Below are positions 1-64,000 of a stretch of DNA of 64,000 bases, one piece after another. Position 1 is the stretch's first letter; each line of letters starts with the position of its first letter. Both the position numbers and the translations under genes were made by a program. Source of the DNA: Rheinheimera lutimaris (GTDB taxonomy: Bacteria; Pseudomonadota; Gammaproteobacteria; Enterobacterales; Alteromonadaceae); assembly GCF_013283795.1 (NCBI RefSeq), contig NZ_JABSOD010000011.1, positions 1-64,000 on the forward strand, written 5' to 3'. The notes beneath the pieces were generated by a model that searched no databases, was not told where the DNA came from, and was given only the letters and a program-made list of their open reading frames with translations.

Positions 1-62
1 CGATCTGAAAAATTCTTATCTGATCGGCATTACGCTTTTGCGGCCTTTTTTTAACGACGCAG

Positions 63-458
63 TTATTGCGCAAAAAAATCGCCGCTTTGAATTTGTCTCA
101 GCCCTGCCGTATCTCGGTTATACACATACACCCAGGCAGTAATACTGTCGCCATTCTCCAGCATGATGTTTTGTTGTTCACGCCGGTATTCCTGCGGCTG
201 CGCAAAGCCCGGGCCGCACTCTTCGTAGTTATCCAGCGCGGGCAACAAAAGATTCGGCTGTGTCAGCTGATACAGCTCCCCTACCACCTGATCGGCTGCA
301 TTTTTGGATGCTACTGCACCGGGATAATAATCTACCTGATAAAGCCTGGCCTGATAGCGCGCCATGGCAATAAAACGGCTATGCTGTGCCAGTAGTTGCT
401 GCATCGGGTGATTCGCGTTCTGCCGCAGGGTGCCGTAAACAAATAGTAAATCTGACAT
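63..458 (-). CDS. gamma-glutamylcyclotransferase-like (GGCT/AIG2 family) protein
   Basis: Small cytoplasmic protein of about 131 residues in the GGCT/AIG2 (YtfP-like) family. The family's members act on gamma-glutamyl-amino acids or related gamma-glutamyl amines, but many bacterial ones have no defined substrate. The N-terminus carries the family signature VYGTLR around residues 6-11, and an LDNYEE segment supplies the expected acidic residue. I chose the ATG at 458 because it places YGTLR close to the N-terminus as in the family; the longer reading frame starts at a TTG and adds 20 unconserved residues. It lies downstream of sixA on the same strand with an 86-bp gap. Family assignment is good; substrate is unknown. 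Confidence 0.8.
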   Translation of the reverse strand: MSDLLFVYGTLRQNANHPMQQLLAQHSRFIAMARYQARLYQVDYYPGAVASKNAADQVVGELYQLTQPNLLLPALDNYEECGPGFAQPQEYRREQQNIMLENGDSITAWVYVYNRDTAGLRQIQSGDFFAQ

Positions 459-544
459 AGGTGAATAAGCTGAGGACTGCCTGAGGGTTACTGTGCCGTG
501 CCGGCGCGATAAACACAAGCCGGCTCACTGCGTTGACTCCGGCA

Positions 545-1027
545 CTACATAAAGCGCGCCGGTACCGACCATTGCAATTCCGCCTGCTGAGTGTCGCTGC
601 AGTAGCTAACACAACTTAATGACGCTTTGCGCACATTAAGCAAGCCGGTTTCGCTACCCAGCAATAAGCTGATCAAAGCAGAAAAGTCCGGCTCGTGCCC
701 TACCAGCAAACTGTGCTGCGGTAAGTCGGGCAGCAGTTGCTGCAACTGTGCTTTTGCCTCCCGGCTGGCGGTACCCAACGCCAACCAGGGGTATTCCTGC
801 ACCGCGCCAAGCGCGGCTTCTTTGGCCACTATAGCAGCGGTTTGCATCGCCCTTGGATAAGGGCTGCTGAATACAGCCGTGGGCGCAATAGCATGGCGCT
901 GCATAAAAGCCGCCACACGACGCGCCTGCAACCGGCCTTTTTCTACCAGGCAGCGATCTATATCCAGCTGATTCGGCCGGATAACTTCTGCAGTAGCATG
1001 GCGTAAAAAATAGATGTATTTATTCAT
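545..1027 (-). CDS. sixA: phosphohistidine phosphatase SixA
   Basis: Histidine-phosphatase-fold enzyme of 160 residues, the usual SixA length. SixA removes phosphate from phosphohistidine, in E. coli on HPt domains and on the nitrogen phosphotransferase system. The catalytic RH motif is at the N-terminus (LRHATAE, His about residue 10), the FSSPYPRAMQTA block follows, and the second catalytic histidine lies in LVGHEPDFSAL. The start is an ATG with a clean short N-terminus. A GTCATAAATTTG sequence sits about 30 bp upstream and resembles half of a PhoB site; that is only suggestive. Confidence 0.9.
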   Translation of the reverse strand: MNKYIYFLRHATAEVIRPNQLDIDRCLVEKGRLQARRVAAFMQRHAIAPTAVFSSPYPRAMQTAAIVAKEAALGAVQEYPWLALGTASREAKAQLQQLLPDLPQHSLLVGHEPDFSALISLLLGSETGLLNVRKASLSCVSYCSDTQQAELQWSVPARFM

Positions 1028-1063
1028 AGCGGCGCAGTTATAGCACGGCGATAAGGCAAATTT

Positions 1064-1243
1064 ATGACATTAAGCTCGTTAGCTCAACAGATTAAAAACC
1101 TTGAAACATACTGCAGCACTGCCGGTTTTGCCGTCTACACTGCATTAAGTGACAACCTGCAGCGCTGTTGTTATCTGCTACAGCATCACGAATTTATCTT
1201 AGCCAAACACGGAGGGCTTAAATGCAGCCACTACGCCAAATAA
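1064..1243 (+). CDS. possible 59-residue protein, unrecognised
   Basis: An open frame of 59 codons begins at an ATG preceded by AAGG at a workable distance and runs 22 bp into the start of the following amidohydrolase gene. The product has four cysteines, including a CC pair, and no signal peptide or membrane segment. I do not recognise the family. The frame fills the gap between sixA and the amidohydrolase and overlaps the latter as translationally coupled genes do, which is the only support. It could equally be a chance frame. Confidence 0.3.
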   Translation: MTLSSLAQQIKNLETYCSTAGFAVYTALSDNLQRCCYLLQHHEFILAKHGGLKCSHYAK

Positions 1244-2562
1244 TTGTACAGCTTATATTATTCAGCAGCCTGTTTGCTGCTGTGCCACAGCAAGCTGCAG
1301 CAGAGGATATTCTGCTGCGCGATGTGCGCATTTTTGACGGTAAAAACAATAAACTGTCGGCGCCTTCTAACGTACTGCTAAGCGGCAACCTTATTGCGCA
1401 AATCAGCGCAGATCCCATTACCACAGCAGCCGGCACCCTTGTTATTGATGCCGGTGGCCGCACCTTAATGCCCGGGCTGATTGATGCGCATTTTCATATG
1501 ATGATGACAGCAACACCGCTGCATGTGGCCTTAAACGGGCCTGAAGGTTACGTTAATCTGGTGGCGGCACGCGAAGCTAAAAACGCGCTGCTGCGCGGCT
1601 TTACCAGTGTGCGGGATCTGGCCGGGCCGGTGTTTAGTATCAAACGCGGTATAGACGATGGTTTAATTATCGGGCCGCGAATTTGGCCCTCCGGCGCGAT
1701 GATCTCGCAAACCAGTGGCCACGGCGATTAGCGCCAGTTACATGAATTGCCACGGGCTGCATCAGATAAATTGCATTACTCCGAAATTGCCGGCGGCGCC
1801 GCCATTGCCGACGGTGCAGATGAAGTATTAAGACGGGCGCGTGAACAGCTGATGTTGGGCGCTTCGCAAATAAAACTGGCCGCCGGTGGTGGCGTGTCGT
1901 CTAATTTTGACCCGCTGGATGTTACCCAGTACACCGACGCCGAATTTAAAGCCGCAGTTGCTGCAGCAGAAAACTGGGGTACCTATGTAACCGTGCATGC
2001 CTATACGCCACGGGCGATACAAACCGCCATTAAAGCCGGGGTTAAGGTAATAGACCATGGCCAGATGATTGACGAGCCCACAGCAAAGCTGATGGCCAAA
2101 ACCGGCACCTGGCTTAGCATTCAGCCATTTTTAGATGATGAGTTTGCCAATCCCCACCCTGAGGGCTCAGAAAACCGCGCCAAACAATTACTGATGACAC
2201 AGGGCACAGAAAACGCCATTGCGCTGGCAAAAAAATATAAATTAAAAACAGCCTGGGGCACCGATTCGCTGTTTAATGCCAAACTAACCGCCAACCAGGG
2301 CGCGCAGTTAGTTAAAATGACGCGCTGGTACACGCCGTTTGAAGTGCTGACAATGGCCACTAATGTTAACGCCCGGCTGCTGGCATTATCCGGCCCGCGC
2401 AGCCCTTACAAAGGTAAACTGGGTGTGGTAGAGCAAGGTGCATTGGCCGATTTACTGCTGGTAGACGGCGATCCACTGGCCAATATTAATTTGCTGGCCA
2501 CACCGGAACAAAGCCTGAAGTTAATTATCAAGGACGGCAAGATTTACAAAAACACCCTCTGA
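1222..2562 (+). pseudogene. exported amidohydrolase interrupted by one in-frame TAG
   Basis: Metal-dependent amidohydrolase of the imidazolonepropionase-like/Xaa-Pro-dipeptidase-type family, about 446 codons with a signal peptide (hydrophobic stretch ending near AAAED). The metal-binding HxH is in LIDAHFH; later conserved blocks are IKLAAGGG, VTVHAY, VIDHGQMID and the AWGTDS aspartate. The frame is broken only by TAG at 1729-1731, after ISQTSGHGD. Reading continues in the same frame with RQLHELPR to a normal C-terminus ending at a TAA-free TGA stop. Family members have an aromatic residue here, so a Tyr codon changed in its third base is the simple explanation. Without readthrough the product lacks most of the active site. 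Possible sequencing error. Confidence 0.85.
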
Positions 2563-2591
2563 CACCCCGCAGCCTGCGGCGAGGTAACATA

Positions 2592-2610
2592 TGCCCGGCT
2601 AAGCCGGGCA
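2592..2610 (+). terminator. hairpin terminator after the amidohydrolase
   Basis: TGCCCGGC and GCCGGGCA form a perfect 8-bp GC-rich stem around a TAA loop, followed by TTGTTAATT. It lies 30 bp past the amidohydrolase stop. The T-tract is short, so termination strength is uncertain. Confidence 0.6.
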
Positions 2611-2617
2611 TTGTTAA

Positions 2618-2662
2618 TTAACTACCGGCATTGCTACAGTCGCGGCCGTCAGCCTTGCTGCA
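2618..2662 (-). other. possible remnant of a GGDEF gene 3' end
   Basis: On the minus strand this stretch reads YCSKADGRDCSNAGS followed by a stop. The diguanylate cyclase gene 1 kb away ends YRAKSDGRDCINTSS followed by a stop. The two share a 13-base block (TCGCGGCCGTCAG on the plus strand) and the same distance to the stop. No GGDEF body precedes it. I infer a fragment left by duplication or deletion around the permease gene; the match is short and chance cannot be excluded. Confidence 0.25.
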
Positions 2663-2823
2663 ATACCGGCCGTTAGCCTGATTTTGCCACGACAAAACAA
2701 ATTTATGACTACAAATAATAATTGCCGCTTCCGGGGCTGCGGCCAGACTGCACCGGTTGAGATTTTTTTGCCTGCTTAATTAATACAGGGTATGTTGCAG
2801 CCAGTTTTAGTTGGAGAGCAAAG

Positions 2824-3627
2824 ATGGCAATTGAGTGGATACTGGCTTTTTTAGCATTGGGTAGTTTTGCCGGGGTGATGGCTGGCCTGCTGGGCATTGG
2901 CGGCGGCGGCATTATGGTACCGCTGCTTACCGGTATTTTCCTGGCGCAGGGCATAAGCGCCGATGCCGTGGTACATCTGGCGCTTGGTACCTCTATGGCT
3001 ACCATAGTAATGACGTCACTGTCGAGCATGCGTGCACATCATGCCCGTGCGGGCGTGTTATGGCCGATTGTGAAAGCAATGGCACCCGGTGTAATAGTGG
3101 GTACCTTTGCGGCCACTTTTCTGGCGGCACGTATCAGCTCGCTGTATCTGGCCGGCTTTTTTGCCCTGTTTATGGGTTATGTTGCCTTTACCATGCTACG
3201 GGGCAAAACCCCTACCGCCGGCGGCAAGCAGGCCGGCAAAGCTGAACTGGCTGCAGCGGGTGCCGGTATTGGCGCTATCTCGGCACTGGTGTCTATCGGC
3301 GGCGGCTCACTTACCGTGCCTTATCTTAGCTGGCGCAGTATCGACATTAAAAAAGCCATTGGCACCTCTGCTGCAGTCGGCTTACCTATTTCAGTTGCCG
3401 GTACCGCCGGTTATCTGCTAAATAGCCAAAGCAGCGCCGACCTGCCGTTTATTGTCGGCCTGGTATATCTGCCGGCAGTGGTGTTGATGTCGGTGGCCAG
3501 TTTTATTTGTGCACCGCTTGGTGCCAGGCTGGCGCATAAGCTGCCGGTTGCGACGTTAAAGCGGTTGTTTGGCATTTTACTGCTGTTACTGAGCTTAAAA
3601 ATGCTGGCGTCATTACTGGCAAACTAA
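2824..3627 (+). CDS. TauE/SafE family permease
   Basis: Inner-membrane protein of 267 residues with about eight hydrophobic segments and the two-fold repeated architecture of the TauE/SafE (DUF81) family. Glycine-rich motifs LLGIGGGGIMVPLL near residue 25 and VSIGGGSLTVPYL near residue 155 mark the two repeats. Family members export sulfite, sulfonates or related organic anions; the substrate here cannot be read from sequence. The ATG is preceded by GGAG. It stands alone between the amidohydrolase and a convergent diguanylate cyclase. Confidence 0.88.
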   Translation: MAIEWILAFLALGSFAGVMAGLLGIGGGGIMVPLLTGIFLAQGISADAVVHLALGTSMATIVMTSLSSMRAHHARAGVLWPIVKAMAPGVIVGTFAATFLAARISSLYLAGFFALFMGYVAFTMLRGKTPTAGGKQAGKAELAAAGAGIGAISALVSIGGGSLTVPYLSWRSIDIKKAIGTSAAVGLPISVAGTAGYLLNSQSSADLPFIVGLVYLPAVVLMSVASFICAPLGARLAHKLPVATLKRLFGILLLLLSLKMLASLLAN

Positions 3628-3700
3628 AACCAGCTGCCCGCCAACTCTGTTACAGATGTTTACCCGGCAGTTGACACGGCCCGATGCAATACGCAGGCAC

Positions 3701-4669
3701 TCAGCTGCTGGTATTAATGCAATCGCGGCCGTCAGACTTGGCGCGGTACAGCGCGGTATCGGCCGCGCATAACAGCGCCATACTGGTGCGGTACTGGCCG
3801 TTAATTTCTGTCGCCACGCCCTGGCTTACCGAGACACTAAGTGAAGCAGGTAACCCGGCGTCGGTAAACTGTAACTGCCGCACCGCCTGCTGCACGTCGC
3901 GTGCTACCTGCAGCGCTTTAATTTCATTGTGGTTCGGCAGAATAAGCGCAAATTCTTCGCCGCCGTAGCGAGCGGCCATCTTGGCATCGACCGGCATTGC
4001 CTGCACTATCGCACCGGCTACTTTGCGCAAACAAGCATCACCCTGAATATGGCCGTACCGGTCGTTAAACTGTTTAAAAAAGTCGATATCGATAATCACC
4101 ACGCTAAGCGGCCGGCGGGCATCGGTGCATTGCTGCCATTGTTGTTGCAGCTGCTCGTCAAAACCGCGCCGGTTCGCAAGCCCGGTTAACGCATCGGTAG
4201 AGGCCTGCAGGCGCAGTTGCTCACATTCAGCTTTATAGTACGTTAAATCACGCATTACCAGCACCAACCGCGGTTCCGGGTCCGGTAAAAACGATACCGA
4301 CAGCTCAATATCCTTTATCGCGTTGTCGGCGCAGCGCAGCGCCATTTCCGTCGGCCCGGCCTGCAGCGATAAAATACGTTTGGCTACCATTTTTACTAAG
4401 CCGTCGTACTGCTGTTGGCAACGCTTAACTAAAAACTCCGGCCACTTACGGCCAATCAGCGGCTGGCCAACGCAGTTCAGCAATAAAGCCGCTTTGGCGT
4501 TAGCGCATTCAATTACACCATCCGGGCTGACAATCAGCACCGCTTCAGCCAGATACTGGATAAAACCACCGAGGTCGATGCCGGCTGATATATCGCCATC
4601 CTCTGCCCACAGGCTGTCGTCATTTAATGCCAACGGTTGCAGGTTGGTTTTGCGTTGTGATGTGCTCAT
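3701..4669 (-). CDS. PAS-GGDEF diguanylate cyclase
   Basis: Protein of 322 residues. A PAS-like sensor region covers roughly residues 35-150 (LIVSPDGVIECANAKAALL), followed by a GGDEF domain beginning at STDALTGLANRRGF and carrying an intact GGEEF active site (ARYGGEEFALI). It should make cyclic di-GMP. No RxxD inhibitory site is present at the usual position before GGEEF, so product inhibition may be absent. No transmembrane segment is visible, so it is probably cytoplasmic. I prefer the ATG at 4669 (GAG-type ribosome site) over an upstream TTG. It converges with the TauE-family gene. Confidence 0.9.
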   Translation of the reverse strand: MSTSQRKTNLQPLALNDDSLWAEDGDISAGIDLGGFIQYLAEAVLIVSPDGVIECANAKAALLLNCVGQPLIGRKWPEFLVKRCQQQYDGLVKMVAKRILSLQAGPTEMALRCADNAIKDIELSVSFLPDPEPRLVLVMRDLTYYKAECEQLRLQASTDALTGLANRRGFDEQLQQQWQQCTDARRPLSVVIIDIDFFKQFNDRYGHIQGDACLRKVAGAIVQAMPVDAKMAARYGGEEFALILPNHNEIKALQVARDVQQAVRQLQFTDAGLPASLSVSVSQGVATEINGQYRTSMALLCAADTALYRAKSDGRDCINTSS

Positions 4670-4776
4670 CAGGTTATCTCGCTCAAGTGGCTTAACTGCT
4701 GCCAACTTTAGCTTTTACTAATTGCGACAACCTTCCGACAACCTTCTGATTTAATCACTTGATTTTAAAAGACTAA

Positions 4777-4796
4777 AAAGCCCCTTGCGGGGCTTT
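4777..4796 (-). terminator. intrinsic terminator of the STAND/DP-EP operon
   Basis: AAAGCCCC and GGGGCTTT form an 8-bp stem with a four-base loop. On the minus strand it is followed by TTTTTAG, and it lies 38 bp past the stop of the DP-EP gene. Confidence 0.8.
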
Positions 4797-4834
4797 ATTT
4801 ATTAGCAGAATTACTTCAAACCATAAACCTCAAA

Positions 4835-5209
4835 TTACTTTGGATCATTTTTAACTTGCGGGTCCGGGCTTAATACCATCAAAGTATTCGTGGTATTGGT
4901 CAGCACAAACTGGAATTTGGTGGTACCGGCGCTACGGTCCATATCCAGCATTTGCACTAATTGGCCATCGCTACTGACGGTAATAGCATCGATAATGCCG
5001 TCAAACGGTGTTACAAAACCGACGCCAATAAAACGCAGGCCTTTACCGGTATTGTCCACCAGTTGATAAGTAATAGTACCGGCTTCTGTTACGGTAACAT
5101 CCCCGTTGGGTAACGGTTGGCCACCGGTAGTTTGGTAACTAAATACCGGTTCACCATTTTCCAGATTGATAATAACCTGAATTAAGCTGGCAGCTTGAGT
5201 TAAAGGCAT
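4835..5209 (-). CDS. DP-EP family protein
   Basis: Protein of 124 residues that I assign to the DP-EP family (Pfam DUF1888 type), small beta-rich proteins of marine gammaproteobacteria with no established function. The C-terminus carries the paired acidic/proline motif [11 protein letters not shown] for which such proteins are named. No signal peptide or membrane segment is visible. The ATG has AAGGAAA upstream. It begins 24 bp after the stop of the large STAND regulator and is followed by a terminator, so the two genes almost certainly form one transcript. Confidence 0.65.
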
Positions 5210-5233
5210 AACGTATTTCCTTATGGTTGGGGG

Positions 5234-8200
5234 TTAAAAACGAATATTTACTATGCCGTTTTGCTGCAGCATAGTCATAAGTTCAGGGTAGCTTTCCAGC
5301 TCACCCAGACAATCCAGCGCCTTGGCATAAGTAATGCTGTAACGCGGGTCTTTATCTTTTCTTGTGATTACAGATAAACGGTCTTTGACTTTATTACAAA
5401 CAATTATCGCTGCATCGAGCTTGGTGGCAGCCGTCAAAGCTTTAGCTTGCAGTAGTTGACTATCTGCTAAAGCGGCACTGTAATTATGGTTTTGTGTGTA
5501 CTGTTCAGTAAGTCCAGTGAAAGCAGCGCTAGCTAAATCGACGTATTTCTTACTGAGCCCAAATTGACCGATATCCTGGAGTTGCTTTGCGGTCGAGAGC
5601 CAAAGCCTTGCCTTTATATCTTTAATATTGGTGTTTGAAAGCACCTTTTTTTGAGCATTTAATGTCTCAGTTAATAAAGTAAGGTTATGCTCAATCTGCG
5701 CGGCACTTGAACCAGGGTTGATATTAAACTTTTGGTAATCAAGAAAATGTTTATTTCTCAGCCACCTGCTGTTTTCAGGGTCTTGCTCAATTGCTTGAGA
5801 TAAAGCACGGTCTGCTTGTGCAAACACAGTTTGGGCTTTTACTGTTTTTCCTTGATGAATCAGTAGCTCAGCAAGTTTTTGGTAGCTATTCGACAAAATA
5901 TCGAGCAAATAAGGTTCCGGCTTTGTTTTAATATTTACCAACTCAGCCAGCAATTCCTGATGAATTTTAATTGCTAAATGCACATTCCCTTCAGCTAAAG
6001 CTGCACTGGCCAACCAAGAGCGGGTATCAGCAATGTCCGCGATTAGCTGCCCATTATCCGACTGTTGATTTGCCGCTAACAATTTAAGCCGCAACGACTC
6101 TTCAAAATTCTTTCTTGCAACATCAAACTGCTGCAGTTCCATCGCCAGCGAGCCTAATGAATTAGTCGCGTAGGATAGCTCCATAATGGCGTCTAAATCG
6201 TCCGGCGCCAGCTGATACATGCGCTCGCTGTAGTGATAATACAGTTCAAATTCAGGCTGCACCGCCTGCCAGTTGCTGGCGTCGTATTGTATTTGCCCGA
6301 GCCAAAAGGCGTTAGCGCCGAGGGTTTTTAATAATTCCAGATTATCCGGCTGTTCGGCTAATACCGATAACAGCTTGGTTCTGGCAGCTTGCAAGGCGGC
6401 GGTGGCTTCATCCATTTTGCCGCGTGAATAGGCCACTTCGCCCATGGCTTCTAAGGTTTGGCCGTGTTTTAACCGCGCTTCTGCACTTAAGTGGTCATTG
6501 GCGGAAGAGAAATCACTAAAGTACTCCAGCGCTTTATTGCTGATACCGTCGAGTAAATCCATCCGGCCGATGCTGCGCAATTTGTCGGCAAATTCACCGA
6601 CCATAAAACCGAGCAGGTTTTCTGCTGCCAGCCGTTTTTGCTGTGCTTGCTGTTCTGCGTTAAAACTTCTGAAACTCATGCTGACAGCGGTAAAGGTAAG
6701 CAGACACAACAAGGCAATGGTACCGCGCCGCGTCCAGCGCTTAAGCCCGGCTTTATTGGCAGAAACCTGAATAAAACGCCGCTCGTCGGCTTCCAGCGAA
6801 AACAAGCTGTTCGCCAGCAGGGTTTGCGCCTCCTGCAGCGGTTTGCCGTCGGCCAGTAAATAGGCGCTGTTTTGTTGCTCGGCCAGCCAGCGCTGGGTTA
6901 AATGCTGCAACCGGCTTTTTACGCTTAAGCTGTCATGGTGTTCGCTAATCCAGGCGGTGGCGCGCGGCCAGCGCCGAAGTAATGCTTCGTGCGCGATACT
7001 AAAGCACGGCTCGCCATTTTGCAGGTGCGACACAAACAAGCGTTGCTCTACCATGGTTTGCACCAGAGTGCGCTCAGCGTCAGTTTGCAGCTGTTGCACG
7101 CGGCCGCTGCGGCTGGTAATGCTTTTTTCGTCCTCGCGCAGGGTTACCAGCATTGATAACACCCGCGGCAGGCTGTCTTGCTCGACTTTGCTTAAGCCTT
7201 TAATAGCCTGCTCAGCATTTTTACCTATAGCGCCCTCTATACCGCCCAGCGCTTTATACACCGGCAACAGCAGCTTGTTATCGGCGCTGCGCTGTAAATA
7301 CAACTGCTGCAGCGTGTATTGCAACATCGGCAAGGCATCGGGGTTACTGGCCGCTTCAGTGCAGAGCATTTCATCCAGTCCCATGGCGGTAGCGGGGTCG
7401 GTATCAAAACTCAGCCCGGCAGCCAGCGCCGGCAGGCGGATCATTTGCAGCAAATCGGCGCGGCCCGGCGCGGCCAAATCAAAGTGCGCGCCTTTGGCTT
7501 TACCGGCGATCAGGCTGGGGTAATCGACCAGCAGTGGATAAAACTCGTTGCGGCATGCGCTTAACACCAATACCGCGCCGCTGGTGGCCAGTTGCTCCAA
7601 CAGCGCAACAAAGTCTGTGCGTTGCTGTGCACTGAACAACGGCGACGACAACAGCACCTCTAAGCGATCGACAAACAAGGCAAAACGCTGCTTGGTCTGC
7701 GCGTTTTTCGGCAATTGCTGCAGGCAACGCTGCATCACCTGTTGTGGATCTGTTGCCAACAGTGCCGCCAGGCTTTGCGCGCTGTCGCCGGCAAATACCG
7801 GCTGTTCATTAAGTTCCCAATCCAGCATGCTGCCGGCTAAATCGGTGAGCAATTGTCCGGCGGCCACATCGGCCAAGTCCAGACTGCTGAATGACAACAC
7901 CTCAACACCGTTATAGCCGCCCTGCTGCATCAGGTTAGGCATAACACCGGCATTTATTAATGAAGATTTACCGCTGCCGCTGGGGCCAAGCAACAAACAA
8001 CAATCGCGGCCATATTTAATTTGTTGCGCGATGCGGCTAAGTAAGGTGTTTATTTGGATACCGCGGCCAAAAAATACGCTGGCATAGCGCGCATCGTAAG
8101 CCTGTAAGCCCGGAAACGGCGAGCCCTGCTGCCAGCTTTGCGCCTGCACACTTTGCTGTTGTCCCAGCGGAAAGCGCACTTCAGCCAGGGTGCGGTAACC

Positions 8201-8482
8201 GCGCTTACGGATGGTTTCAATATAAACCGGATTAGTAGCGTTATCGCCCAGCGCCTTGCGCAGCTGGGTGATGGTTTTATGCAGCGGGTTATCACCGGTG
8301 TCGGTATCCGGCCAGCATTCACGCACAATATCATCGCTGCTAAGCACCTCGCCGGCGTGACGGCACAGCAACAGCAGTACATCCATGGCTTTGGGCTCGA
8401 GCTGAATAAGCTGCTTGCCGCGGCGCAGGCTGTTGGCGGCAGGGTCTACCTGCCAGTCAGCAAAGAAGAAAGTGTCGCTCAT
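5234..8482 (-). CDS. winged-helix / STAND NTPase / transmembrane / TPR regulator
   Basis: Large protein of 1082 residues. An OmpR/CadC-type winged helix occupies about residues 1-105 (LEPKAMDVLLLL, ITQLRKALGD, ETIRKRGYR). A STAND-type NTPase module covers about 120-560, with a Walker A at 165-174 (GPSGSGKSS), a Walker B-like FALFVDRLEVLL at 267-278, and the late IAHEALLRRWPRA motif near 497-509. A single membrane segment lies at about 587-603, followed by LLGFMVGEFADKL and a TPR-rich C-terminal region. It looks like a one-component membrane-tethered regulator with an ATP switch and a periplasmic TPR sensor. The ATG at 8482 starts directly at the winged helix; the longer frame would overlap the divergent fpr gene. 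Confidence 0.85.
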   Translation of the reverse strand: MSDTFFFADWQVDPAANSLRRGKQLIQLEPKAMDVLLLLCRHAGEVLSSDDIVRECWPDTDTGDNPLHKTITQLRKALGDNATNPVYIETIRKRGYRTLAEVRFPLGQQQSVQAQSWQQGSPFPGLQAYDARYASVFFGRGIQINTLLSRIAQQIKYGRDCCLLLGPSGSGKSSLINAGVMPNLMQQGGYNGVEVLSFSSLDLADVAAGQLLTDLAGSMLDWELNEQPVFAGDSAQSLAALLATDPQQVMQRCLQQLPKNAQTKQRFALFVDRLEVLLSSPLFSAQQRTDFVALLEQLATSGAVLVLSACRNEFYPLLVDYPSLIAGKAKGAHFDLAAPGRADLLQMIRLPALAAGLSFDTDPATAMGLDEMLCTEAASNPDALPMLQYTLQQLYLQRSADNKLLLPVYKALGGIEGAIGKNAEQAIKGLSKVEQDSLPRVLSMLVTLREDEKSITSRSGRVQQLQTDAERTLVQTMVEQRLFVSHLQNGEPCFSIAHEALLRRWPRATAWISEHHDSLSVKSRLQHLTQRWLAEQQNSAYLLADGKPLQEAQTLLANSLFSLEADERRFIQVSANKAGLKRWTRRGTIALLCLLTFTAVSMSFRSFNAEQQAQQKRLAAENLLGFMVGEFADKLRSIGRMDLLDGISNKALEYFSDFSSANDHLSAEARLKHGQTLEAMGEVAYSRGKMDEATAALQAARTKLLSVLAEQPDNLELLKTLGANAFWLGQIQYDASNWQAVQPEFELYYHYSERMYQLAPDDLDAIMELSYATNSLGSLAMELQQFDVARKNFEESLRLKLLAANQQSDNGQLIADIADTRSWLASAALAEGNVHLAIKIHQELLAELVNIKTKPEPYLLDILSNSYQKLAELLIHQGKTVKAQTVFAQADRALSQAIEQDPENSRWLRNKHFLDYQKFNINPGSSAAQIEHNLTLLTETLNAQKKVLSNTNIKDIKARLWLSTAKQLQDIGQFGLSKKYVDLASAAFTGLTEQYTQNHNYSAALADSQLLQAKALTAATKLDAAIIVCNKVKDRLSVITRKDKDPRYSITYAKALDCLGELESYPELMTMLQQNGIVNIRF

Positions 8483-8633
8483 AGCTACTTGTAATTGTTG
8501 GTTTGTTGCACAACATAACATGCTGTCGGGCATTAGTTTAGCCCCTTTTACTTTTAACAACTGCAACAATACGGCTTGAATATCGCGGCAACTTTGCCAG
8601 GCTTGAGCCAGAGCAGATTTAAGGAAACCAATT

Positions 8634-9374
8634 ATGGCGCAATGGCTTAGCGGTACAGTAACCGACAACCTGCATTGGCATGCCAATTTGTTCAGCATTA
8701 AACTGCAAACACCCGCCTTTGAATTTACCGCCGGGCAATTTGTCCGGCTGGGGCTGAATACGCCGGACGGCCGTGTGCAGCGTGCCTATTCGCTGGTGAA
8801 CAGCCCGGGAAGTAGCGAGCAGGAATTTTTAGTCAGTACTGTGGCCGGCGGCAAACTGTCACCGCTGCTGCAACAGCTGAAAATGGGCGATACGCTGGAA
8901 ATAAGCCAGCCGGCTTCCGGCTTTTTTGTACTGGATGAAGTACCCGACGGCGACAACCTGTGGCTGATCTCCAGCGGCACCGGTATCGGGCCCTATTTAT
9001 CTATGCTGGGCACGCATAACCTGTGGCAGCGTTTTAAACATATCGTATTGGTGCACAGTGTGCGCACTATCGCCGATTTGGCCTACCGCGAGCTTATTCA
9101 GCAGTATCAGCATCAATACCCGGGCCAACTGCACTACCAACCCATAGTAACCCGTGAGCCGATGACCGGCGTACCGCAGCAACGCCTGCCGCAGCTGATA
9201 CAAAGCGGCGAGCTGCAAGCAATATGTAAGCAACCACTTACCAACCGCTCGCAGGTCATGCTATGCGGCAACCCCGAAATGATTAAAGATACCAAAGCGA
9301 TGCTGGAAAGTATGGGCTTAAAGAAAAACCTGCGCCGCGAGCCCGGCAATATTACCGTAGAGCAGTATTGGTAG
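8634..9374 (+). CDS. fpr: ferredoxin--NADP+ reductase
   Basis: FAD-dependent oxidoreductase of 246 residues, the size of bacterial Fpr. It moves electrons between NADPH and ferredoxin or flavodoxin in the cytoplasm. The FAD-binding RAYSLVNSPG motif is near residue 50, the NADP-binding SSGTGIGPYLSML near residue 113, and the C-terminus ends in VEQYW, the aromatic tail that stacks on the flavin. Start ATG has AAGGA upstream. It is transcribed divergently from the STAND regulator. Confidence 0.93.
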   Translation: MAQWLSGTVTDNLHWHANLFSIKLQTPAFEFTAGQFVRLGLNTPDGRVQRAYSLVNSPGSSEQEFLVSTVAGGKLSPLLQQLKMGDTLEISQPASGFFVLDEVPDGDNLWLISSGTGIGPYLSMLGTHNLWQRFKHIVLVHSVRTIADLAYRELIQQYQHQYPGQLHYQPIVTREPMTGVPQQRLPQLIQSGELQAICKQPLTNRSQVMLCGNPEMIKDTKAMLESMGLKKNLRREPGNITVEQYW

Positions 9375-9390
9375 TATTGAACTGTGCAGG

Positions 9391-10209
9391 CTAAAAAATG
9401 CCGGCCAAGGAGCGCAGCAGCCCCTGGTGCAGTGGTTGCTCGGCATCTTGCCAGCTAAGGTTAGCCTTATTAGCGAAGCTGACCACTTTTACCTGATACT
9501 TACGCATATCAGTATCACGTTGCCATAACTGCTCAAAAGCACCACTGTCGCCCTGGCGTAGCTGATGCTCGCTGTATTCCTGCACTTTTTGCGCGGAGTC
9601 CGGTGCGATGCGCTCGGCAATCTGAATATCGGTCAGCATGGTGTAGTATTTGTCCTGCACCAACTGGTTACCGATGTACTCGGCGCCGGCAAAGGCAGCC
9701 AACACCACTAAAGCGCGGGCAATGTCTTTGCCGTCGATATTGGTGCCGACAGAGGTATCCACAAATACCGCGGCATTGCGGTTATAGCGGTCATTACGCT
9801 GCTGCGGTGTTTCCGCTGGTGGCGGTGGTGCCATACCCGGATCCAGCAACTGCTGTACTTCGTCTGCGGTCATGCCGTACTCGTCGGCCAGCACTTTATC
9901 CGGCCGTTCTTTTAATACCGTACGCACATTCACCTGTAACCAGTACTGCGCGTTAATAGGCGAATCTACCAGCTGATAACCACGAGTCAGCATAAAGTTG
10001 CGCACATCGTCGCCCAGCGGTAATTGGTACTCTGCTGCAGTTTGGCGAATATCGAGAAAAATGGTGCGCTGCTCCGGCTCCACCGGATCCAGATACACTG
10101 TTTGGCTCATGCGCGTTTGTACATCCAGGTTGCGCTTTGCCACCGAGGTATGTACTGCAGTACAAGCCGACAGCAGCCATACCGCCAGCAGCAGGAAAGC
10201 TATACGCAT
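9391..10209 (-). CDS. TraT-like outer-membrane lipoprotein (paralogue A)
   Basis: Lipoprotein of 272 residues with a signal peptide and lipobox LLSAC at residues 13-17. The mature N-terminus AVHTSVAKRNLDVQTRMS and the blocks YLDPVEPEQRTIFLDI, YWLQVNV, YYTMLTDIQIAER and RKYQVKVVSFANKANLSW match the TraT complement-resistance/surface-exclusion family. TraT proteins of F-like plasmids sit in the outer membrane and block mating-pair formation; chromosomal versions are of unclear role. The central glycine-rich hydrophobic segment of TraT is replaced by a proline-containing linker (GMAPPPPAETP), so this copy has diverged. Its ATG follows the stop of paralogue B with no gap. Confidence 0.83.
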   Translation of the reverse strand: MRIAFLLLAVWLLSACTAVHTSVAKRNLDVQTRMSQTVYLDPVEPEQRTIFLDIRQTAAEYQLPLGDDVRNFMLTRGYQLVDSPINAQYWLQVNVRTVLKERPDKVLADEYGMTADEVQQLLDPGMAPPPPAETPQQRNDRYNRNAAVFVDTSVGTNIDGKDIARALVVLAAFAGAEYIGNQLVQDKYYTMLTDIQIAERIAPDSAQKVQEYSEHQLRQGDSGAFEQLWQRDTDMRKYQVKVVSFANKANLSWQDAEQPLHQGLLRSLAGIF

Positions 10210-10944
10210 TTAGAATAAACCGGCCAGCGCCCGCACCATGCCTTGGGTCAGCTCCGGCTCGGCTTCCGGCCACTTTAAGTTAGCCTGATTGGCAAAGCTG
10301 ACTACGCGGGTTTGATATTTGCGCATATCACTCTGGCGCTGATAACTGGAAGTAGTGCTGCCACTGTCGCCCTGGATCAGCTGATGCTCTGAGCTTTCGC
10401 GCACGGTGCCATCAAAGCGTTCCATAATCTGAATATCGGTAATCACGCTGTAGTACACATCTTCTACCATCGCATCAACCACGGTTCCCACTACAGCACC
10501 ACCAACTACGGCACCAATTGCGCCACCACCACCCGAGCTGCCGCCGGTAGCACGGTGAATGGCATAACCTGATACCGCACCACCTGCAATGCCCGGGCCT
10601 GCCGCCAGCGCACCGTTGGTAGCACGCGCATTACTGCGGCCAACCTGTAATACATTGGCCTGCAGCCAATAGTTTGCCCGTGACGGACTATCAATAACCT
10701 GGTAGCCGCGCGCCTGCAGGCTTTGAATAACCTGAGGTTTTAAATCAAATTCCGGTTTATCGGAGGTATTGCGGATATCAACAAACACCGTGCGCTGCTC
10801 CGGCTCTACCGGGTCAAGAAAAATAGAGCTGCTCATTTTGGTTTGTACGTCTAAATTACGTTTGGCTACGGCAGTGTGCACCGCGCCGCAACCGCCTAAT
10901 ACTAAGCTGACAACGGCCACTGAGCTGATTAACAGGGTTTTCAT
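10210..10944 (-). CDS. TraT-like outer-membrane lipoprotein (paralogue B)
   Basis: Lipoprotein of 244 residues, close to the F-plasmid TraT length. Lipobox LGGC near residues 15-18; the mature protein begins GAVHTAVAKRNLDVQT and keeps the central glycine-rich hydrophobic segment (about residues 125-165) typical of TraT, then VEDVYYSVITDIQIMER and KYQTRVVSFANQANLKW. This is the more canonical of the two tandem copies. I chose the ATG at 10944, preceded by AGAGGA, rather than a longer frame that lacks a signal peptide. The TAA stop is followed immediately by the ATG of paralogue A, so the pair is translationally coupled. No other conjugation genes are present. Confidence 0.87.
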   Translation of the reverse strand: MKTLLISSVAVVSLVLGGCGAVHTAVAKRNLDVQTKMSSSIFLDPVEPEQRTVFVDIRNTSDKPEFDLKPQVIQSLQARGYQVIDSPSRANYWLQANVLQVGRSNARATNGALAAGPGIAGGAVSGYAIHRATGGSSGGGGAIGAVVGGAVVGTVVDAMVEDVYYSVITDIQIMERFDGTVRESSEHQLIQGDSGSTTSSYQRQSDMRKYQTRVVSFANQANLKWPEAEPELTQGMVRALAGLF

Positions 10945-11205
10945 CTTGGGTATCCTCTGTGCTGATCTCACGACACTTAAGCGCTCATTCAATGTAGGCG
11001 CGCCGGGCTGAATCATATCTGAATAATTAACCTGAGTTTATACTAAAACTTACACCAGCTGAATACGGCATTGTAAGCAAACATAAACAGCTGAAATTAC
11101 CTGGCGGCAGTGGTTTTACCTTTACTTTTGCGTGCCAGCCGTTACAATGTGCGCCGCTCTTTTGACCGAAATTTACACAGCTCTTTTCAAAATAAGGTAA
11201 TTGCT

Positions 11206-12009
11206 ATGCATCCGATGTTAAACATCGCGGTTCGCGCTGCCCGCAGCGCCGGTAACGTGATCGCTCGTGCCTGTGGCCAGTTAGATATGGTACAGAAAGT
11301 ACAAAAAGGCACTAACGACTTTGTCACCAATGTCGACAGAGAAGCCGAACAAGCTATTGTTCAGGTGTTACAAAAATCGTTCCCGACCCACGGTATCGTC
11401 GGCGAAGAGCATGGTGATTACGGTAATAACGACAGTGAGTTTCAATGGATCATTGACCCACTGGACGGTACCACCAACTTTATTAAAGGCATTCCGCACT
11501 TTGCGGTGTCTATCGCGTTAAAACATCAGGGTAAGTTAGACCAGGCAGTGATCTTTGATCCACTGCGCGGCGAGCTGTTTACCGCATCCCGTGGCCGTGG
11601 TGCCCAGTTAAACGGTACCCGTATTCGTGTCACCAACCTGCCTGATATGCAGGGCACTATTTTAGCTACCGGTTTCCCGTTTAAAAACAAAACTCACTTA
11701 CCGGCACACAGCGCGATGTTAGCGTCTTTACTGACCGACGCCGCGGACATCCGCCGCACCGGTTCTGCCGCGCTGGATTTAGCCTATGTGGCTGCCGGCC
11801 GCTTTGATGGTTTCTTTGAAATTGGTTTAAAGCCGTGGGATATCGCCGCAGGCGAGCTAATCGTGCGCGAGGCCGGTGGCCTGGTGTGTGATTTTGTTGG
11901 TGGTAATAACCAACTGCGCAGTGGCAACATTGTTGCCGCCAGCCCGAAAGTGCTGGCCGGCATGCTTAAAGGTATTCGTCCGCACCTGACCGAAACCCTG
12001 TCACGCTAA
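11206..12009 (+). CDS. suhB: inositol-1-monophosphatase SuhB
   Basis: Mg2+-dependent inositol monophosphatase family enzyme of 267 residues, the size of E. coli SuhB. It hydrolyses inositol-1-phosphate and, in enterics, also joins the rRNA transcription antitermination complex. Metal-site motifs are GEEHGDYG, IDPLDGTTNF and PWDIAAGELIVREAGG. The ATG at 11206 has AAGGT upstream and gives the conserved MHPMLNIAVRAAR start. It is divergent from the TraT-like pair and convergent with the TraB/GumN gene; a repeat element separates it from the latter. Confidence 0.95.
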   Translation: MHPMLNIAVRAARSAGNVIARACGQLDMVQKVQKGTNDFVTNVDREAEQAIVQVLQKSFPTHGIVGEEHGDYGNNDSEFQWIIDPLDGTTNFIKGIPHFAVSIALKHQGKLDQAVIFDPLRGELFTASRGRGAQLNGTRIRVTNLPDMQGTILATGFPFKNKTHLPAHSAMLASLLTDAADIRRTGSAALDLAYVAAGRFDGFFEIGLKPWDIAAGELIVREAGGLVCDFVGGNNQLRSGNIVAASPKVLAGMLKGIRPHLTETLSR

Positions 12010-12040
12010 GTCCGGTGTAACACCGCGACAGCACAGGTTA

Positions 12041-12161
12041 GAACCCCGATGCGCAGCCACAGAGTGTCTGAACAAGCCAGGGATGGCTTGTGAGTTGCTG
12101 TGGCGAGCACAGCGGGTGTTGTAACCTGACGGTGGCCCCCGCCGGCTGCGCATCGGGGTTC
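12041..12161. repeat. 121-bp element with 18-bp perfect terminal inverted repeats
   Basis: GAACCCCGATGCGCAGCC (12041-12058) recurs as its exact reverse complement at 12144-12161. A further pair, CAGGTTA at 12034-12040 and TAACCTG at 12122-12128, offers an alternative fold. Inside is a smaller hairpin of the ATCCCT-loop type. It lies between convergent suhB and the TraB/GumN gene, where it could terminate both. Too short to encode a protein; a MITE- or REP-like element is my inference. Confidence 0.75.
12072..12091. repeat. hairpin with ATCCCT loop, copy 1
   Basis: ACAAGCC and GGCTTGT form a perfect 7-bp stem around AGGGAT (ATCCCT on the minus strand). Two more hairpins with the same loop but different stems lie at 18024-18043 and 18054-18069. 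Confidence 0.7.
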
Positions 12162-12177
12162 CGGGCTATAAGCAAAG

Positions 12178-13056
12178 CTATAACTGCGTGATGTTATAGC
12201 CTTGCTCCCGCAGCAATTGCAGTACATTACTCTCACCCGCCAGATGCAAAGCCCCGACTAATACCAGCTCTACTTCCGGCGTGGCCAGCATTTGCTGTAT
12301 TTGTGGCAGCCAGTTTTTATTGCGCTGCACCAGTAACGCCTCGTAAAACTGCTTACCTTCCGGCGTATCGGTAAAGGCCATCGCCAACTCTGCCATAGCG
12401 CCGGTATCACCACTGCGCCAGGCGGCAATAATTTTATTTAACTCTGTTTCTAACTCCGACAACTGCGCCAAATTTTGCTGCACGAAGGCATCTTCATTGT
12501 TGGCGGATATGTTCAGCAGCATACCCAGCTGCTGTTCTACCGTTTCCAGAAACAGCAATGGCTTATTATCAGCCAGCGCTTGTTTGAGGAAATACATATC
12601 GACGCCCTCACCGGCCATGCCGGCCTTTTGCAACGCAACCTGCATTAAGGTTAACAACACAAAATCCGGCTTAAAGCCGTTCAACGGCGCCAAATCGACG
12701 CCCTGGGTATTGGCATATTGCTGTAACTGCTTATAGGTTGCTGCCGATAATACGCCATTGAGCTTACGGCCATCTTTGTACATCGCCTGCTGCATCAGCA
12801 GTTGCATGCCCTGCGGCGTTTCCAACTCGCGCACATCGGTTTCAAAAACCAGCGTATCGGCTTGCCGGTAAGCCGTGGCAAATTCCGCCGGCAATGGAAA
12901 CTGCTGTGGCGGTAACAAATGCACTGTACCGGCGATATATAATGTTTGCTCAGCTTTGCTAACCTGCCATACCGAGGTTTGTGCCTGCACACCTAAGGTA
13001 AACCATAGCGCCGCGGCGTAAAGCCCTGTTTTTAACCACATTGATAACATCCTCAT
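12178..13056 (-). CDS. TraB/GumN family protein
   Basis: Exported protein of 292 residues with an N-terminal signal peptide (cleavage near VQAQ, about residue 26). The body matches the TraB/GumN family: the N-terminal motif LYIAGTVHLLPP and the C-terminal VELVLVGALHLAGESNV hold the paired GxxH elements thought to form a metal-dependent hydrolase site, by analogy with the related Tiki metalloproteases. Biological substrate is unknown. Its ATG overlaps the TGA of the upstream rhodanese gene (ATGA), so the two are translationally coupled. Confidence 0.85.
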   Translation of the reverse strand: MRMLSMWLKTGLYAAALWFTLGVQAQTSVWQVSKAEQTLYIAGTVHLLPPQQFPLPAEFATAYRQADTLVFETDVRELETPQGMQLLMQQAMYKDGRKLNGVLSAATYKQLQQYANTQGVDLAPLNGFKPDFVLLTLMQVALQKAGMAGEGVDMYFLKQALADNKPLLFLETVEQQLGMLLNISANNEDAFVQQNLAQLSELETELNKIIAAWRSGDTGAMAELAMAFTDTPEGKQFYEALLVQRNKNWLPQIQQMLATPEVELVLVGALHLAGESNVLQLLREQGYNITQL

Positions 13057-13430
13057 TTACCGGCCGGTACTTCTACCGGTAGCTTACGTTCACACCACTC
13101 CCGATAACCACCGGCTAAACTAAACACATTTTGATAGCCCATCTGCTGCAGCGTTTGCGCCGATAACGCTGAGCGGTAACCGCCGCCGCAGTACAACACC
13201 AGCTTTTGCTTTTTATCAGCTACCGTTTGCTCAATATCACGTTCGATAATACCTTTGCCCAAATGCATCGCCTCAGGCAAATGGCCGGCGGCCCATTCAT
13301 GGTCCTCGCGGATGTCCAGCAACACATAAGGCTGGTTGTGCTGCAGCAACTCAGTGATGCCAATTTCGTTAATCTGCGCTTTGGCTTGTTCTACCAGGGC
13401 AATAAAACCCGGTGCGTGTTGTTTGCTCAT
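13053..13430 (-). CDS. single-domain rhodanese-like sulfurtransferase
   Basis: Protein of 125 residues with a single rhodanese fold: LLDIREDHEWAAGHLPEAMHLGKG in the N-terminal half and the active loop YCGGGYRSALSA with the persulfide-carrying cysteine. It resembles GlpE/PspE-type sulfurtransferases but has no signal peptide. It is the first gene of a two-gene unit with the TraB/GumN protein. The physiological sulfur acceptor is unknown. Confidence 0.85.
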   Translation of the reverse strand: MSKQHAPGFIALVEQAKAQINEIGITELLQHNQPYVLLDIREDHEWAAGHLPEAMHLGKGIIERDIEQTVADKKQKLVLYCGGGYRSALSAQTLQQMGYQNVFSLAGGYREWCERKLPVEVPAGK

Positions 13431-13463
13431 ACTGTTGCTCCCTAATATGGCGGCGCAAAAAAC

Positions 13464-13490
13464 AAAAATGCCGGTCAGTGACCGGCATTT
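13464..13490. terminator. bidirectional intrinsic terminator after secF
   Basis: AAATGCCGGTCA and TGACCGGCATTT form a stem of at least 12 bp around a single-base centre, with A and T tracts on both sides. It terminates the yajC-secD-secF transcript on the minus strand. Confidence 0.85.
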
Positions 13491-13511
13491 TTAGCATCTT
13501 TAGCTACTGAT

Positions 13512-14459
13512 TTACAGCAAGGCGTCGGTATTTTCACCTTCTTTTTCTACCGGCGGTGGCGGCAGCATATCTTCGCGGCTGATGCCGAGAATTTCTGCTA
13601 TCGCACTGGCGACATAGATAGAAGAGTAAGTACCAATGGCAATACCAAACAATAACGCCGTAGCAAAACCATGAATTAACGCCCCGCCCATATAAAACAA
13701 CACCACCAACACTAACACTGTAGTTAACGAGGTGATTACGGTGCGGTTCAGGGTTGAGGTAATGGCGTCGTTAATAGTGTCATCCACGCTGGTATCACGC
13801 AGTTTGCGAAAACTTTCACGAATACGGTCGAATACCACTATGGTGTCGTTAATCGAATAACCTATCAGCGCTAATATCGCCGCCAGCACAGTTAAATCAA
13901 ACTCTAACTGCAACACCGAAAACAAGCCCATGGTTAGCGTCACGTCGTGGAACAAGGCCATTACAGCGCCCACCGATAAACGCCATTCAAAGCGCATGGT
14001 AACGTAAAGCAAAATACCGATCAGCGCCACCAGCATCGCCAGGCCGCCATCTTCTTTTAACTCTTCACCTACGCTTGGACCAACAAACTCGATACGGCGC
14101 ATGGTAACCGGCTCAGTTTCTGCCGCGTTAAGTGCCTTTATAACACTGTCGCCCAATGCTGACTGGTCAACATCGGTGCGCAGCGGAATGCGGATTAACA
14201 CATCACGGCTGGTGCCAAACAACTGCACTACGGCATCGCCATAACCGGCGTCTGTCAGGGTTTGCCTTACGGCCGGTAAATTCGCAGGCTGGGCAAAGCC
14301 CACTTCGATTACGGTACCACCGGTAAAATCCAGGCCCCAGTTGATGCCTTTAGTCGCAAAGGAAAACAACGAGCCTAAGATCAACAAAGTAGACAGCACT
14401 ATAGCCGGCCATTTTAACCGCATAAAATTCAGCGGCTGGCTAAAGGAAAATATTCTCAT
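13512..14459 (-). CDS. secF: protein translocase subunit SecF
   Basis: Inner-membrane protein of 315 residues with six membrane segments and one periplasmic loop, the SecF subunit of the SecDF complex. SecDF uses the proton gradient to help pull proteins through SecYEG. Recognised by INWGLDFTGGTVIEV after the first membrane helix and GYSINDTIVVFDRIRE in helix 4. The ATG at 14459 follows AAGGGG and yields the canonical N-terminus MRIFSFSQPLNFMRLKW. It begins 10 bp after secD. Confidence 0.96.
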   Translation of the reverse strand: MRIFSFSQPLNFMRLKWPAIVLSTLLILGSLFSFATKGINWGLDFTGGTVIEVGFAQPANLPAVRQTLTDAGYGDAVVQLFGTSRDVLIRIPLRTDVDQSALGDSVIKALNAAETEPVTMRRIEFVGPSVGEELKEDGGLAMLVALIGILLYVTMRFEWRLSVGAVMALFHDVTLTMGLFSVLQLEFDLTVLAAILALIGYSINDTIVVFDRIRESFRKLRDTSVDDTINDAITSTLNRTVITSLTTVLVLVVLFYMGGALIHGFATALLFGIAIGTYSSIYVASAIAEILGISREDMLPPPPVEKEGENTDALL

Positions 14460-14469
14460 TGCATGCCCC

Positions 14470-16323
14470 TTATATTGGCAGCGACTGCACGCGGCGGCCA
14501 CCCCAGAACAAATTAACCAATAAACGGGTACCGACAACGGCGGTGAATATTGACGTTAAAATACCAATGGCCAGGGTTACTGCAAAGCCTTTTACCGGCC
14601 CGGTACCGATACCGAACAGAATTAACGCCACTAATAAGGTAGTAATATTAGAGTCGGCAATAGTAGCAAAGGCACGGTCGTAGCCATGGTGGATCGCTTG
14701 CTGCACAGAACGCCCGTCGGCTAATTCCTCGCGGATGCGCTCAAATATCAGCACGTTAGCATCAACCGCCATACCAACAGTTAATACGATACCGGCCATA
14801 CCGGGTAAGGTAAGGGTTGCGCCCGGGATCATCGACATGACGCCAACAATTAACACCAGGTTGGCTACCAGCGCCAGGTTAGCCACCAAGCCAAAGGCTT
14901 TGTAGTAAATCACCATAAAGACCAGCACACAAATCATACCCCAGAAGATAGCCGTGGTACCAAGCTCGATGTTCTCTTTACCCAGGCTTGGGCCTATGGT
15001 GCGCTCTTCAATAATCTGAATAGGTGCAATTAAGGCACCGGCACGCAGCAAGGTGGCCAGGTTTTGCGCTTCACCCGGTGAGTCGATACCGGTAATGCGG
15101 AAATCACGGCCTAAACGTGCCTGGATGGTGGCGTCATTTATCACTTCCTGCTGTTTAATCAGCACAGGGTTACCATCCGGACCAAGCTCGGTGCCGGGTT
15201 TATATTCAATAAACACCGACGCCATACGCCGGCCAATGGCATCGCGCGTAGCCGCAGATAACATATTGCCGCCTTTGGCATCCAGCTTAATACTAACCTG
15301 CGGCCGGCTGTATTCATCAAACGCTGAATTAGCGCCGGTAATGTGTTCTCCGGTTAGCATAATGCGTTTTTCCAGCAATACCGGACGGCCATCGCGGGTG
15401 TAATACAGCTCTGCATTTAACGGTACACGGCCTTCTAAGGCTGCGGCTAAATCGCCCTCTTCATCTACCAGACGAAACTCCAGTGATGCGGTAGCACCAA
15501 GGATTTCTTTCGCGGTAGCGGTGTCTTGTACACCAGGCAGTTGCACTACAATGCGGTCTGCGCCCTGACGTTGCACTAATGGTTCAGCAACACCAATTTC
15601 ATTGACCCGGTTACGGATAATAGTGATGTTTTGCTCCAGTGCGTATTCACGAATTTCTTTTAAGCGAATTTCACTGATGCTGACCAGCAACGTTAAGTCA
15701 TCGCTGCCGGGGCTGAATACCAGCTCACGGTCACGCTTTTTTAACGCGGCCTCGGTTGCAACCACATCTTCTGCCGAGCGCAGCAATACCTGCACCTGGC
15801 CGCTGGCCGTGTCTGCCTGAATACTGCGGTAACGGATTTTATCCTCACGCAAGTCTGCCCGAAAGGTTTGCACCATATCGTTCAGGTTTTTATCCAGCGC
15901 CGCTTTCATATCGACGGCCATCAAAAAGTGCACACCACCACGTAAGTCCAGGCCGAGCTTCATCGGTGAAGCACCGATTGCCGCCAGCCAATCCGGCGTT
16001 GCCGGTGCCAGATTAAGCGCCGTAATGTAGTTAGCACCCAATTGCTGGCTGGCAATTTCGCGCGCCTGCAGCTGATCTTCAGTGCTGTTAAAGCGTGCCA
16101 GCAACTGGCCGTTCTCTAACACCACCGATTTTGCCGCTATACCGGCTGCACTGAAGCTTTGCTCCAGCTGCTCACGGGTTTGCTCCGCTACAGTACCGCC
16201 ACGGGTGGCGCTGATATTCAGCGCCGGGTCTTCCGGGTATAAATTTGGCAAGGCATACACCAGAGCCAGCAATAACATGCCGAGCACCAAAAAGTAGCGC
16301 CAAACGGGGTTTTGATTTAACAC
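14470..16323 (-). CDS. secD: protein translocase subunit SecD
   Basis: Inner-membrane protein of 617 residues, matching E. coli SecD in length and domain order: a first membrane helix, a large periplasmic region (P1 head and base), then five C-terminal helices. Motifs include [26 protein letters not shown] and [19 protein letters not shown]. The start codon is GTG at 16323, preceded by AAGGA at good spacing; the N-terminus [13 protein letters not shown] fits the family. Part of the yajC-secD-secF operon. Confidence 0.96.
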
Positions 16324-16344
16324 CTGTTTATCCTTTCTTCTGCC

Positions 16345-16683
16345 TTACAGAGATTTCAGCGTGCCTTTTGGCAGTACAGCGCTGATCGCCGCTTTTTGCA
16401 CTGTCACTTCAGTGCTGTCATTCAGGGCAATAACCACGAAATCTTTATCTTCAGCAATTTTGCTGATGCGGCCAACCAGGCCACCCTGAGTTAATACTTC
16501 ATCGCCTTTACCCAGTGCAGACATCAGATTACGGTGATCTTTAACGCGCTTGGCTTGCGGACGGTAGATCAGGAAGTAGAAGATCAAACCAAACGCCACC
16601 AACATAATAATAAGATCCCAACCGCCGCCTTGGGCTGGCTGGCTGGCTACGTCGGCATAGGCGTTGCTGATTAATAAACTCAT
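16345..16683 (-). CDS. yajC: preprotein translocase accessory subunit YajC
   Basis: Single-spanning inner-membrane protein of 112 residues. A membrane segment at about residues 24-42 is followed by the family motif FYFLIYRPQAKRVKDH and the VLTQGGLVGRI block. YajC associates with SecDF. It sits 20 bp after tgt and 21 bp before secD, the standard gene order of this cluster. Confidence 0.95.
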   Translation of the reverse strand: MSLLISNAYADVASQPAQGGGWDLIIMLVAFGLIFYFLIYRPQAKRVKDHRNLMSALGKGDEVLTQGGLVGRISKIAEDKDFVVIALNDSTEVTVQKAAISAVLPKGTLKSL

Positions 16684-16703
16684 TTGTGTCCCCTTAATTG
16701 TGA

Positions 16704-17945
<1,242 letters not shown>

Positions 17946-17970
17946 TCAGCTGACTATCAAGGCTATGGCA

Positions 17971-18087
17971 GGGTGTTGTTGTGCAACTGCAGGTGCCGGG
18001 AAATTCTTATTTCGCCGCCTTCAACAGCACATCCCTGTGCTGTCTCAGCCTCCGCGGCATCCCTGCCGCTGCTGCATAAGAACACCC
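17971..18087. repeat. nested inverted-repeat element with two ATCCCT-loop hairpins
   Basis: Between queA and tgt. Outer arms GGGTGTT (17971-17977) and AACACCC (18081-18087); inner arms TTCTTAT (18004-18010) and ATAAGAA (18076-18082). Inside are two adjacent hairpins: ACAGCAC/GTGCTGT (18024-18043) and GCGGC/GCCGC (18054-18069), both with the loop ATCCCT. Stems differ completely while the loop is identical. It shares the loop, and the sequence GGGTGTTGT, with the element after suhB. It fills most of the 308-bp gap between the two genes, in which I see no gene. Confidence 0.7.
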
Positions 18088-18154
18088 GGCCCCCGCTCTG
18101 CTGGCGGCGAGCTAAACCTATTCAGGCCTCCGGACTCAGCCAGCTTTTGCAACG

Positions 18155-19180
18155 TTAACGAATAAACATCGCATCGCCGTAGGAGTAAAACCGGTATTGT
18201 TCTGCAACCGCCGTTTTGTAGGCATTTATTACATTTTCGCGGCTGCTGAAGGCTGATACCAGCATAATCAACGTAGATTCCGGCAAGTGAAAATTAGTGA
18301 TCAGTGCATCAATCACCTTAAACTCATAACCAGGATAGATAAAAATCTGCGTATCGCCGTTATAAGCCACCAGCTTGCCGCCGCCCTGTTGTGCAGCCGA
18401 TTCCAGTGAACGTACCGACGTAGTGCCCACCGCTACCACGCGGTTACCGCGCGCTTTGCATGCTGCAATTGCATCTACCACATTTTGCGGCACTTCAATG
18501 TATTCGGCGTGCATTTTATGCTCCAGCACGTTATCCACCCGCACCGGTTGAAACGTGCCGGCACCAACGTGCAGCGTAATATAAGCAAACTCCACACCTT
18601 TATTTTTCAGCTTATCTAACAGCGGCTGGTCAAAGTGCAAACCTGCGGTGGGCGCGGCTACCGCACCCGGCTTTTCGTTATACACCGTTTGATAACGCGC
18701 TTTATCTTCTTCGTTATCCGGACGGTCAATATAAGGCGGCAGCGGCATATGGCCCAGGCGTTCCAGCATCGCCAACACCGGCTCGTCGCTAAGTACTTCG
18801 AGCTCAAACAGTTCGTCGTGGCGCTGATTCATCCGCACTTGTGCACTGTTTTCCAGCACTAATACCGTACCTGGCTTTGGTGATTTGCTGGCACGAACAT
18901 GCGCCAGAAAACGCTTATTATCCAGCATGCGCTCTACCAGCACCTCCACTTTGCCACCGGAGGCTTTTTGGCCGAACAAGCGCGCCGGTATTACCTTGGT
19001 ATTGTTAAATACCAGCAAATCCCCGGGCTGTAAAAACCCGGCTAAATCTTTAAAAATATGATGTTGTAACTCGCCGCTGTGTTTATCCATCGCCAGCAAA
19101 CGGCTGGATGAACGCTCGGCTTTGGGAAAACGGGCAATAAGCTGCCCGGGCAGTTCGAATGAAAAGTCTTTAACTTGCAT
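18155..19180 (-). CDS. queA: S-adenosylmethionine:tRNA ribosyltransferase-isomerase
   Basis: Enzyme of 341 residues that transfers and isomerises the ribosyl group of S-adenosylmethionine onto preQ1-tRNA to give epoxyqueuosine, the step after Tgt. Family signatures: [47 protein letters not shown] and [17 protein letters not shown]. The ATG at 19180 follows AAGGA and gives the canonical [11 protein letters not shown] start. Upstream of tgt on the same strand, though a 308-bp repeat-bearing gap separates them. Confidence 0.96.
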
Positions 19181-19255
19181 TGGAGATTCCTTGGCTTTAC
19201 CGACCAGAGGGCACGGCTGTAAAAAAACAGCCGGCATTTTAGCAGAACAAGGGCT

Positions 19256-20164
19256 TTAACGGCACTTTTGTTGTAACACTTCAGTGATCAAATCAGCCAT
19301 TAGCCGGTAGCTGCGCGCTTTGGTGGACGTGGGGCGCCAGGCCACACCAATATCGCGGTAGGCAGCAGCATTACCGGGGGCTTGCGCTATCAGGCCGGTG
19401 CCATCCAGTACACCACTGTTAATCGCCATTTGCGGCATAAAAGTAACGCCCAGCTTATTGTTTACCATCTGGGTTAGCGTATGCAGACTGGTGGCAAAAA
19501 ACGGGTTTACTTTACGGCTGTCTTCCAGCTCGCAGGCCTTTACCGCATGGTTGGTTAAACAATGCTCGCGCTCCAGTAAAAAGATGCTTTCGTCCGGCCA
19601 TTGGCTGATATCTTTATTAAAGCCCCTGTCCAACCAATCCTGGTGCAGCACCAGTTTAAACGCATCCTGCGCCAGTACTTCGGTATGAAAAGCACCGGTT
19701 TCATAGGGCAACGCCAGTAACACCATATCCAGCCGGCCTTCAGCCAGGCCATGCAATGAATTCTCTGAGGTATCTTCACGCAACAACAGCTGTAAATCGG
19801 GGTACCGCTCGCGGCACAGTGTCATAACTTCACTGAGCACAAAGGGTGCAATAGTCGGTATACAGCCCAAGCGGAACGGCCCGGTCATCGGTTTGCCCTG
19901 GCACTTGGCAAACTCGGTCAGCTCTTCGCATTGTTCAATAATGTGCCGCGCCTGGCGTACGACATCTTCCCCCAGCGCCGTAAAAATAAAGGTTTTGTGA
20001 TCCCGCTCTAACAGCTGCGCCTGCATGGTTTCTTCTAAATTGGCAATAGCAGCACTTAGCGTAGACTGACCGATATAGCAGGCATCAGCAGCACGACCAA
20101 AGTGCTGATGCTCGTGCAGCGCCAGCACATACTGCAACTGTTTAATACTGGGCAAACGTTTCAT
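19256..20164 (-). CDS. oxyR: OxyR-type LysR-family peroxide regulator
   Basis: LysR-family regulator of 302 residues: winged-helix DNA-binding domain at the N-terminus (HFGRAADACYIGQSTLSAAIANLEE) and a substrate-binding-like effector domain. It retains the OxyR redox pair: Cys202 in LEREHCLTNHAVKAC and Cys211, nine residues apart as in E. coli Cys199/Cys208, with the characteristic REHCL context. I therefore call it OxyR, responding to hydrogen peroxide by disulfide formation. No catalase or peroxidase gene is adjacent. It diverges from the secreted subtilase. Confidence 0.85.
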   Translation of the reverse strand: MKRLPSIKQLQYVLALHEHQHFGRAADACYIGQSTLSAAIANLEETMQAQLLERDHKTFIFTALGEDVVRQARHIIEQCEELTEFAKCQGKPMTGPFRLGCIPTIAPFVLSEVMTLCRERYPDLQLLLREDTSENSLHGLAEGRLDMVLLALPYETGAFHTEVLAQDAFKLVLHQDWLDRGFNKDISQWPDESIFLLEREHCLTNHAVKACELEDSRKVNPFFATSLHTLTQMVNNKLGVTFMPQMAINSGVLDGTGLIAQAPGNAAAYRDIGVAWRPTSTKARSYRLMADLITEVLQQKCR

Positions 20165-20547
20165 TACTAATTCCGATTAAAAAAAGACTTAACAGCCAAT
20201 ATAAGTGGTTAAACTCTACGCCTGAATCTATAGCGATGCAAGTGGCAGCCACTGCGCAGCAAGCTGGCCCTAAAATTACAACTGATAATAAATAGTAAAT
20301 ATAATTTCAATAAGTTAGCCGCCAGAGCACATATTTATGTAAATTGAAGTTTGAATAAAAATTTCTTTTGTTATAGCGTAATAACTGAATTGTTTTAGGC
20401 CTGCTACTCTGCGTCCCTCTTTCAGCACTTGCAGGCTGTTGCTGTAGACATTTCATTTAATTAAATGACCTCCCGCTTGCGAGTTATGCGGTCCGCGCTG
20501 TATCGGGTATGCATCTGAAAACTATAACAATCACCTGGAGGGTGAAC
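20165..20547. other. 383-bp intergenic region between divergent oxyR and subtilase genes
   Basis: AT-rich, without a credible gene. It contains a perfect 16-bp palindrome, TCATTTAATTAAATGA at 20453-20468, about 80 bp before the subtilase start. The palindrome could be an operator. No convincing -35/-10 pair or riboswitch was recognised. Confidence 0.5.
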
Positions 20548-22806
20548 ATGTCCGGAACACATAACACATTATTATTGGCTGGTGTCAGCATCTTAGCGGC
20601 TGCCGTCAGCAGCGCTATAGCCGCCCCGGCAGACGCTGTGCGCTTAGCCGCTGAGCAAGCCGCCAGCGAGCGCTATATTGTTAAATATAAAGACAGTAAT
20701 CTTAGCAAAGATCCGCTGTTAAGCCGCAGTAAGGTGGCAAAAGACGTTTCGTTATCAGCATTGGCCGGTAACAGCGAACGTTTAAGCCGTCAGGGCGCAC
20801 GTATTCACCATGTATTGGCCAAGCGTAACGCTATTGCAGCAGAGCTTAGCCCTGACACGGTTAAAGCCTTAAAGGCCGATCCGACGGTAGAATATGTTGA
20901 GCGTGATTTACCGCGTTTTCCCATGTCGCAACAAGTACCTTACGGCTATACCATGGTGCAGGCAGACCTGGTCAGCGACCAGTTTGCCTCGAACCAAACA
21001 GTTTGTGTTATCGATTCAGGCCTGGGTTTACCGCATGAAGATTTTAACGATGCCAATATCAGCGGCACTAATGACATTGGCACCGGTAACTGGTTTGACG
21101 CCGGCGGCCCGCATGGCACCCACGTAGCCGGTACTATTGCGGCATTGAACAACGACGTTGGCGTTGTGGGTGTGTTGCCCAACGGTAATGTAAAACTGCA
21201 TATTGTTAAAGTGTTTAATGACGATGGTTGGGGCTACTCCTCTACTTTGGCGCAAGCGGTTGATACCTGTGTGCAAAATGGCTCTACGGTAATTAATATG
21301 AGTCTGGGTGGTGCCGGTTCTAACATCACCGAAAGTAATGCCATGCAAGCCGCCTATGACGCCGGCGTACTGCTGATCGCTGCTGCCGGTAACGACGGTA
21401 ACACGGCATTATCTTACCCGGCATCTTATGATTCTGTAGTATCGGTTGCCGCCGTAGATGACACTCAAACCCACGCTGATTTCTCGCAGCGTAATACTCA
21501 GGTAGAGCTGGCAGGCCCGGGTGTAGCGGTACGCTCAACCTACCCAACCGGCACTGCACTGGACGCCACCTTAACGGTCAATGCCACTGCTTATAGCGTA
21601 AACCCGATGACGGGCTCCGGTACGGCAGATTTCACCGCAGAGTTGGCCGGTTGTGGTTTAGGTTTGGAAACCTGTACAGACGTTGCCGACAAGATTTGTT
21701 TAATTGAACGCGGTGAAGTGGCTTTTGGCCTGAAAGTTGAATCTTGTCAGGCCGGCGGCGGTATTGGCGCCATTATCTATAACAATGAACCGGGTAACTT
21801 TAGCGGCACTTTAGGTGACGCCCCTACTACCACCATTGCTGCAGTCAGCTTATCGCAGGAAGATGGCCAGCTGTTACTGGCACAATTGGGCAGCGATGCC
21901 AGCCTGTTTGCCGGTGCAGCCAATTATGGCCTGATGGATGGTACCTCTATGGCCTCTCCGCATGTTGCCGGCGTAGCGGCGCTGGTATGGAGCCACTACC
22001 CGGATTGCAGCAATGCACAAATTCGCAGTGCCTTAGCGGCCACCGCAACAGACCTGGGTGCACCGGGCCGCGATACCTCTTACGGCCACGGTTTAGTGCA
22101 AACCAAAGCTGCAGTAGATTATCTGGCCGAATTTGGCTGTGAAGGTGATGATATTGAGCCGCCACCGCCGCCAACAACAACAGAACTAAGCAACGGTGAA
22201 ACCATGTCCGGCATCGCCGGTAGCGGTGGTGAAGAACTGCTGTACAGCTTAGCTGTGCCGGCCGGCGCCAGCGACCTGTCGTTTGTAATGAATGGCGGTA
22301 GCGGTGATGCGGATATGTATGTCAAGTTTGGCGCTGAGCCAAGCGCATCAGACTGGGATTGCCGGCCTTATGAGTTTGGTAATGATGAAAGCTGTGCTAT
22401 CGACCCGGTGCAGGCAGGCACTTACTATGTCAAGTTAATCGGTTATACCGACTTTGCTGAAGTGAACCTGACCGGCAGTTTTACCGCACCGGACTTACCG
22501 GATGCCGGTGGTGAAACCATTACCGATATCACTATAGCCCGCCGTGCCTGGCAACATTACACGCTGGAGGTACCGGAAGGTATGGCGCAGTTAACCGTTG
22601 AGATCAGCGGTGGCCGCGGTGACGCTGACTTATACATCAAGCATGGCAGCCAGCCTACCAGCGCCAACTATGATTGCCGGCCGAATAAAAACGGTAACAG
22701 CGAAACCTGCGTTATTAACAACCCTCAAGCTGGTGTTTGGCATCTGTCACTATATGCCTTCCGCGCTGTAAGCGGCTTAACCCTGGTAAGCGAATACCAG
22801 CCGTAA
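20548..22806 (+). CDS. secreted S8 serine peptidase with PA insert and two PPC domains
   Basis: Subtilisin-family protease of 752 residues. Signal peptide to about residue 26, an I9-type propeptide (RYIVKYKDSN to VEYVERDLP, about 42-120), then the catalytic domain with Asp156 (VCVIDSGL), His189 (GPHGTHVAG), oxyanion Asn281 and Ser467 (GTSMASPHVAG). A protease-associated (PA) domain is inserted at about 360-450 between Asn281 and Ser467. After a proline linker come two bacterial pre-peptidase C-terminal (PPC) domains, each with a GDADMYVKFG/GDADLYIKHG motif, usually removed on maturation. The ATG at 20548 follows GGAGG at ideal spacing. Exported by Sec, probably type II-secreted. Confidence 0.93.
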   Translation: MSGTHNTLLLAGVSILAAAVSSAIAAPADAVRLAAEQAASERYIVKYKDSNLSKDPLLSRSKVAKDVSLSALAGNSERLSRQGARIHHVLAKRNAIAAELSPDTVKALKADPTVEYVERDLPRFPMSQQVPYGYTMVQADLVSDQFASNQTVCVIDSGLGLPHEDFNDANISGTNDIGTGNWFDAGGPHGTHVAGTIAALNNDVGVVGVLPNGNVKLHIVKVFNDDGWGYSSTLAQAVDTCVQNGSTVINMSLGGAGSNITESNAMQAAYDAGVLLIAAAGNDGNTALSYPASYDSVVSVAAVDDTQTHADFSQRNTQVELAGPGVAVRSTYPTGTALDATLTVNATAYSVNPMTGSGTADFTAELAGCGLGLETCTDVADKICLIERGEVAFGLKVESCQAGGGIGAIIYNNEPGNFSGTLGDAPTTTIAAVSLSQEDGQLLLAQLGSDASLFAGAANYGLMDGTSMASPHVAGVAALVWSHYPDCSNAQIRSALAATATDLGAPGRDTSYGHGLVQTKAAVDYLAEFGCEGDDIEPPPPPTTTELSNGETMSGIAGSGGEELLYSLAVPAGASDLSFVMNGGSGDADMYVKFGAEPSASDWDCRPYEFGNDESCAIDPVQAGTYYVKLIGYTDFAEVNLTGSFTAPDLPDAGGETITDITIARRAWQHYTLEVPEGMAQLTVEISGGRGDADLYIKHGSQPTSANYDCRPNKNGNSETCVINNPQAGVWHLSLYAFRAVSGLTLVSEYQP

Positions 22807-22834
22807 GCCGTATTTAAGCACTAACAGCAAACTA

Positions 22835-22867
22835 TAAAAAAGCCCTCGTTAACCGAGGGCTTTTTTT
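22835..22867. terminator. bidirectional intrinsic terminator between subtilase and pit
   Basis: AGCCCTCG (22841-22848) and CGAGGGCT (22854-22861) form a stem flanked by an A-tract on the left and a seven-T tract on the right. It serves the convergent subtilase and pit genes. Confidence 0.9.
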
Positions 22868-22888
22868 GCTTTTAACCTTGTAGCGTTA

Positions 22889-24157
22889 TCAGACGCTGAA
22901 AATGGCTTTAAGAATATAGAAGAATATAATTGCCAACCCGGCACCTACCGGCAAGGTAATGATCCACGAGATAAAGATGTTGCGCACGACACCTAAATTC
23001 AGTGCAGCTATACCGCGGGCCAGACCAACACCTAATACCGCACCTACCAGGGTTTGTGTGGTAGAGATAGGCAAACCGGCGCCGGAGGCAATAACCACAG
23101 TGGAAGCAGCAGACAATTCAGCAGCAAAGCCACGGCTTGGCGTTAAATGCGTAATAGCCGTACCAACAGTCTGAATAACCCGCGCGCCCAAAGTGGCCAG
23201 GCCGATTACAATACCAATGCCACCTAAGGGTAATATCCACCAGGCTAACTGAGCTTTACTGGCAATCTCTCCACCACTGCTCACCACACTCACCACCGCG
23301 GCCAAAGGCCCAATGGCGTTGGCCACATCGTTTGAACCGTGGGCAAAGGCCATACAACAAGCAGTAGTGATCATTAACACACCGAAGATACGCTCAACAT
23401 TATTAAACTGCATTTTCTTATCGGCCGCAGGGTCAAACTTCAACTTACTGATCACCACTTTACCAATGGCGCCGATAACCACCGCAATGGCGATAGAAAT
23501 ATAATAACCGTCTGCAGTGGTCAGGTGTAAACCAATGTGTTTTAAGCCTTTTTGTACAGTAACCAAAGTCATCATAAAGGCTGCAAAGGCCATATAAAAC
23601 GGCACATACTTTTTCGCATTGGCCAGTGGTGCATCGGTATCAAAAATTAATTTCTGCGCACTCATAAAGAACATATAAGCCAGCACGCCAGCCAACATCG
23701 GCGTCACCACCCAGCTACCGACAATACCGCCGACTTTGTCCCAGTGCACGGCGTCCATACCTACGCCCACTGCAGCAAAACCGATAATGGCACCAACAAT
23801 AGAATGCGTAGTAGATACCGGCCAGCCAAAGTAAGACGCCACGATTAGCCAGGTTGCTGCCGCCAACAATGCCGCTATCATGCCGTACACCATCAGCTCC
23901 GGCGCATCGACAAAGAAAGACGCATCGGTAATACCGCCGCGAATGGTAGAGGTAACCGAGCCGCCGGCTAAGTAAGCACCGGCAAATTCAAATATAGCGG
24001 CAATAAAAATGGCTTGTTTAATCGTCAGCGCTTTAGAACCAACTGAGGTACCCATAGCATTGGCAACATCATTTGCACCGACACCATAGGCCATCATAAA
24101 ACCGAATACGGCGGCGATAATAACCAGAATTAAACCGTATGATTGTAGAATATCCAT
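22889..24157 (-). CDS. pit: PiT-family inorganic phosphate transporter
   Basis: Inner-membrane transporter of 422 residues with ten or more hydrophobic segments and the duplicated PiT signature: GANDVANAMGTSVGSKALT near residue 27 and AHGSNDVANAIGPLAAV near residue 274. PiT proteins carry metal-phosphate complexes at low affinity driven by cation symport. It lies 18 bp after a DUF47/PhoU-like gene, the usual partner. No PhoB box is visible before this pair, consistent with constitutive low-affinity uptake. Confidence 0.94.
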   Translation of the reverse strand: MDILQSYGLILVIIAAVFGFMMAYGVGANDVANAMGTSVGSKALTIKQAIFIAAIFEFAGAYLAGGSVTSTIRGGITDASFFVDAPELMVYGMIAALLAAATWLIVASYFGWPVSTTHSIVGAIIGFAAVGVGMDAVHWDKVGGIVGSWVVTPMLAGVLAYMFFMSAQKLIFDTDAPLANAKKYVPFYMAFAAFMMTLVTVQKGLKHIGLHLTTADGYYISIAIAVVIGAIGKVVISKLKFDPAADKKMQFNNVERIFGVLMITTACCMAFAHGSNDVANAIGPLAAVVSVVSSGGEIASKAQLAWWILPLGGIGIVIGLATLGARVIQTVGTAITHLTPSRGFAAELSAASTVVIASGAGLPISTTQTLVGAVLGVGLARGIAALNLGVVRNIFISWIITLPVGAGLAIIFFYILKAIFSV

Positions 24158-24175
24158 CAGGGAAACCTTTTAAAA

Positions 24176-24853
24176 TTAACGGGCGAGCATAATTTCGAGA
24201 CGTGAACCAACCTTAAGCGCTACATCGGCCAGGTCACCAACCCACTCCAGTGTGCGGTATAAAAACATCACATCTATCGGGTTAAGTTCTTGTTCTGCCA
24301 AACGTAAGGCTTTACGCAATTTAATCTGCATTTCATCGGTGTCACCTTCGATGGTATCCAGTTGTTCTACCATCTTGATCACCAGGTCAACTTCACGACC
24401 ACGGAAACCGGTTTCCAGCAGTTCGTCCAGTTCATTAATCACTTCACTGGCTAACGCAGTAGCGTCAATACAGCGTTGCACATAAGTTTTAAAATCTGCC
24501 TGCAGGTTCTGCGGGATCAACAACTCGCGCCCCAACACACGGCCGGTAATATCTTTAGTTTTATTAGCGATTTTGTCTTGCTGCGAAACCAGCTCCAGAA
24601 TATCGGTGCGGTCGACCGGCAAAAACAGGCCACGCGGCAGGTTGATACGGATTTCACGTTTTAATTTGTCGGCTTCTTTTTCCAACGCGACGATATTTTT
24701 ACGGACATCTGCCGCAAGTTGCCAATTTTGTTGATACACCGCATCGAAAAACGGTAGCAACAACTCGCTGGCCTGATGCACCTTGCGAATATGTTCTTCT
24801 ATCGGTTTAATCGGTGATTTGGCAAACACGGATAAAAAAGTACTAGCTGGCAT
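24176..24853 (-). CDS. DUF47 (PhoU-like) Pit accessory protein
   Basis: Helical cytoplasmic protein of 225 residues of the DUF47/TIGR00153 family, structurally related to PhoU. Recognised by SPIKPIEEHIRKVHQASELL near the start and GDTDEMQIKLRKALRLAE, LYRTLEWVGDLADVALKVG near the end. Such proteins are encoded beside pit genes and are thought to modulate the transporter. The ATG at 24853 gives the conserved MPASTFLSVFAKSP start. First gene of a two-gene unit with pit. Confidence 0.9.
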   Translation of the reverse strand: MPASTFLSVFAKSPIKPIEEHIRKVHQASELLLPFFDAVYQQNWQLAADVRKNIVALEKEADKLKREIRINLPRGLFLPVDRTDILELVSQQDKIANKTKDITGRVLGRELLIPQNLQADFKTYVQRCIDATALASEVINELDELLETGFRGREVDLVIKMVEQLDTIEGDTDEMQIKLRKALRLAEQELNPIDVMFLYRTLEWVGDLADVALKVGSRLEIMLAR

Positions 24854-24946
24854 AGCCTGACCCCGTAAGTTGGTTTGACGACAGTCGGCGCGCATTGTAA
24901 CGGCATTCAAAGCGCATGAAAAACGAAAAATGAATGCTAAATGAAA

Positions 24947-24976
24947 ACGCCCTGAACAAAAGCCTGGTCAGGGCGT
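24947..24976 (-). terminator. terminator after phoU (copy 1)
   Basis: ACGCCCTGA and TCAGGGCGT form a 9-bp stem with a 12-base loop; on the minus strand it is followed by TTTTCATTT. It lies 28 bp past the phoU stop. Confidence 0.75.
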
Positions 24977-25004
24977 GCGTAAGCTATAAAAAAATACCGC
25001 CAAA

Positions 25005-25715
25005 TCAGCTACGTGCTTCCTGCTCCAGCTGCTCGGCACTGCTATGACGTACTACCTTGCCTTTAACAAAGAAAATAATGTATTCGGCCAAATTCTTACA
25101 ACGATCGCCGATTCGCTCCAGCGAACGGGCCGACCACAGCACGTTCATTACCTTAGGAATAGAGCGCGGATCTTCAATCATGTAAGTCATTAATTGCCGC
25201 GTAATGGCTTCATACTCGCGGTCAACTTTCTTATCTTCTTTATGCACTAACAGCGCGGTTTCCACATCCATACGGGCGAACGCATCTAACACATCATGCA
25301 GCATCTGGCCGACATGGCGGCCTAAATTGTCGAGATTTACCAATAAATCCTGCTGCTCACTGTTAAACGACTCCAGCGCCACCCGGGCAATACGCCGGGT
25401 TTCATCGCCTATGCGCTCTAAATCGGCGATGGTTTTCATGATAGCCATTATTAAGCGTAAATCACTGGCCGCCGGTTGGCGTTTAACAATAATGCTGGTG
25501 CACTCTTTATCAATTTGCAGCTCCCAGTCATTTACTTTTAAATCGGTATCGATAACCAACTGAGCCAGTTCAGCATCGGCATTGGCTATCGCCATCAGTG
25601 CATTATTTAACTGTTGCTCAATCAAGCCGCCCATCGCCATCACATGATTGCGCACTTCGTTAATTTCTTCGTTAAAAGAACTGGAAATATGTTTACTTAA
25701 ATTGAGCTTATCCAC
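25005..25715 (-). CDS. phoU: phosphate signalling protein PhoU (copy 1)
   Basis: Two three-helix-bundle repeats in 236 residues, close to E. coli PhoU in length and sequence (KLNLSKHISSSFNEEI, KRQPAASDLRLIMAI, ERIGDETRRIARVAL, SLERIGDRCKNLAEYI). PhoU represses the Pho response by linking Pst transport to PhoR. I place the start at a GTG (25715) because it gives the canonical (M)DKLNLSKHIS and has GGAG eight bases upstream; the longer frame adds 93 unlike residues. This copy is closer to E. coli PhoU than the one beside pstB, yet it sits away from pst. Confidence 0.93.
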   Translation of the reverse strand: MDKLNLSKHISSSFNEEINEVRNHVMAMGGLIEQQLNNALMAIANADAELAQLVIDTDLKVNDWELQIDKECTSIIVKRQPAASDLRLIMAIMKTIADLERIGDETRRIARVALESFNSEQQDLLVNLDNLGRHVGQMLHDVLDAFARMDVETALLVHKEDKKVDREYEAITRQLMTYMIEDPRSIPKVMNVLWSARSLERIGDRCKNLAEYIIFFVKGKVVRHSSAEQLEQEARS

Positions 25716-26041
25716 TGCCGGCTCCGTTTCGTTGGCTGTCTGCTGATACGAGCTACCGGCACAGGCCGGTTCTGATGCGCTAAGTATAGGCAGAAAGCCG
25801 GGCGTCATACCAGCGCAGTGGCCACTAACAAGGGCTAAATTTTTGTTGCTGTGCTTACACTGGGCAAAATTCAGCCGGCAATGACTATTGGCTAAGCCAT
25901 TAAATTTACAATTAATGTTAACGGTACATTTTAAAACTTTTCGGCAACAGCTACACTCTGCTAGTGTTAATAACCTTTTAGCCGGCTGTGGCATTAATGT
26001 CCGCTGTTACTTTTACTTCAGGTATGACAGGAATAAATTGA
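25716..26041. other. 326-bp region between divergent phoU and GcvR-like genes
   Basis: No gene or clear PhoB box was recognised here. It must hold the promoters of both divergent genes, but I could not assign -35/-10 elements with confidence. Confidence 0.4.
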
Positions 26042-26548
26042 ATGAAGCAGTTAGTACTTACATTAATAGGTAAAGATAAAGCTGGTTTAGTCGAAAAACT
26101 GGCCACTGTAGTCAGCGAGCACAACGGCAACTGGATGGCCAGTAACCTCAGCCATTTGGCCGGTTACTTTGCCGGCATTTTGCAAGTAGAAGTAGCCGAA
26201 CAGGATTTGCCGGCGCTGACCGCAGCACTTGAGCAAATTACCGATTTAGACATTAAAATTCAGCACGGCATCGCCGCCAGCTTAAATGCGCAGCAACACC
26301 TGAAATTTGTTATTACCGGCAATGACCGGCCTGGCATAGTGCGTGAACTTTCCTCGGTGATTAAACACAAAGGTACCAATATAGTGCATTTTGAAAGCAA
26401 CAAACAAAGCGCACCGAACTGGGGAGTGCCGCTATTTAACGCTATTGCTACTGTGGAATTACCAGCCAGTGTCAGCCGTGATGAAGTGGTTAAAGCTCTG
26501 GAAGCTATTGCCACTGATATTGTAGTGGATGTAGAAACCGAACATTAA
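26042..26548 (+). CDS. gcvR: GcvR-like ACT-domain protein
   Basis: Protein of 168 residues made of two ACT-type domains: LVLTLIGKDKAGLVEKLATVV at the N-terminus and FVITGNDRPGIVRELSSVI from about residue 90. This is the architecture of GcvR, the glycine-cleavage-system repressor that in E. coli binds glycine and antagonises GcvA. No gcvA or gcv operon is nearby, so the regulatory target is inferred only from family. It is divergent from phoU and precedes ppk. Confidence 0.8.
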   Translation: MKQLVLTLIGKDKAGLVEKLATVVSEHNGNWMASNLSHLAGYFAGILQVEVAEQDLPALTAALEQITDLDIKIQHGIAASLNAQQHLKFVITGNDRPGIVRELSSVIKHKGTNIVHFESNKQSAPNWGVPLFNAIATVELPASVSRDEVVKALEAIATDIVVDVETEH

Positions 26549-26605
26549 CCCAAAATACGCTGCCGGTAGCAGCATTTTGTTGCGCCGGCCGCGGCTTTCA
26601 CCATT

Positions 26606-26623
26606 TTGTCATAAAAATGCCAT
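26606..26623 (+). promoter_or_regulatory. PhoB box upstream of ppk-ppx
   Basis: TTGTCATAAAAATGCCAT: two 7-bp half-sites (TTGTCAT, ATGCCAT) separated by AAAA, matching the 18-bp PhoB consensus layout. It ends 33 bp before the ppk start codon. Confidence 0.7.
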
Positions 26624-26656
26624 AGAGTAAGCCCAGTCGTAGTCAGGAGCTGGACC

Positions 26657-28771
26657 ATGCAACATACAGATACTACTCTGGAATTCCCCACCTACCCGCG
26701 TGAACTCAGCTGGTTAGCCTTTAACGGCCGCGTGTTGCAGGAAGCGGCAGATGAGCGCAACCCGCCGATAGAGCGCTTACGCTTTCTCGGTATCTATTCC
26801 AATAATATGGATGAGTTTTTCCGCGTCCGGGTAGCTGATGTTAAGCGGCGCATTTTACTGAAAAAATATCAATCAGATGAACAGGAAGATGCCGAAGAGC
26901 TGCTGCAGGAAATTCAGCAGCAGGTACTGCAACTGGGCGCTCGCTTTAATGCCATTTATCTGGATATTCAGCTGGAGCTGCGTAAACACAATATCGAGCT
27001 TATCGACAACTTTAAGCTGGGCGAGCTGCAATCCGGCTGGGTTAAAAGCTACTTTCGCGATGAGGTGATAAAACACATATCACCGATGATTTTATCCGGC
27101 GAAGAAGTCAGCCTGCCCAAAGCACTGGAAGACAATACCACCTACCTGATGGTGGAAATGACCGGCAGCGGCAAGCCGCAATACGCCATAGTGCAGGTAC
27201 CGACCAACGAGCTGTCGCGCTTTATCGAATTGCCGCTGCATTTGAATACCCGCAAGAAAAACGGCCACTACCGCAGGCAAATATTACTGCTGGACGATGT
27301 GATAGTGCACTGCGCTGCCGACTTATTCGCCGGTTTCTTCGAGTTTGATCATATTCAGGCTTATTCATTAAAACTAACGCGCGACGCCGAATACAATATC
27401 AGTGACACCCTGGACCAAAGCCTGATTGATAAAATGTCGAAGGGTATTCGCCAACGCTTAAAATCCGAGCCGGTGCGGCTGGTATACGATGCGGCAATGC
27501 CGGAGCAAATGCTCAAAGTGCTGAGTAAACAACTGGGTACCAGCTCGGTAGACTCGCTGATCCCGGGCAGCCGCTACCGCAACTTTAAAGACTTTATCGG
27601 CTTTCCTAATATCGGCCATCAAAGCCTGGAGTTTCCGGCCATGCCGCCGCTGAAAAGCCCTGACTTTGAGCAACACACTACCAGCTTTGATGCCATTCGT
27701 GCCGGTGATATTTTGTTGTATTACCCGTACCACAATTTTGGTTACTTTACCGAATGGGTACGCCAGGCATCGTTCGACCCCAAAGTTACCCACATTAAAA
27801 TGACCATGTACCGCGTGGCGAAACATTCGCGCGTGATCCACTCCTTGTTGGATGCGGTGCGCAACGGCAAAAAAGTTACCGTGGTAGTAGAGCTGAAAGC
27901 GCGTTTTGATGAAGAGAACAACATCAACTGGGCACGTAAAATGACCGAAGCCGGCATTCAGGTGGTGTTTGGCTTAACCACGCTGAAAATTCACTCCAAG
28001 TTGTGCCTGATCAGCCGGCTGGAAAAAGGCAAACCGGTGCACTATGGCCATATAGGTACCGGTAACTTTAACGAAAAAACCGCGCGTATTTATACCGATA
28101 TGAGCCTGTTTACCTGCCATCAGGAAATTACCGCTGAAATTGATCAGGTGTTTGAGTTTATTGAATACAGCTACCGGCCGTATCAGTTTAACCATTTGAT
28201 CGTTTCCCCTACCTGGAGCCGGCCGCGTTTACTGGCACTGATCCAGCGCGAAACCGATTTTGCTATCAGCGGCCGCAAAGCTGAAATTTTCCTTAAGGTG
28301 AATAACCTGGTTGATCAGGAAATTGTTAACCAGCTGTACCGTGCCAGCCAGGCCGGAGTGAAAATTCGTATTATAGTGCGCGGTATGTGCTCACTGGTGC
28401 CCGGGCTTGCCGGCAAAAGCCAGAATATTAAAGTGATTTCGGTGCTGGACCGTTTTTTAGAGCACGCGCGGGTTTACGTGTTCCATAACGGCGGCGAGAC
28501 CGATTTATACCTGTCTTCAGCCGACTGGATGACACGTAATATCGACCAACGGGTGGAGGTAGGCGTACCTATTTACGATATACGTTTAAAGCAGCAAATA
28601 TTAGATACGCTGGATATTCAGTGGCGGGACAATGTAAAGGCACGTATTATTGATGCCAGACAAAGCAACGCCTATGTAAAACGCGGCAATAAACGCAGCA
28701 TCCGTTCACAGCAACAGATCTACGATTATTTCGCCCGTCAGCAGGGGCTGCACAACGACGCCGAGACTTAA
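26657..28771 (+). CDS. ppk: polyphosphate kinase 1
   Basis: Enzyme of 704 residues that reversibly transfers the gamma-phosphate of ATP to polyphosphate. N-terminal helical domain (PRELSWLAFNGRVLQEA), head domain, and two phospholipase-D-like C-terminal domains. The autophosphorylated histidine is His446 in LKIHSKLCLISR; the second conserved histidine lies in YVFHNGGETDLYLSSADWM. The ppk stop and the ppx start share one base (TAATG), giving a tightly coupled operon. A PhoB box lies upstream. Confidence 0.97.
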   Translation: MQHTDTTLEFPTYPRELSWLAFNGRVLQEAADERNPPIERLRFLGIYSNNMDEFFRVRVADVKRRILLKKYQSDEQEDAEELLQEIQQQVLQLGARFNAIYLDIQLELRKHNIELIDNFKLGELQSGWVKSYFRDEVIKHISPMILSGEEVSLPKALEDNTTYLMVEMTGSGKPQYAIVQVPTNELSRFIELPLHLNTRKKNGHYRRQILLLDDVIVHCAADLFAGFFEFDHIQAYSLKLTRDAEYNISDTLDQSLIDKMSKGIRQRLKSEPVRLVYDAAMPEQMLKVLSKQLGTSSVDSLIPGSRYRNFKDFIGFPNIGHQSLEFPAMPPLKSPDFEQHTTSFDAIRAGDILLYYPYHNFGYFTEWVRQASFDPKVTHIKMTMYRVAKHSRVIHSLLDAVRNGKKVTVVVELKARFDEENNINWARKMTEAGIQVVFGLTTLKIHSKLCLISRLEKGKPVHYGHIGTGNFNEKTARIYTDMSLFTCHQEITAEIDQVFEFIEYSYRPYQFNHLIVSPTWSRPRLLALIQRETDFAISGRKAEIFLKVNNLVDQEIVNQLYRASQAGVKIRIIVRGMCSLVPGLAGKSQNIKVISVLDRFLEHARVYVFHNGGETDLYLSSADWMTRNIDQRVEVGVPIYDIRLKQQILDTLDIQWRDNVKARIIDARQSNAYVKRGNKRSIRSQQQIYDYFARQQGLHNDAET

Positions 28772-30309
28772 TGAACGATATTTCACCTGCACCAGAGCGC
28801 CCGGACAACCAAGCCTATATGGCTGCGGTTGACCTGGGCTCAAACTCCTTCCATATGGTTATCGCCCGGGTAGTAGACGGTGACATTCAGCTGCTGCACC
28901 GCGAAAAACAAAAAGTGCAGCTGGCCGAAGGTTTAAACGAGCAACTGGTGTTAAGTGAAGAAGCCATAGAGCGTGGTTTAACGGTATTGGCGCAGTTTGC
29001 CGATACCCTAACGCCGTTTGCACCGCACTCGGTGCGGGTTATTGCCACTTACACCCTGCGCCGCGCGCGCAATTCCGCCACCTTTTTACGCCGCGCTAAA
29101 GCCGTATTCCCGTTTCCGATAGAAGTGATCTCCGGCCAGGAAGAAGCGCGCTTTATTTACCAGGGGGTGGCACATTTTGAGCACTTCAGTGGTCGGCGGC
29201 TGGTGCTGGATATTGGCGGTGGCAGCACCGAATTTGCCATTGGCGAGGGCTTACAGCCACTGCGGCTAAGCAGCCGTAATATGGGTTGTGTCAGCTATGC
29301 GCTGCAGCACTTCCCGCAAGGCCGCATCAGCGAAAAGCGCTTTAACCGTGCCATTTTGCAGGCTGAACAAGAGCTGGAACCTATTGTCAGCAGCTTTAAA
29401 GCCGCCGGTTGGCAACAAGCCGTTGGCACCTCTGGCACAGTAAAAACCATCCGCGATATTATTACCGGCATGGGCCTGAGCCATAATGCACTGGAATTGG
29501 AACATCTGCTGGCGTTAAAACAGCATTTAATCGAGCAGGAAAACAGCTATCAGCTGGACTTGCCCGGTTTAACCGATGATCGCAAGTTATTGATTTGCTC
29601 CGGTCTGGCTATTTTAATTGCCGCCTTTCAGCTACTGCAAATAGACCAACTTATCTATATTGATGCCGCGCTGCGTGAAGGCGTACTGTACGAAATGAGC
29701 GACCGGCTGCAGCATCTGGATATCCGCGAGCACAGCGTAGCCAGTATGCAACGGCGCTATGATGTTGATATGGCGCAAGCGGCAAGGGTAAGTGATACCG
29801 CGTTGATGTTATTTAGCCAGGTGCGCAGCAAATGGCACTTAACTGATGAAGACGCCATGTTGCTGGGTTGGGCTGCCACGCTATACGAGGTTGGCCTGCA
29901 CATTAACTCGTCCGGGGTGCAAAAGCACTCGGCGTATATTCTGCAAAGTGCTAACTTGCCGGGCTTTAACCAGGAGCAGCAGCAGCTTATTGCTACCCTG
30001 GTACGCTTTCACCGGCGTAAAATCCGGCTGGAAGAAATGCCGGCCTTTAGCCTGTACCAACTGTCGCAGGTAGTACATCTGTTAGTATTGCTGCGTTTAG
30101 CCGTGCTGTTAAACCAAAAACGCCGCGATGATTTTTTGCCACAGTTTAGTGTTATTGCCGATATGCAGGCGCTGCAACTGGATTTATCAACCGACTGGTT
30201 AAGCAAACAAAGCCTGCTGGCGGCCGATTTACTGCAGGAACAAAAGGCGCTGAAAAAAATCGCCTTTGTGCTCGACTGTCCGGGTTTAACAGACGTTGTA
30301 CCGGCCTGA
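28771..30309 (+). CDS. ppx: exopolyphosphatase
   Basis: Ppx/GppA-family enzyme of 512 residues, the E. coli Ppx length. It releases Pi from polyphosphate ends. The actin-like ATPase fold shows VDLGSNSFHMVIARV at the N-terminus and LVLDIGGGSTEFAIG, then VGTSGTVKTIRDI; the C-terminal third is an HD-like helical domain with LGWAATLYEVGLHINSSGVQKHS. Translationally coupled to ppk by a one-base overlap, so polyphosphate synthesis and breakdown are co-expressed. Confidence 0.96.
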   Translation: MNDISPAPERPDNQAYMAAVDLGSNSFHMVIARVVDGDIQLLHREKQKVQLAEGLNEQLVLSEEAIERGLTVLAQFADTLTPFAPHSVRVIATYTLRRARNSATFLRRAKAVFPFPIEVISGQEEARFIYQGVAHFEHFSGRRLVLDIGGGSTEFAIGEGLQPLRLSSRNMGCVSYALQHFPQGRISEKRFNRAILQAEQELEPIVSSFKAAGWQQAVGTSGTVKTIRDIITGMGLSHNALELEHLLALKQHLIEQENSYQLDLPGLTDDRKLLICSGLAILIAAFQLLQIDQLIYIDAALREGVLYEMSDRLQHLDIREHSVASMQRRYDVDMAQAARVSDTALMLFSQVRSKWHLTDEDAMLLGWAATLYEVGLHINSSGVQKHSAYILQSANLPGFNQEQQQLIATLVRFHRRKIRLEEMPAFSLYQLSQVVHLLVLLRLAVLLNQKRRDDFLPQFSVIADMQALQLDLSTDWLSKQSLLAADLLQEQKALKKIAFVLDCPGLTDVVPA

Positions 30310-30383
30310 CGGCTTATCGTCTGGCAATACAGGCCTTATACCGGTATACTGCGCGCCCTTTTTAGCTGACGATATTTCAACCA

Positions 30384-31868
30384 ATGCTAATCACATCAAT
30401 TAAACAAAACTGGCTGTCTAACGTTCGGGGTGATGTGTTATCAGCCATTGTCGTAGCACTTGCGCTTATTCCTGAGGCCATTGCCTTTTCGATTATTGCC
30501 GGTGTAGACCCTAAAGTCGGCCTGTACGCCTCTTTCGCCATATGTGTCATTATCTCCTTTGCCGGTGCCAGACCGGGCATGATATCCGCCGCCACCGGCG
30601 CTATGGCGCTGTTGATGATCACTCTGGTGAAACAGCATGGTCTGGAATATCTGCTCGCTGCCACCTTACTCACCGGCGTAATTCAAATTGTGTTTGGCCT
30701 GTTTAAACTGGGCGATTTAATGCGCTTTGTCTCGCGCTCTGTGGTGACCGGCTTTGTCAATGCCTTAGCCATCCTGATTTTTATGGCGCAACTGCCGGAA
30801 TTAAGCGGCACCTATGGCAGCGTTACTGTGTACGGTATGACAGCATTGGGCCTGGCGATTATTTATCTGTTTCCGTATGTGACGAAAAAAATCCCTTCGC
30901 CGCTGGTGTGTATCGTGGCGCTGACGGCCATCGCCGTGTATTTCAAGCTGGATATCCGCACTGTAGCCGATATGGGCGAGTTGCCGGACAGTCTGCCGAT
31001 TTTCCTCTGGCCGGACGTGCCGCTAAACTTTGCAACACTGCAAATTATCTTCCCTTATGCATTAGCACTGGCAGTAGTGGGTATTTTAGAATCCTTGATG
31101 ACCGCGACTATCGTCGATGATTTAACCGATACCAGCAGCAATAAAAACCGCGAATGCGTTGGCCAGGGTGTGGCGAACATTGGTTCAGGTTTAATTGGCG
31201 GTATGGCCGGCTGCGCCATGATTGGCCAGTCAGTTATCAACGTTAAATCCGGTGGCCGTACGCGGCTATCCGCCTTATTGGCCGGTTCATTGTTGCTGGT
31301 GATGGTGGTATTTCTCGACAACTGGGTGGGTATGATCCCAATGGCCGCACTGGTGGCGGTAATGATTATGGTATCTATCGGCACCTTTAGCTGGTCATCG
31401 GTAAAAGATCTCAGCAAAAATCCGAAAAGCTCCTCTGTGGTAATGATTGCCACTGTTATCGTGGTGGTATTTACCCATAACCTCGCCTACGGCGTACTAG
31501 TCGGCGTGCTGTTAAGCGCACTGTTTTTTGCCAATAAAGTTGGCCAAATTTTATATATCGGCTCCAGCTTGTCAAAAGATGGCCACCAGCGCACTTATAA
31601 CGTGGTTGGCCAGGTGTTTTTCAGCTCCGGCGAACAGTTTGTTGCTGCTTTTGACTTTAAAGACGCAGTAGAAAAAGTCACCATTGATGTCAGCAAAGCG
31701 CATTTTTGGGATATTACCGCCATCAGCTCGCTGGATAAGGTGATGATTAAATTCCGCCGCGAAGGTACCGAAGTAGAACTACTTGGCCTGAACGAAGCCA
31801 GCGCGACCCTGGTGGATAAATTTGCTATTCACAACCGGCCCGATGTCGAAAAGTTAATGGGACATTAA
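30384..31868 (+). CDS. SulP/SLC26-family anion transporter with STAS domain
   Basis: Membrane protein of 494 residues. The N-terminal 390 residues hold about 10-14 membrane segments with the SulP signatures [25 protein letters not shown] and [25 protein letters not shown]; the C-terminal hundred residues form a cytoplasmic STAS domain ([23 protein letters not shown]). Family members carry sulfate, bicarbonate, chloride or dicarboxylates. The substrate cannot be chosen from sequence. It starts 75 bp after ppx and ends at a strong terminator. Confidence 0.92.
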
Positions 31869-31875
31869 GGTTACC

Positions 31876-31900
31876 AAGCCCGGCACTCGCCGGGCTTTTT
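31876..31900 (+). terminator. intrinsic terminator after the SulP gene
   Basis: AAGCCCGGC and GCCGGGCTT form a 9-bp stem with loop ACTC, followed by a T-tract. It lies 8 bp past the stop codon. Confidence 0.92.
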
Positions 31901-32092
31901 GTTTAGCCATCAGCAAAAGTACCATTTGTACAAAGCTGCCACACTTAATGTTGTGGCAGTGCCGCCTTATCAATATGGCTAATCAATACAAACGTCAGCG
32001 GATTAACCCGTTAAATCACTTTTAAAAACAGAATTTTAGGGTTACCTTCTAACCACTTCCCGAATAAATACGCACCACTACAGGATCTGCTG

Positions 32093-32908
32093 ATGCTCAC
32101 TAAACTCTTGAATGTAAGTTTGTTACTACTGGCAAGCAGCGCTTGCTTTATTGCCCGCGCGGATATTAGCCAGGCGTTGCAACATGAAGCCCGCACCGAC
32201 GCCAATAAACTGCGCGATACTGCACGCAAGCCTGAGCAAACGCTAACATTTTTCGAGGTAACACCACAAAGTACCGTGGTGGAAATATGGCCGGGGTCAG
32301 GCTGGTACACCGAAGTATTGGCACCGCTGTTGGCGGAACAAGGCAAGCTGTATGCCGCGCATTTCTCTGATAAGTTCAGCTTATTGCCCGCTGACTATAT
32401 GCAAAAAGGCCGCGCAGACTATAGCGCCAAACTGGCAGCACACCCTGTGTATAAAAATGTCACTGTAACTGAGTTTGCCCCACTGGCCGGTATCGATATT
32501 GCACCGCCAGCCAGTGCTGATGTGGTGCTGTCTATCCGCAATCAATTTTATATCTTTGACGGCGAAACCTCATTAAAACATGCTTTAGCCAACTTTTATC
32601 GGGCGCTTAAACCCGGTGGCGTGCTGGGCGTAGTGGCACCGCGCTTACCGGATCACTTGCTGGATACAAACTGGAAAGAGTCAGGTTATGTGCCGGAGCA
32701 GTTATGGTTAGATCTGGCCAAACAAGCCGGTTTTAGCTTTGAAGCGCGCAGCGATATGCTGCTTAACCCGCAAGATAGCGCCGACCACCCGGCGGGGATC
32801 TGGTCTTTACCTCCCACCCTGGCCGGCGGTGAAAAAGATAAAGCCAGGTATATTGCCATTGGCGAAGTAAACCAGATGGTATTGAAGTTCAGAAAACCAG
32901 CCAACTAA
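32093..32908 (+). CDS. predicted exported class I methyltransferase-fold protein
   Basis: Protein of 271 residues with a clear signal peptide (hydrophobic residues 6-22, cleavage near ARA-D) followed by a Rossmann-type methyltransferase fold. Motif I is VVEIWPGSGWYTEVLAPLL, and a post-motif block LKPGGVLGVVAPR matches class I enzymes. Similar signal-bearing methyltransferase-like proteins occur widely in proteobacteria, and their activity is not defined. S-adenosylmethionine is not expected in the periplasm, so either the segment is not cleaved or the protein binds another ligand. ATG preceded by AGGA. Confidence 0.8.
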   Translation: MLTKLLNVSLLLLASSACFIARADISQALQHEARTDANKLRDTARKPEQTLTFFEVTPQSTVVEIWPGSGWYTEVLAPLLAEQGKLYAAHFSDKFSLLPADYMQKGRADYSAKLAAHPVYKNVTVTEFAPLAGIDIAPPASADVVLSIRNQFYIFDGETSLKHALANFYRALKPGGVLGVVAPRLPDHLLDTNWKESGYVPEQLWLDLAKQAGFSFEARSDMLLNPQDSADHPAGIWSLPPTLAGGEKDKARYIAIGEVNQMVLKFRKPAN

Positions 32909-32941
32909 CCACAGCTAACCGACGGTGAACCTAATCGTACT

Positions 32942-33703
32942 TCAATGCGAGCGGCTTTGCCGGCCCAGCGCATGTGCAATGCGGTTGCGCATTGAGTGCC
33001 AGTGATTTTTCGGCAACGTCGGAGCCTGGGCCAAAATGGCTTCAAAGTTAATACTGCCGCCGTCTCGCGGTGGCAGATGAGCAAAATACAGCTGACTGGG
33101 TTCAAGGCGGTTAACCCGCTGCAATGATTGCTTATATTGATTCGGGTGACACACCGGATAAGGCGGTACCAGCCGCTTTTTAACCGACACGATTAAATCG
33201 GCAATATACAGCTGCTTAGTAGGTACATGCCACAACGACAAATCATGGTCAGTATGGCCCGGCGTATAAAGCACCTGCCAGTCAGGGAAATCGGGCAAGT
33301 ATTGCTCATCTTGCAGTAACAGATCGGGTTTTAATATCGGCGTGTACCAGATATGCCGCTTTGGTTTACCCAAACGGTTGGCTACCCACCAGGTTAAGCT
33401 AACATCGATTATATGCGCTGTGCGGCCAAGCAAGCCCGAATACCAGCGTGGCGCTTTGGGGTGGCAGGCAATGCGGGCACCGGTTAAGCGCCTGAGTTTA
33501 TGCGCCCCGCCGGCGTGGTCCGGGTGCATATGCGTCACCATAATCAGTTTAAGCGCCGTTAACGGCATACCTAATTGCTGCTGAATATACTCACATACTG
33601 TGGCAATATCTGCCCGGCTACAGCCATCCAGCAGCAATAAGCCGGCCGTATCCTGCACCAGATAAATGTTCTGTATATAGCCCTTGAGAATATGTAATTG
33701 CAT
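32942..33703 (-). CDS. MBL-fold metallo-hydrolase
   Basis: Metallo-beta-lactamase-fold protein of 253 residues. The metal-binding THMHPDHAGG motif lies near residue 55, a further histidine in YTPGHTDHDLSLW, and LYIADLIVS supplies the bridging acid. No signal peptide. The substrate is not evident; family members include thioesterases, glyoxalases and lactonases. It converges with the methyltransferase-like gene with a 33-bp gap. Confidence 0.87.
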   Translation of the reverse strand: MQLHILKGYIQNIYLVQDTAGLLLLDGCSRADIATVCEYIQQQLGMPLTALKLIMVTHMHPDHAGGAHKLRRLTGARIACHPKAPRWYSGLLGRTAHIIDVSLTWWVANRLGKPKRHIWYTPILKPDLLLQDEQYLPDFPDWQVLYTPGHTDHDLSLWHVPTKQLYIADLIVSVKKRLVPPYPVCHPNQYKQSLQRVNRLEPSQLYFAHLPPRDGGSINFEAILAQAPTLPKNHWHSMRNRIAHALGRQSRSH

Positions 33704-33869
33704 TAGGGTGTGTTTGGCCTCAGCGTTTGCAACTGGTCCGACATTACCTAAGCTCAGGCCACTTTACCAGCAGCAATTTACGCATAAACTGCCGATTTAA
33801 CATCAGCTCTTGGCTTTTACCGGCGCAGCGCTTAAGGTAGTAACACTATAGAAAAATGATGGAGTTCCT

Positions 33870-35183
33870 ATGCGCTGGTCACTATTAAGCCTGACTTTAT
33901 TGCCACTGTTATGCACGCCCGACGCACTGGCCGAGTCACGGCCAGAGCTCAGTAAGCAAATTGAGCAGGTTATGCCCAAAGTGATTAGCTGGCGCCGTGA
34001 TATTCACCAGCACCCCGAATTGTCGAACCGCGAAGTGCGCACCGCAGCTAAGGTAGCAGCGCATTTGAAAAAACTCGGGCTGGAAGTGCGCACCGGCATC
34101 GCCCATACCGGCGTGGTCGGTATTTTAACAGGCGGCAAACCCGGCCCGGTGGTAGCACTGCGCGCCGATATGGATGCGCTGCCGGTCACCGAGCAAACCG
34201 GTTTAGCCTTTGCGTCAAAAGTAGTTAGTGAGTTTAACGGCCAGCAAACCGGTGTAATGCACGCCTGCGGCCACGATGCGCATGTTGCTATGTTGATGGG
34301 TGCAGCCGAAGTGCTGGCCAAACAACGCGCCGATATTACCGGTACTATTATGTTTGTATTTCAGCCCGCAGAAGAAGGCCCACCGGCCGGCGAAGAAGGC
34401 GGCGCAAAAATGATGCTGGCCGAAGGCTTATTTGCCAACCCTACCCCATCAGCTATTTTTGGCCTGCATGTTTGGCCCGGCGAACCCGGTCAGCTGCAGG
34501 TGAAAACCGAAGGTATTATGGCTGCGGCCGACAGCTTTCAAATAACCGTTAAAGGTAAGCAGGTGCATGGCTCCAGCCCGTGGCGCGGTATCGACCCGAT
34601 AAACGTTACCGGTCAGCTGATTAACGCTATAAACCTGATACCGGCACGGCAGATTGATGTCACCAAAGCGCCGGCGGTGGTATCGTTTGGTCAGGTGCAT
34701 GGTGGTATTCGCTGGAACATTATTCCGGATGACGTAAAACTGGAAGGCACCATTCGCACCTTTGACAGCGAAATGCGCGAAGATTTAATTGCCCGCATGG
34801 CACACACCAGCGAGCATATTGCCAAAGCCAGCGGCGCCGAAGCCGATTTTCATGTGCATAACTTTGCCGCCGTTACCTGGAATGACCCGGCGCTGACCGA
34901 CTGGGCGATGCCAAGCCTTAAGTGGGCCGCAGGCGATAAAGGCGTAGCACCGATAAAACCGATTACCGGCGCCGAAGACTTCTCGTTTTACCAGCAGCAA
35001 ATTCCCGGGGTGTTTTTCTTTCTCGGCATTTCACCTGCAGGCAAACCGTTAAGCGAAGTACCGCCTAACCACTCACCGATGTTTGATGTTAATGAAGACG
35101 CTTTAGTTAACGGCGTACGGGCATTAACCGGCCTGGCATTGGATTATCTGGCGCAGGCACCCGCGCCGGCACAAAAGGACTAA
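33870..35183 (+). CDS. exported M20-family amidohydrolase
   Basis: Peptidase M20D/amidohydrolase of 437 residues with a signal peptide (cleavage near ALAES). Metal-ligand motifs are ADMDALPV, HACGHDAHVAMLMG and PAEEGPPAGEEGG; the central dimerisation domain follows (VKGKQVHGSSPWRGIDPI), and ITGAEDFSFY precedes the C-terminus. Relatives hydrolyse N-acyl-amino acids such as hippurate or indole conjugates. GGAG precedes the ATG. It ends 4 bp before tag, so the two are probably co-transcribed. Confidence 0.92.
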   Translation: MRWSLLSLTLLPLLCTPDALAESRPELSKQIEQVMPKVISWRRDIHQHPELSNREVRTAAKVAAHLKKLGLEVRTGIAHTGVVGILTGGKPGPVVALRADMDALPVTEQTGLAFASKVVSEFNGQQTGVMHACGHDAHVAMLMGAAEVLAKQRADITGTIMFVFQPAEEGPPAGEEGGAKMMLAEGLFANPTPSAIFGLHVWPGEPGQLQVKTEGIMAAADSFQITVKGKQVHGSSPWRGIDPINVTGQLINAINLIPARQIDVTKAPAVVSFGQVHGGIRWNIIPDDVKLEGTIRTFDSEMREDLIARMAHTSEHIAKASGAEADFHVHNFAAVTWNDPALTDWAMPSLKWAAGDKGVAPIKPITGAEDFSFYQQQIPGVFFFLGISPAGKPLSEVPPNHSPMFDVNEDALVNGVRALTGLALDYLAQAPAPAQKD

Positions 35184-35187
35184 GCAG

Positions 35188-35766
35188 ATGAATACACCGT
35201 GCCGCTGCCACTGGGTCGACTTAACCAAACCCGACTATGTCGCCTACCATGACACCGAATGGGGCGTGCCGGTGTATGACGATAACAAGCTGTTTGAGTT
35301 TTTAACCTTAGAAGCAGCTCAGGCCGGCCTGAGTTGGTACACGGTACTGAAAAAACGCGACAGCTATCGCGAAGCCTTTGCTAACTTTGACCCGGTGAAA
35401 GTGGCGGCTTTTGACGAGGCTAAAGCGGCAGAATTACTGCAAAACCCCGGCATTATCCGTAACCGCTTAAAAGTGGCGGCCGCGATTAACAACGCGGCAC
35501 GTTTTCTGGAGGTGCAAGCCGAGTTTGGCAGCTTCAGTGACTATCAATGGCAGTTTGTCGGCGGTAAACCGCAGCAAAACAGCATAGCCGGGCCTGAAGA
35601 TTACCGCGCTACCAGCCCCGAGTCTGACGCCTTTAGCAAAGACTTAAAAAAGCGCGGCTTTAAATTTGTCGGCTCAACCATTATTTACGCCCATATGCAG
35701 GCTTGCGGTATGGTGAATGATCATCATGTGGATTGCTTCCGGCACCAGGTCGTCGCAGCACTATAG
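35188..35766 (+). CDS. tag: DNA-3-methyladenine glycosylase I
   Basis: Base-excision enzyme of 192 residues that removes 3-methyladenine from alkylated DNA. It keeps the Tag zinc ligands: cysteine and histidine near the N-terminus (CRCHWV, YHDTEWGVPV) and HHVDCFRH near the C-terminus. The catalytic glutamate lies in FLTLEAAQAGLSW. It follows the M20 amidohydrolase closely although the two functions are unrelated. Confidence 0.95.
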   Translation: MNTPCRCHWVDLTKPDYVAYHDTEWGVPVYDDNKLFEFLTLEAAQAGLSWYTVLKKRDSYREAFANFDPVKVAAFDEAKAAELLQNPGIIRNRLKVAAAINNAARFLEVQAEFGSFSDYQWQFVGGKPQQNSIAGPEDYRATSPESDAFSKDLKKRGFKFVGSTIIYAHMQACGMVNDHHVDCFRHQVVAAL

Positions 35767-35833
35767 TAAGTACGTCGACATGCTGTAAATGGCTACCGTT
35801 ATAAATAAACACTAATGCTGAAACTGCTTACTG

Positions 35834-36349
35834 TTATTTGCCAACCAGATAATTACCGGGGTCAATATAAAACATCTTTTTATAACCCTGGCTGCTACCG
35901 TCTATCGCCAGGGGCGCGGGAATTAGCCTGACGATAGAATAATGTAAATGTGGCGGCTTTCCTTTGGCATTGCCGCTGTCGCCTACTGACCCAATAACCT
36001 CACCCGACCTTACCGCCGTAAAACCGGTGACATTTATGTTGTTAAGGTGAGAGAAATAATGCAGCCGCCATTTCGGCCCCAGCACCAATACTACCTTACC
36101 GCCCTTGGCAATTTCGCCCTGATATAACACTATGCCGGTTGTAGTGCTGGTTACGGCAGTACCCTTGTGAGCGAAAATATCGATACCTTTGTGCACACCA
36201 GAGCTGCCCCAGGGTTCATACCAGAAAGAATCGGGGTGCCAGTCGCGCTGAACAGCGCCGGCTACAGGCATACTGATCCGCTCAGGCATTGCAAAGCCGG
36301 CTATCAGTAACAGCGCCGGTAATAGCAGTAAATAGCGTTTTATTTTCAT
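35834..36349 (-). CDS. M23-family metallopeptidase
   Basis: Small exported protein of 171 residues with an N-terminal hydrophobic segment and a LytM/M23 domain covering most of the rest. Zinc ligands are in SGVHKGIDIFAHKGT (HxxxD) and KPPHLHYSI (HxH), with the intermediate LHYFSHLNNI histidine. M23 enzymes cut peptidoglycan cross-links. All ligands are present, so it is likely active in the periplasm. It is much shorter than typical septal M23 proteins and has no coiled coil or LysM. Confidence 0.88.
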   Translation of the reverse strand: MKIKRYLLLLPALLLIAGFAMPERISMPVAGAVQRDWHPDSFWYEPWGSSGVHKGIDIFAHKGTAVTSTTTGIVLYQGEIAKGGKVVLVLGPKWRLHYFSHLNNINVTGFTAVRSGEVIGSVGDSGNAKGKPPHLHYSIVRLIPAPLAIDGSSQGYKKMFYIDPGNYLVGK

Positions 36350-36450
36350 AACACAGATATAAAGCAGCGTAAGTTAACCGGCAATTAACGTGGCCGCTGA
36401 CAAAGCTACTTTACTGCAGATTGATCCCACGCAGTTACTGTCTGCCTTGC

Positions 36451-37215
36451 TTATTGGCTGGCGACGGAACCATTAATATGTTGCTGTAACAAAGTTTCCG
36501 TCAGGCCGGACTCTTTCGCTTGCTGCAAAAAGATATTTAGCTTAGGCAGCAACGACTGCCACTGCAATGATAACGCCAGTGTCATACCGGTTTCGTCCAC
36601 CACGTAATCCGAGCGGTATAGCTCGGCATCAGCAAACTGGTGCAGTTTTAACCACTGGGCGACGTGCTCGTTTAGGTAGGCAAAATCACAGCGGCCGTTA
36701 ACCAGCATATTCATTTGGTCAAACTCACTATCTGTATCCAGCCGCAGCAACCTGCCACTGTCTAACGCCTCCGTCAGGCCGGTGTAAACATAATGCCGGC
36801 GCAAACAAATAGTGCTGTTTTTCAAGGCATCGAGTGCCTGTAACTTTTGCGGTTGCATAGTGTAGATAAAATCACGGTGGGTTATTACTGCGCTGCTGTA
36901 CAGCGCTTTTTCCGGATGCTTGCTCCATTTCTCGGCCAGCACCATCATACCTATTTCGCCGTCATACAACTTAAGCTCGGCACGCTGGCGGTTGTCTTCA
37001 ATGTAATTGACATGAATATGGTTGGCCGAGAAAAACTGATTGAGCAATTCGGGAATAACACCGCGTACTGTGTTGGTCGTGTCAGACTTGTACATGTAAG
37101 GCGGCACTTGCGGATAGTAAATACCCACATTAATAGTTGGCGCCGGCTCTGCGCAGCCTATAGCGCTGCCGGCCAAAGCCAACAGCAATACCAGCGTTTT
37201 CAGTACGTTGTTCAT
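36451..37215 (-). CDS. periplasmic solute-binding protein-like (SBP_bac_3)
   Basis: Exported protein of 254 residues with a signal peptide ending near GCAEPAP and an SBP_bac_3-type ligand-binding fold (GVIPELLNQFFSANHIHVNYIED, DALKNSTICLRRHYVY, GRCDFAYLNEH). Many such stand-alone proteins lack an associated transporter, as here. The ligand is unknown. I chose the ATG at 37215, which opens directly into the signal peptide and has AAGG upstream. It lies downstream of phoR but is separated by 111 bp. Confidence 0.75.
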   Translation of the reverse strand: MNNVLKTLVLLLALAGSAIGCAEPAPTINVGIYYPQVPPYMYKSDTTNTVRGVIPELLNQFFSANHIHVNYIEDNRQRAELKLYDGEIGMMVLAEKWSKHPEKALYSSAVITHRDFIYTMQPQKLQALDALKNSTICLRRHYVYTGLTEALDSGRLLRLDTDSEFDQMNMLVNGRCDFAYLNEHVAQWLKLHQFADAELYRSDYVVDETGMTLALSLQWQSLLPKLNIFLQQAKESGLTETLLQQHINGSVASQ

Positions 37216-37326
37216 GTTTTCAGGCCTTGCCAATTCCATGGCTTATTTATGTAATCGCTTACTTAGCTACAGACTATAACTATAGGGCCAAATTGTGACA
37301 ATGGTTTTATTGGCGGCAGACTGCGG

Positions 37327-38667
37327 CTAAACCGGTTTACTGTTACGCTTCTTTTTTATATCCGCATTGTTGCCATGCACCAATTCAGGTGGCAGGGTAA
37401 AGGAGAAACTGCTGCCTTTGCCAGGCTCACTGAAGATCATCAGCCGGCTGTTATGCCGCGACAGCACATGTTTAACAATAGCCAGACCCAGCCCGGTGCC
37501 ACCGGTATTACGGGCGCGGGCTTCGTCTACACGGTAAAAGCGCTCGGTTAAGCGTTTTACATGCTGTGGCGCTATGCCCGGACCGTTATCATTGACAGAA
37601 AATACTGCTTTTAAGTGTTGCCGCTGCCAACTGACATAAATATCACCGCCATTTTGCGTGTACTTAATGGCGTTGATCACCAGGTTTGAAAAAGCACTGC
37701 GCAGCTCTTCGGTTACTCCGGTGACAGTCAACTGCGGGTCGATATCGAACACCAGCTTATGCTGCTTATCGCGGTTAACGGTTTGCGCCTCCTGCTCCAG
37801 TTGCGCCAGCATAGCCGGTACGTCCACCTCATCGTCAAACTGCACCCGCGCTGAGGCTTCAATACGCGATAATGTCAGCAGTTGCTGCACCAGCGCATCC
37901 ATCCGTTTGGTTTGGTCCAGCATTACATTGTGGGCTTTTTTCCACATGGCTTTATCCGGCAAGTGTTCGTCGTCCATCACTTCCAGGTAACCCTGCAGTA
38001 CAGTAAGCGGAGTGCGCAGCTCGTGCGAGACGTTGGCGACAAAGTCTTTGCGAATTTGCTCTAACTGCTTTAACTGGGTAATGTCGCGTACAATCAGCAA
38101 ATACTGCTCTACGCCATACGCCATAATATTAAACTCCAGCGTAAGCTGATCGTTTACCGGCGAGGGCAGCTCTATCGGCAGCTCAAATTTAGCTGTTTTA
38201 AGATACTGCAGGAAATCAGGATGACGGATCAGGTTATCCAGCCGCTGCCCTTCATCGCCCGGCCAGTGCAGCCCCACCAAAATTTGCGCCAGCTTGTTGC
38301 TCCAGATAATGCTCCAGTCGCGGTGCATTACCACTACCGCTTCAGGCAGGGCTTCTGCGCCGTCACGGAAACGCCGCACTACGTTGCGCAGTTCGCGCCT
38401 TTTACGCCGGTCACGCCGCTGTAAATAGTAAATACCTTCGAATAAGTGGCCCCATATACCTTCACTGATTGGCGGCGATAACTTACGGTCACGCCACAGC
38501 CATTTGTCCATTAAAAACAAATGATGGTAATGCCATAGCAACAGCGCAATAGTGAATATCAGCAGTGCCAGCAGCAAGCTGTTCGAGATCAGGCCAACCA
38601 GAGCAATAAAACAGTAAAAAAGGAAGAGTCTGGTATACACCTTCCTTTTTGATAACAGCTGACGCAT
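37327..38667 (-). CDS. phoR: phosphate regulon sensor kinase PhoR
   Basis: Inner-membrane histidine kinase of 446 residues, the E. coli PhoR layout: a hydrophobic N-terminal pair of helices (about 13-45) with almost no periplasmic loop, a PAS domain (about 100-195), HisKA with phospho-acceptor His215 in FVANVSHELRTPL, and a HATPase domain with VINAIKYTQNG, NGPGIAP and GGTGLGLAIVKHV. It reads phosphate status through Pst and PhoU and phosphorylates PhoB. It follows phoB by 17 bp. Confidence 0.96.
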   Translation of the reverse strand: MRQLLSKRKVYTRLFLFYCFIALVGLISNSLLLALLIFTIALLLWHYHHLFLMDKWLWRDRKLSPPISEGIWGHLFEGIYYLQRRDRRKRRELRNVVRRFRDGAEALPEAVVVMHRDWSIIWSNKLAQILVGLHWPGDEGQRLDNLIRHPDFLQYLKTAKFELPIELPSPVNDQLTLEFNIMAYGVEQYLLIVRDITQLKQLEQIRKDFVANVSHELRTPLTVLQGYLEVMDDEHLPDKAMWKKAHNVMLDQTKRMDALVQQLLTLSRIEASARVQFDDEVDVPAMLAQLEQEAQTVNRDKQHKLVFDIDPQLTVTGVTEELRSAFSNLVINAIKYTQNGGDIYVSWQRQHLKAVFSVNDNGPGIAPQHVKRLTERFYRVDEARARNTGGTGLGLAIVKHVLSRHNSRLMIFSEPGKGSSFSFTLPPELVHGNNADIKKKRNSKPV

Positions 38668-38684
38668 AGCGGCGCTTGATAACC

Positions 38685-39371
38685 TTACTTGGCAGAGAAA
38701 CGGTAGCCGGAGCCCCGCACAGTTTGTACTAATCTATCATGGCCGGCGATAGAAATCGCCTTGCGTAAACGGCGGATATGCACATCAACAGTACGGTCTT
38801 CCACATACACATTAGTGCCCCATACGTGGTCGAGTAACTGCTCGCGGCTGTACACCCGCTCCGGGTGGGTCATAAAGAAATGCAGTAAACGAAATTCAGT
38901 TGGCCCCATGTCCAGCGCCTGCTCCTCTGCCATAACACGGTGCGACACCGGGTCCAGTTTTAAGCCCTGCACTTCGATAACTTCATCCAGGCTGGTCGGC
39001 GCTACGCGACGGATCACCGCTTTAATGCGTGCCATCAGCTCTTTCGGTGAAAACGGCTTGGTAACATAGTCGTCGGCGCCAACTTCCAGCCCGCGTACTT
39101 TGTCTTCTTCCTCGCCACGGGCGGTGATCATAATGATCGGAATATTGCGGGTCAGCTCATGTTGCTTCATTTTTTTAGCGATCTGAATGCCGCTGCCGCC
39201 GGGCAACATCCAATCCAGCAGCACTAAATCCGGGTAGGGCTCTACCAGGGCATTAATAGCTGAATCATAATCTTCAGCTGTCGTCGCCTGATAACCATTT
39301 TGTTCCAGTACAAAACACAACATATCACGGATCGGGGCTTCATCTTCCACCACCAGGATCTTTCTTGCCAT
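38685..39371 (-). CDS. phoB: phosphate regulon response regulator PhoB
   Basis: OmpR-family response regulator of 228 residues, nearly identical in motif content to E. coli PhoB. Receiver domain with phospho-acceptor Asp53 in [11 protein letters not shown] and KPFSPKEL; winged helix with [25 protein letters not shown] and [14 protein letters not shown]. Phosphorylated PhoB binds 11-bp-periodic boxes like those found across this window. The ATG at 39371 gives [13 protein letters not shown]; an upstream GTG adds four residues. A PhoB box upstream suggests autoregulation. Confidence 0.97.
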
Positions 39372-39455
39372 TGTTATCACCACATTAAATAGCGGCCCCA
39401 GGCCGTATTGGTTAACTGTTTACTTTTATTAACATTAACAGTATCACTGCAAATT

Positions 39456-39473
39456 ATGACATTTTTATGAAAA
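39456..39473 (-). promoter_or_regulatory. PhoB box upstream of phoB
   Basis: On the minus strand TTTTCATAAAAATGTCAT: half-sites TTTTCAT and ATGTCAT on an 11-bp period, ending 84 bp before the phoB start. Confidence 0.7.
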
Positions 39474-39549
39474 TATCATTTAGCAGGGCGATAAAACATG
39501 GAAATGCGCCCTAAATTTCTGCTGCGCGAAGGAAAGTCGCGTTAAAATA

Positions 39550-39576
39550 AAACCCCGGCTTTTAAGGCCGGGGTTT
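39550..39576 (-). terminator. intrinsic terminator after the TonB-dependent receptor
   Basis: AAACCCCGGC and GCCGGGGTTT form a 10-bp GC-rich stem; on the minus strand it is followed by TATTTTAA. It lies between the receptor stop and the phoB promoter region. Confidence 0.8.
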
Positions 39577-39611
39577 GTAGTTACTAAGGCTGGAGCCAAC
39601 CCTGAGTATAT

Positions 39612-42287
39612 TTAAAAATCATACTTAAAACTTAGCTGGAAGGTAGTACCCACAGTACGACTTCGTACCGTTACACCATCCTGGCTAACTTGCTGGTCTT
39701 CACCCAACAAGTTGCGCACCCGCAACTTAATCGTGCTGTTAAAGTCCAGATAGTACGAATACACCATATCTAATGAATGGAAGGGTTGCTCATAAGCATC
39801 TTCACGTCCATTAATACCGGATGCTATGATCCGCTCACCAAACACATTATATATCAGTGACGCACTATGATCGCCATTTGCCGAGTCATAACCCAGCTGG
39901 AAGTTGGTTACGTACTTAGAGTGGCCGTTCATGCGTTTGCTGGTGTTGGTTAAACTACCCGCGTCAGAAGCGGCGATTTCCACTTCAGAATCACTTAAGG
40001 TAATGTTACCGGATGTAAAGAAGCCATCTATAGCCCAACTCAGGTCATACAACCATTCAGCTTCAAGACCATACAATTCGGCTTGCGTACCATTGGTAAA
40101 ACCAGCGGTATAGCTGGAATCGCCAACCCGCAGTATGGTTTCAATGGGGTTAGTAATATCTTTGTAGAACAAAGATAACGCCAGGTTGTTACCCATTTCG
40201 CCATAAAGCTCATACCGCAAGTCGTAGTTCTTCAGGCTACTGGACACCAATTGAGTATTACCCGTAGTACGGATATCAGTCAGAGGGTCAAAGTAACCTA
40301 CCGGCACCACTTCACGTAAATCCGGCCTTACGACTGTTTCGCCGTAGCCAAACCGTACCTGATAGTCATCACCGCCGATATAGGTAAAGCTTAACGCCGG
40401 GAACAAGTCATCAGTATCGATGGTTCTGGCCTTAATATTGTCAGGATTGAAGAAAACATCCTGATCTTCAGGCGTAAAAATCAGGCTTGAGGTTTCAAGT
40501 GCAACTTGCTTAAAGGCTTCATAGCGTAAACCGCCGCTTACCCGCCAGGTGTTATCAAAAATAACATCAAAGGCGCCGTAGGCCGCATCGGTTTTCTGGG
40601 CTGCTAAGTAGTCGTCAGCTTCAGGTGCATCCGGTTCGTTAAACACCGCCAGCAGGCTTTGCTCAGCAATAAAGCTATCGTTCAGGTAGGATGGCAACTG
40701 TAATAAATCGGCTTCATTAGCTGTTACACTAATGGCTGAACCGCTGTTATTTACAAAGAAGCTCGACGTGGTGTAGTAGCGGGCCCTGTCGATAAAGTCC
40801 CAGCCACCTTTGAGTTCAATTTCAAAGCGTCCTGCTGTAATGGGCAGAGTAATATTTCCGCCCCAGTTTTTCATATGATCGTCCATGTCGACGTAATCAT
40901 ACTCAACCTGTCCATTACCACCATTGACACTGGTATTCAGGTAATTGCTATCAGCATCATACCGGTTACTGAAGTTAAAAGTAGCTTGCAGCGGGATATC
41001 CGTCGTGGCTTCTGACTGAGTATAGTGCCAGTCTACGCCCACACCCATGTAGTCCAGAAAAGTATGCTGACCGCGGAACTGATCTACCTCCAGTTTGCGC
41101 TCTTCATAGGTAAAGCTCTGCGAATAGTCTGCGACACCATCAGCAGCAATGGTGATGTTTTGTGACGGGTTTTGTGAAATTGAAATTTCAGACTCGTCTT
41201 CATTATCTTCAATATAAATTTTGGTATAGCTGACATTGTGCGTGTCCAGCCGGTAGCCCACTGTGAACAACCCGTTAAGGCGCTCATTCTCCGTGGTTAC
41301 CTGCGAATCCACCATACTGTCAAAGCAGCTGACGGCGACATCGTCTGCAGTTTCCAGCGACTGTGAGCAATTTTCAGTTAAATTGGCACTGACCACAGCA
41401 TTGCGACGGTCGGTATAATTCCATTTATTATCATAAGCTACTGACGCTAAAAAGCCGACAGTACCGCCCAGCCATTTTTCGTCAACACTGTTACCTATAT
41501 AAGCTTGTACAGAGTAATTTGGGTTCGGCGATTCCTCTTTGAGCGACATATTGCGCGGCAGAGATTTTAACAAACCGTCATTAATGGCTGTGGCTTTCCC
41601 GGCAGCAGTACCTGATTCGTTAGTAACCAGACCGTCGCGTTCAATGATATTGCGTAATGAAAAATCACCACGGTAATGTACTATGGCATCGCGCAATGCT
41701 GAAGGTGTACCGCTGTGGTTACCCTCATAAGTAAAACCATCAGAATTATTCGAGTCGGCTTCCACCCCCAGCTGAATTCCGGCAGTAAATTCAGTTGGCA
41801 GTGACTTGGTGCGGATATCTACATTACCGCCACCGAATGCTGCCGGCATATTCGGAGAAAATGCCTTTTGCACCGACAGGCTCTCAATTACGCTGGATGG
41901 AAAAATATCCAGCGGAATAACATTACGGGTTAAATCCGGACTTGGGATGCTGGCACCATTTAGCCTGGCACTGGAGTAGCGCTCACCCAGACCACGTACA
42001 TAAATAAATTTACCATCTACCAGAGTAAGCCCGGTTACCCGCCGCAGTGCGGCTGCAGCATCTGAGTCTCCGGTACGGGAAATTTGCTCAGCACCAAGAA
42101 TATCGGCAACAAACGCCTGGTTTTTACGTTCTTCAATGACCGCAGTGGCAGTACCTTGCAAACGTGTACCTGTGGCAACAACCTCTTCAATGGTGGTATC
42201 TTCCTGTGACTGGGCCAACACAGCGCCGGACAACAGACAAGCCCCCACGGCCATTGAAATTCTATTCATTCTGAATCGAATCATCAT
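39612..42287 (-). CDS. TonB-dependent receptor
   Basis: Outer-membrane receptor of 891 residues with a signal peptide (cleavage near VLAQ), a plug domain (GAEQISRTGDSDAAAALRRVTGLTL, YVRGLGERYSSARLNG) and a long beta-barrel ending in a phenylalanine (QLSFKYDF). An IEEVVATG segment follows the signal peptide. Such receptors import scarce ligands using TonB energy. It lies 66 bp after a beta-rich lipoprotein gene and next to a complete TonB system and phoBR. I infer that it takes up a phosphorus-containing ligand under phosphate starvation, but the substrate is unknown. Confidence 0.93.
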   Translation of the reverse strand: MMIRFRMNRISMAVGACLLSGAVLAQSQEDTTIEEVVATGTRLQGTATAVIEERKNQAFVADILGAEQISRTGDSDAAAALRRVTGLTLVDGKFIYVRGLGERYSSARLNGASIPSPDLTRNVIPLDIFPSSVIESLSVQKAFSPNMPAAFGGGNVDIRTKSLPTEFTAGIQLGVEADSNNSDGFTYEGNHSGTPSALRDAIVHYRGDFSLRNIIERDGLVTNESGTAAGKATAINDGLLKSLPRNMSLKEESPNPNYSVQAYIGNSVDEKWLGGTVGFLASVAYDNKWNYTDRRNAVVSANLTENCSQSLETADDVAVSCFDSMVDSQVTTENERLNGLFTVGYRLDTHNVSYTKIYIEDNEDESEISISQNPSQNITIAADGVADYSQSFTYEERKLEVDQFRGQHTFLDYMGVGVDWHYTQSEATTDIPLQATFNFSNRYDADSNYLNTSVNGGNGQVEYDYVDMDDHMKNWGGNITLPITAGRFEIELKGGWDFIDRARYYTTSSFFVNNSGSAISVTANEADLLQLPSYLNDSFIAEQSLLAVFNEPDAPEADDYLAAQKTDAAYGAFDVIFDNTWRVSGGLRYEAFKQVALETSSLIFTPEDQDVFFNPDNIKARTIDTDDLFPALSFTYIGGDDYQVRFGYGETVVRPDLREVVPVGYFDPLTDIRTTGNTQLVSSSLKNYDLRYELYGEMGNNLALSLFYKDITNPIETILRVGDSSYTAGFTNGTQAELYGLEAEWLYDLSWAIDGFFTSGNITLSDSEVEIAASDAGSLTNTSKRMNGHSKYVTNFQLGYDSANGDHSASLIYNVFGERIIASGINGREDAYEQPFHSLDMVYSYYLDFNSTIKLRVRNLLGEDQQVSQDGVTVRSRTVGTTFQLSFKYDF

Positions 42288-42310
42288 TTTTTTCCCACAC
42301 TTTAATGGAA

Positions 42311-42336
42311 AAATAGGCGCCACCAAGCGCCTATTT
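42311..42336 (-). terminator. hairpin between lipoprotein and receptor genes
   Basis: AAATAGGCGC and GCGCCTATTT form a perfect 10-bp stem with a six-base loop; on the minus strand it is followed by TTCC after a run of T. It resembles an intrinsic terminator placed within an operon, so it may be a partial terminator or a processing signal that sets the lipoprotein/receptor ratio. Confidence 0.6.
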
Positions 42337-42353
42337 ATCTCTGGTCAAATTGG

Positions 42354-43934
42354 TTATTCGTCGTTTGCGTTATCAAACGCGGCTTTGGCCCACTTGTACC
42401 AATCTGAAGAAGTGTCGCTGGGTGACACCGCACCGATAAAGTCTGTTGCTTCAAAGAAGCTGTCAACAGTTGTCATATCCGTTGGTGTAATGGTCACATC
42501 AGCAGAGGTTGAAAAACCATTGTTTGCCAGTACGGTGTCAGAACCGTTTACCACTTCACTCACGCCATCATTAGTAAACCATCCGGTAACAGTGGTACTG
42601 CCACTGGCAGTTGCAACAGCCTCTTTACCAACCTCGGCCAGCAAGGCACAGGCAGCAACAGACGTTTTAACTGCTGTACGGTCTGTTACGATTTCGTCGG
42701 CAGCGTCACCAGAATAGTTAACGCACCAAGACTGCGTACCTGAAGTCTGCTTCAACACCATGTTGTAGAACGTCGCGTTGATAAAATCGTCTAACTTCAT
42801 AGCAATGGAAGGGTCACCGTCGCGGGCCGACAATTCATCAGTAGTGATCACTGTAACGTTAGCAATGTGCGGGGCAGACGCCGGTGCCTCTGCAGTTGAA
42901 GAGCCTTTACGACCATCGGCTTCGAAACCACCGTTACCCATGTTCAGCGTTTCGCCTGCTGCGTTTACAACAGTGCCGTGTTTAATTAACAGATACTGAA
43001 CCTTACCCTGCCAACCCGCGTCGATATCCAGGCTATCGTCCTGGGTATCAGTAACTACGACGTGTTTCAGGTTAACTGCACCACCAAATAATTCGACACC
43101 ATCGTCGTACCCGGCATAAATACTTATGTAGTCGATTTCAGTACCAGAACCTACTGAGTTTAAAAACAGCGAGTTCAGGTCGTTACCAACGTCAGCACCA
43201 GCCGGTAGACCGCCAGCATAGTCAATTTTAACGAACCGCAGCGTACCGCTGTCGTCTTCATTGTTGTTACCACCGTAGAAAGAAGATGCCCCTTCACTCT
43301 CGGCATTACAGCTGCCGGCAGCACGTTCAGCATCCGAACATTGATCAGTAATACCAAAACCATTGATAATGACACCGCCCCAATCTTGCGGAGAAGGACC
43401 GGCACCTACAGAGTCAAGTGCCTCTATAGTGTTGGCAGAAGTAAAGGTAATAGGCTTGGCCAGAGTACCAACTGCTTCGATATTCGCGCCGCGGTTAATC
43501 TGTACCCGCGATGCAGGATTATCAAAAACGACAGTAGCGCCGGCTTCAACAGTCAGCGTAGGGCCGTCTGCTTCGATAGTGCAACCTTGTGTGGTATTAC
43601 AGTCCTGGCCAACCGACAGTGTACTACTGAAGTAATGCACAATGTCTGCCTCTAACGTCACATCGGTGGTCAGCGGCTTAGCTGCGCTGACGAAGTTAGC
43701 AGTGTAAGAACAAATGTTGTTACTGCTGTCAAATGTACCCTGGACAGTATCGCTGCCTGATTCATAAGAGCCGCAAGGATTCTCGTCACCGCCGTTGTCT
43801 CCGCCATTTGTTGGTGGATTAGTGACAGTACTGTTGTCGTTAACTGTTGGGGTGATATTGATATCTCCGCCACAACCGACTAATACCAAAGCCAGGGCAA
43901 CTGCTGATACCTTAAATATGCTTTTGAGTTCCAT
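42354..43934 (-). CDS. large beta-rich lipoprotein partnered with the TonB-dependent receptor
   Basis: Lipoprotein of 526 residues with lipobox VLVGC at about residues 17-21, a low-complexity Asn/Gly/Thr linker (to about residue 52), then a repetitive beta-rich body typical of right-handed beta-helix or passenger-like surface proteins (LTVEAGATVVFDNPASRVQI, GGVIINGFGI, LKHVVVTDTQDDSLDI). Several cysteine pairs are present. No enzyme motif is recognised. It shares an operon with the receptor and has a PhoB box 60 bp upstream. A surface-exposed ligand-capturing partner, analogous to SusD beside SusC, is my inference. Confidence 0.75.
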   Translation of the reverse strand: MELKSIFKVSAVALALVLVGCGGDINITPTVNDNSTVTNPPTNGGDNGGDENPCGSYESGSDTVQGTFDSSNNICSYTANFVSAAKPLTTDVTLEADIVHYFSSTLSVGQDCNTTQGCTIEADGPTLTVEAGATVVFDNPASRVQINRGANIEAVGTLAKPITFTSANTIEALDSVGAGPSPQDWGGVIINGFGITDQCSDAERAAGSCNAESEGASSFYGGNNNEDDSGTLRFVKIDYAGGLPAGADVGNDLNSLFLNSVGSGTEIDYISIYAGYDDGVELFGGAVNLKHVVVTDTQDDSLDIDAGWQGKVQYLLIKHGTVVNAAGETLNMGNGGFEADGRKGSSTAEAPASAPHIANVTVITTDELSARDGDPSIAMKLDDFINATFYNMVLKQTSGTQSWCVNYSGDAADEIVTDRTAVKTSVAACALLAEVGKEAVATASGSTTVTGWFTNDGVSEVVNGSDTVLANNGFSTSADVTITPTDMTTVDSFFEATDFIGAVSPSDTSSDWYKWAKAAFDNANDE

Positions 43935-43993
43935 TGAGGTCTCCGAAATTTTAATTGTGAGTTAGTTAGCCGCACAAAGACTAGCGAGACCGG

Positions 43994-44011
43994 GTGACAC
44001 TTTTATTACAG
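43994..44011 (-). promoter_or_regulatory. PhoB box upstream of the lipoprotein-receptor operon
   Basis: On the minus strand CTGTAATAAAAGTGTCAC: half-sites CTGTAAT and GTGTCAC around AAAA, a near-consensus 18-bp PhoB box 60 bp before the lipoprotein start. Confidence 0.8.
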
Positions 44012-44083
44012 CAAGATGTCGTCACAAAAACTTCATGGAACTATTCAATCCTCTTCAATGTGGTCGCCGCGACAGTGCTAAAG

Positions 44084-44101
44084 CCGTAATAAAACTGTCA
44101 T
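44084..44101 (+). promoter_or_regulatory. PhoB box upstream of the DUF3450-TonB operon
   Basis: CCGTAATAAAACTGTCAT: half-sites CCGTAAT and CTGTCAT around AAAA. A further CTGTGAC half-site lies at 44116-44122, 21 bp downstream. The box ends 77 bp before the DUF3450 start. Confidence 0.8.
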
Positions 44102-44177
44102 TAAAAACCACTAAACTGTGACCCAATTTTTCAAAGATCAGTATTCCGTTGGTCTTTATTAATCAGGGCTTATCAGT

Positions 44178-44948
44178 ATGAGGCGTTTAAAACTACTTCC
44201 GCTGGCCGTGCTTGCCTCCTCTTTGGCAGCAGCGATGCCATCCGCAGCACAAGAAGACAAGTATTTGGAACCTGCGGTGAAAGAGGCAGCCGAAATAAAT
44301 AAATCAGCTGCCGCTTCGCAGGAAAAAATCAATACAATAACTGACCAACTCGATACTAAGTTGCAGCGGTTTAAAGCTACCAATAAAGAAATTGACGGCT
44401 TGGTGGTTTATAACGCTCAGTTACGCAAGCAACTTAACAACCAGCTGCAAGAAGTCGCTGATTTGAATAAAGCGATTGATGAAGTAAGCGTAATTGAACG
44501 CCAGATCACGCCGTTAATGCTGCGTATGATTGAAGGTTTAAAACAGTTTGTCTCGCTGGACGTCCCTTTTTTACCGGAAGAACGCAGTAAACGCTTAGCC
44601 GAACTGGAAAGTCTGATGGAGCGTGCAGATGTGGCCCCTTCCGAGAAGTTCCGCCGTGTAATGGAAGCCTACCAAATTGAAATGGACTATGGCCGTACCT
44701 TGGAAGCATACAGCGGCCTGCATAACGTTGACGGCCAGGAACGCGATGTAGACTTTTTACGCGTTGGCCGGACAGCGCTAATTTATCAAACCCGTGATGC
44801 CAGTCAGCAAGGCCTTTGGAACAAACAAAGCCGCCAGTGGGAAGTACTGCCTGCCAGCTATCGCACACAAGTGACAAAAGGCCTGCGTATGGCGAAGAAG
44901 CAGCTTGCACCTGATTTGCTATCGCTGCCAGTAGCCCTTACCGACTAA
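44178..44948 (+). CDS. DUF3450 family periplasmic protein
   Basis: Exported protein of 256 residues with a signal peptide (cleavage near PSAAQ) and a long coiled coil (about 35-110), then a helical C-terminal part. Motifs AAASQEKINTITDQLD, DVPFLPEERSKRLAEL, AYQIEMDYGRTLEAY and FLRVGRTALIYQT mark DUF3450. These proteins are encoded at the head of TtpC-ExbB-ExbD-TonB-TPR clusters in Vibrio, Shewanella and relatives and probably assist the TonB complex in the periplasm. First gene of a six-gene unit with a PhoB box upstream. Confidence 0.9.
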   Translation: MRRLKLLPLAVLASSLAAAMPSAAQEDKYLEPAVKEAAEINKSAAASQEKINTITDQLDTKLQRFKATNKEIDGLVVYNAQLRKQLNNQLQEVADLNKAIDEVSVIERQITPLMLRMIEGLKQFVSLDVPFLPEERSKRLAELESLMERADVAPSEKFRRVMEAYQIEMDYGRTLEAYSGLHNVDGQERDVDFLRVGRTALIYQTRDASQQGLWNKQSRQWEVLPASYRTQVTKGLRMAKKQLAPDLLSLPVALTD

Positions 44949-44961
44949 GAGAGTAGAAGTG

Positions 44962-46335
44962 ATGAAATCAATTGTAAAAGTTCTTACCACAGCTTTGTTT
45001 GCCTCTTTAGTCGCAGCCGGTGCTATGGCACAAAATGCCAATGACAAAGCCCTTGATCTGGATCAGTTATTAAAACAACTGGAGCAAGGCAAGATAGCTC
45101 AGAATAAAGATAACCAGCGTCGTGAAAGTGAATTCATCGCCAAGGTGGCTGAGCAAGATCAGATGCTTAGAGATTCAATCAATAAGCGTAATGCCGAGCT
45201 TAGCACCAGTGAAAGCCTGGAACGTCAGTTTCAGGAGCATGAAATTAAGTTGGCCAATTTAAATGAAGCATTAACAACCCGTTTAGGCTCGCTGAAAGAG
45301 CTGTTCGGCGTGTTGCAACAAGTGTCTGGCGATACTAAGGGTAAATTCCAGAACTCGGTAGTTTCTGCGCAACTTCCCGGCCGCGTACAATTTTTGGATG
45401 AATTGGCGCAGTCTATGGGGTCAAACTCAAAACTGGCGTCTATTGAAGAAATTGAACGTGTCTGGTTTGAAATTCAGCGCGAGATGACAGAATCCGGCAA
45501 GGTGACCAGGTTTAACACCGATGTGGTCGAAGCCGGTGGTAATAAGGTCAATAAAGAAGTGGTTCGGGTAGGTTCTTTTGCCTTGGTAGCTGACGGTAAA
45601 TATCTGGATATGAATCCGATAACCGGCACCGTGGCAGAACTGACACGTCAGCCTGCCGGCCGTTACGGCGAGAGCGCAGCGAATTTGCAGGCTGCTGCCA
45701 GCGGTGAATTAGTCGAATTCGGCCTTGATCCTACCGGGGGTTCTATTTTGGGCTTACTGGTGCAAGCGCCAAACTTTCAAGAACGTATTGAACAAGGCGG
45801 CTTGGTTGGTTACATCATTTTAGTGGTAGGGGCCGTGGGCTTGCTGCTGGCGCTGGAGCGTTTAGTTAGCCTGACGCTGATTAAAACTAAAGTAGACCGC
45901 CAACTGAAAAACCAGCAACCCAGCAAAGACAACCCACTGGGCCGTATTCTGCAAGTACGTGAAGAATTCCCGAATGTTGATACTGAAACACTGGAACTGA
46001 AATTAACCGAAGCCATTTTAGGTGAAGTGCCGAAGCTAAGCCGCAACCTGACCATGATAAAAATAGTCTCTGTCGTGGCACCGCTGATGGGATTGTTGGG
46101 CACGGTAACCGGCATGATAAACACCTTCCAGGCCATTACTCTGTTTGGTACCGGCGACCCGAAACTGATGGCAGGCGGTATTTCTACCGCCTTAATGACA
46201 ACTGTGCTGGGCCTGGTAGTCGCTATTCCGATGACGTTGCTATACGCCATGCTGAATACCCGCAGTAAGAACATCGTATTTATTCTTCAGGAACAAGCTT
46301 CAGGCGTTATTGCTGAACGTGCTGAACGGAGCTAA
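44962..46335 (+). CDS. TtpC-type MotA/TolQ/ExbB proton channel family protein
   Basis: Protein of 457 residues with a signal peptide, a periplasmic coiled-coil region (about 30-260) and a C-terminal TolQ/ExbB-like membrane domain (GGLVGYIILVVGAVGLLLALERL, SVVAPLMGLLGTVTGMINTFQ). This extended form is TtpC of the Vibrio TonB2 system, an extra component needed alongside ExbB2-ExbD2-TonB2. Start chosen at the ATG 44962 rather than the adjoining GTG. It lies 13 bp after the DUF3450 gene. Confidence 0.9.
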   Translation: MKSIVKVLTTALFASLVAAGAMAQNANDKALDLDQLLKQLEQGKIAQNKDNQRRESEFIAKVAEQDQMLRDSINKRNAELSTSESLERQFQEHEIKLANLNEALTTRLGSLKELFGVLQQVSGDTKGKFQNSVVSAQLPGRVQFLDELAQSMGSNSKLASIEEIERVWFEIQREMTESGKVTRFNTDVVEAGGNKVNKEVVRVGSFALVADGKYLDMNPITGTVAELTRQPAGRYGESAANLQAAASGELVEFGLDPTGGSILGLLVQAPNFQERIEQGGLVGYIILVVGAVGLLLALERLVSLTLIKTKVDRQLKNQQPSKDNPLGRILQVREEFPNVDTETLELKLTEAILGEVPKLSRNLTMIKIVSVVAPLMGLLGTVTGMINTFQAITLFGTGDPKLMAGGISTALMTTVLGLVVAIPMTLLYAMLNTRSKNIVFILQEQASGVIAERAERS

Positions 46336-46340
46336 TTGCC

Positions 46341-46859
46341 ATGTTCGAGATATTCGAGGCCGTACGTGATTTTACCGAGACAGGTGGCCAGGTTCTGCTG
46401 GTTATTGGTCTGCTGATTTTTATCATGTGGTTGCTTATTCTGGAACGTGCCCTGTATGTCTTTATCTGGCACAAGCAATTTAAGAACCAGACTATTTCGG
46501 CTTGGGAAGCCAGGCAAGACCGCTCATCCTGGTATGCCGGGCAAATTCGCCAGGCCATGATCTCGCGGGTAAGCCTTAAGCTCAATGGCTCAATTCCGGT
46601 CATTCAGGCTTTAGTCGCGCTATGTCCGCTGCTGGGCCTGATGGGTACCGTAACCGGTATGATAGAAGTGTTTGATGTAATGGCTATTTCCGGCTCCGGC
46701 AATGCCCGCTCTATGGCGTCCGGGGTGTCTAAAGCGACTATCCCAACCATGGCTGGCATGGTCGGTGCTCTGTCAGGGGTATTTGCGTCTACCTGGCTGG
46801 CCCGGATCAGCAAGACCGAAAAAATGCATATTGAAGATGCGATGACTATGGATCACTAA
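46341..46859 (+). CDS. exbB: ExbB-type proton channel subunit
   Basis: Inner-membrane protein of 172 residues with three membrane segments and the ExbB/TolQ signature VALCPLLGLMGTVTGMIEVFDVMA. With ExbD it forms the proton-driven motor that energises TonB. The short form is typical of ExbB2 of TtpC-containing systems. GGAG precedes the ATG; the gap to the previous stop is 5 bp. Confidence 0.93.
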   Translation: MFEIFEAVRDFTETGGQVLLVIGLLIFIMWLLILERALYVFIWHKQFKNQTISAWEARQDRSSWYAGQIRQAMISRVSLKLNGSIPVIQALVALCPLLGLMGTVTGMIEVFDVMAISGSGNARSMASGVSKATIPTMAGMVGALSGVFASTWLARISKTEKMHIEDAMTMDH

Positions 46860-46918
46860 GTGAGCCGGGGTTAACAGATTTGGCGGCTTAATTCCGCCCC
46901 ACAGAGTAAGAGATATTT

Positions 46919-47323
46919 ATGAAACAGCATTTTCAGAACCTGGTAGACGAAGAAGAAATCACTATAGACCTGACACCAATGTTAGATGTGGTTTTTATCA
47001 TGTTGATCTTTTTTATTGTCACTGCGTCTTTTGTTAAAGAGGCCGGTATAGACGTAAACCGCCCTGAAGCCGCTACCGCAGTGAAAAAAGACCGCGCCAA
47101 TATTCTTATCGCTATCAGTGACAAAAATGAGATTTGGATTAACAAGCGCCGTATTGATGAACGTGCCGTACAGGCCAATATTGAACGCCTGTATGCCGAA
47201 AATCCGCAGGGCAGTGTCGTGATCCAGGCCGATAGAAAAGCCACCACAGACACCCTGATTAAGGTGATGGATGCATCCAGAGCGGCTGGCGTATTTGACG
47301 TATCTATTGCAACGCAGGAGTAA
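46919..47323 (+). CDS. exbD: ExbD-type motor subunit
   Basis: Protein of 134 residues with a single N-terminal membrane segment (LTPMLDVVFIMLIFFIVTASF) carrying the conserved proton-path aspartate in DLTPMLDVVF, followed by a periplasmic domain (VVIQADRKATTDTLIKVMDA). It pairs with the preceding ExbB; a 59-bp gap separates them. Confidence 0.94.
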   Translation: MKQHFQNLVDEEEITIDLTPMLDVVFIMLIFFIVTASFVKEAGIDVNRPEAATAVKKDRANILIAISDKNEIWINKRRIDERAVQANIERLYAENPQGSVVIQADRKATTDTLIKVMDASRAAGVFDVSIATQE

Positions 47324-47376
47324 ACCGGTGCAGCGAATTCTCAGCCAGACCGTTATATTTCAAGCAGGAGTTAAGC

Positions 47377-48030
47377 ATGGCTAATGCAACGATTACCGCG
47401 CCTGGCGGCGTTTCGATGCTAGGTAGAATAGTCTTAGCCCTGGTGTTGTCAGGCTTAGTTACTCTGGGTTTGTTTTTCTTAATGCAGTCCCTGATTAAAA
47501 GTGGCGGCAGCGCCCTGACTGACCCTCCGGTAGGTTCTGTACTCGACTTTGTTCGGATTAAACAGGAAGAACAGGTAGAGAAAAAAGATCGTAAACCCAA
47601 GAAGCCGCCGAAACCGGAAGAGCCGCCACCACAAATGCAGCAACCGCAAATGGACTCTCCGGCACCTAACGCAGAGTCTGGCTTTGGTATGGATTTCTCC
47701 GCAGATATCGGCAGTGACGTCAAACTATCCGGTGGATTGGCATTAGAAGGCGGCGACGGTGAGTATCTGCCTATTGTTAAAGTTGCCCCTGTATACCCAC
47801 GGCGTGCGTTACAGCGAGGCATTGAAGGCTACGTTATTGTTGAATTCACCGTAACCAAGGCAGGGACAGTACGTGACCCTGTCGTAGTGGAAGCTAACCC
47901 TGAAGGGATATTTGAACAGGCCGCGATGGATGCCGCCCTGAAGTTCAAATATAAGCCAAGAGTGGTAAACGGCGAAGCAGCTGAAGTCGCGGGCGTACAA
48001 AACCGCATAACCTTTCAAATTGACGGTTGA
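47377..48030 (+). CDS. tonB: TonB energy-transducing protein
   Basis: Protein of 217 residues: one N-terminal membrane helix (about 15-37), a Lys/Pro-rich periplasmic spacer (KKPPKPEEPPPQMQQPQ) and a C-terminal TonB domain (VAPVYPRRALQRGIEGYVIVEFTVTK, FKYKPRVVNGE). It carries energy from ExbB/ExbD to outer-membrane receptors. The short spacer is like TonB2-class proteins. GGAG precedes the ATG. Its likely partner is the divergently encoded receptor. Confidence 0.93.
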   Translation: MANATITAPGGVSMLGRIVLALVLSGLVTLGLFFLMQSLIKSGGSALTDPPVGSVLDFVRIKQEEQVEKKDRKPKKPPKPEEPPPQMQQPQMDSPAPNAESGFGMDFSADIGSDVKLSGGLALEGGDGEYLPIVKVAPVYPRRALQRGIEGYVIVEFTVTKAGTVRDPVVVEANPEGIFEQAAMDAALKFKYKPRVVNGEAAEVAGVQNRITFQIDG

Positions 48031-48041
48031 GGTGGAATCAC

Positions 48042-49352
48042 ATGTTTGTAAAAAAAACAATCAGTCAAGTGGTCGTGTTTACCCTGTTGGCAACAAGTAG
48101 CTATCTGCTACCCGTTATCAGCCCGCTGGGCCAGGTACAAGCACAACAGCAACAAGACGAACGCAAAACCCGCCGCACACCGGCTTTACGCGCTAAAGTG
48201 TATGAGCAGTTGGCCAGGGCACAAGCGCTGGCCGATAGCGGGAAAACAAGCGAAGCCCTGGCGGCCTTAGACAACGTTAAGGATAAAGCCAGCTCGATGA
48301 ATAGCTATGAGTTGGCCATGTTGTACAACTTCTACGGCTTTACCTATTACAATACTGAACAATATGGCAACGCCATTACCGCCTTTGAAAAGGTGGTAGA
48401 ACAGCAGCCTATTCCTGAATCGTTCGAGCTTTCGACGTTGTTTAGCTTAGCTCAGCTGCATATGATGCAGGGCAATTATGCTAAGACGCTGAGCGTTCTG
48501 GAGCGCTGGGAAGCATTGAATACTGGTGAGATCCCTGCCAATAATCACCTTATTAAAGCTCAGGCCATGTACCAGCAAAAGGATTATCAGCGTGCTGCCG
48601 GCTTTATCAATCAAGCAGTTGAGATGGTTGAAAAACAAGGCAAGGTGCCAGATGAAAACTGGTATGTGCTGCAACGCGCAGTGTATTTTGAGCTTAAACA
48701 ACCTGAGAAAGTAAAAGACGTACTGGTTAAGATGGTTCGGCACTATAACGCCGGCCAATACTGGATACAACTGGCTGGCATGTACGGTGAATTGGGCGAA
48801 GAGAAAAAGCAACTGGCAATTCTTGAAGCAGCATACCAGCAGGGTTATATCACCTCTGCTTCCGACGTATTTAACCTGGCTCAGTTGTATTACTACCATC
48901 AGGTTCCGGTAAAAGGAGCGCGTGTGATGGAAGAGGCAATGCAGGCAGGCGTACTTGAGCGCAACCTGCGTAACCTGAAATTTACCGCAAGCTGCTGGTC
49001 GCTGGCAAAACATGACGACAAGGCTATTCCCCTGTTAATTTCAGCCGCAAGCTTGTCTGATGATGGTGAACTTGAAGCCCAACTTGGCCAAATGTACCTG
49101 AATATGGAAGCGTACGATAAAGCCATTGCAGCGGCCACAGCGGCCTTGCAAAAAGGTGGGCTTCGTAACCAGGGCATGTCACATTTGGTATTAGGGATGG
49201 CCTATTTCAATAAGCAGCGCTTTAATGACGCACTAGTCGAATTAGCCAAGGCCGAGAAGTTTGACAACACTAAGCGTATAGCTCTGCAATGGGAAAAATA
49301 CGTGAAAGCAGAAAAAGTTAACTTTGAAATACTACAAACCGAACTGTCTTAA
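48042..49352 (+). CDS. TPR protein of the TonB cluster
   Basis: Exported protein of 436 residues with a signal peptide and at least six tetratricopeptide-like helical pairs (ALAALDNVKDKASSMNSYELAML, NFYGFTYYNTEQYGNAITAFEK, GMAYFNKQRFNDALVELAKAE). TPR proteins close TtpC-ExbB-ExbD-TonB operons in related bacteria and are thought to scaffold the complex in the periplasm. I use the ATG at 48042 (AGGTGG upstream) rather than a TTG that overlaps tonB. Confidence 0.87.
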   Translation: MFVKKTISQVVVFTLLATSSYLLPVISPLGQVQAQQQQDERKTRRTPALRAKVYEQLARAQALADSGKTSEALAALDNVKDKASSMNSYELAMLYNFYGFTYYNTEQYGNAITAFEKVVEQQPIPESFELSTLFSLAQLHMMQGNYAKTLSVLERWEALNTGEIPANNHLIKAQAMYQQKDYQRAAGFINQAVEMVEKQGKVPDENWYVLQRAVYFELKQPEKVKDVLVKMVRHYNAGQYWIQLAGMYGELGEEKKQLAILEAAYQQGYITSASDVFNLAQLYYYHQVPVKGARVMEEAMQAGVLERNLRNLKFTASCWSLAKHDDKAIPLLISAASLSDDGELEAQLGQMYLNMEAYDKAIAAATAALQKGGLRNQGMSHLVLGMAYFNKQRFNDALVELAKAEKFDNTKRIALQWEKYVKAEKVNFEILQTELS

Positions 49353-49390
49353 CAACACTGATTAACGCTTTACAAAGTAACTTGTAATAC

Positions 49391-49417
49391 AAAACGCCGG
49401 TGTTCAGCCGGCGTTTT
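49391..49417. terminator. bidirectional terminator between TPR and porin genes
   Basis: AAAACGCCGG and CCGGCGTTTT form a perfect 10-bp stem with a seven-base loop, with A and T tracts outside. Confidence 0.9.
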
Positions 49418-49444
49418 ATATTGCAGATTAAAGCCTTTGCTTAA

Positions 49445-50347
49445 TTAAAACTTATGCTTGATACCAACCGCCAGATAATCGCGATCCGGTGTTGGCGTAT
49501 CCAGGTTAAAACTGCTGTACCAGGCAAATAAAGTAGTATCTTTACCCGCTTTATAATCTAACCCTAAGCTGATTGCTTTATCATCTTCCAGCGTTTGGTA
49601 CTGGGCTTTCAGCTCAGTTTTACCCAGCGGATAAGCACCACTTAACAACCAACCATCCTGTTCCAACCCGGTGATAATATCTTCCTGGCGCTGCAACATA
49701 GCACCCAGTTTAACGCCGGCCACTTTAGTTTGCCCGTTTACACGAACACTGTCATAACCGTTTACCTCTGAGTCAAACGCAACAGAGAGAAAAATATTGC
49801 TGTCCTTGAGGTTGTCATCGCCGTAAAACAGTGCGGCAGAAACCGCGTCTTCAGCATCTACCGAGTCTTCCAGAATATAGGTCAGCTGCGCGCCAAAGCC
49901 GTTATAGCTTGGCGTAAAATAACTGATGGAGTTATTCGCCCGTACTTCAGCTTCCCATAAACCACCCACATCGGCCTCAAAATCATTAAACTGATCAATC
50001 TTGCCTTGTGACATTTTAGTCGCTGTATCATGCCGGCCTAAACGCACCTCACCAAAGTTACCTGCCAGGCCAATATACTGATTACGCGCAGTAACATTGC
50101 TGCTACTGCTGTCAGACACATTTACGCCCCATTCTAATTGGTACACCAGGGTCAGACCGTCTTCCAACGCATAGTCACCTTTCAAACCAAAACGGGAGCT
50201 GTTACTTTTTAACTCCGAGAAACGCCCCTCTCCCTCATCGCCGGACTGCGCGGACACATTCAGCTGGCCGTAAAGCTTTACCGGCTCAGCCTGCACTGTT
50301 GCAACACCAGCCATCGCCATCACTAACATTACCGTTGTTTTTTTCAT
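49445..50347 (-). CDS. general porin, PhoB-controlled
   Basis: Outer-membrane porin of 300 residues. Signal peptide to about residue 20 (VQAEP), a typical first strand VKLYGQLNVSAQSGDE, the porin signature YIGLAGNFGEVRLGRHDT, and a C-terminal phenylalanine (YLAVGIKHKF) as required for BAM insertion. It belongs to the Gram-negative porin family rather than to the OprP type. The ATG at 50347 opens the signal peptide. The array of PhoB half-sites upstream argues for strong induction at low phosphate, like PhoE; the anion preference is inference. Confidence 0.9.
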   Translation of the reverse strand: MKKTTVMLVMAMAGVATVQAEPVKLYGQLNVSAQSGDEGEGRFSELKSNSSRFGLKGDYALEDGLTLVYQLEWGVNVSDSSSSNVTARNQYIGLAGNFGEVRLGRHDTATKMSQGKIDQFNDFEADVGGLWEAEVRANNSISYFTPSYNGFGAQLTYILEDSVDAEDAVSAALFYGDDNLKDSNIFLSVAFDSEVNGYDSVRVNGQTKVAGVKLGAMLQRQEDIITGLEQDGWLLSGAYPLGKTELKAQYQTLEDDKAISLGLDYKAGKDTTLFAWYSSFNLDTPTPDRDYLAVGIKHKF

Positions 50348-50417
50348 TTTTCGCACCTGAGTTATTACCGGCCCGTTACTACTGCTAACAGTCCGTGATT
50401 TATGACAACGCCATATT

Positions 50418-50487
50418 ATGACCATTTCATGACAGTAAAATGACAATAAGGCAAATTTATGACTTTGAAATGATACTTTTATGACCT
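50418..50487 (-). promoter_or_regulatory. array of six PhoB half-sites before the porin
   Basis: ATGA-type half-sites (plus strand) start at 50418, 50429 and 50440, and again at 50459, 50470 and 50481: two runs of three with exact 11-bp spacing and a 19-bp step between runs. On the minus strand the downstream run reads TTGTCAT, CTGTCAT, TGGTCAT. A seventh, off-phase copy lies at 50402. The array ends about 70 bp before the porin start. Confidence 0.85.
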
Positions 50488-50567
50488 TAGCAGAAATATA
50501 CAGCTTGCTTAGCAAAAGTATCTGTTAAATTAGCAGGATAGCCAGTAATTAGCCGATAAAATGCATA

Positions 50568-50593
50568 AAAAAAGGAGCCGCAGCTCCTTTTTT
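50568..50593. terminator. terminator after phoU (copy 2)
   Basis: AAAAAAGGAGC and GCTCCTTTTTT form an 11-bp stem with loop CGCA. It lies just past the phoU stop on the minus strand. Confidence 0.88.
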
Positions 50594-50608
50594 GCAAAAA
50601 TGCAGTGA

Positions 50609-51334
50609 TTAACGACGCTTTTTATCAACAACCTGCTGTAACTCTTCATCGCTAAGATGCGAAACATTGCGGCCTAAGCTGAGGAAAATAGCATGTTCGC
50701 AGATATTACGACTGTGATCGCCTACCCGCTCCAGCGCTTTAGCAACCTGAGAAATCTGCATACTGACGCTGATTTGCTTTGCATCGTCCATCATGCTGCT
50801 GAGACTGTGCTGTAAAATACGGGCATAATCATCATCAATGGCTTTATCTTCACGTAATACCGCCAATGCCGCTTGGGCGTCTATTTGCTCAAAAGCAGCA
50901 AGGGCACGCTGCAACATTTGCAGCACCTTTTGCCCCATTTCTGCCAGGGCGTCCAGTTGCGAAGTTGCCGGCCGGCTGTCCGCCTCTTCCTTTAACAAGG
51001 CTTTGGCAATGCGCTTGGCTAAATCGCCAATACGTTCAACATCATTAATACTTTTCAGCACGGCCAATACCAAGCGTAAATCACTGGCTGCCGGCTGGCG
51101 CCGCGCCAATATATCCAGGCAGTGCTCGTCAATATCAACTTCAAAGTTGTTCACGCGCCGGTCAAAGTCTTTTACCTGTTGCGCCAGTGCAACATCAGCC
51201 GAGGTAAAGGCTGTTAACGCATCGGTAAGCTGCTGCTGCGCCAACTGTGCCATTTGCATTAAGCGTTCTACGGCTTGCTGTAACTCTTCATCATAGGCCT
51301 GTGAATAATGGCCGCCGATTTTGTTATTTGGCAT
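50609..51334 (-). CDS. phoU: PhoU-family protein (copy 2), last gene of the pst operon
   Basis: Protein of 241 residues with two three-helix PhoU repeats (RRQPAASDLRLVLAVLKSINDVERIGDLAKRI, VAKALERVGDHSRNICEHAIF). It lies 55 bp after pstB, the classical phoU position, yet its N-terminus (PNNKIGGHYSQAYDEEL) diverges more from E. coli PhoU than copy 1 does. Presumably it couples Pst activity to PhoR. The two copies may divide roles between Pst and Pit, or between conditions. Confidence 0.92.
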   Translation of the reverse strand: MPNNKIGGHYSQAYDEELQQAVERLMQMAQLAQQQLTDALTAFTSADVALAQQVKDFDRRVNNFEVDIDEHCLDILARRQPAASDLRLVLAVLKSINDVERIGDLAKRIAKALLKEEADSRPATSQLDALAEMGQKVLQMLQRALAAFEQIDAQAALAVLREDKAIDDDYARILQHSLSSMMDDAKQISVSMQISQVAKALERVGDHSRNICEHAIFLSLGRNVSHLSDEELQQVVDKKRR

Positions 51335-51389
51335 AATGCCGCTCTCCTGAATTAGTTCTCACCACAGCCCTTTAATCACTTAATCGCTG

Positions 51390-52160
51390 TTAGCCGTAAC
51401 GCCCGGTAATATAGTCTTCGGTCCGCTTTTGCTGCGGGTTGGTAAATACATCATTGGTATTGCCGATTTCAATAAGATTACCCAGATGGAAAAAGGCCGT
51501 GCGATCAGACACCCTGGCGGCTTGTTGCATATTGTGCGTAACAATAACGATAGTGAAGTTTTGCTTCAGTTCGTCAATCAGCTCTTCAATAATAGAAGTG
51601 GCGATAGGATCCAGTGCTGAGCACGGTTCATCCATCAGGATCACTTCCGGGCTTACCGCTATGCTGCGGGCAATGCACAAACGTTGCTGCTGGCCACCGG
51701 ATAAACCGGTGCCGGGTTGGTCCAGCCGATCTTTTACTTCATTCCATAAACCGGCGCGGCGCAAGCTGGATTCAACGATATCGTCCAGATCGGCTTTGCG
51801 CTCGGCCAGGCCATGCAATTTCGGCCCGTAAGCAATATTTTCGTAAATCGACTTCGGAAACGGGTTCGGCTTTTGGAACACCATACCTACCTGAGCCCGC
51901 AACTGCACCACATCTAATGCCGGCTCGTGAATATCACGGCCATCCAGCAAAATACTACCGGTTACCCGACAATGCTCTATGGTGTCGTTCATCCGGTTCA
52001 TACAGCGTAAAAAGGTTGACTTACCGCAGCCAGACGGGCCGATAAAGGAGATCACCTCGTTCTGATACACATCCATGCTGATGCCATGCAGCGCCTGATT
52101 GTCGCCGTAGAACACCTTTACATCTGTAGCACTGATTTTTACCGGAGCTGAATTACTCAT
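51390..52160 (-). CDS. pstB: phosphate ABC transporter ATP-binding protein PstB
   Basis: ATPase subunit of 256 residues. Walker [21 protein letters not shown]-loop [21 protein letters not shown], signature [14 protein letters not shown] and Walker [14 protein letters not shown] are all intact. The NxMND context after Walker A is specific to PstB. It powers high-affinity Pi import and takes part in PhoR signalling. Confidence 0.97.
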
Positions 52161-52219
52161 TTGTTTATCCGTTACTTTAAAATTAACTCTGTTAAGCGCA
52201 GCGTAACTAACCAGCTATG

Positions 52220-53590
52220 TTACCAGCGCTTTTCATATTTTTTCCGCAGCCAAATGGCCAGACCATTTAAGCTAATCATCATCAGCAACAACACAATAAT
52301 GGCGGCTGAAGTGCGGGCCTCAAAGAAATTACGCAGCTCATTGCCCTGCCACAGGTAAATTTGTACCGGTAACGCACTGGCCTGTTCAAACGGTGAAGCC
52401 GGTATAGAAGCAACAAAAGACTTCATACCAATTAATAACAGCGGCGCCGTTTCACCCAATGCCTGGGCCACACCTAAAATAGCCCCTGTTAAAATACCCG
52501 GAATAGCCAGTGGTAACACATGATGGAAAATAGCCTGCATTTTCGATGCGCCCAGCCCAAGTGCCGCCTGGCGAATAGACGGCGGTATTGCTTTAAGTGT
52601 GGAGCGGGTAGCAATAATTACCGTGGGTAATGTCATCAGTGATAACACGAGACCGCCGACAATCGGTGCCGACATTGGCAGGTTAAACCAGCCGATTAAC
52701 ACCGAAGCCCCCAATAAACCAAACACTATTGAAGGCACCGCCGCCAGGTTGTTAATGTTTACCTCCACCAGGTCGGTGATTCTATTGCGCGGCGCAAACT
52801 CTTCCAAATAAATAGCAGCGGCTACGCCCATCGGCACGGCCAGTAAAATAACCACCAGCATCATATAGAACGAGCCCATAAAAGCACCGGCCAAACCAGC
52901 AGATGCCAAAGAGCTGCGCGAGTCCGGGTTCATAAACAGTGCCAGACTGAAACGGTTTTGGATAACGCCATCAGCAGCAAGCTTATCTACCCATTCACGC
53001 ATTTTCGGGCTAAGCTGCTGCTGTGCATCCGGCAGACTGCGGTCAATATTGCCTTTTAACCAAACATCGATATTGGCATCTGTTAACAGATGCAGCGTGC
53101 GGGTTTGGCCAATAATTGACGGATCTGCCACTACCATATCACGCAGCGCAAAGCGCTCGCCGGAGGTCACCACCCGCGCCAGGTCGCGCCGGTGCTTGCC
53201 GGCATCCGGCAGCACTTTTTGCAAGCTGTCGGTGATCAGCCGGTTAAAGTTAACAAAGCCAATTTCGGTTTGCCATTCAATATGCCGCTGGCGAAAATCG
53301 TTATCGGACTCGTCGACACGCTGCTGTGGCATCGGCGGAATTTTAATGATCGCCGGATCAAAATAAATCTCCAGCGTAATAGCCGATTGCCAAAATGCCG
53401 GTAGCCCTTTGGAAAAAATATTGATAAACAACACCGCTACTAAACCAAGACTGATTAGCACCGCGGTTAAGCCCAACCGGCGAAACAAATTTTCTGTCCG
53501 ATGGCGTTTAGCAAGCGACGCAATGACTTTTTGCTGCACCTGGCTCGGAGCCGCTACAGCTTTAATCGGGTTCTCTGCAATAATGGTCAT
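52220..53590 (-). CDS. pstA: phosphate ABC transporter permease PstA (long form)
   Basis: Permease of 456 residues, about 150 longer than E. coli PstA. The extra length is a periplasmic insert after the first membrane helix (about residues 70-220), followed by the normal five-helix permease core with AAIYLEEFAPRNRITDLVEVNI and the coupling segment RQAALGLGASKMQAIFHHVLPLAIPGI. The N-terminus is also extended. Long PstA/PstC pairs are known in Shewanella and Vibrio relatives. It starts 3 bp after pstC. Confidence 0.95.
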   Translation of the reverse strand: MTIIAENPIKAVAAPSQVQQKVIASLAKRHRTENLFRRLGLTAVLISLGLVAVLFINIFSKGLPAFWQSAITLEIYFDPAIIKIPPMPQQRVDESDNDFRQRHIEWQTEIGFVNFNRLITDSLQKVLPDAGKHRRDLARVVTSGERFALRDMVVADPSIIGQTRTLHLLTDANIDVWLKGNIDRSLPDAQQQLSPKMREWVDKLAADGVIQNRFSLALFMNPDSRSSLASAGLAGAFMGSFYMMLVVILLAVPMGVAAAIYLEEFAPRNRITDLVEVNINNLAAVPSIVFGLLGASVLIGWFNLPMSAPIVGGLVLSLMTLPTVIIATRSTLKAIPPSIRQAALGLGASKMQAIFHHVLPLAIPGILTGAILGVAQALGETAPLLLIGMKSFVASIPASPFEQASALPVQIYLWQGNELRNFFEARTSAAIIVLLLMMISLNGLAIWLRKKYEKRW

Positions 53591-53593
53591 AAC

Positions 53594-54973
53594 TTACTCG
53601 TATTGTTCACGGTATTTACGCACGATCACCAGTGCCATCACATTGAGCAGCAAGGTAATAACGAACAGCGTTAAGCCCAGCGCAAAGGCAACCAGCGATT
53701 GCGGGCTGGAAAAATCATTGTCACCGGTTAGCTGATTGACGATGGTTACCGTTACAGTGGACACGGCTTCGAACGGGTTAGCAGTTAACGCGGGACTGTT
53801 ACCAGCTGCCAACACCACTATCATGGTTTCGCCAATGGCACGGCTTGCTGCCAGCAACACAGCACCAACAATACCCGGCAATGCTGCCGGCAGCACCACT
53901 TTTAAGATAGTTTCAGACTTGGTTGCACCTAACCCCAGCGAGCCGTCCCGCATAGATTTTGGCACCTGAGTGATAATGTCATCTGATAACGACGAGATAA
54001 ACGGGATAATCATAATGCCCATGACCACGCCGGCTGTTAATGCCGAAGTGGCATTGATATCCAACCCGATAGCCGCACCTAAATCGCGCAAAAACGGGCC
54101 TACCGTTACCAACGCAAAGAAACCGTACACTATGGTAGGAATACCGGCCAACACTTCAATCACAGGCTTGGCGGTATTGCGCAGCTTCATAGGCGCATAC
54201 TCCGCCAGATAAATTGCCACCATCAGCCCCAGCGGAATAGCCACCAGCATAGCGATACCGGCGATCATTGCGGTACCGGCTAACAACGGCACCAAACCGA
54301 AGCTTCCCTGCTCTCCCACGCCAACAGTAGAAAAGCGCGGATTCCAGGTAGTACCAAAGAAAAACTCTGTCGGCGGAATATAACTGAAGAACTTCATCGT
54401 TTCGCCGACCATCGACAGCACTATGCCGATGGTAGTCAAAATAGCCACGGTAGAACATAGCACCAGCAGGGCTTTAACAACACGCTCAACCTGATGCCGG
54501 GCTTTTAACCGTGGCGTAATGCGCAGCAGGCTGTACAACATACCTGCTGCGGCTATTACTGCCATTAATGCTGTAAGTACTAACGCACTGTTGGTTTTAA
54601 GCTGCCGCAAATGCTCAGCAGCGGCCAACTCCCAGGCCTCTGCATCTGCCACCACGCCGAAGTTACCGGCTAAATTACCGATACGCTGCGACATGACACG
54701 GACCTCATCAGCCGTCAAGGTCGCGACATCCACCGGCAATTGTGCCAGCATCATAGAATTAATGACCGCCGGTGCCAGCCACAACCACAACAGCAGAATA
54801 AAAAATGCCGGCAACACAGCCCACAATCCCACCATCATGCCATAGTGATGTGGCCTGGAATGCATGCGCAAATCGGGGTTAACTGTTGCTACTTTGCGGC
54901 TGCGGGTCATTCCGAGTTGGTAGCCCAATGCCAGCAAGATCAGCAGCACGACAATTAACGAAAGGTTACTCAT
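53594..54973 (-). CDS. pstC: phosphate ABC transporter permease PstC (long form)
   Basis: Permease of 459 residues, about 140 longer than E. coli PstC. An additional N-terminal hydrophobic region and soluble segment (about 1-180) precede the core carrying PLLAGTAMIAGIAMLVAIPLG, IYLAEYAPMKLRNTAKPVIEVLAGIPTIVYGFF and the coupling motif RDGSLGLGATKSETILKVVLP. The pstC-pstA gap is 3 bp. A degenerate PhoB box and the pstS terminator lie upstream. Confidence 0.95.
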   Translation of the reverse strand: MSNLSLIVVLLILLALGYQLGMTRSRKVATVNPDLRMHSRPHHYGMMVGLWAVLPAFFILLLWLWLAPAVINSMMLAQLPVDVATLTADEVRVMSQRIGNLAGNFGVVADAEAWELAAAEHLRQLKTNSALVLTALMAVIAAAGMLYSLLRITPRLKARHQVERVVKALLVLCSTVAILTTIGIVLSMVGETMKFFSYIPPTEFFFGTTWNPRFSTVGVGEQGSFGLVPLLAGTAMIAGIAMLVAIPLGLMVAIYLAEYAPMKLRNTAKPVIEVLAGIPTIVYGFFALVTVGPFLRDLGAAIGLDINATSALTAGVVMGIMIIPFISSLSDDIITQVPKSMRDGSLGLGATKSETILKVVLPAALPGIVGAVLLAASRAIGETMIVVLAAGNSPALTANPFEAVSTVTVTIVNQLTGDNDFSSPQSLVAFALGLTLFVITLLLNVMALVIVRKYREQYE

Positions 54974-55035
54974 GGTCGCTCCGTAAACAGCTTACACGTA
55001 ATGCTTAACTAAGGTGCGCAGTGTAAGCGGCTTTT

Positions 55036-55053
55036 ATTTCAGTTTTATGACAT
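55036..55053 (-). promoter_or_regulatory. degenerate PhoB box upstream of pstC
   Basis: On the minus strand ATGTCATAAAACTGAAAT: a good first half-site, AAAA spacer and a weaker second half-site, 62 bp before pstC and downstream of the pstS terminator. It would let pstCAB-phoU have its own promoter. Confidence 0.5.
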
Positions 55054-55066
55054 CCGAAAAGCAAAA

Positions 55067-55091
55067 AAGAGAACCCGTTACAGGTTCTCTT
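55067..55091 (-). terminator. terminator after pstS
   Basis: AAGAGAACC and GGTTCTCTT form a 9-bp stem with a seven-base loop; on the minus strand it is followed by TTTTTGC. It would lower pstCAB expression relative to the abundantly needed binding protein. Confidence 0.85.
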
Positions 55092-55107
55092 AAATGCAGC
55101 AGAGAGA

Positions 55108-56139
55108 TTATAGCGACTTTTTCTGCCGGATGTTTTGCATAATTTCTGCGCGTTCATCGTCAGACAGCGGAATTAAACCAGCGCTTTCCAGCACGCTGCC
55201 AAAGCCTGACATACCTTCGCTGACATGGAACTGAGCATATTCCTGTAACCCGGGAATGACACCGATATGCGCGCCTTTAACATAGATATACAGCGGACGT
55301 GATACCGGATACTCGCCGGAGATAATAGTATCCAGGTTAGGCTCTACACCAGATACGGTAGCTACTTTGATACGGTCACGGTTAGCTTCAAAGAAACTTA
55401 AACCAAATACACCTACCGCGTCTTTTTGCGCTTGCAAACGTGCCAGGGTTTCAGTGTAATCGCCGGCAATTTCTACTACCCGGCCGTCGGTACGCATAGC
55501 GGTACAAAATTTATGCGCAGCATCTTTGTCCATGGCTTTTACTTCGGCCAATGTCTGGCATCCGGGCACCACCACTTTCTCTTCATACACTTCGCGGGTA
55601 CCGTGATTAGAGCCCGGAATCGCCAGCAAAATTTCCTGGTCCGGTAAGGTTTTATCTATTTGATTCCAACGGGTATAAGGGTTAGCAACCATTTTACCGT
55701 TCTGTGCCACTTGTGCTGCCTGCGCCAGGAACACATGCTTCGGCTCTAACTTGAATACTGCAGCATCAACACGTGACGCGAAAACAATGCCGTCATAGCC
55801 GATTTTTACTTCAATAATCTCTTTTACACCATTGGCTTTACAGGCTTCTACTTCATTCGGGCGCATTTTGCGCGATGAATTGGCCACATCAATAGTATTA
55901 GCACCTACGCCCTGACAAAATTGGCGTAAACCGCCTGACGAGCCACCTGAGCCCACTACCGGAGTGCGGAACTGAGCAAAGTTATTGCCAAACTCTTCTG
56001 CAACTACTGCAGAAAACGGCAGCACGGTAGAAGACCCGGCGATTTGGATAGTGTCACGGCTTTGTGCCTGCGCTGTTGCTGATGCGGTTAAAGCGACGGT
56101 TGCCGCCAGTAACAAGCTGGAGAATTTATTCAGTTTCAT
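55108..56139 (-). CDS. pstS: periplasmic phosphate-binding protein PstS
   Basis: Binding protein of 343 residues with a signal peptide (cleavage near AQAQ) and the PstS ligand loops IAGSSTVLPFSAVVAEEF and VGSGGSSGGLRQFCQG, then IDVANSSRKM and GSNHGTREVYEEKV. The SGGS-type loop binds phosphate. This is the longer PstS class common in marine gammaproteobacteria. The ATG at 56139 opens the signal peptide and has a GGGAA ribosome site. A PhoB box lies 53 bp upstream. Confidence 0.96.
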   Translation of the reverse strand: MKLNKFSSLLLAATVALTASATAQAQSRDTIQIAGSSTVLPFSAVVAEEFGNNFAQFRTPVVGSGGSSGGLRQFCQGVGANTIDVANSSRKMRPNEVEACKANGVKEIIEVKIGYDGIVFASRVDAAVFKLEPKHVFLAQAAQVAQNGKMVANPYTRWNQIDKTLPDQEILLAIPGSNHGTREVYEEKVVVPGCQTLAEVKAMDKDAAHKFCTAMRTDGRVVEIAGDYTETLARLQAQKDAVGVFGLSFFEANRDRIKVATVSGVEPNLDTIISGEYPVSRPLYIYVKGAHIGVIPGLQEYAQFHVSEGMSGFGSVLESAGLIPLSDDERAEIMQNIRQKKSL

Positions 56140-56191
56140 ATCATGTTCCCGGTTGTCCGAAGTGTGTATGGTATTAGTTTGCTGCATTTTT

Positions 56192-56209
56192 ATTGCAGTA
56201 ATATGACAG
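56192..56209 (-). promoter_or_regulatory. PhoB box upstream of pstS
   Basis: On the minus strand CTGTCATATTACTGCAAT: a consensus first half-site and a good second half-site on an 11-bp period; a third, weaker ATGCAGC unit follows. Confidence 0.75.
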
Positions 56210-56256
56210 AGGAAACTATTTTCAGATTTTCTTATAAAACTATCGGTTAGCCAAGC

Positions 56257-56925
56257 CTAATGCTGCACGCAACAGCGGTTGCGCCCCTGATGCTTGGCCT
56301 GATACAACGCCTGGTCGGCACGCAACAATAACTTGTCTAAATCATCACGGTCCGGCAGATACATCGCAATACCCAAACTACAGGTAATGCTAAGCACCGT
56401 ACTGTCGCGTAAAGCGAAAGGATGCGCAGCCACTGTCATGCGGATACGCTCGGCAGATAAAATAGCGGTTTTTAAATCAATCTCCGGCAGTAAGATAAAG
56501 AACTCTTCACCGCCATAGCGCCCGGCTAAATCGGTGTCACGGATGCTTTGCCGGCATACCTCAGCAAATTCAGTCAGTACTTTGTCACCGGCAGCATGGC
56601 CATACTGATCGTTGATTTGTTTAAAATGGTCGATGTCCAACATCAGTACGGCTAAATCTTTTTGATACCGGTTGGCACGGCGGATCTCTACCATAGCCTG
56701 CTGCATAATGGCGCGACGGTTTGCGAGGCCGGTAAGCAAGTCAGTACTGGCTAACTGCAACAACTCCTGGTTACGTAATACCAATTGTTGTTCCGTATCA
56801 GCATGGCGGACAATTTCAGCACGCAAAGCAGCAGCCATACGGCGAAATCTTAATACCACAAAAGCCAATAGTGCCATAACGACACAAAACAAAAATATCA
56901 GTGATACGACTATTACGTTGCCCAC
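56257..56925 (-). CDS. membrane-anchored GGDEF diguanylate cyclase
   Basis: Protein of 222 residues: one N-terminal membrane helix (about 4-26), a short coiled-coil linker, then a GGDEF domain (STDLLTGLANRRAIM, MLDIDHFKQINDQYGHAAGD) with active site GRYGGEEFFIL. Unlike the other cyclase in the window it keeps an RDTD inhibitory I-site five residues before GGEEF, so product inhibition by cyclic di-GMP is expected. It has no recognisable sensor domain. The start codon is GTG (56925) with AGGGA upstream. It lies upstream of the pstS promoter region and shares no obvious operon. Confidence 0.9.
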   Translation of the reverse strand: MGNVIVVSLIFLFCVVMALLAFVVLRFRRMAAALRAEIVRHADTEQQLVLRNQELLQLASTDLLTGLANRRAIMQQAMVEIRRANRYQKDLAVLMLDIDHFKQINDQYGHAAGDKVLTEFAEVCRQSIRDTDLAGRYGGEEFFILLPEIDLKTAILSAERIRMTVAAHPFALRDSTVLSITCSLGIAMYLPDRDDLDKLLLRADQALYQAKHQGRNRCCVQH

Positions 56926-57011
56926 AACTGAATCCCTGTGTTTCAGCTATTATCCGCTAACCTATTCAGTATAGGTCAGCTTGTTCCAGCGTAAAGCTTT
57001 CACTTTTCCTG

Positions 57012-57040
57012 AAAAAAAGCCCGGCATAAATACCGGGCTA
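57012..57040 (-). terminator. terminator after the large subtilase
   Basis: AGCCCGG and CCGGGCT form a 7-bp stem; on the minus strand it is followed by a run of seven T. It lies 19 bp past the subtilase stop. Confidence 0.85.
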
Positions 57041-57058
57041 TTCAGTGCACTCCAGCTG

Positions 57059-60000
57059 TTAGTTGGCAGTAATCTCCAGCAAACTGCTGGCTTGTTCGTT
57101 ACCATCGGCATCTTTAAACGACATCACACCCAGGTAAGGAAACGGACTGGCAGTAAGACCGGTAGTAATCACCGTCACGTTGTTTGCGCGGCCTGTTATG
57201 GCCCGCATACTTGCAGCGACACGACTGTTACCTTCATTGGCGTTCACCACCCAAACCGGCATAGTGTAGTTGGCTTGCTCCGCACCAAACAGCGAATAGC
57301 CATGTACAAACACCAGATAGAAGTCACCGGCTGCACCATTGGCTGCCGGCGCAGGGTCGCGTAAGCTTACCTCCTCATAACCACCCTCATTAGCAGAAGA
57401 ACCTACCGCAGAGCAAGACAGAGCAATACAACGATAAACAAACATATCCAGATCGGCACCCGGCACATCAGCCAGTTCTTCATACAGGCTGAAACGCACC
57501 ATGCGGGTGCCTTCCGGTACCAGGAACGTATGGAAGCCCAAACCCGGCTCATTAAACACAAAAGTACTGTCGGCATCTTGTGCTACCACGCCGGAAGAAC
57601 CAAAGGGTGCAGTCAAGCCCAACATAGTGGTGCTGGTTAAACCGCTGTAGTTCATGGTTACCGGGAAGCTGACGCGTCCGCCTCTCGCAGCTACCGAACC
57701 ATTTACTTCAGCCGGCGCGACGATCTGTTTTGGCGGCACTACTTTAACGGCAATAGGACTACGCACAGTATGCACACCGTCAGACCAGGTTATAGCACCA
57801 AACACCCACTGATCCATCACCGCTCCCTGGGTTGGGGTAAAGATCAGGCTATAAGGCACAGTAGCATTTGCAGGTACCGACAAGGTATTGCCACCGCCAT
57901 TGGTAACCACTGACACATTCACACCGGCAGGTGCTTCAATGCTGGCGGTATATACAGAAGCAGAACCACTTACGTCCATCACCCGACGTTGCAGTGTTTC
58001 CTCTCCCGACAGCTCAGCAATTGCCATAGACGGCAGGTTTAACTGGCTGGCATCGATATTATAATTGGCGGCGACAAAAGCATCACAGGAAAAACCGCTG
58101 GCTGTTTGCACAAAGCCTGTTTCACCGATACCACACAGGAAGGCAAAATACTCTAAGTTAGAAATAGGGTAAGTTAAACCAGGATTAACCGCACTGTTAG
58201 GCACAGCATGGCCGGCACCAAAATCAAACGGATCTGCAGCAGTTAATCCATTCTCTTTGGTCAGGTTTTGTCTGGCGGTAGTCATAATGGCGGATTTAAT
58301 CATTGCCGCAGACCAGCCTGGGTTCACTTCTTTTACCAACGCAGCAATACCGGCAATATGCGGGCTCGACATAGACGTACCCTGCAGGTAGGTAAAGCTG
58401 GTACCCGGCGCACCAAACAACGTTTGCGCAGACGCAGCGGCGAGGATTTTCACCCCGGGTGCCGTAATATCCGGTTTAATAATATCTAAGGTATTCAGGT
58501 TAGGACCGCGGGAAGAAAACCCGGCCATCAGGTTACCGACTTCAACCACATCGTCAACAAACACCGATGGGCTCATTTTTACCGCAACCATGCCACCGCC
58601 ACTTACTTCAGCATTAAGCGCACTGCCGGCGGCCAAAGTGGTCATTACCGCAGGAAAGTTAAAACTACCGGTACCGCCCATAGCAATAGGCGCTGCGGCG
58701 GAGTTATTATACATAATAACCCCGGCAACACCGGCGGCTTGCGCATTGGCCAGTTTAATATCAAACCCGCAATTACCACGCTGCATCAGGGCAAACTTAC
58801 CAGCCAGTTCTGCCGCGTTATCCAGTGCAGTACAAGCTTCAAGCGGAGAGGCTACCACCACGTCTGCGGTAACATCGCCGGTTTCGCTCAGCGGTATAGT
58901 GGTAACTGCCTCTATCGCCTGATAGACGCCCTGTAGTGGCCCGGCTAATACTTCAATACCGTTAGACACACTGGTTCCGCTATAGGTTGAAGCTGCGACT
59001 GTTGTTACCCAGGGAGCCGGCGTGCCTATGGTACTGGCTGTTGGTCCGTTATTGCCGGCAGACACCGCGACAAAAACACCGGCCTGCGCCGCCCGCAATT
59101 TCGCTGCCGCTTGTGGCGTAGTGATATTGGTTAAGCTACCGCTGATAGAATAGTTAATAACATCAACGCCATCGGCTACAGCCTGATCAATTGCCGCCAT
59201 GGTATCACCACCAAAACAGCCGCGCTCCGGCTGACCCTGCGGGTTGGTGTAGCTACTGTTCCAGCAGGCTTTATACATAGCAATACGTGCCCGTGGTGCT
59301 ATACCGGACACAGTTGCCACTTCAGTGCCGTTCAACACTGCGGTAACACCTTCATTACCGCCGGCAGTAGAGGCAACGTGAGTACCATGGTTATCAGCAT
59401 CCCGTGGTGAAACAAACTCACCGGGCTGCAGCTGATACACGCTTTCGAAAGACTCTTTATAGTAACGGGCACCAATCAATTTATTATTACAACTGAAAGC
59501 GGCGTCTTCACCGCTGTCACAGGTACCGGCCCAACCGGGCAAAGGCCCGTAAGAACCGTCATCAGCAAAACTGGGGTGTTCCGGCCAAATACCGCTGTCT
59601 ACCACACCGATTACCACGCCCTCTCCTTTGATACCCTGCACATGCAGGCCATCAGGTCCGGTGGTCAGCCCGAGAAAAGCCGGTGTATTTGATGTAGTCA
59701 GTTGCTGCGCTTCGTCACGCCATACGCCGGCCACATTAGGATGATTACGTAATGCTTCGGCCTGGGCTGCAGTCATTTTCGCGGAAAAGCCATTAAAGGT
59801 ATGTGTGTAAGAATACATTACCTTGCCGCTGCCGCTTTGTGCTGCCAACTGTTGATGAAAGTGTTTTAAGCCATTGGTATAGCTCTGCATGCGGGCGGAG
59901 GCAGCATTGTACCGGTTAAGGCCGACAGCAACAGATTGTGCCGCTGGCAACAACTCACCAAACTCTTCGGCTTTTTCTACACCGCTTTTACCCTTAACCT

Positions 60001-60160
60001 GCACGATATAAGGTACTGCTGCAGTATCTTCACCGGCTTGCTGCAGCGCGGTGCGGTCAATTTCTACCTGGTAATTATTGGCCATCGCACCGGTGTGAAA
60101 CCCGGTGATAGCGAGCGTAACGGCACAGGCCGTTGCAGACATAAAATTGTTACGTGGCAT
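57059..60160 (-). CDS. large secreted S8 serine peptidase with PA domain
   Basis: Subtilase of 1033 residues. Signal peptide to about residue 27, I9-type propeptide (about 48-150, VMYSYTHTFNGFSAKMT), catalytic domain with Asp188 (IGVVDSGIWPEHPSF), His258 (DNHGTHVAST), oxyanion Asn370 and Ser596 (GTSMSSPHIAG). A PA domain is inserted at about 425-525 (GKFALMQRGNCGFDIKLANAQ). A C-terminal fibronectin-III-like domain and a PPC-like region follow. The layout resembles plant-type subtilases and secreted proteases of marine Alteromonadales. GGAG precedes the ATG. Extracellular protein degradation is the likely role. Confidence 0.93.
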   Translation of the reverse strand: MPRNNFMSATACAVTLAITGFHTGAMANNYQVEIDRTALQQAGEDTAAVPYIVQVKGKSGVEKAEEFGELLPAAQSVAVGLNRYNAASARMQSYTNGLKHFHQQLAAQSGSGKVMYSYTHTFNGFSAKMTAAQAEALRNHPNVAGVWRDEAQQLTTSNTPAFLGLTTGPDGLHVQGIKGEGVVIGVVDSGIWPEHPSFADDGSYGPLPGWAGTCDSGEDAAFSCNNKLIGARYYKESFESVYQLQPGEFVSPRDADNHGTHVASTAGGNEGVTAVLNGTEVATVSGIAPRARIAMYKACWNSSYTNPQGQPERGCFGGDTMAAIDQAVADGVDVINYSISGSLTNITTPQAAAKLRAAQAGVFVAVSAGNNGPTASTIGTPAPWVTTVAASTYSGTSVSNGIEVLAGPLQGVYQAIEAVTTIPLSETGDVTADVVVASPLEACTALDNAAELAGKFALMQRGNCGFDIKLANAQAAGVAGVIMYNNSAAAPIAMGGTGSFNFPAVMTTLAAGSALNAEVSGGGMVAVKMSPSVFVDDVVEVGNLMAGFSSRGPNLNTLDIIKPDITAPGVKILAAASAQTLFGAPGTSFTYLQGTSMSSPHIAGIAALVKEVNPGWSAAMIKSAIMTTARQNLTKENGLTAADPFDFGAGHAVPNSAVNPGLTYPISNLEYFAFLCGIGETGFVQTASGFSCDAFVAANYNIDASQLNLPSMAIAELSGEETLQRRVMDVSGSASVYTASIEAPAGVNVSVVTNGGGNTLSVPANATVPYSLIFTPTQGAVMDQWVFGAITWSDGVHTVRSPIAVKVVPPKQIVAPAEVNGSVAARGGRVSFPVTMNYSGLTSTTMLGLTAPFGSSGVVAQDADSTFVFNEPGLGFHTFLVPEGTRMVRFSLYEELADVPGADLDMFVYRCIALSCSAVGSSANEGGYEEVSLRDPAPAANGAAGDFYLVFVHGYSLFGAEQANYTMPVWVVNANEGNSRVAASMRAITGRANNVTVITTGLTASPFPYLGVMSFKDADGNEQASSLLEITAN

Positions 60161-60365
60161 TTTGTATCTCCGTTTATTGTTTTGTCTCGCCGCAATATTC
60201 TTGTTGCTGCGGCAAACATAGCGCCAACAACTGTATAAAATTCAGACAGCCAGTTATTCAGCAAAAGCACGGTTATCGCCCCATATCACAGCATTAGCTT
60301 AATGCTGTGCTGAAGGTTGGCGTACAGGCGAGCCGGCAGGTTGCAAAAAAAACTGACAATGCCAG

Positions 60366-60905
60366 CTAAACCATATTTTGACGGCGCTGACGTAACAATA
60401 AGCCTCCTGCTGAGGCAAACAGTAGCCATAGAGTGGCCGGAGCGGATACAACTGAAGCCTGGCCCGGGCTAAAGACGTCTGACACAGTTAACTCACCGCT
60501 GGCAAAATCAAACATGGTAAACTGCGGCGGAAGGCTCTGGTTATTCAGATCGAAGAAGCCCTGAAACGCCATGGTCATGCCAACATCGGTAACATCAAAG
60601 CTGAGGTACTCGAGGCCGGCATACAGGTCTTCCGGGTTAAAGCCGACACTGACAAAGAAAAAGCTGGTGTCTATTTCAAGACCGAACAGGGTGAAACTTT
60701 CCCAAGCCAGCAAGTCGCCGGTACCCGGGAACCATTCATCAACGTTGTCAGTATCAAAACTGATAGCACCAATACTAATGATGTCGCCACCGGCATCTTC
60801 AGCAAAAAATTCTTGCGTCAGTATCGGGCCGGCCTGCACCGGCTGCGATAAAGTGACAACACTGAGGAACATTAAAGACAAAGCGATAAGGATGGACTTC
60901 AACAT
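60366..60905 (-). CDS. small exported protein with PEP-CTERM-like tail
   Basis: Protein of 179 residues with a signal peptide (cleavage near VQAG) and an acidic, aromatic-rich beta-type body without recognised domains. The C-terminus has the tripartite sorting layout: a short SAPATLW motif, a hydrophobic helix and a basic end (LLLRQRRQ). VSAPA is a frequent variant of the VPEP motif in PEP-CTERM proteins, which an exosortase processes. No exosortase gene is in the window. Function unknown. Confidence 0.72.
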   Translation of the reverse strand: MLKSILIALSLMFLSVVTLSQPVQAGPILTQEFFAEDAGGDIISIGAISFDTDNVDEWFPGTGDLLAWESFTLFGLEIDTSFFFVSVGFNPEDLYAGLEYLSFDVTDVGMTMAFQGFFDLNNQSLPPQFTMFDFASGELTVSDVFSPGQASVVSAPATLWLLFASAGGLLLRQRRQNMV

Positions 60906-61072
60906 GGATTACCTCTTAATTTTGTTATTAATTATGTGATCTGCAATTGCTTGCACATCAGGCAATGCATAAAGCAATCCAATTGTTAAAACCAATATAA
61001 ATCAAAATCTTATAAAATATTTTTGAATCTGAAGATTAGCTTTTACAGTTGGCTGTATAAAAAGCAGACAAT

Positions 61073-61099
61073 AAAAAAGGCGAACCTGAGTTCGCCTTT
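61073..61099 (-). terminator. terminator after tdh
   Basis: AAAGGCGAAC and GTTCGCCTTT form a 10-bp stem with a four-base loop; on the minus strand it is followed by TTTATTG. It lies 33 bp past the tdh stop. Confidence 0.9.
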
Positions 61100-61131
61100 C
61101 CTGAATTTGCCTTGTTATTACAGCTCAGTGA

Positions 61132-62157
61132 TTATGACCAGTTCAATACCACTTTACCGGACTGGCCTGAACACATAATGTCGAAACCTTCCTGAAACCG
61201 CTCCATCGGCAACTCGTGCGTTACCATGGGTGTTAAATCCAGCCCGGACTGAATTAAACTGGCCATTTTGTACCAGGTTTCAAACATTTCGCGGCCGTAA
61301 ATGCCTTTGATCACCAGGCCTTTAAAGATCACTTTGTTCCAATCTACCGCCATATCCGACGGTGGAATACCCAGCATGGCAATTTTACCGCCGTGGTTCA
61401 TGGTATCCAGCATGCTGCGAAACGCTGCCGGCACACCGGACATTTCCAGGCCCACGTCAAAGCCCTCTGTCATGCCCAACTCTTTCATCACGTCTTTTAA
61501 ATTTTGTTTGCTGACATCCACCGCGCGGGTGGCACCCATTTTCAGCGCCAGTTCCAGCCGGTAAGGGTTCACGTCGGTTATTACCACATGACGGGCACCA
61601 ACATGTCGTGCCACGGCTGCAGCCATAATGCCGATAGGGCCGGCACCGGTAATCAGTACATCCTCACCGACTAAATCAAACGATAGCGCGGTATGCACCG
61701 CATTACCGAACGGGTCGAAAATAGCCGCGATATTATCCGGAATATTATCCGCCAGTTTAAAAGCGTTATAGGCAGGAATAACCAGATATTCAGCAAAAGA
61801 GCCGGCGCGGTTTACGCCAACGCCTGTGGTGTTGCGGCATAAATGTACACGGCCGGCGCGGCAGTTACGACAATGACCACAGGTGATATGGCCTTCGCCC
61901 GATACCCGATCGCCAACACTAAAGCCGCGCACTTCCGAACCCATACCCTCGATAACACCGACATATTCGTGGCCTACCACCATGCCATGCGGAATGGTGT
62001 TTTGCGCCCACTCATCCCATTTGTAAATATGCACGTCGGTGCCGCAGATGGCGGTTTTTTTGATGCGAATTAACACATCATTCGGGCCCACTTCTGGCTT
62101 TTCTACTTCAGTTTGCCAAATACCCGGTTCTGCTTTTAACTTTGCTAATGCTTTCAT
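61132..62157 (-). CDS. tdh: L-threonine 3-dehydrogenase
   Basis: Zinc-dependent alcohol-dehydrogenase-family enzyme of 341 residues that oxidises threonine to 2-amino-3-ketobutyrate with NAD+. Catalytic zinc site [17 protein letters not shown] and GHEYVG; structural zinc cysteines in [19 protein letters not shown]; nucleotide fold [19 protein letters not shown] place the start at ATG 62157 with a GGGGCG ribosome site; a GTG lies two codons upstream. It follows kbl by 15 bp. Confidence 0.97.
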
Positions 62158-62172
62158 TTTCACGCCCCGCCC

Positions 62173-63369
62173 TTATGCGATCACGCCCATGTCTTTACCA
62201 ATACGGATAAAAGCAGCAATCGCTTTATCCAGTTGCTCTGTTGTATGTGCTGCTGAAATTTGAGTGCGGATGCGTGCCTGGCCTTTTGGCACTACCGGGA
62301 ACGAGAAGCCCACCACGTAGATACCTTCGACCAGCATACGTTTGGCCATTTCTGCGGCCACTTTGGCGTCGCCTAACATGACCGGAATAATGGCATGATC
62401 TTTACCGGCAAGGGTAAAGCCTGCCGCCGACATTTTTTCACGAAAGTAATTGGCGTTATCCCACAGCTTAGCCCGCAGTGCATCGCCTTGCGCCAGCATG
62501 TCCAACACTTTAATCGAAGCTGTAACAATAGACGGCGCCAACGAGTTAGAGAACAAATACGGCCGTGAGCGCTGGCGCAGCCATTCGATCACTTCTTTTT
62601 TGCCCGAGGTATAACCGCCGGATGCACCGCCCAAAGCTTTGCCCAAGGTGCCGGTAATAATATCAACGCGGTTCATCACATCGCAATATTCGTGCGTGCC
62701 ACGGCCGTTTTTGCCGACAAAGCCCACGGCGTGGCTGTCGTCAACCATCACCATAGCGCCGTATTTATCTGCCAGATCGCAAACTGATTTCAGATCGGCT
62801 ATTACGCCATCCATCGAGAACACGCCATCGGTTGCAATCAGCTTAAAGCGTGCGCCATCAGCATCAGCTTGTTTTAGCTGCGCCTCAAGCTCAGCCATAT
62901 CGTTGTTGGCGTAGCGGTAACGTTTGGCCTTACACAAGCGCACACCATCAATGATAGAGGCATGGTTTAACGCATCAGAAATTACAGCATCTTCGGCACC
63001 CAAAATGGTTTCAAACAAGCCACCGTTGGCATCAAAACAAGACGAGTACAAAATGGTGTCTTCAGTGCCTAAAAACGCACTGATATTCTGCTCTAACGTT
63101 TTATGAATATCCTGGGTGCCGCAAATAAAGCGTACCGACGCCACGCCAAAGCCATGGCTGGCTAAACCCTGCTGCGCCGCTGCGATTAGGTCGGGGTGGT
63201 TGGCCAGGCCTAAGTAGTTGTTGGCACAAAAATTCAGTACCTGATGGCCATTGACCGTAACATCAGCACTTTGTTGCGACGTAATAATACGTTCTGCTTT
63301 GTATAAACCTTCTGCTTTGACATCGTCTAGTTGTTGTTGTAGATGTTGCAGAAAAGCGCCATTGCGCAT
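62173..63369 (-). CDS. kbl: 2-amino-3-ketobutyrate CoA ligase
   Basis: PLP enzyme of 398 residues, the Kbl length, that splits 2-amino-3-ketobutyrate with CoA into glycine and acetyl-CoA. Motifs include [32 protein letters not shown] and the PLP lysine in [20 protein letters not shown]. With tdh it forms the threonine-to-glycine route; kbl is the first gene of the pair. Confidence 0.97.
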
Positions 63370-63509
63370 AAAGCCTCCTGTTGCGGGGGTGAGGGGTTCA
63401 GAAAAACGGCGCCATTGTAAAGCTTATAGCCTGAAGCTGCAGCGCTTTTACATTAACTAAAGCGCTGTTCAGACCTGCTGTTGTAAAGTTTAGCCTACAA
63501 AGGCCGGTA

Positions 63510-64000
63510 TTAAAGCGCCAACGCCTCATAATGCTGCTGCAGCCGGGTAATACGCGGCTTAGCTTGTTCAGTGGCATAGGGCTTAAACAACAGCAGCACT
63601 TTTAACACGCCCTGATAGACACTGGCCTGGTCAATTTCTTTGTGCGGTGCCTGGGTTTTCAGGTAGCTGATCCAAAAGGTAACCAACAACTTAATGCTGT
63701 GGGCCAGATCAGTAATGTCTTCATCGTCTATACGGATCACGTCCGATTGCTTCAGCGCTTTAAGCACGGCAATAACGCGGCTTAATACACCGTGTTGTAC
63801 CTGCAAATAATCTTGTTGCAATGCAGGGTCACGCGCCAGAATATCCGGTAAATTGGCGTAAAAGAAATGAAAGCGCCACATCAGCTCAAACACCGCATCC
63901 AGATAGCACGCCAGCGCGTCCAACGCTTCCGCTTTATCCGACGGCGGCTTTATGCGGGTTTCCAGCAATTTGGCATATTCTTTAAAAATCTGCCGTACAA
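63510..64000 (-). CDS. TetR-family regulator, 5' part beyond the window
   Basis: The last 163 or so codons of a gene that enters from the right edge. The reading frame stays open to base 64000 with VRQIFKEYAKLLETR, which resembles the helix just after a TetR DNA-binding domain. The remainder is an all-helical ligand-binding domain (ALDALACYLDAVFELMWRFHFFYANLPDIL). The DNA-binding domain would lie outside the window. It is upstream of kbl on the same strand, 140 bp away; any regulatory link to kbl-tdh is speculative. Confidence 0.75.
   Translation of the reverse strand, partial: VRQIFKEYAKLLETRIKPPSDKAEALDALACYLDAVFELMWRFHFFYANLPDILARDPALQQDYLQVQHGVLSRVIAVLKALKQSDVIRIDDEDITDLAHSIKLLVTFWISYLKTQAPHKEIDQASVYQGVLKVLLLFKPYATEQAKPRITRLQQHYEALAL

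Follow-up and report, generated by a model that had tools for sequence, protein, structure and literature searches.

We analyzed a 64-kb stretch of the Rheinheimera lutimaris genome (hereafter the window), in which one block of genes, at 37327-56187, probably encodes a phosphate-starvation uptake system with an energized outer-membrane step. The block unites phoBR, a TonB-dependent receptor (TBDR), a lipoprotein, a DUF3450-TtpC-ExbB-ExbD-TonB-TPR operon (the motor), a porin, and pstSCAB-phoU. The observations behind this reading are the gene content, conserved PhoB boxes, co-occurrence of the motor with the lipoprotein, the contrast with paralogous motors, and kinship with lipoprotein-receptor pairs in elpS-type gene order.

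Gene content of the block

The original prediction had described this grouping, which was confirmed by Pfam matches for all named block genes except the lipoprotein, and by the lipobox of the latter. On the reverse strand lie the phosphate sensor kinase gene phoR (37327..38667; Pfam PhoR, HisKA, and HATPase_c) and the response regulator gene phoB (38685..39383; TIGR02154 at 373.9 bits, with a cut-off of 296.2), with phoB 97% identical to that of Rheinheimera hassiensis locus L114. They are followed on the same strand by the TBDR (39612..42326; Pfam Plug) and an ElpS-like lipoprotein with an LVGC lipobox (42354..43934). The lipoprotein is the first gene of its operon and the receptor is next, with 27 bp between the called ORFs; the receptor probably starts at ATG 42287/42284 rather than at TTG 42326.

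Divergently, on the forward strand, the full TtpC-type gene set is present as one gene run: the TtpB-like DUF3450 gene, first in the operon (44178..44948; Pfam DUF3450, 298.4 bits), a TtpC-like gene with a C-terminal MotA/TolQ/ExbB domain (44959..46335; Pfam MotA_ExbB and a tree), exbB (46341..46859; MotA_ExbB), exbD (46919..47323; ExbD), tonB (47377..48030; TonB_C), and a TtpD-like TPR protein gene (48027..49352; TPR families). The remaining genes are again on the reverse strand and comprise the porin (49445..50515; Porin_4), phoU (50609..51334; PhoU), pstB (51390..52160; ABC_tran, 96% to L114), pstA (52220..53590; DUF3333 and BPD_transp_1), pstC (53594..54973; DUF3708 and BPD_transp_1), and pstS (55108..56187; PBP_like_2). 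Outside the block, the window also contains the polyphosphate kinase gene ppk (26657..28771, forward strand; PP_kinase domains).

Pho boxes in the window and among relatives

PhoB boxes upstream of transcription units, a feature of the Pho regulon, are present in the block. Using a matrix built from eight E. coli sites, we found that the eight top matches in the window score 14.1-20.2, while the best matches in five random sequences of the same dinucleotide composition score 10.3-13.3. The two highest precede the lipoprotein-receptor operon (43994..44011, reverse strand; 20.2) and the motor operon (44084..44101, forward; 19.3). Further reverse-strand boxes precede phoB (39456..39473; 18.2) and pstS (56192..56209; 14.1), lie between pstS and pstC (55036..55053; 16.7), and overlap as a pair at the porin (50418..50446, beginning at 50418 and 50429; 14.8 and 14.3); the last match, on the forward strand, belongs to ppk (26606; 14.5). 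Because its boxes fall inside the longer ORF, we infer that the porin more likely starts at ATG 50347 than at TTG 50515. A single 18-base pattern, allowing one mismatch, occurs at seven sites in the 4.08-Mb genome, four of them inside the block; its reversed control occurs at four sites genome-wide.

The boxes are conserved among relatives, although the sampled genomes are mutually related and the collections overlap (L049/L141 and L050/L118 are apparently the same contigs). A box scoring at least 12 was found upstream of the lipoprotein gene in 58 of 117 scored relatives, as against 18 of 960 other genes, with the remaining 59 lipoprotein upstream regions below 12. All 22 scored phoB genes, the window's own included, have one. 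The inner operon genes did not reach 12 (TBDR 0/117, TtpC 0/39, ExbB 0/35, TonB 0/37), and thus the boxes mark operon starts. In the alphaproteobacteria, one of five lipoprotein promoters reaches 12 (L106, L120, L130, L137, and L139 were scored), and the Sphingomonas (L267) and Indioceanicola (L268) lipoprotein genes have no upstream box of at least 10.5.

Linkage to other phosphate genes is recurrent and partial. Among 80 named loci, phoB (at least 60% identity) is near the pair at 13, and pstS, pstC, and pstA at six each, including loci of Porticoccaceae and of the alphaproteobacterial Kordiimonas. Fifteen loci have, upstream of the lipoprotein, a gene of a family that was PstS-like in the members tested. 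Many boxed loci have no phoBR or pst gene flagged in the stretch: at loci without such a gene, a box of at least 12 was present at the lipoprotein in 40/89 and at DUF3450 in 9/22, counts that apply to fetched stretches of 12-21 kb, beyond which linkage is possible. One locus classed as unlinked, L129, gives a tblastn match to pstS at the stretch end. By comparison across genomes, phosphate control of the gate, the helper lipoprotein, and the motor appears well supported.

The lipoprotein and its receptor

The Cys of the lipobox is invariant in a 36-row alignment, and the lipoprotein carries conserved acidic residues. It has no Pfam or NCBIfam match, SusD included. Structure prediction, proposed earlier as a check, was run for both proteins. 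The lipoprotein model (pLDDT 89.1) is beta-rich and in Foldseek weakly resembles proteins with a parallel beta-helix; from the model it is probably a single beta-helix domain. The receptor AlphaFold model (pLDDT 86.7) is closest by Foldseek to PhuR (E 1.1e-28), followed by FepA (2.7e-26). Of the 80 named loci, 78 have a relative of the window receptor within the stretch, and in 76 it adjoins the lipoprotein.

A separate motor lineage

The motor forms a separate lineage, distinct from the paralogous motors; the genome has a second TonB2-type motor, and the TonB of the block is one among five TonB_C matches. Across 79 genomes of the family, 59 have motor and lipoprotein, none the motor only, three the lipoprotein only, and 17 neither. 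At the level of the order, 247 genomes include 42 that match the lipoprotein, and every one of the 20 with the motor lineage is among these, in a comparison of two lists matched by eye and with one marginal lipoprotein match. Motors of the lineage have a box of at least 12 in 48 of 59 cases (27/30 and 21/29), in contrast to 0/31 paralogous motors, the highest of which scores 12.0 after rounding. The pair also occurs without the motor lineage (3/62 carriers in the family, 22/42 in the order), and the motor is therefore not obligatory. In 16 of the 59 genomes, motor and lipoprotein are over 30 kb apart or on separate contigs.

The lineage was found in Alteromonadaceae, Colwelliaceae, Pseudoalteromonadaceae, and Pleioneaceae, and in Alteromonas macleodii BGP9, one of the cultivable hosts, the island is on a plasmid, pBGP9. 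In a congener (L250), the same slot is filled by a GH16 gene, a TBDR, and a second porin. Horizontal transfer probably brought the module into a pho locus that carries different cargo in congeners.

Proposed mechanism and significance

At low phosphate, PhoR activates PhoB, as is established for this family. PhoB would then act on the divergent region (43935-44177), turning on the lipoprotein-receptor operon one way and the six-gene motor operon the other. The lipoprotein, predicted to reside at the cell surface, may catch a phosphorus-bearing ligand or keep it over the receptor, its likely partner. The receptor would move the ligand to the periplasm, presumably driven by the block's own motor, and PstSCAB would take up phosphate arriving or freed there. 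The porin may let in free phosphate. As to the ligand, a phosphoester, nucleic acid, or phytate would be guesses. The proposed commitment of a TonB2-type motor to phosphorus is partly supported by the PhoB boxes, by the occurrence of the motor, in the sampled genomes, only alongside the lipoprotein, and by the unboxed paralogues examined, while phosphorus in the cargo is what we infer.

TonB motors have been studied chiefly for iron and vitamins. We lean, if only slightly, toward a broader view in which this PhoB-committed motor lineage, paired with ElpS-like couples, is a dedicated, proton-powered phosphorus route that moves as a cassette and parallels iron-dedicated TonB systems. On that view, ElpS-like pairs would serve as a general phosphorus importer in Pseudomonadota and Bacteroidota, the beta-helix lipoprotein acting as the capture subunit, and marine bacteria would pay proton motive force for passage of phosphorus over the outer membrane. 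This would also assign a testable role to pairs of the ElpS/CC0171 kind, which are widespread and poorly understood.

Alternative explanations

Under PhoB control the cargo could still be a peptide, glycan, metal, or vitamin, with the phosphate link regulatory only. The pair shows no association with PhoX or PhoD, and the beta-helix proteins that the lipoprotein model weakly resembles include ones acting on polysaccharides. The receptor SO_1822 of Shewanella oneidensis is, we assume, part of a TonB2-type cluster. In the relevant part of PMC3658271, it is listed with peptide-uptake genes. We nevertheless consider such a cargo unlikely: phoBR, pst, and PstS-like genes are repeatedly linked to the pair across several lineages, and an Aeromonas stretch whose motor DUF3450 is 46% identical has no match above 45 bits to the window receptor. 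Alternatively, the lipoprotein may act mainly as an extracellular phosphatase helper or carrier that the receptor and motor display, release, or sense rather than import. A helper role of this kind was proposed for Caulobacter crescentus ElpS, which is surface-anchored and released and increases alkaline phosphatase activity in the supernatant (PMC2996285, in part), and the conserved acidic residues would fit. Such a role seems improbable here, as the lipoprotein has no known phosphatase domain or fold by Pfam, NCBIfam, or Foldseek, no type II secretion system (T2SS) adjoins the window pair, secretin-family neighbors occur at only six of the loci examined, and the receptor is retained, often with a Pho-boxed motor.

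That receptor, lipoprotein, and motor merely hitch-hike beside phoBR-pst, unrelated to phosphate, would be consistent with the variable slot and the apparent horizontal acquisition. We give this very little weight: the module has its own Pho boxes, while the congener's GH16 gene has none of at least 11 upstream, and the boxes persist at unlinked loci, including one genome (G297, L252) where module and phoBR are on separate contigs. An ordinary Fur-controlled TonB2 iron-uptake system is likewise highly improbable. TtpB/TtpC/TtpD are best known from Vibrio siderophore uptake (PMC6957404, in part), and the solved structures nearest to the receptor are those of transporters for haem and siderophores. 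However, no Fur-like site above chance lies between the divergent operons (10/19 matches versus a shuffled mean of 11.3), where Pho boxes are found instead, and the genome has its other TonB2-type motor.

Comparison with known systems

The original prediction placed an energized phosphorus route at this locus, which is too narrow given ElpS/CC0171 (PMC2996285) and the PhoB-regulated TonB receptors and PhoB/sigma-VreI-controlled exbB2-exbD2-tonB4 already in print (PMC11208175, PMC7035377). As excerpted from PMC7035377, the Pseudomonas aeruginosa exbB2-exbD2-tonB4 genes are an uncharacterized part of the sigma-VreI/PhoB regulon and, like the block, combine a TonB motor under phosphate-starvation control with an adjoining putative porin gene. 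There, however, an ECF sigma factor acts with PhoB, the neighbors are the Hxc T2SS and a two-partner secretion pair, and the table in that excerpt names no DUF3450, TtpC, or TPR protein.

In gene kinds, the block's motor is identical to Vibrio vulnificus TonB2 and TonB3, which are TtpB-TtpC-ExbB-ExbD-TonB-TtpD systems. According to the portion of PMC6957404 consulted, the TonB3 operon opens with the gene for a receptor, shows about 35% similarity to TonB2, does not serve iron, and is active in serum or glycerol medium. The block differs from both in its Pho boxes and ElpS-like lipoprotein, and it has no Fur-like site above chance; Fur/iron regulation is a trait of Vibrio TonB2 and not of the gene set. 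Vibrio parahaemolyticus peuRS-peuA-TonB2 similarly has a TonB2-type motor together with a receptor and a two-component system, although PeuA is an enterobactin receptor (PMC4141801, in part); a V. campbellii stretch is built the same way, its DUF3450 and TtpC sharing 33-38% identity with those of the window. Flavobacterium PusCD, of the SusCD type, likewise combines a lipoprotein with an outer-membrane transporter under phosphate regulation, but that lipoprotein is SusD-like (PMC8812569, in part), unlike the window lipoprotein with its beta-rich model.

A close parallel is ElpS (CC0170), a phosphate-starvation lipoprotein whose gene adjoins that of the TonB receptor CC0171 (PMC2996285, as for all statements on this pair), just as in the window. 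Sphingomonas and Indioceanicola relatives have a lipoprotein-receptor-T2SS (N, D, E) order matching that of elpS-cc0171, and some relatives of the pair are followed by T2SS genes. The window lipoprotein is 32% identical to the Sphingomonas protein in this order (368 columns, E 5e-36), and the receptors are 25% identical. In place of an adjoining T2SS, the window pair has a PhoB-boxed six-gene TonB motor. Whereas cc0171 is described as co-conserved with elpS and constitutively expressed, the window receptor is apparently in one Pho-boxed operon with the lipoprotein. Judged from the sequences of relatives in elpS-type gene order, the window pair resembles ElpS/CC0171.

Organization of the phosphate island

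Annotation of the window located every gene of the original prediction where it had been placed, in a phosphate island at 37327-56187. Two divergent operons sit between phoBR and the porin-pst genes. The minus-strand operon encodes an ElpS-like lipoprotein (42354-43934) and a TonB-dependent receptor (39612-42326), the called ORFs being 27 bp apart. Across 243 bp (43935-44177) lies the plus-strand DUF3450-TtpC-ExbB-ExbD-TonB-TPR operon (44178-49352), a TonB2-type motor. The genome (4.08 Mb in 51 contigs) has five TonB_C matches in all and no further match to the lipoprotein. A second TonB2-type motor is found on another contig (L074, G000:C12), where transketolase, GAPDH, PGK, and aldolase genes precede it; its 20 kb stretch has no Pho-like site scoring at least 11. 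Among 80 named loci of relatives, the best match of the window PhoB (97%) and PstB (96%) is the Rheinheimera hassiensis locus, which probably places the host in or near Rheinheimera.

Pho boxes at the lipoprotein and motor promoters

We scanned both strands of the whole window with a Pho box matrix built from eight E. coli sites. The three highest scores, in descending order, belong to the promoters of the lipoprotein (20.2), DUF3450 (19.3), and phoB (18.2), followed by pstC, the porin, ppk, and pstS. As a control, five random sequences with the dinucleotide make-up of the window gave best scores of 10.3 to 13.3. The polyphosphate kinase gene (26606-28771) also carries a Pho box, set 51 bp ahead of its ORF, and ppk of Aestuariibacter halophilus is likewise preceded by one.

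The survey was extended to 122 sequences, comprising the window, 41 stretches of relatives' genomes, and the 80 named loci. Scores of at least 12 were found before all phoB (22/22) and pstS (5/5) genes, 6 of 7 porins, 58 of 117 lipoproteins, and 21 of 35 DUF3450 genes, and before none of the 117 receptor or 39 TtpC genes. The corresponding figure for other genes was 18/960; those with boxes include real phosphate genes (PstS-like, ppk), so the contrast is conservative. Weighing against PhoB control, about half of the lipoprotein promoters (59/117) fall below 12 by this matrix. Among the alphaproteobacterial loci L106, L120, L130, L137, and L139, only the last has a lipoprotein promoter of at least 12, and the Sphingomonas and Indioceanicola relatives have no box of at least 10.5 before the lipoprotein. 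A second matrix was made from 18 distinct phoB/pstS promoter sites of relatives, chosen by the first matrix and excluding the window. With the cut-off set at the 99th percentile for other genes, it recovered 47/117 lipoprotein, 20/34 DUF3450, and 0/117 receptor genes. The three other genome-wide matches to the Pho pattern (L263-L265) lead to no phosphate genes that could be recognised by eye.

We considered two other accounts of this arrangement. The motor and receptor could form an ordinary iron-uptake TonB2 system under Fur control. Iron regulation was looked for in the divergent region and not found; the best Fur-like match between the operons is 10/19, below the shuffled mean, and we regard this account as very improbable. 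The operons could also be hitch-hiking beside phoBR-pst. This was set aside because the Pho boxes travel with the module: in stretches where no phoB or pst gene was flagged, 40 of 89 lipoprotein and 9 of 22 DUF3450 promoters still score at least 12.

A motor lineage that accompanies the lipoprotein

In 79 family genomes, DUF3450 matches separated into the window lineage, at 50% identity or more in 59 genomes, and paralogues at 32-45%. The lipoprotein was present in 62 of the 79 by profile (at least 350 bits); at E ≤ 0.001 the search matched 64, with the partial matches of genomes G282 and G300 (230 and 242 bits) scored as absent. Motor and lipoprotein occur together in 59 genomes, the motor alone in none, the lipoprotein alone in three, and neither in 17 (Fisher p 1.4e-14, phylogeny being ignored in this and our other p-values). 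Counting G282 and G300 as carriers, the table would read 59/0/5/15. The two lie within 10 kb of each other in 32 of the 59 genomes and within 30 kb in 43. The genome lists behind the co-occurrence and association counts, and the table of distances, were transcribed by hand. Among 247 genomes of the order, DUF3450 of at least 53% identity was found in 20, all within the 42 with a lipoprotein match (one of them marginal), leaving 22 of the 42 without this motor.

The motor lineage has a Pho box of at least 12 in 27/30 and 21/29 cases, in two sets. For paralogous motors the count is 0 of the 31 that were fetched and examined, the best reaching 12.0 after rounding. A maximum-likelihood tree was built from 40 TtpC proteins. 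One branch (87/98; 82% of bootstrap trees) separates 34 of them, the window protein and those of motors near relatives of its lipoprotein, from six that had been set apart beforehand. The root is unsure, four of these six sit on long branches, and two of the six (L145 and L147) also come from loci with a distant lipoprotein relative. These two loci belong to two MAGs, one bacterial and one of Pseudobacteriovorax. In each, the lipoprotein relative and a TonB receptor are some kb apart, and the motor between them is very divergent and distant in the tree from the lineage studied here. As far as the literature matches listed show, the lineage of the window motor is a new TtpC-type one, usually Pho-boxed and always accompanied by an ElpS-like lipoprotein in the genomes sampled.

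The lipoprotein-receptor pair in relatives

A related receptor is within the stretch in 78 of the 80 named loci and adjoins the lipoprotein in 76; the motor is within the stretch in 20. The lipoprotein has two or three domain copies (about 950 or 1390 aa) in 37 of 40 order-level stretches and one in the window. The pair is near phoBR in 13/80 named loci, from Alteromonas, Aliiglaciecola, Paraglaciecola, Salinimonas, Ningiella, Glaciecola, Rheinheimera, Arsukibacterium, and two MAGs. It is near pstSCAB-phoU in Porticoccaceae and the alphaproteobacterial Kordiimonas. In 15 loci the gene upstream of the lipoprotein comes from a family of which two members were tested, both PstS-like. A Parabacteroides record also has a lipoprotein relative adjoining a TonB receptor.

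On the Alteromonas macleodii plasmid pBGP9, phoB, phoR, a PstS-like gene, a 2OG oxygenase, the lipoprotein, the receptor, and the motor follow one another in this order, all co-directional. This complete island (L266; NZ_OX359244.1, 9206-46564) has a three-domain lipoprotein and a TonB2-type motor. The plasmid is typed as non-mobilizable, with a Tn3-like transposase a few kb from the island. The 2OG-Fe(II) oxygenase family (L038:11572-12405, L266:9160-9951; Pfam assignment from L038 alone) precedes the lipoprotein, on its strand, in eight loci, two with a Pho box.

Two congeners have neither lipoprotein nor motor. Between the porin and phoB, congener G260 instead carries a GH16 protein, a different TonB receptor, and a second porin by Pfam, which was run on this genome only; at the corresponding positions, G298 shows matches to a receptor and to porin. 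Both have boxes of at least 11 near the porins, phoB, and pstC, and none before the GH16 position. The second porin of G260 is Pho-boxed, and a second pstS-like gene precedes pstS. In R. hassiensis, the lipoprotein in the same slot has two domains, and the receptor there is 38% identical. In family member G297, the same eight genes are co-directional on a contig other than that of phoBR and are 80-96% identical to those of the window, versus 76% for PhoB. We infer that the module was horizontally acquired into a slot hosting varied outer-membrane cargo, with an inversion setting the motor opposite to the pair.

Predicted structures

The lipoprotein has no Pfam or NCBIfam family, and a profile search of PDB sequences was empty; the receptor likewise has no PDB match by sequence. 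Both gave confident AlphaFold models (lipoprotein pLDDT 89.1, pTM 0.88; receptor pLDDT 86.7, pTM 0.83). The lipoprotein model has short strands throughout, and its weak Foldseek matches are enzymes and tailspikes of the parallel beta-helix type, with none at E 0.001 or below. The fold is likely a beta-helix; the matches are too weak (best E 2.3e-3, query TM 0.25) for a ligand or activity to be read from them. Many of its invariant residues are acidic (D277, D278, E281, D299, D300, D303, E338, D340), which would be compatible with metal binding. The receptor model is an ordinary TonB barrel. The 50 Foldseek matches listed for it span haem, siderophore, transferrin, and copper receptors (query TM at most 0.57, 10-14% identity), and no ligand was read from them.

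Proposed function and comparison with known systems

The island probably serves uptake under phosphate starvation, with an energised outer-membrane step. PhoB would switch on the capture lipoprotein, receptor, and motor jointly; a ligand bearing phosphorus would enter the periplasm through the receptor, and PstSCAB would complete import. PhoB regulation (from the boxes) and motor-lipoprotein co-occurrence are supported by sequence comparison, while the phosphorus content of the cargo and a direct lipoprotein-receptor-motor partnership are presumed. No association of the lipoprotein was found with PhoX (34/62 carriers vs 7/17 non-carriers, p 0.41) or PhoD (45/62 vs 12/17, p 1.0), which speaks against a function linked to one or other of these phosphatases. 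That the motor lineage is committed to the PhoB regulon and ElpS-like pairs as a dedicated outer-membrane phosphorus route seems to us slightly better than an even bet.

Several components have published precedents. These include the ElpS/CC0171 pair (PMC2996285) and Pho-regulated TonB receptors (PMC11208175) of Caulobacter, PusCD of Flavobacterium (PMC8812569), the six-gene TonB2 and TonB3 systems of Vibrio (PMC6957404), and the uncharacterised, PhoB/sigma-VreI-controlled exbB2-exbD2-tonB4 of P. aeruginosa (PMC7035377). Phytate is named among the substrates of marine TonB transporters (PMC3400609). A PhoB-controlled TtpC-type motor is absent from the available parts of PMC3400609 and PMC12872454, and neither such a motor nor this island appears in the titles and abstract starts of the open-licence literature matches listed. 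T2SS genes N, D, and E come after the pair in the relatives from Sphingomonas and Indioceanicola, similar to the gene order reported for Caulobacter elpS-cc0171 (PMC2996285). A Vibrio campbellii locus (L270, 1729-11001) resembles the reported peuRS-peuA-TonB2 operon: a single run of genes encodes a two-component system, a TonB receptor, and a DUF3450-TtpC motor.
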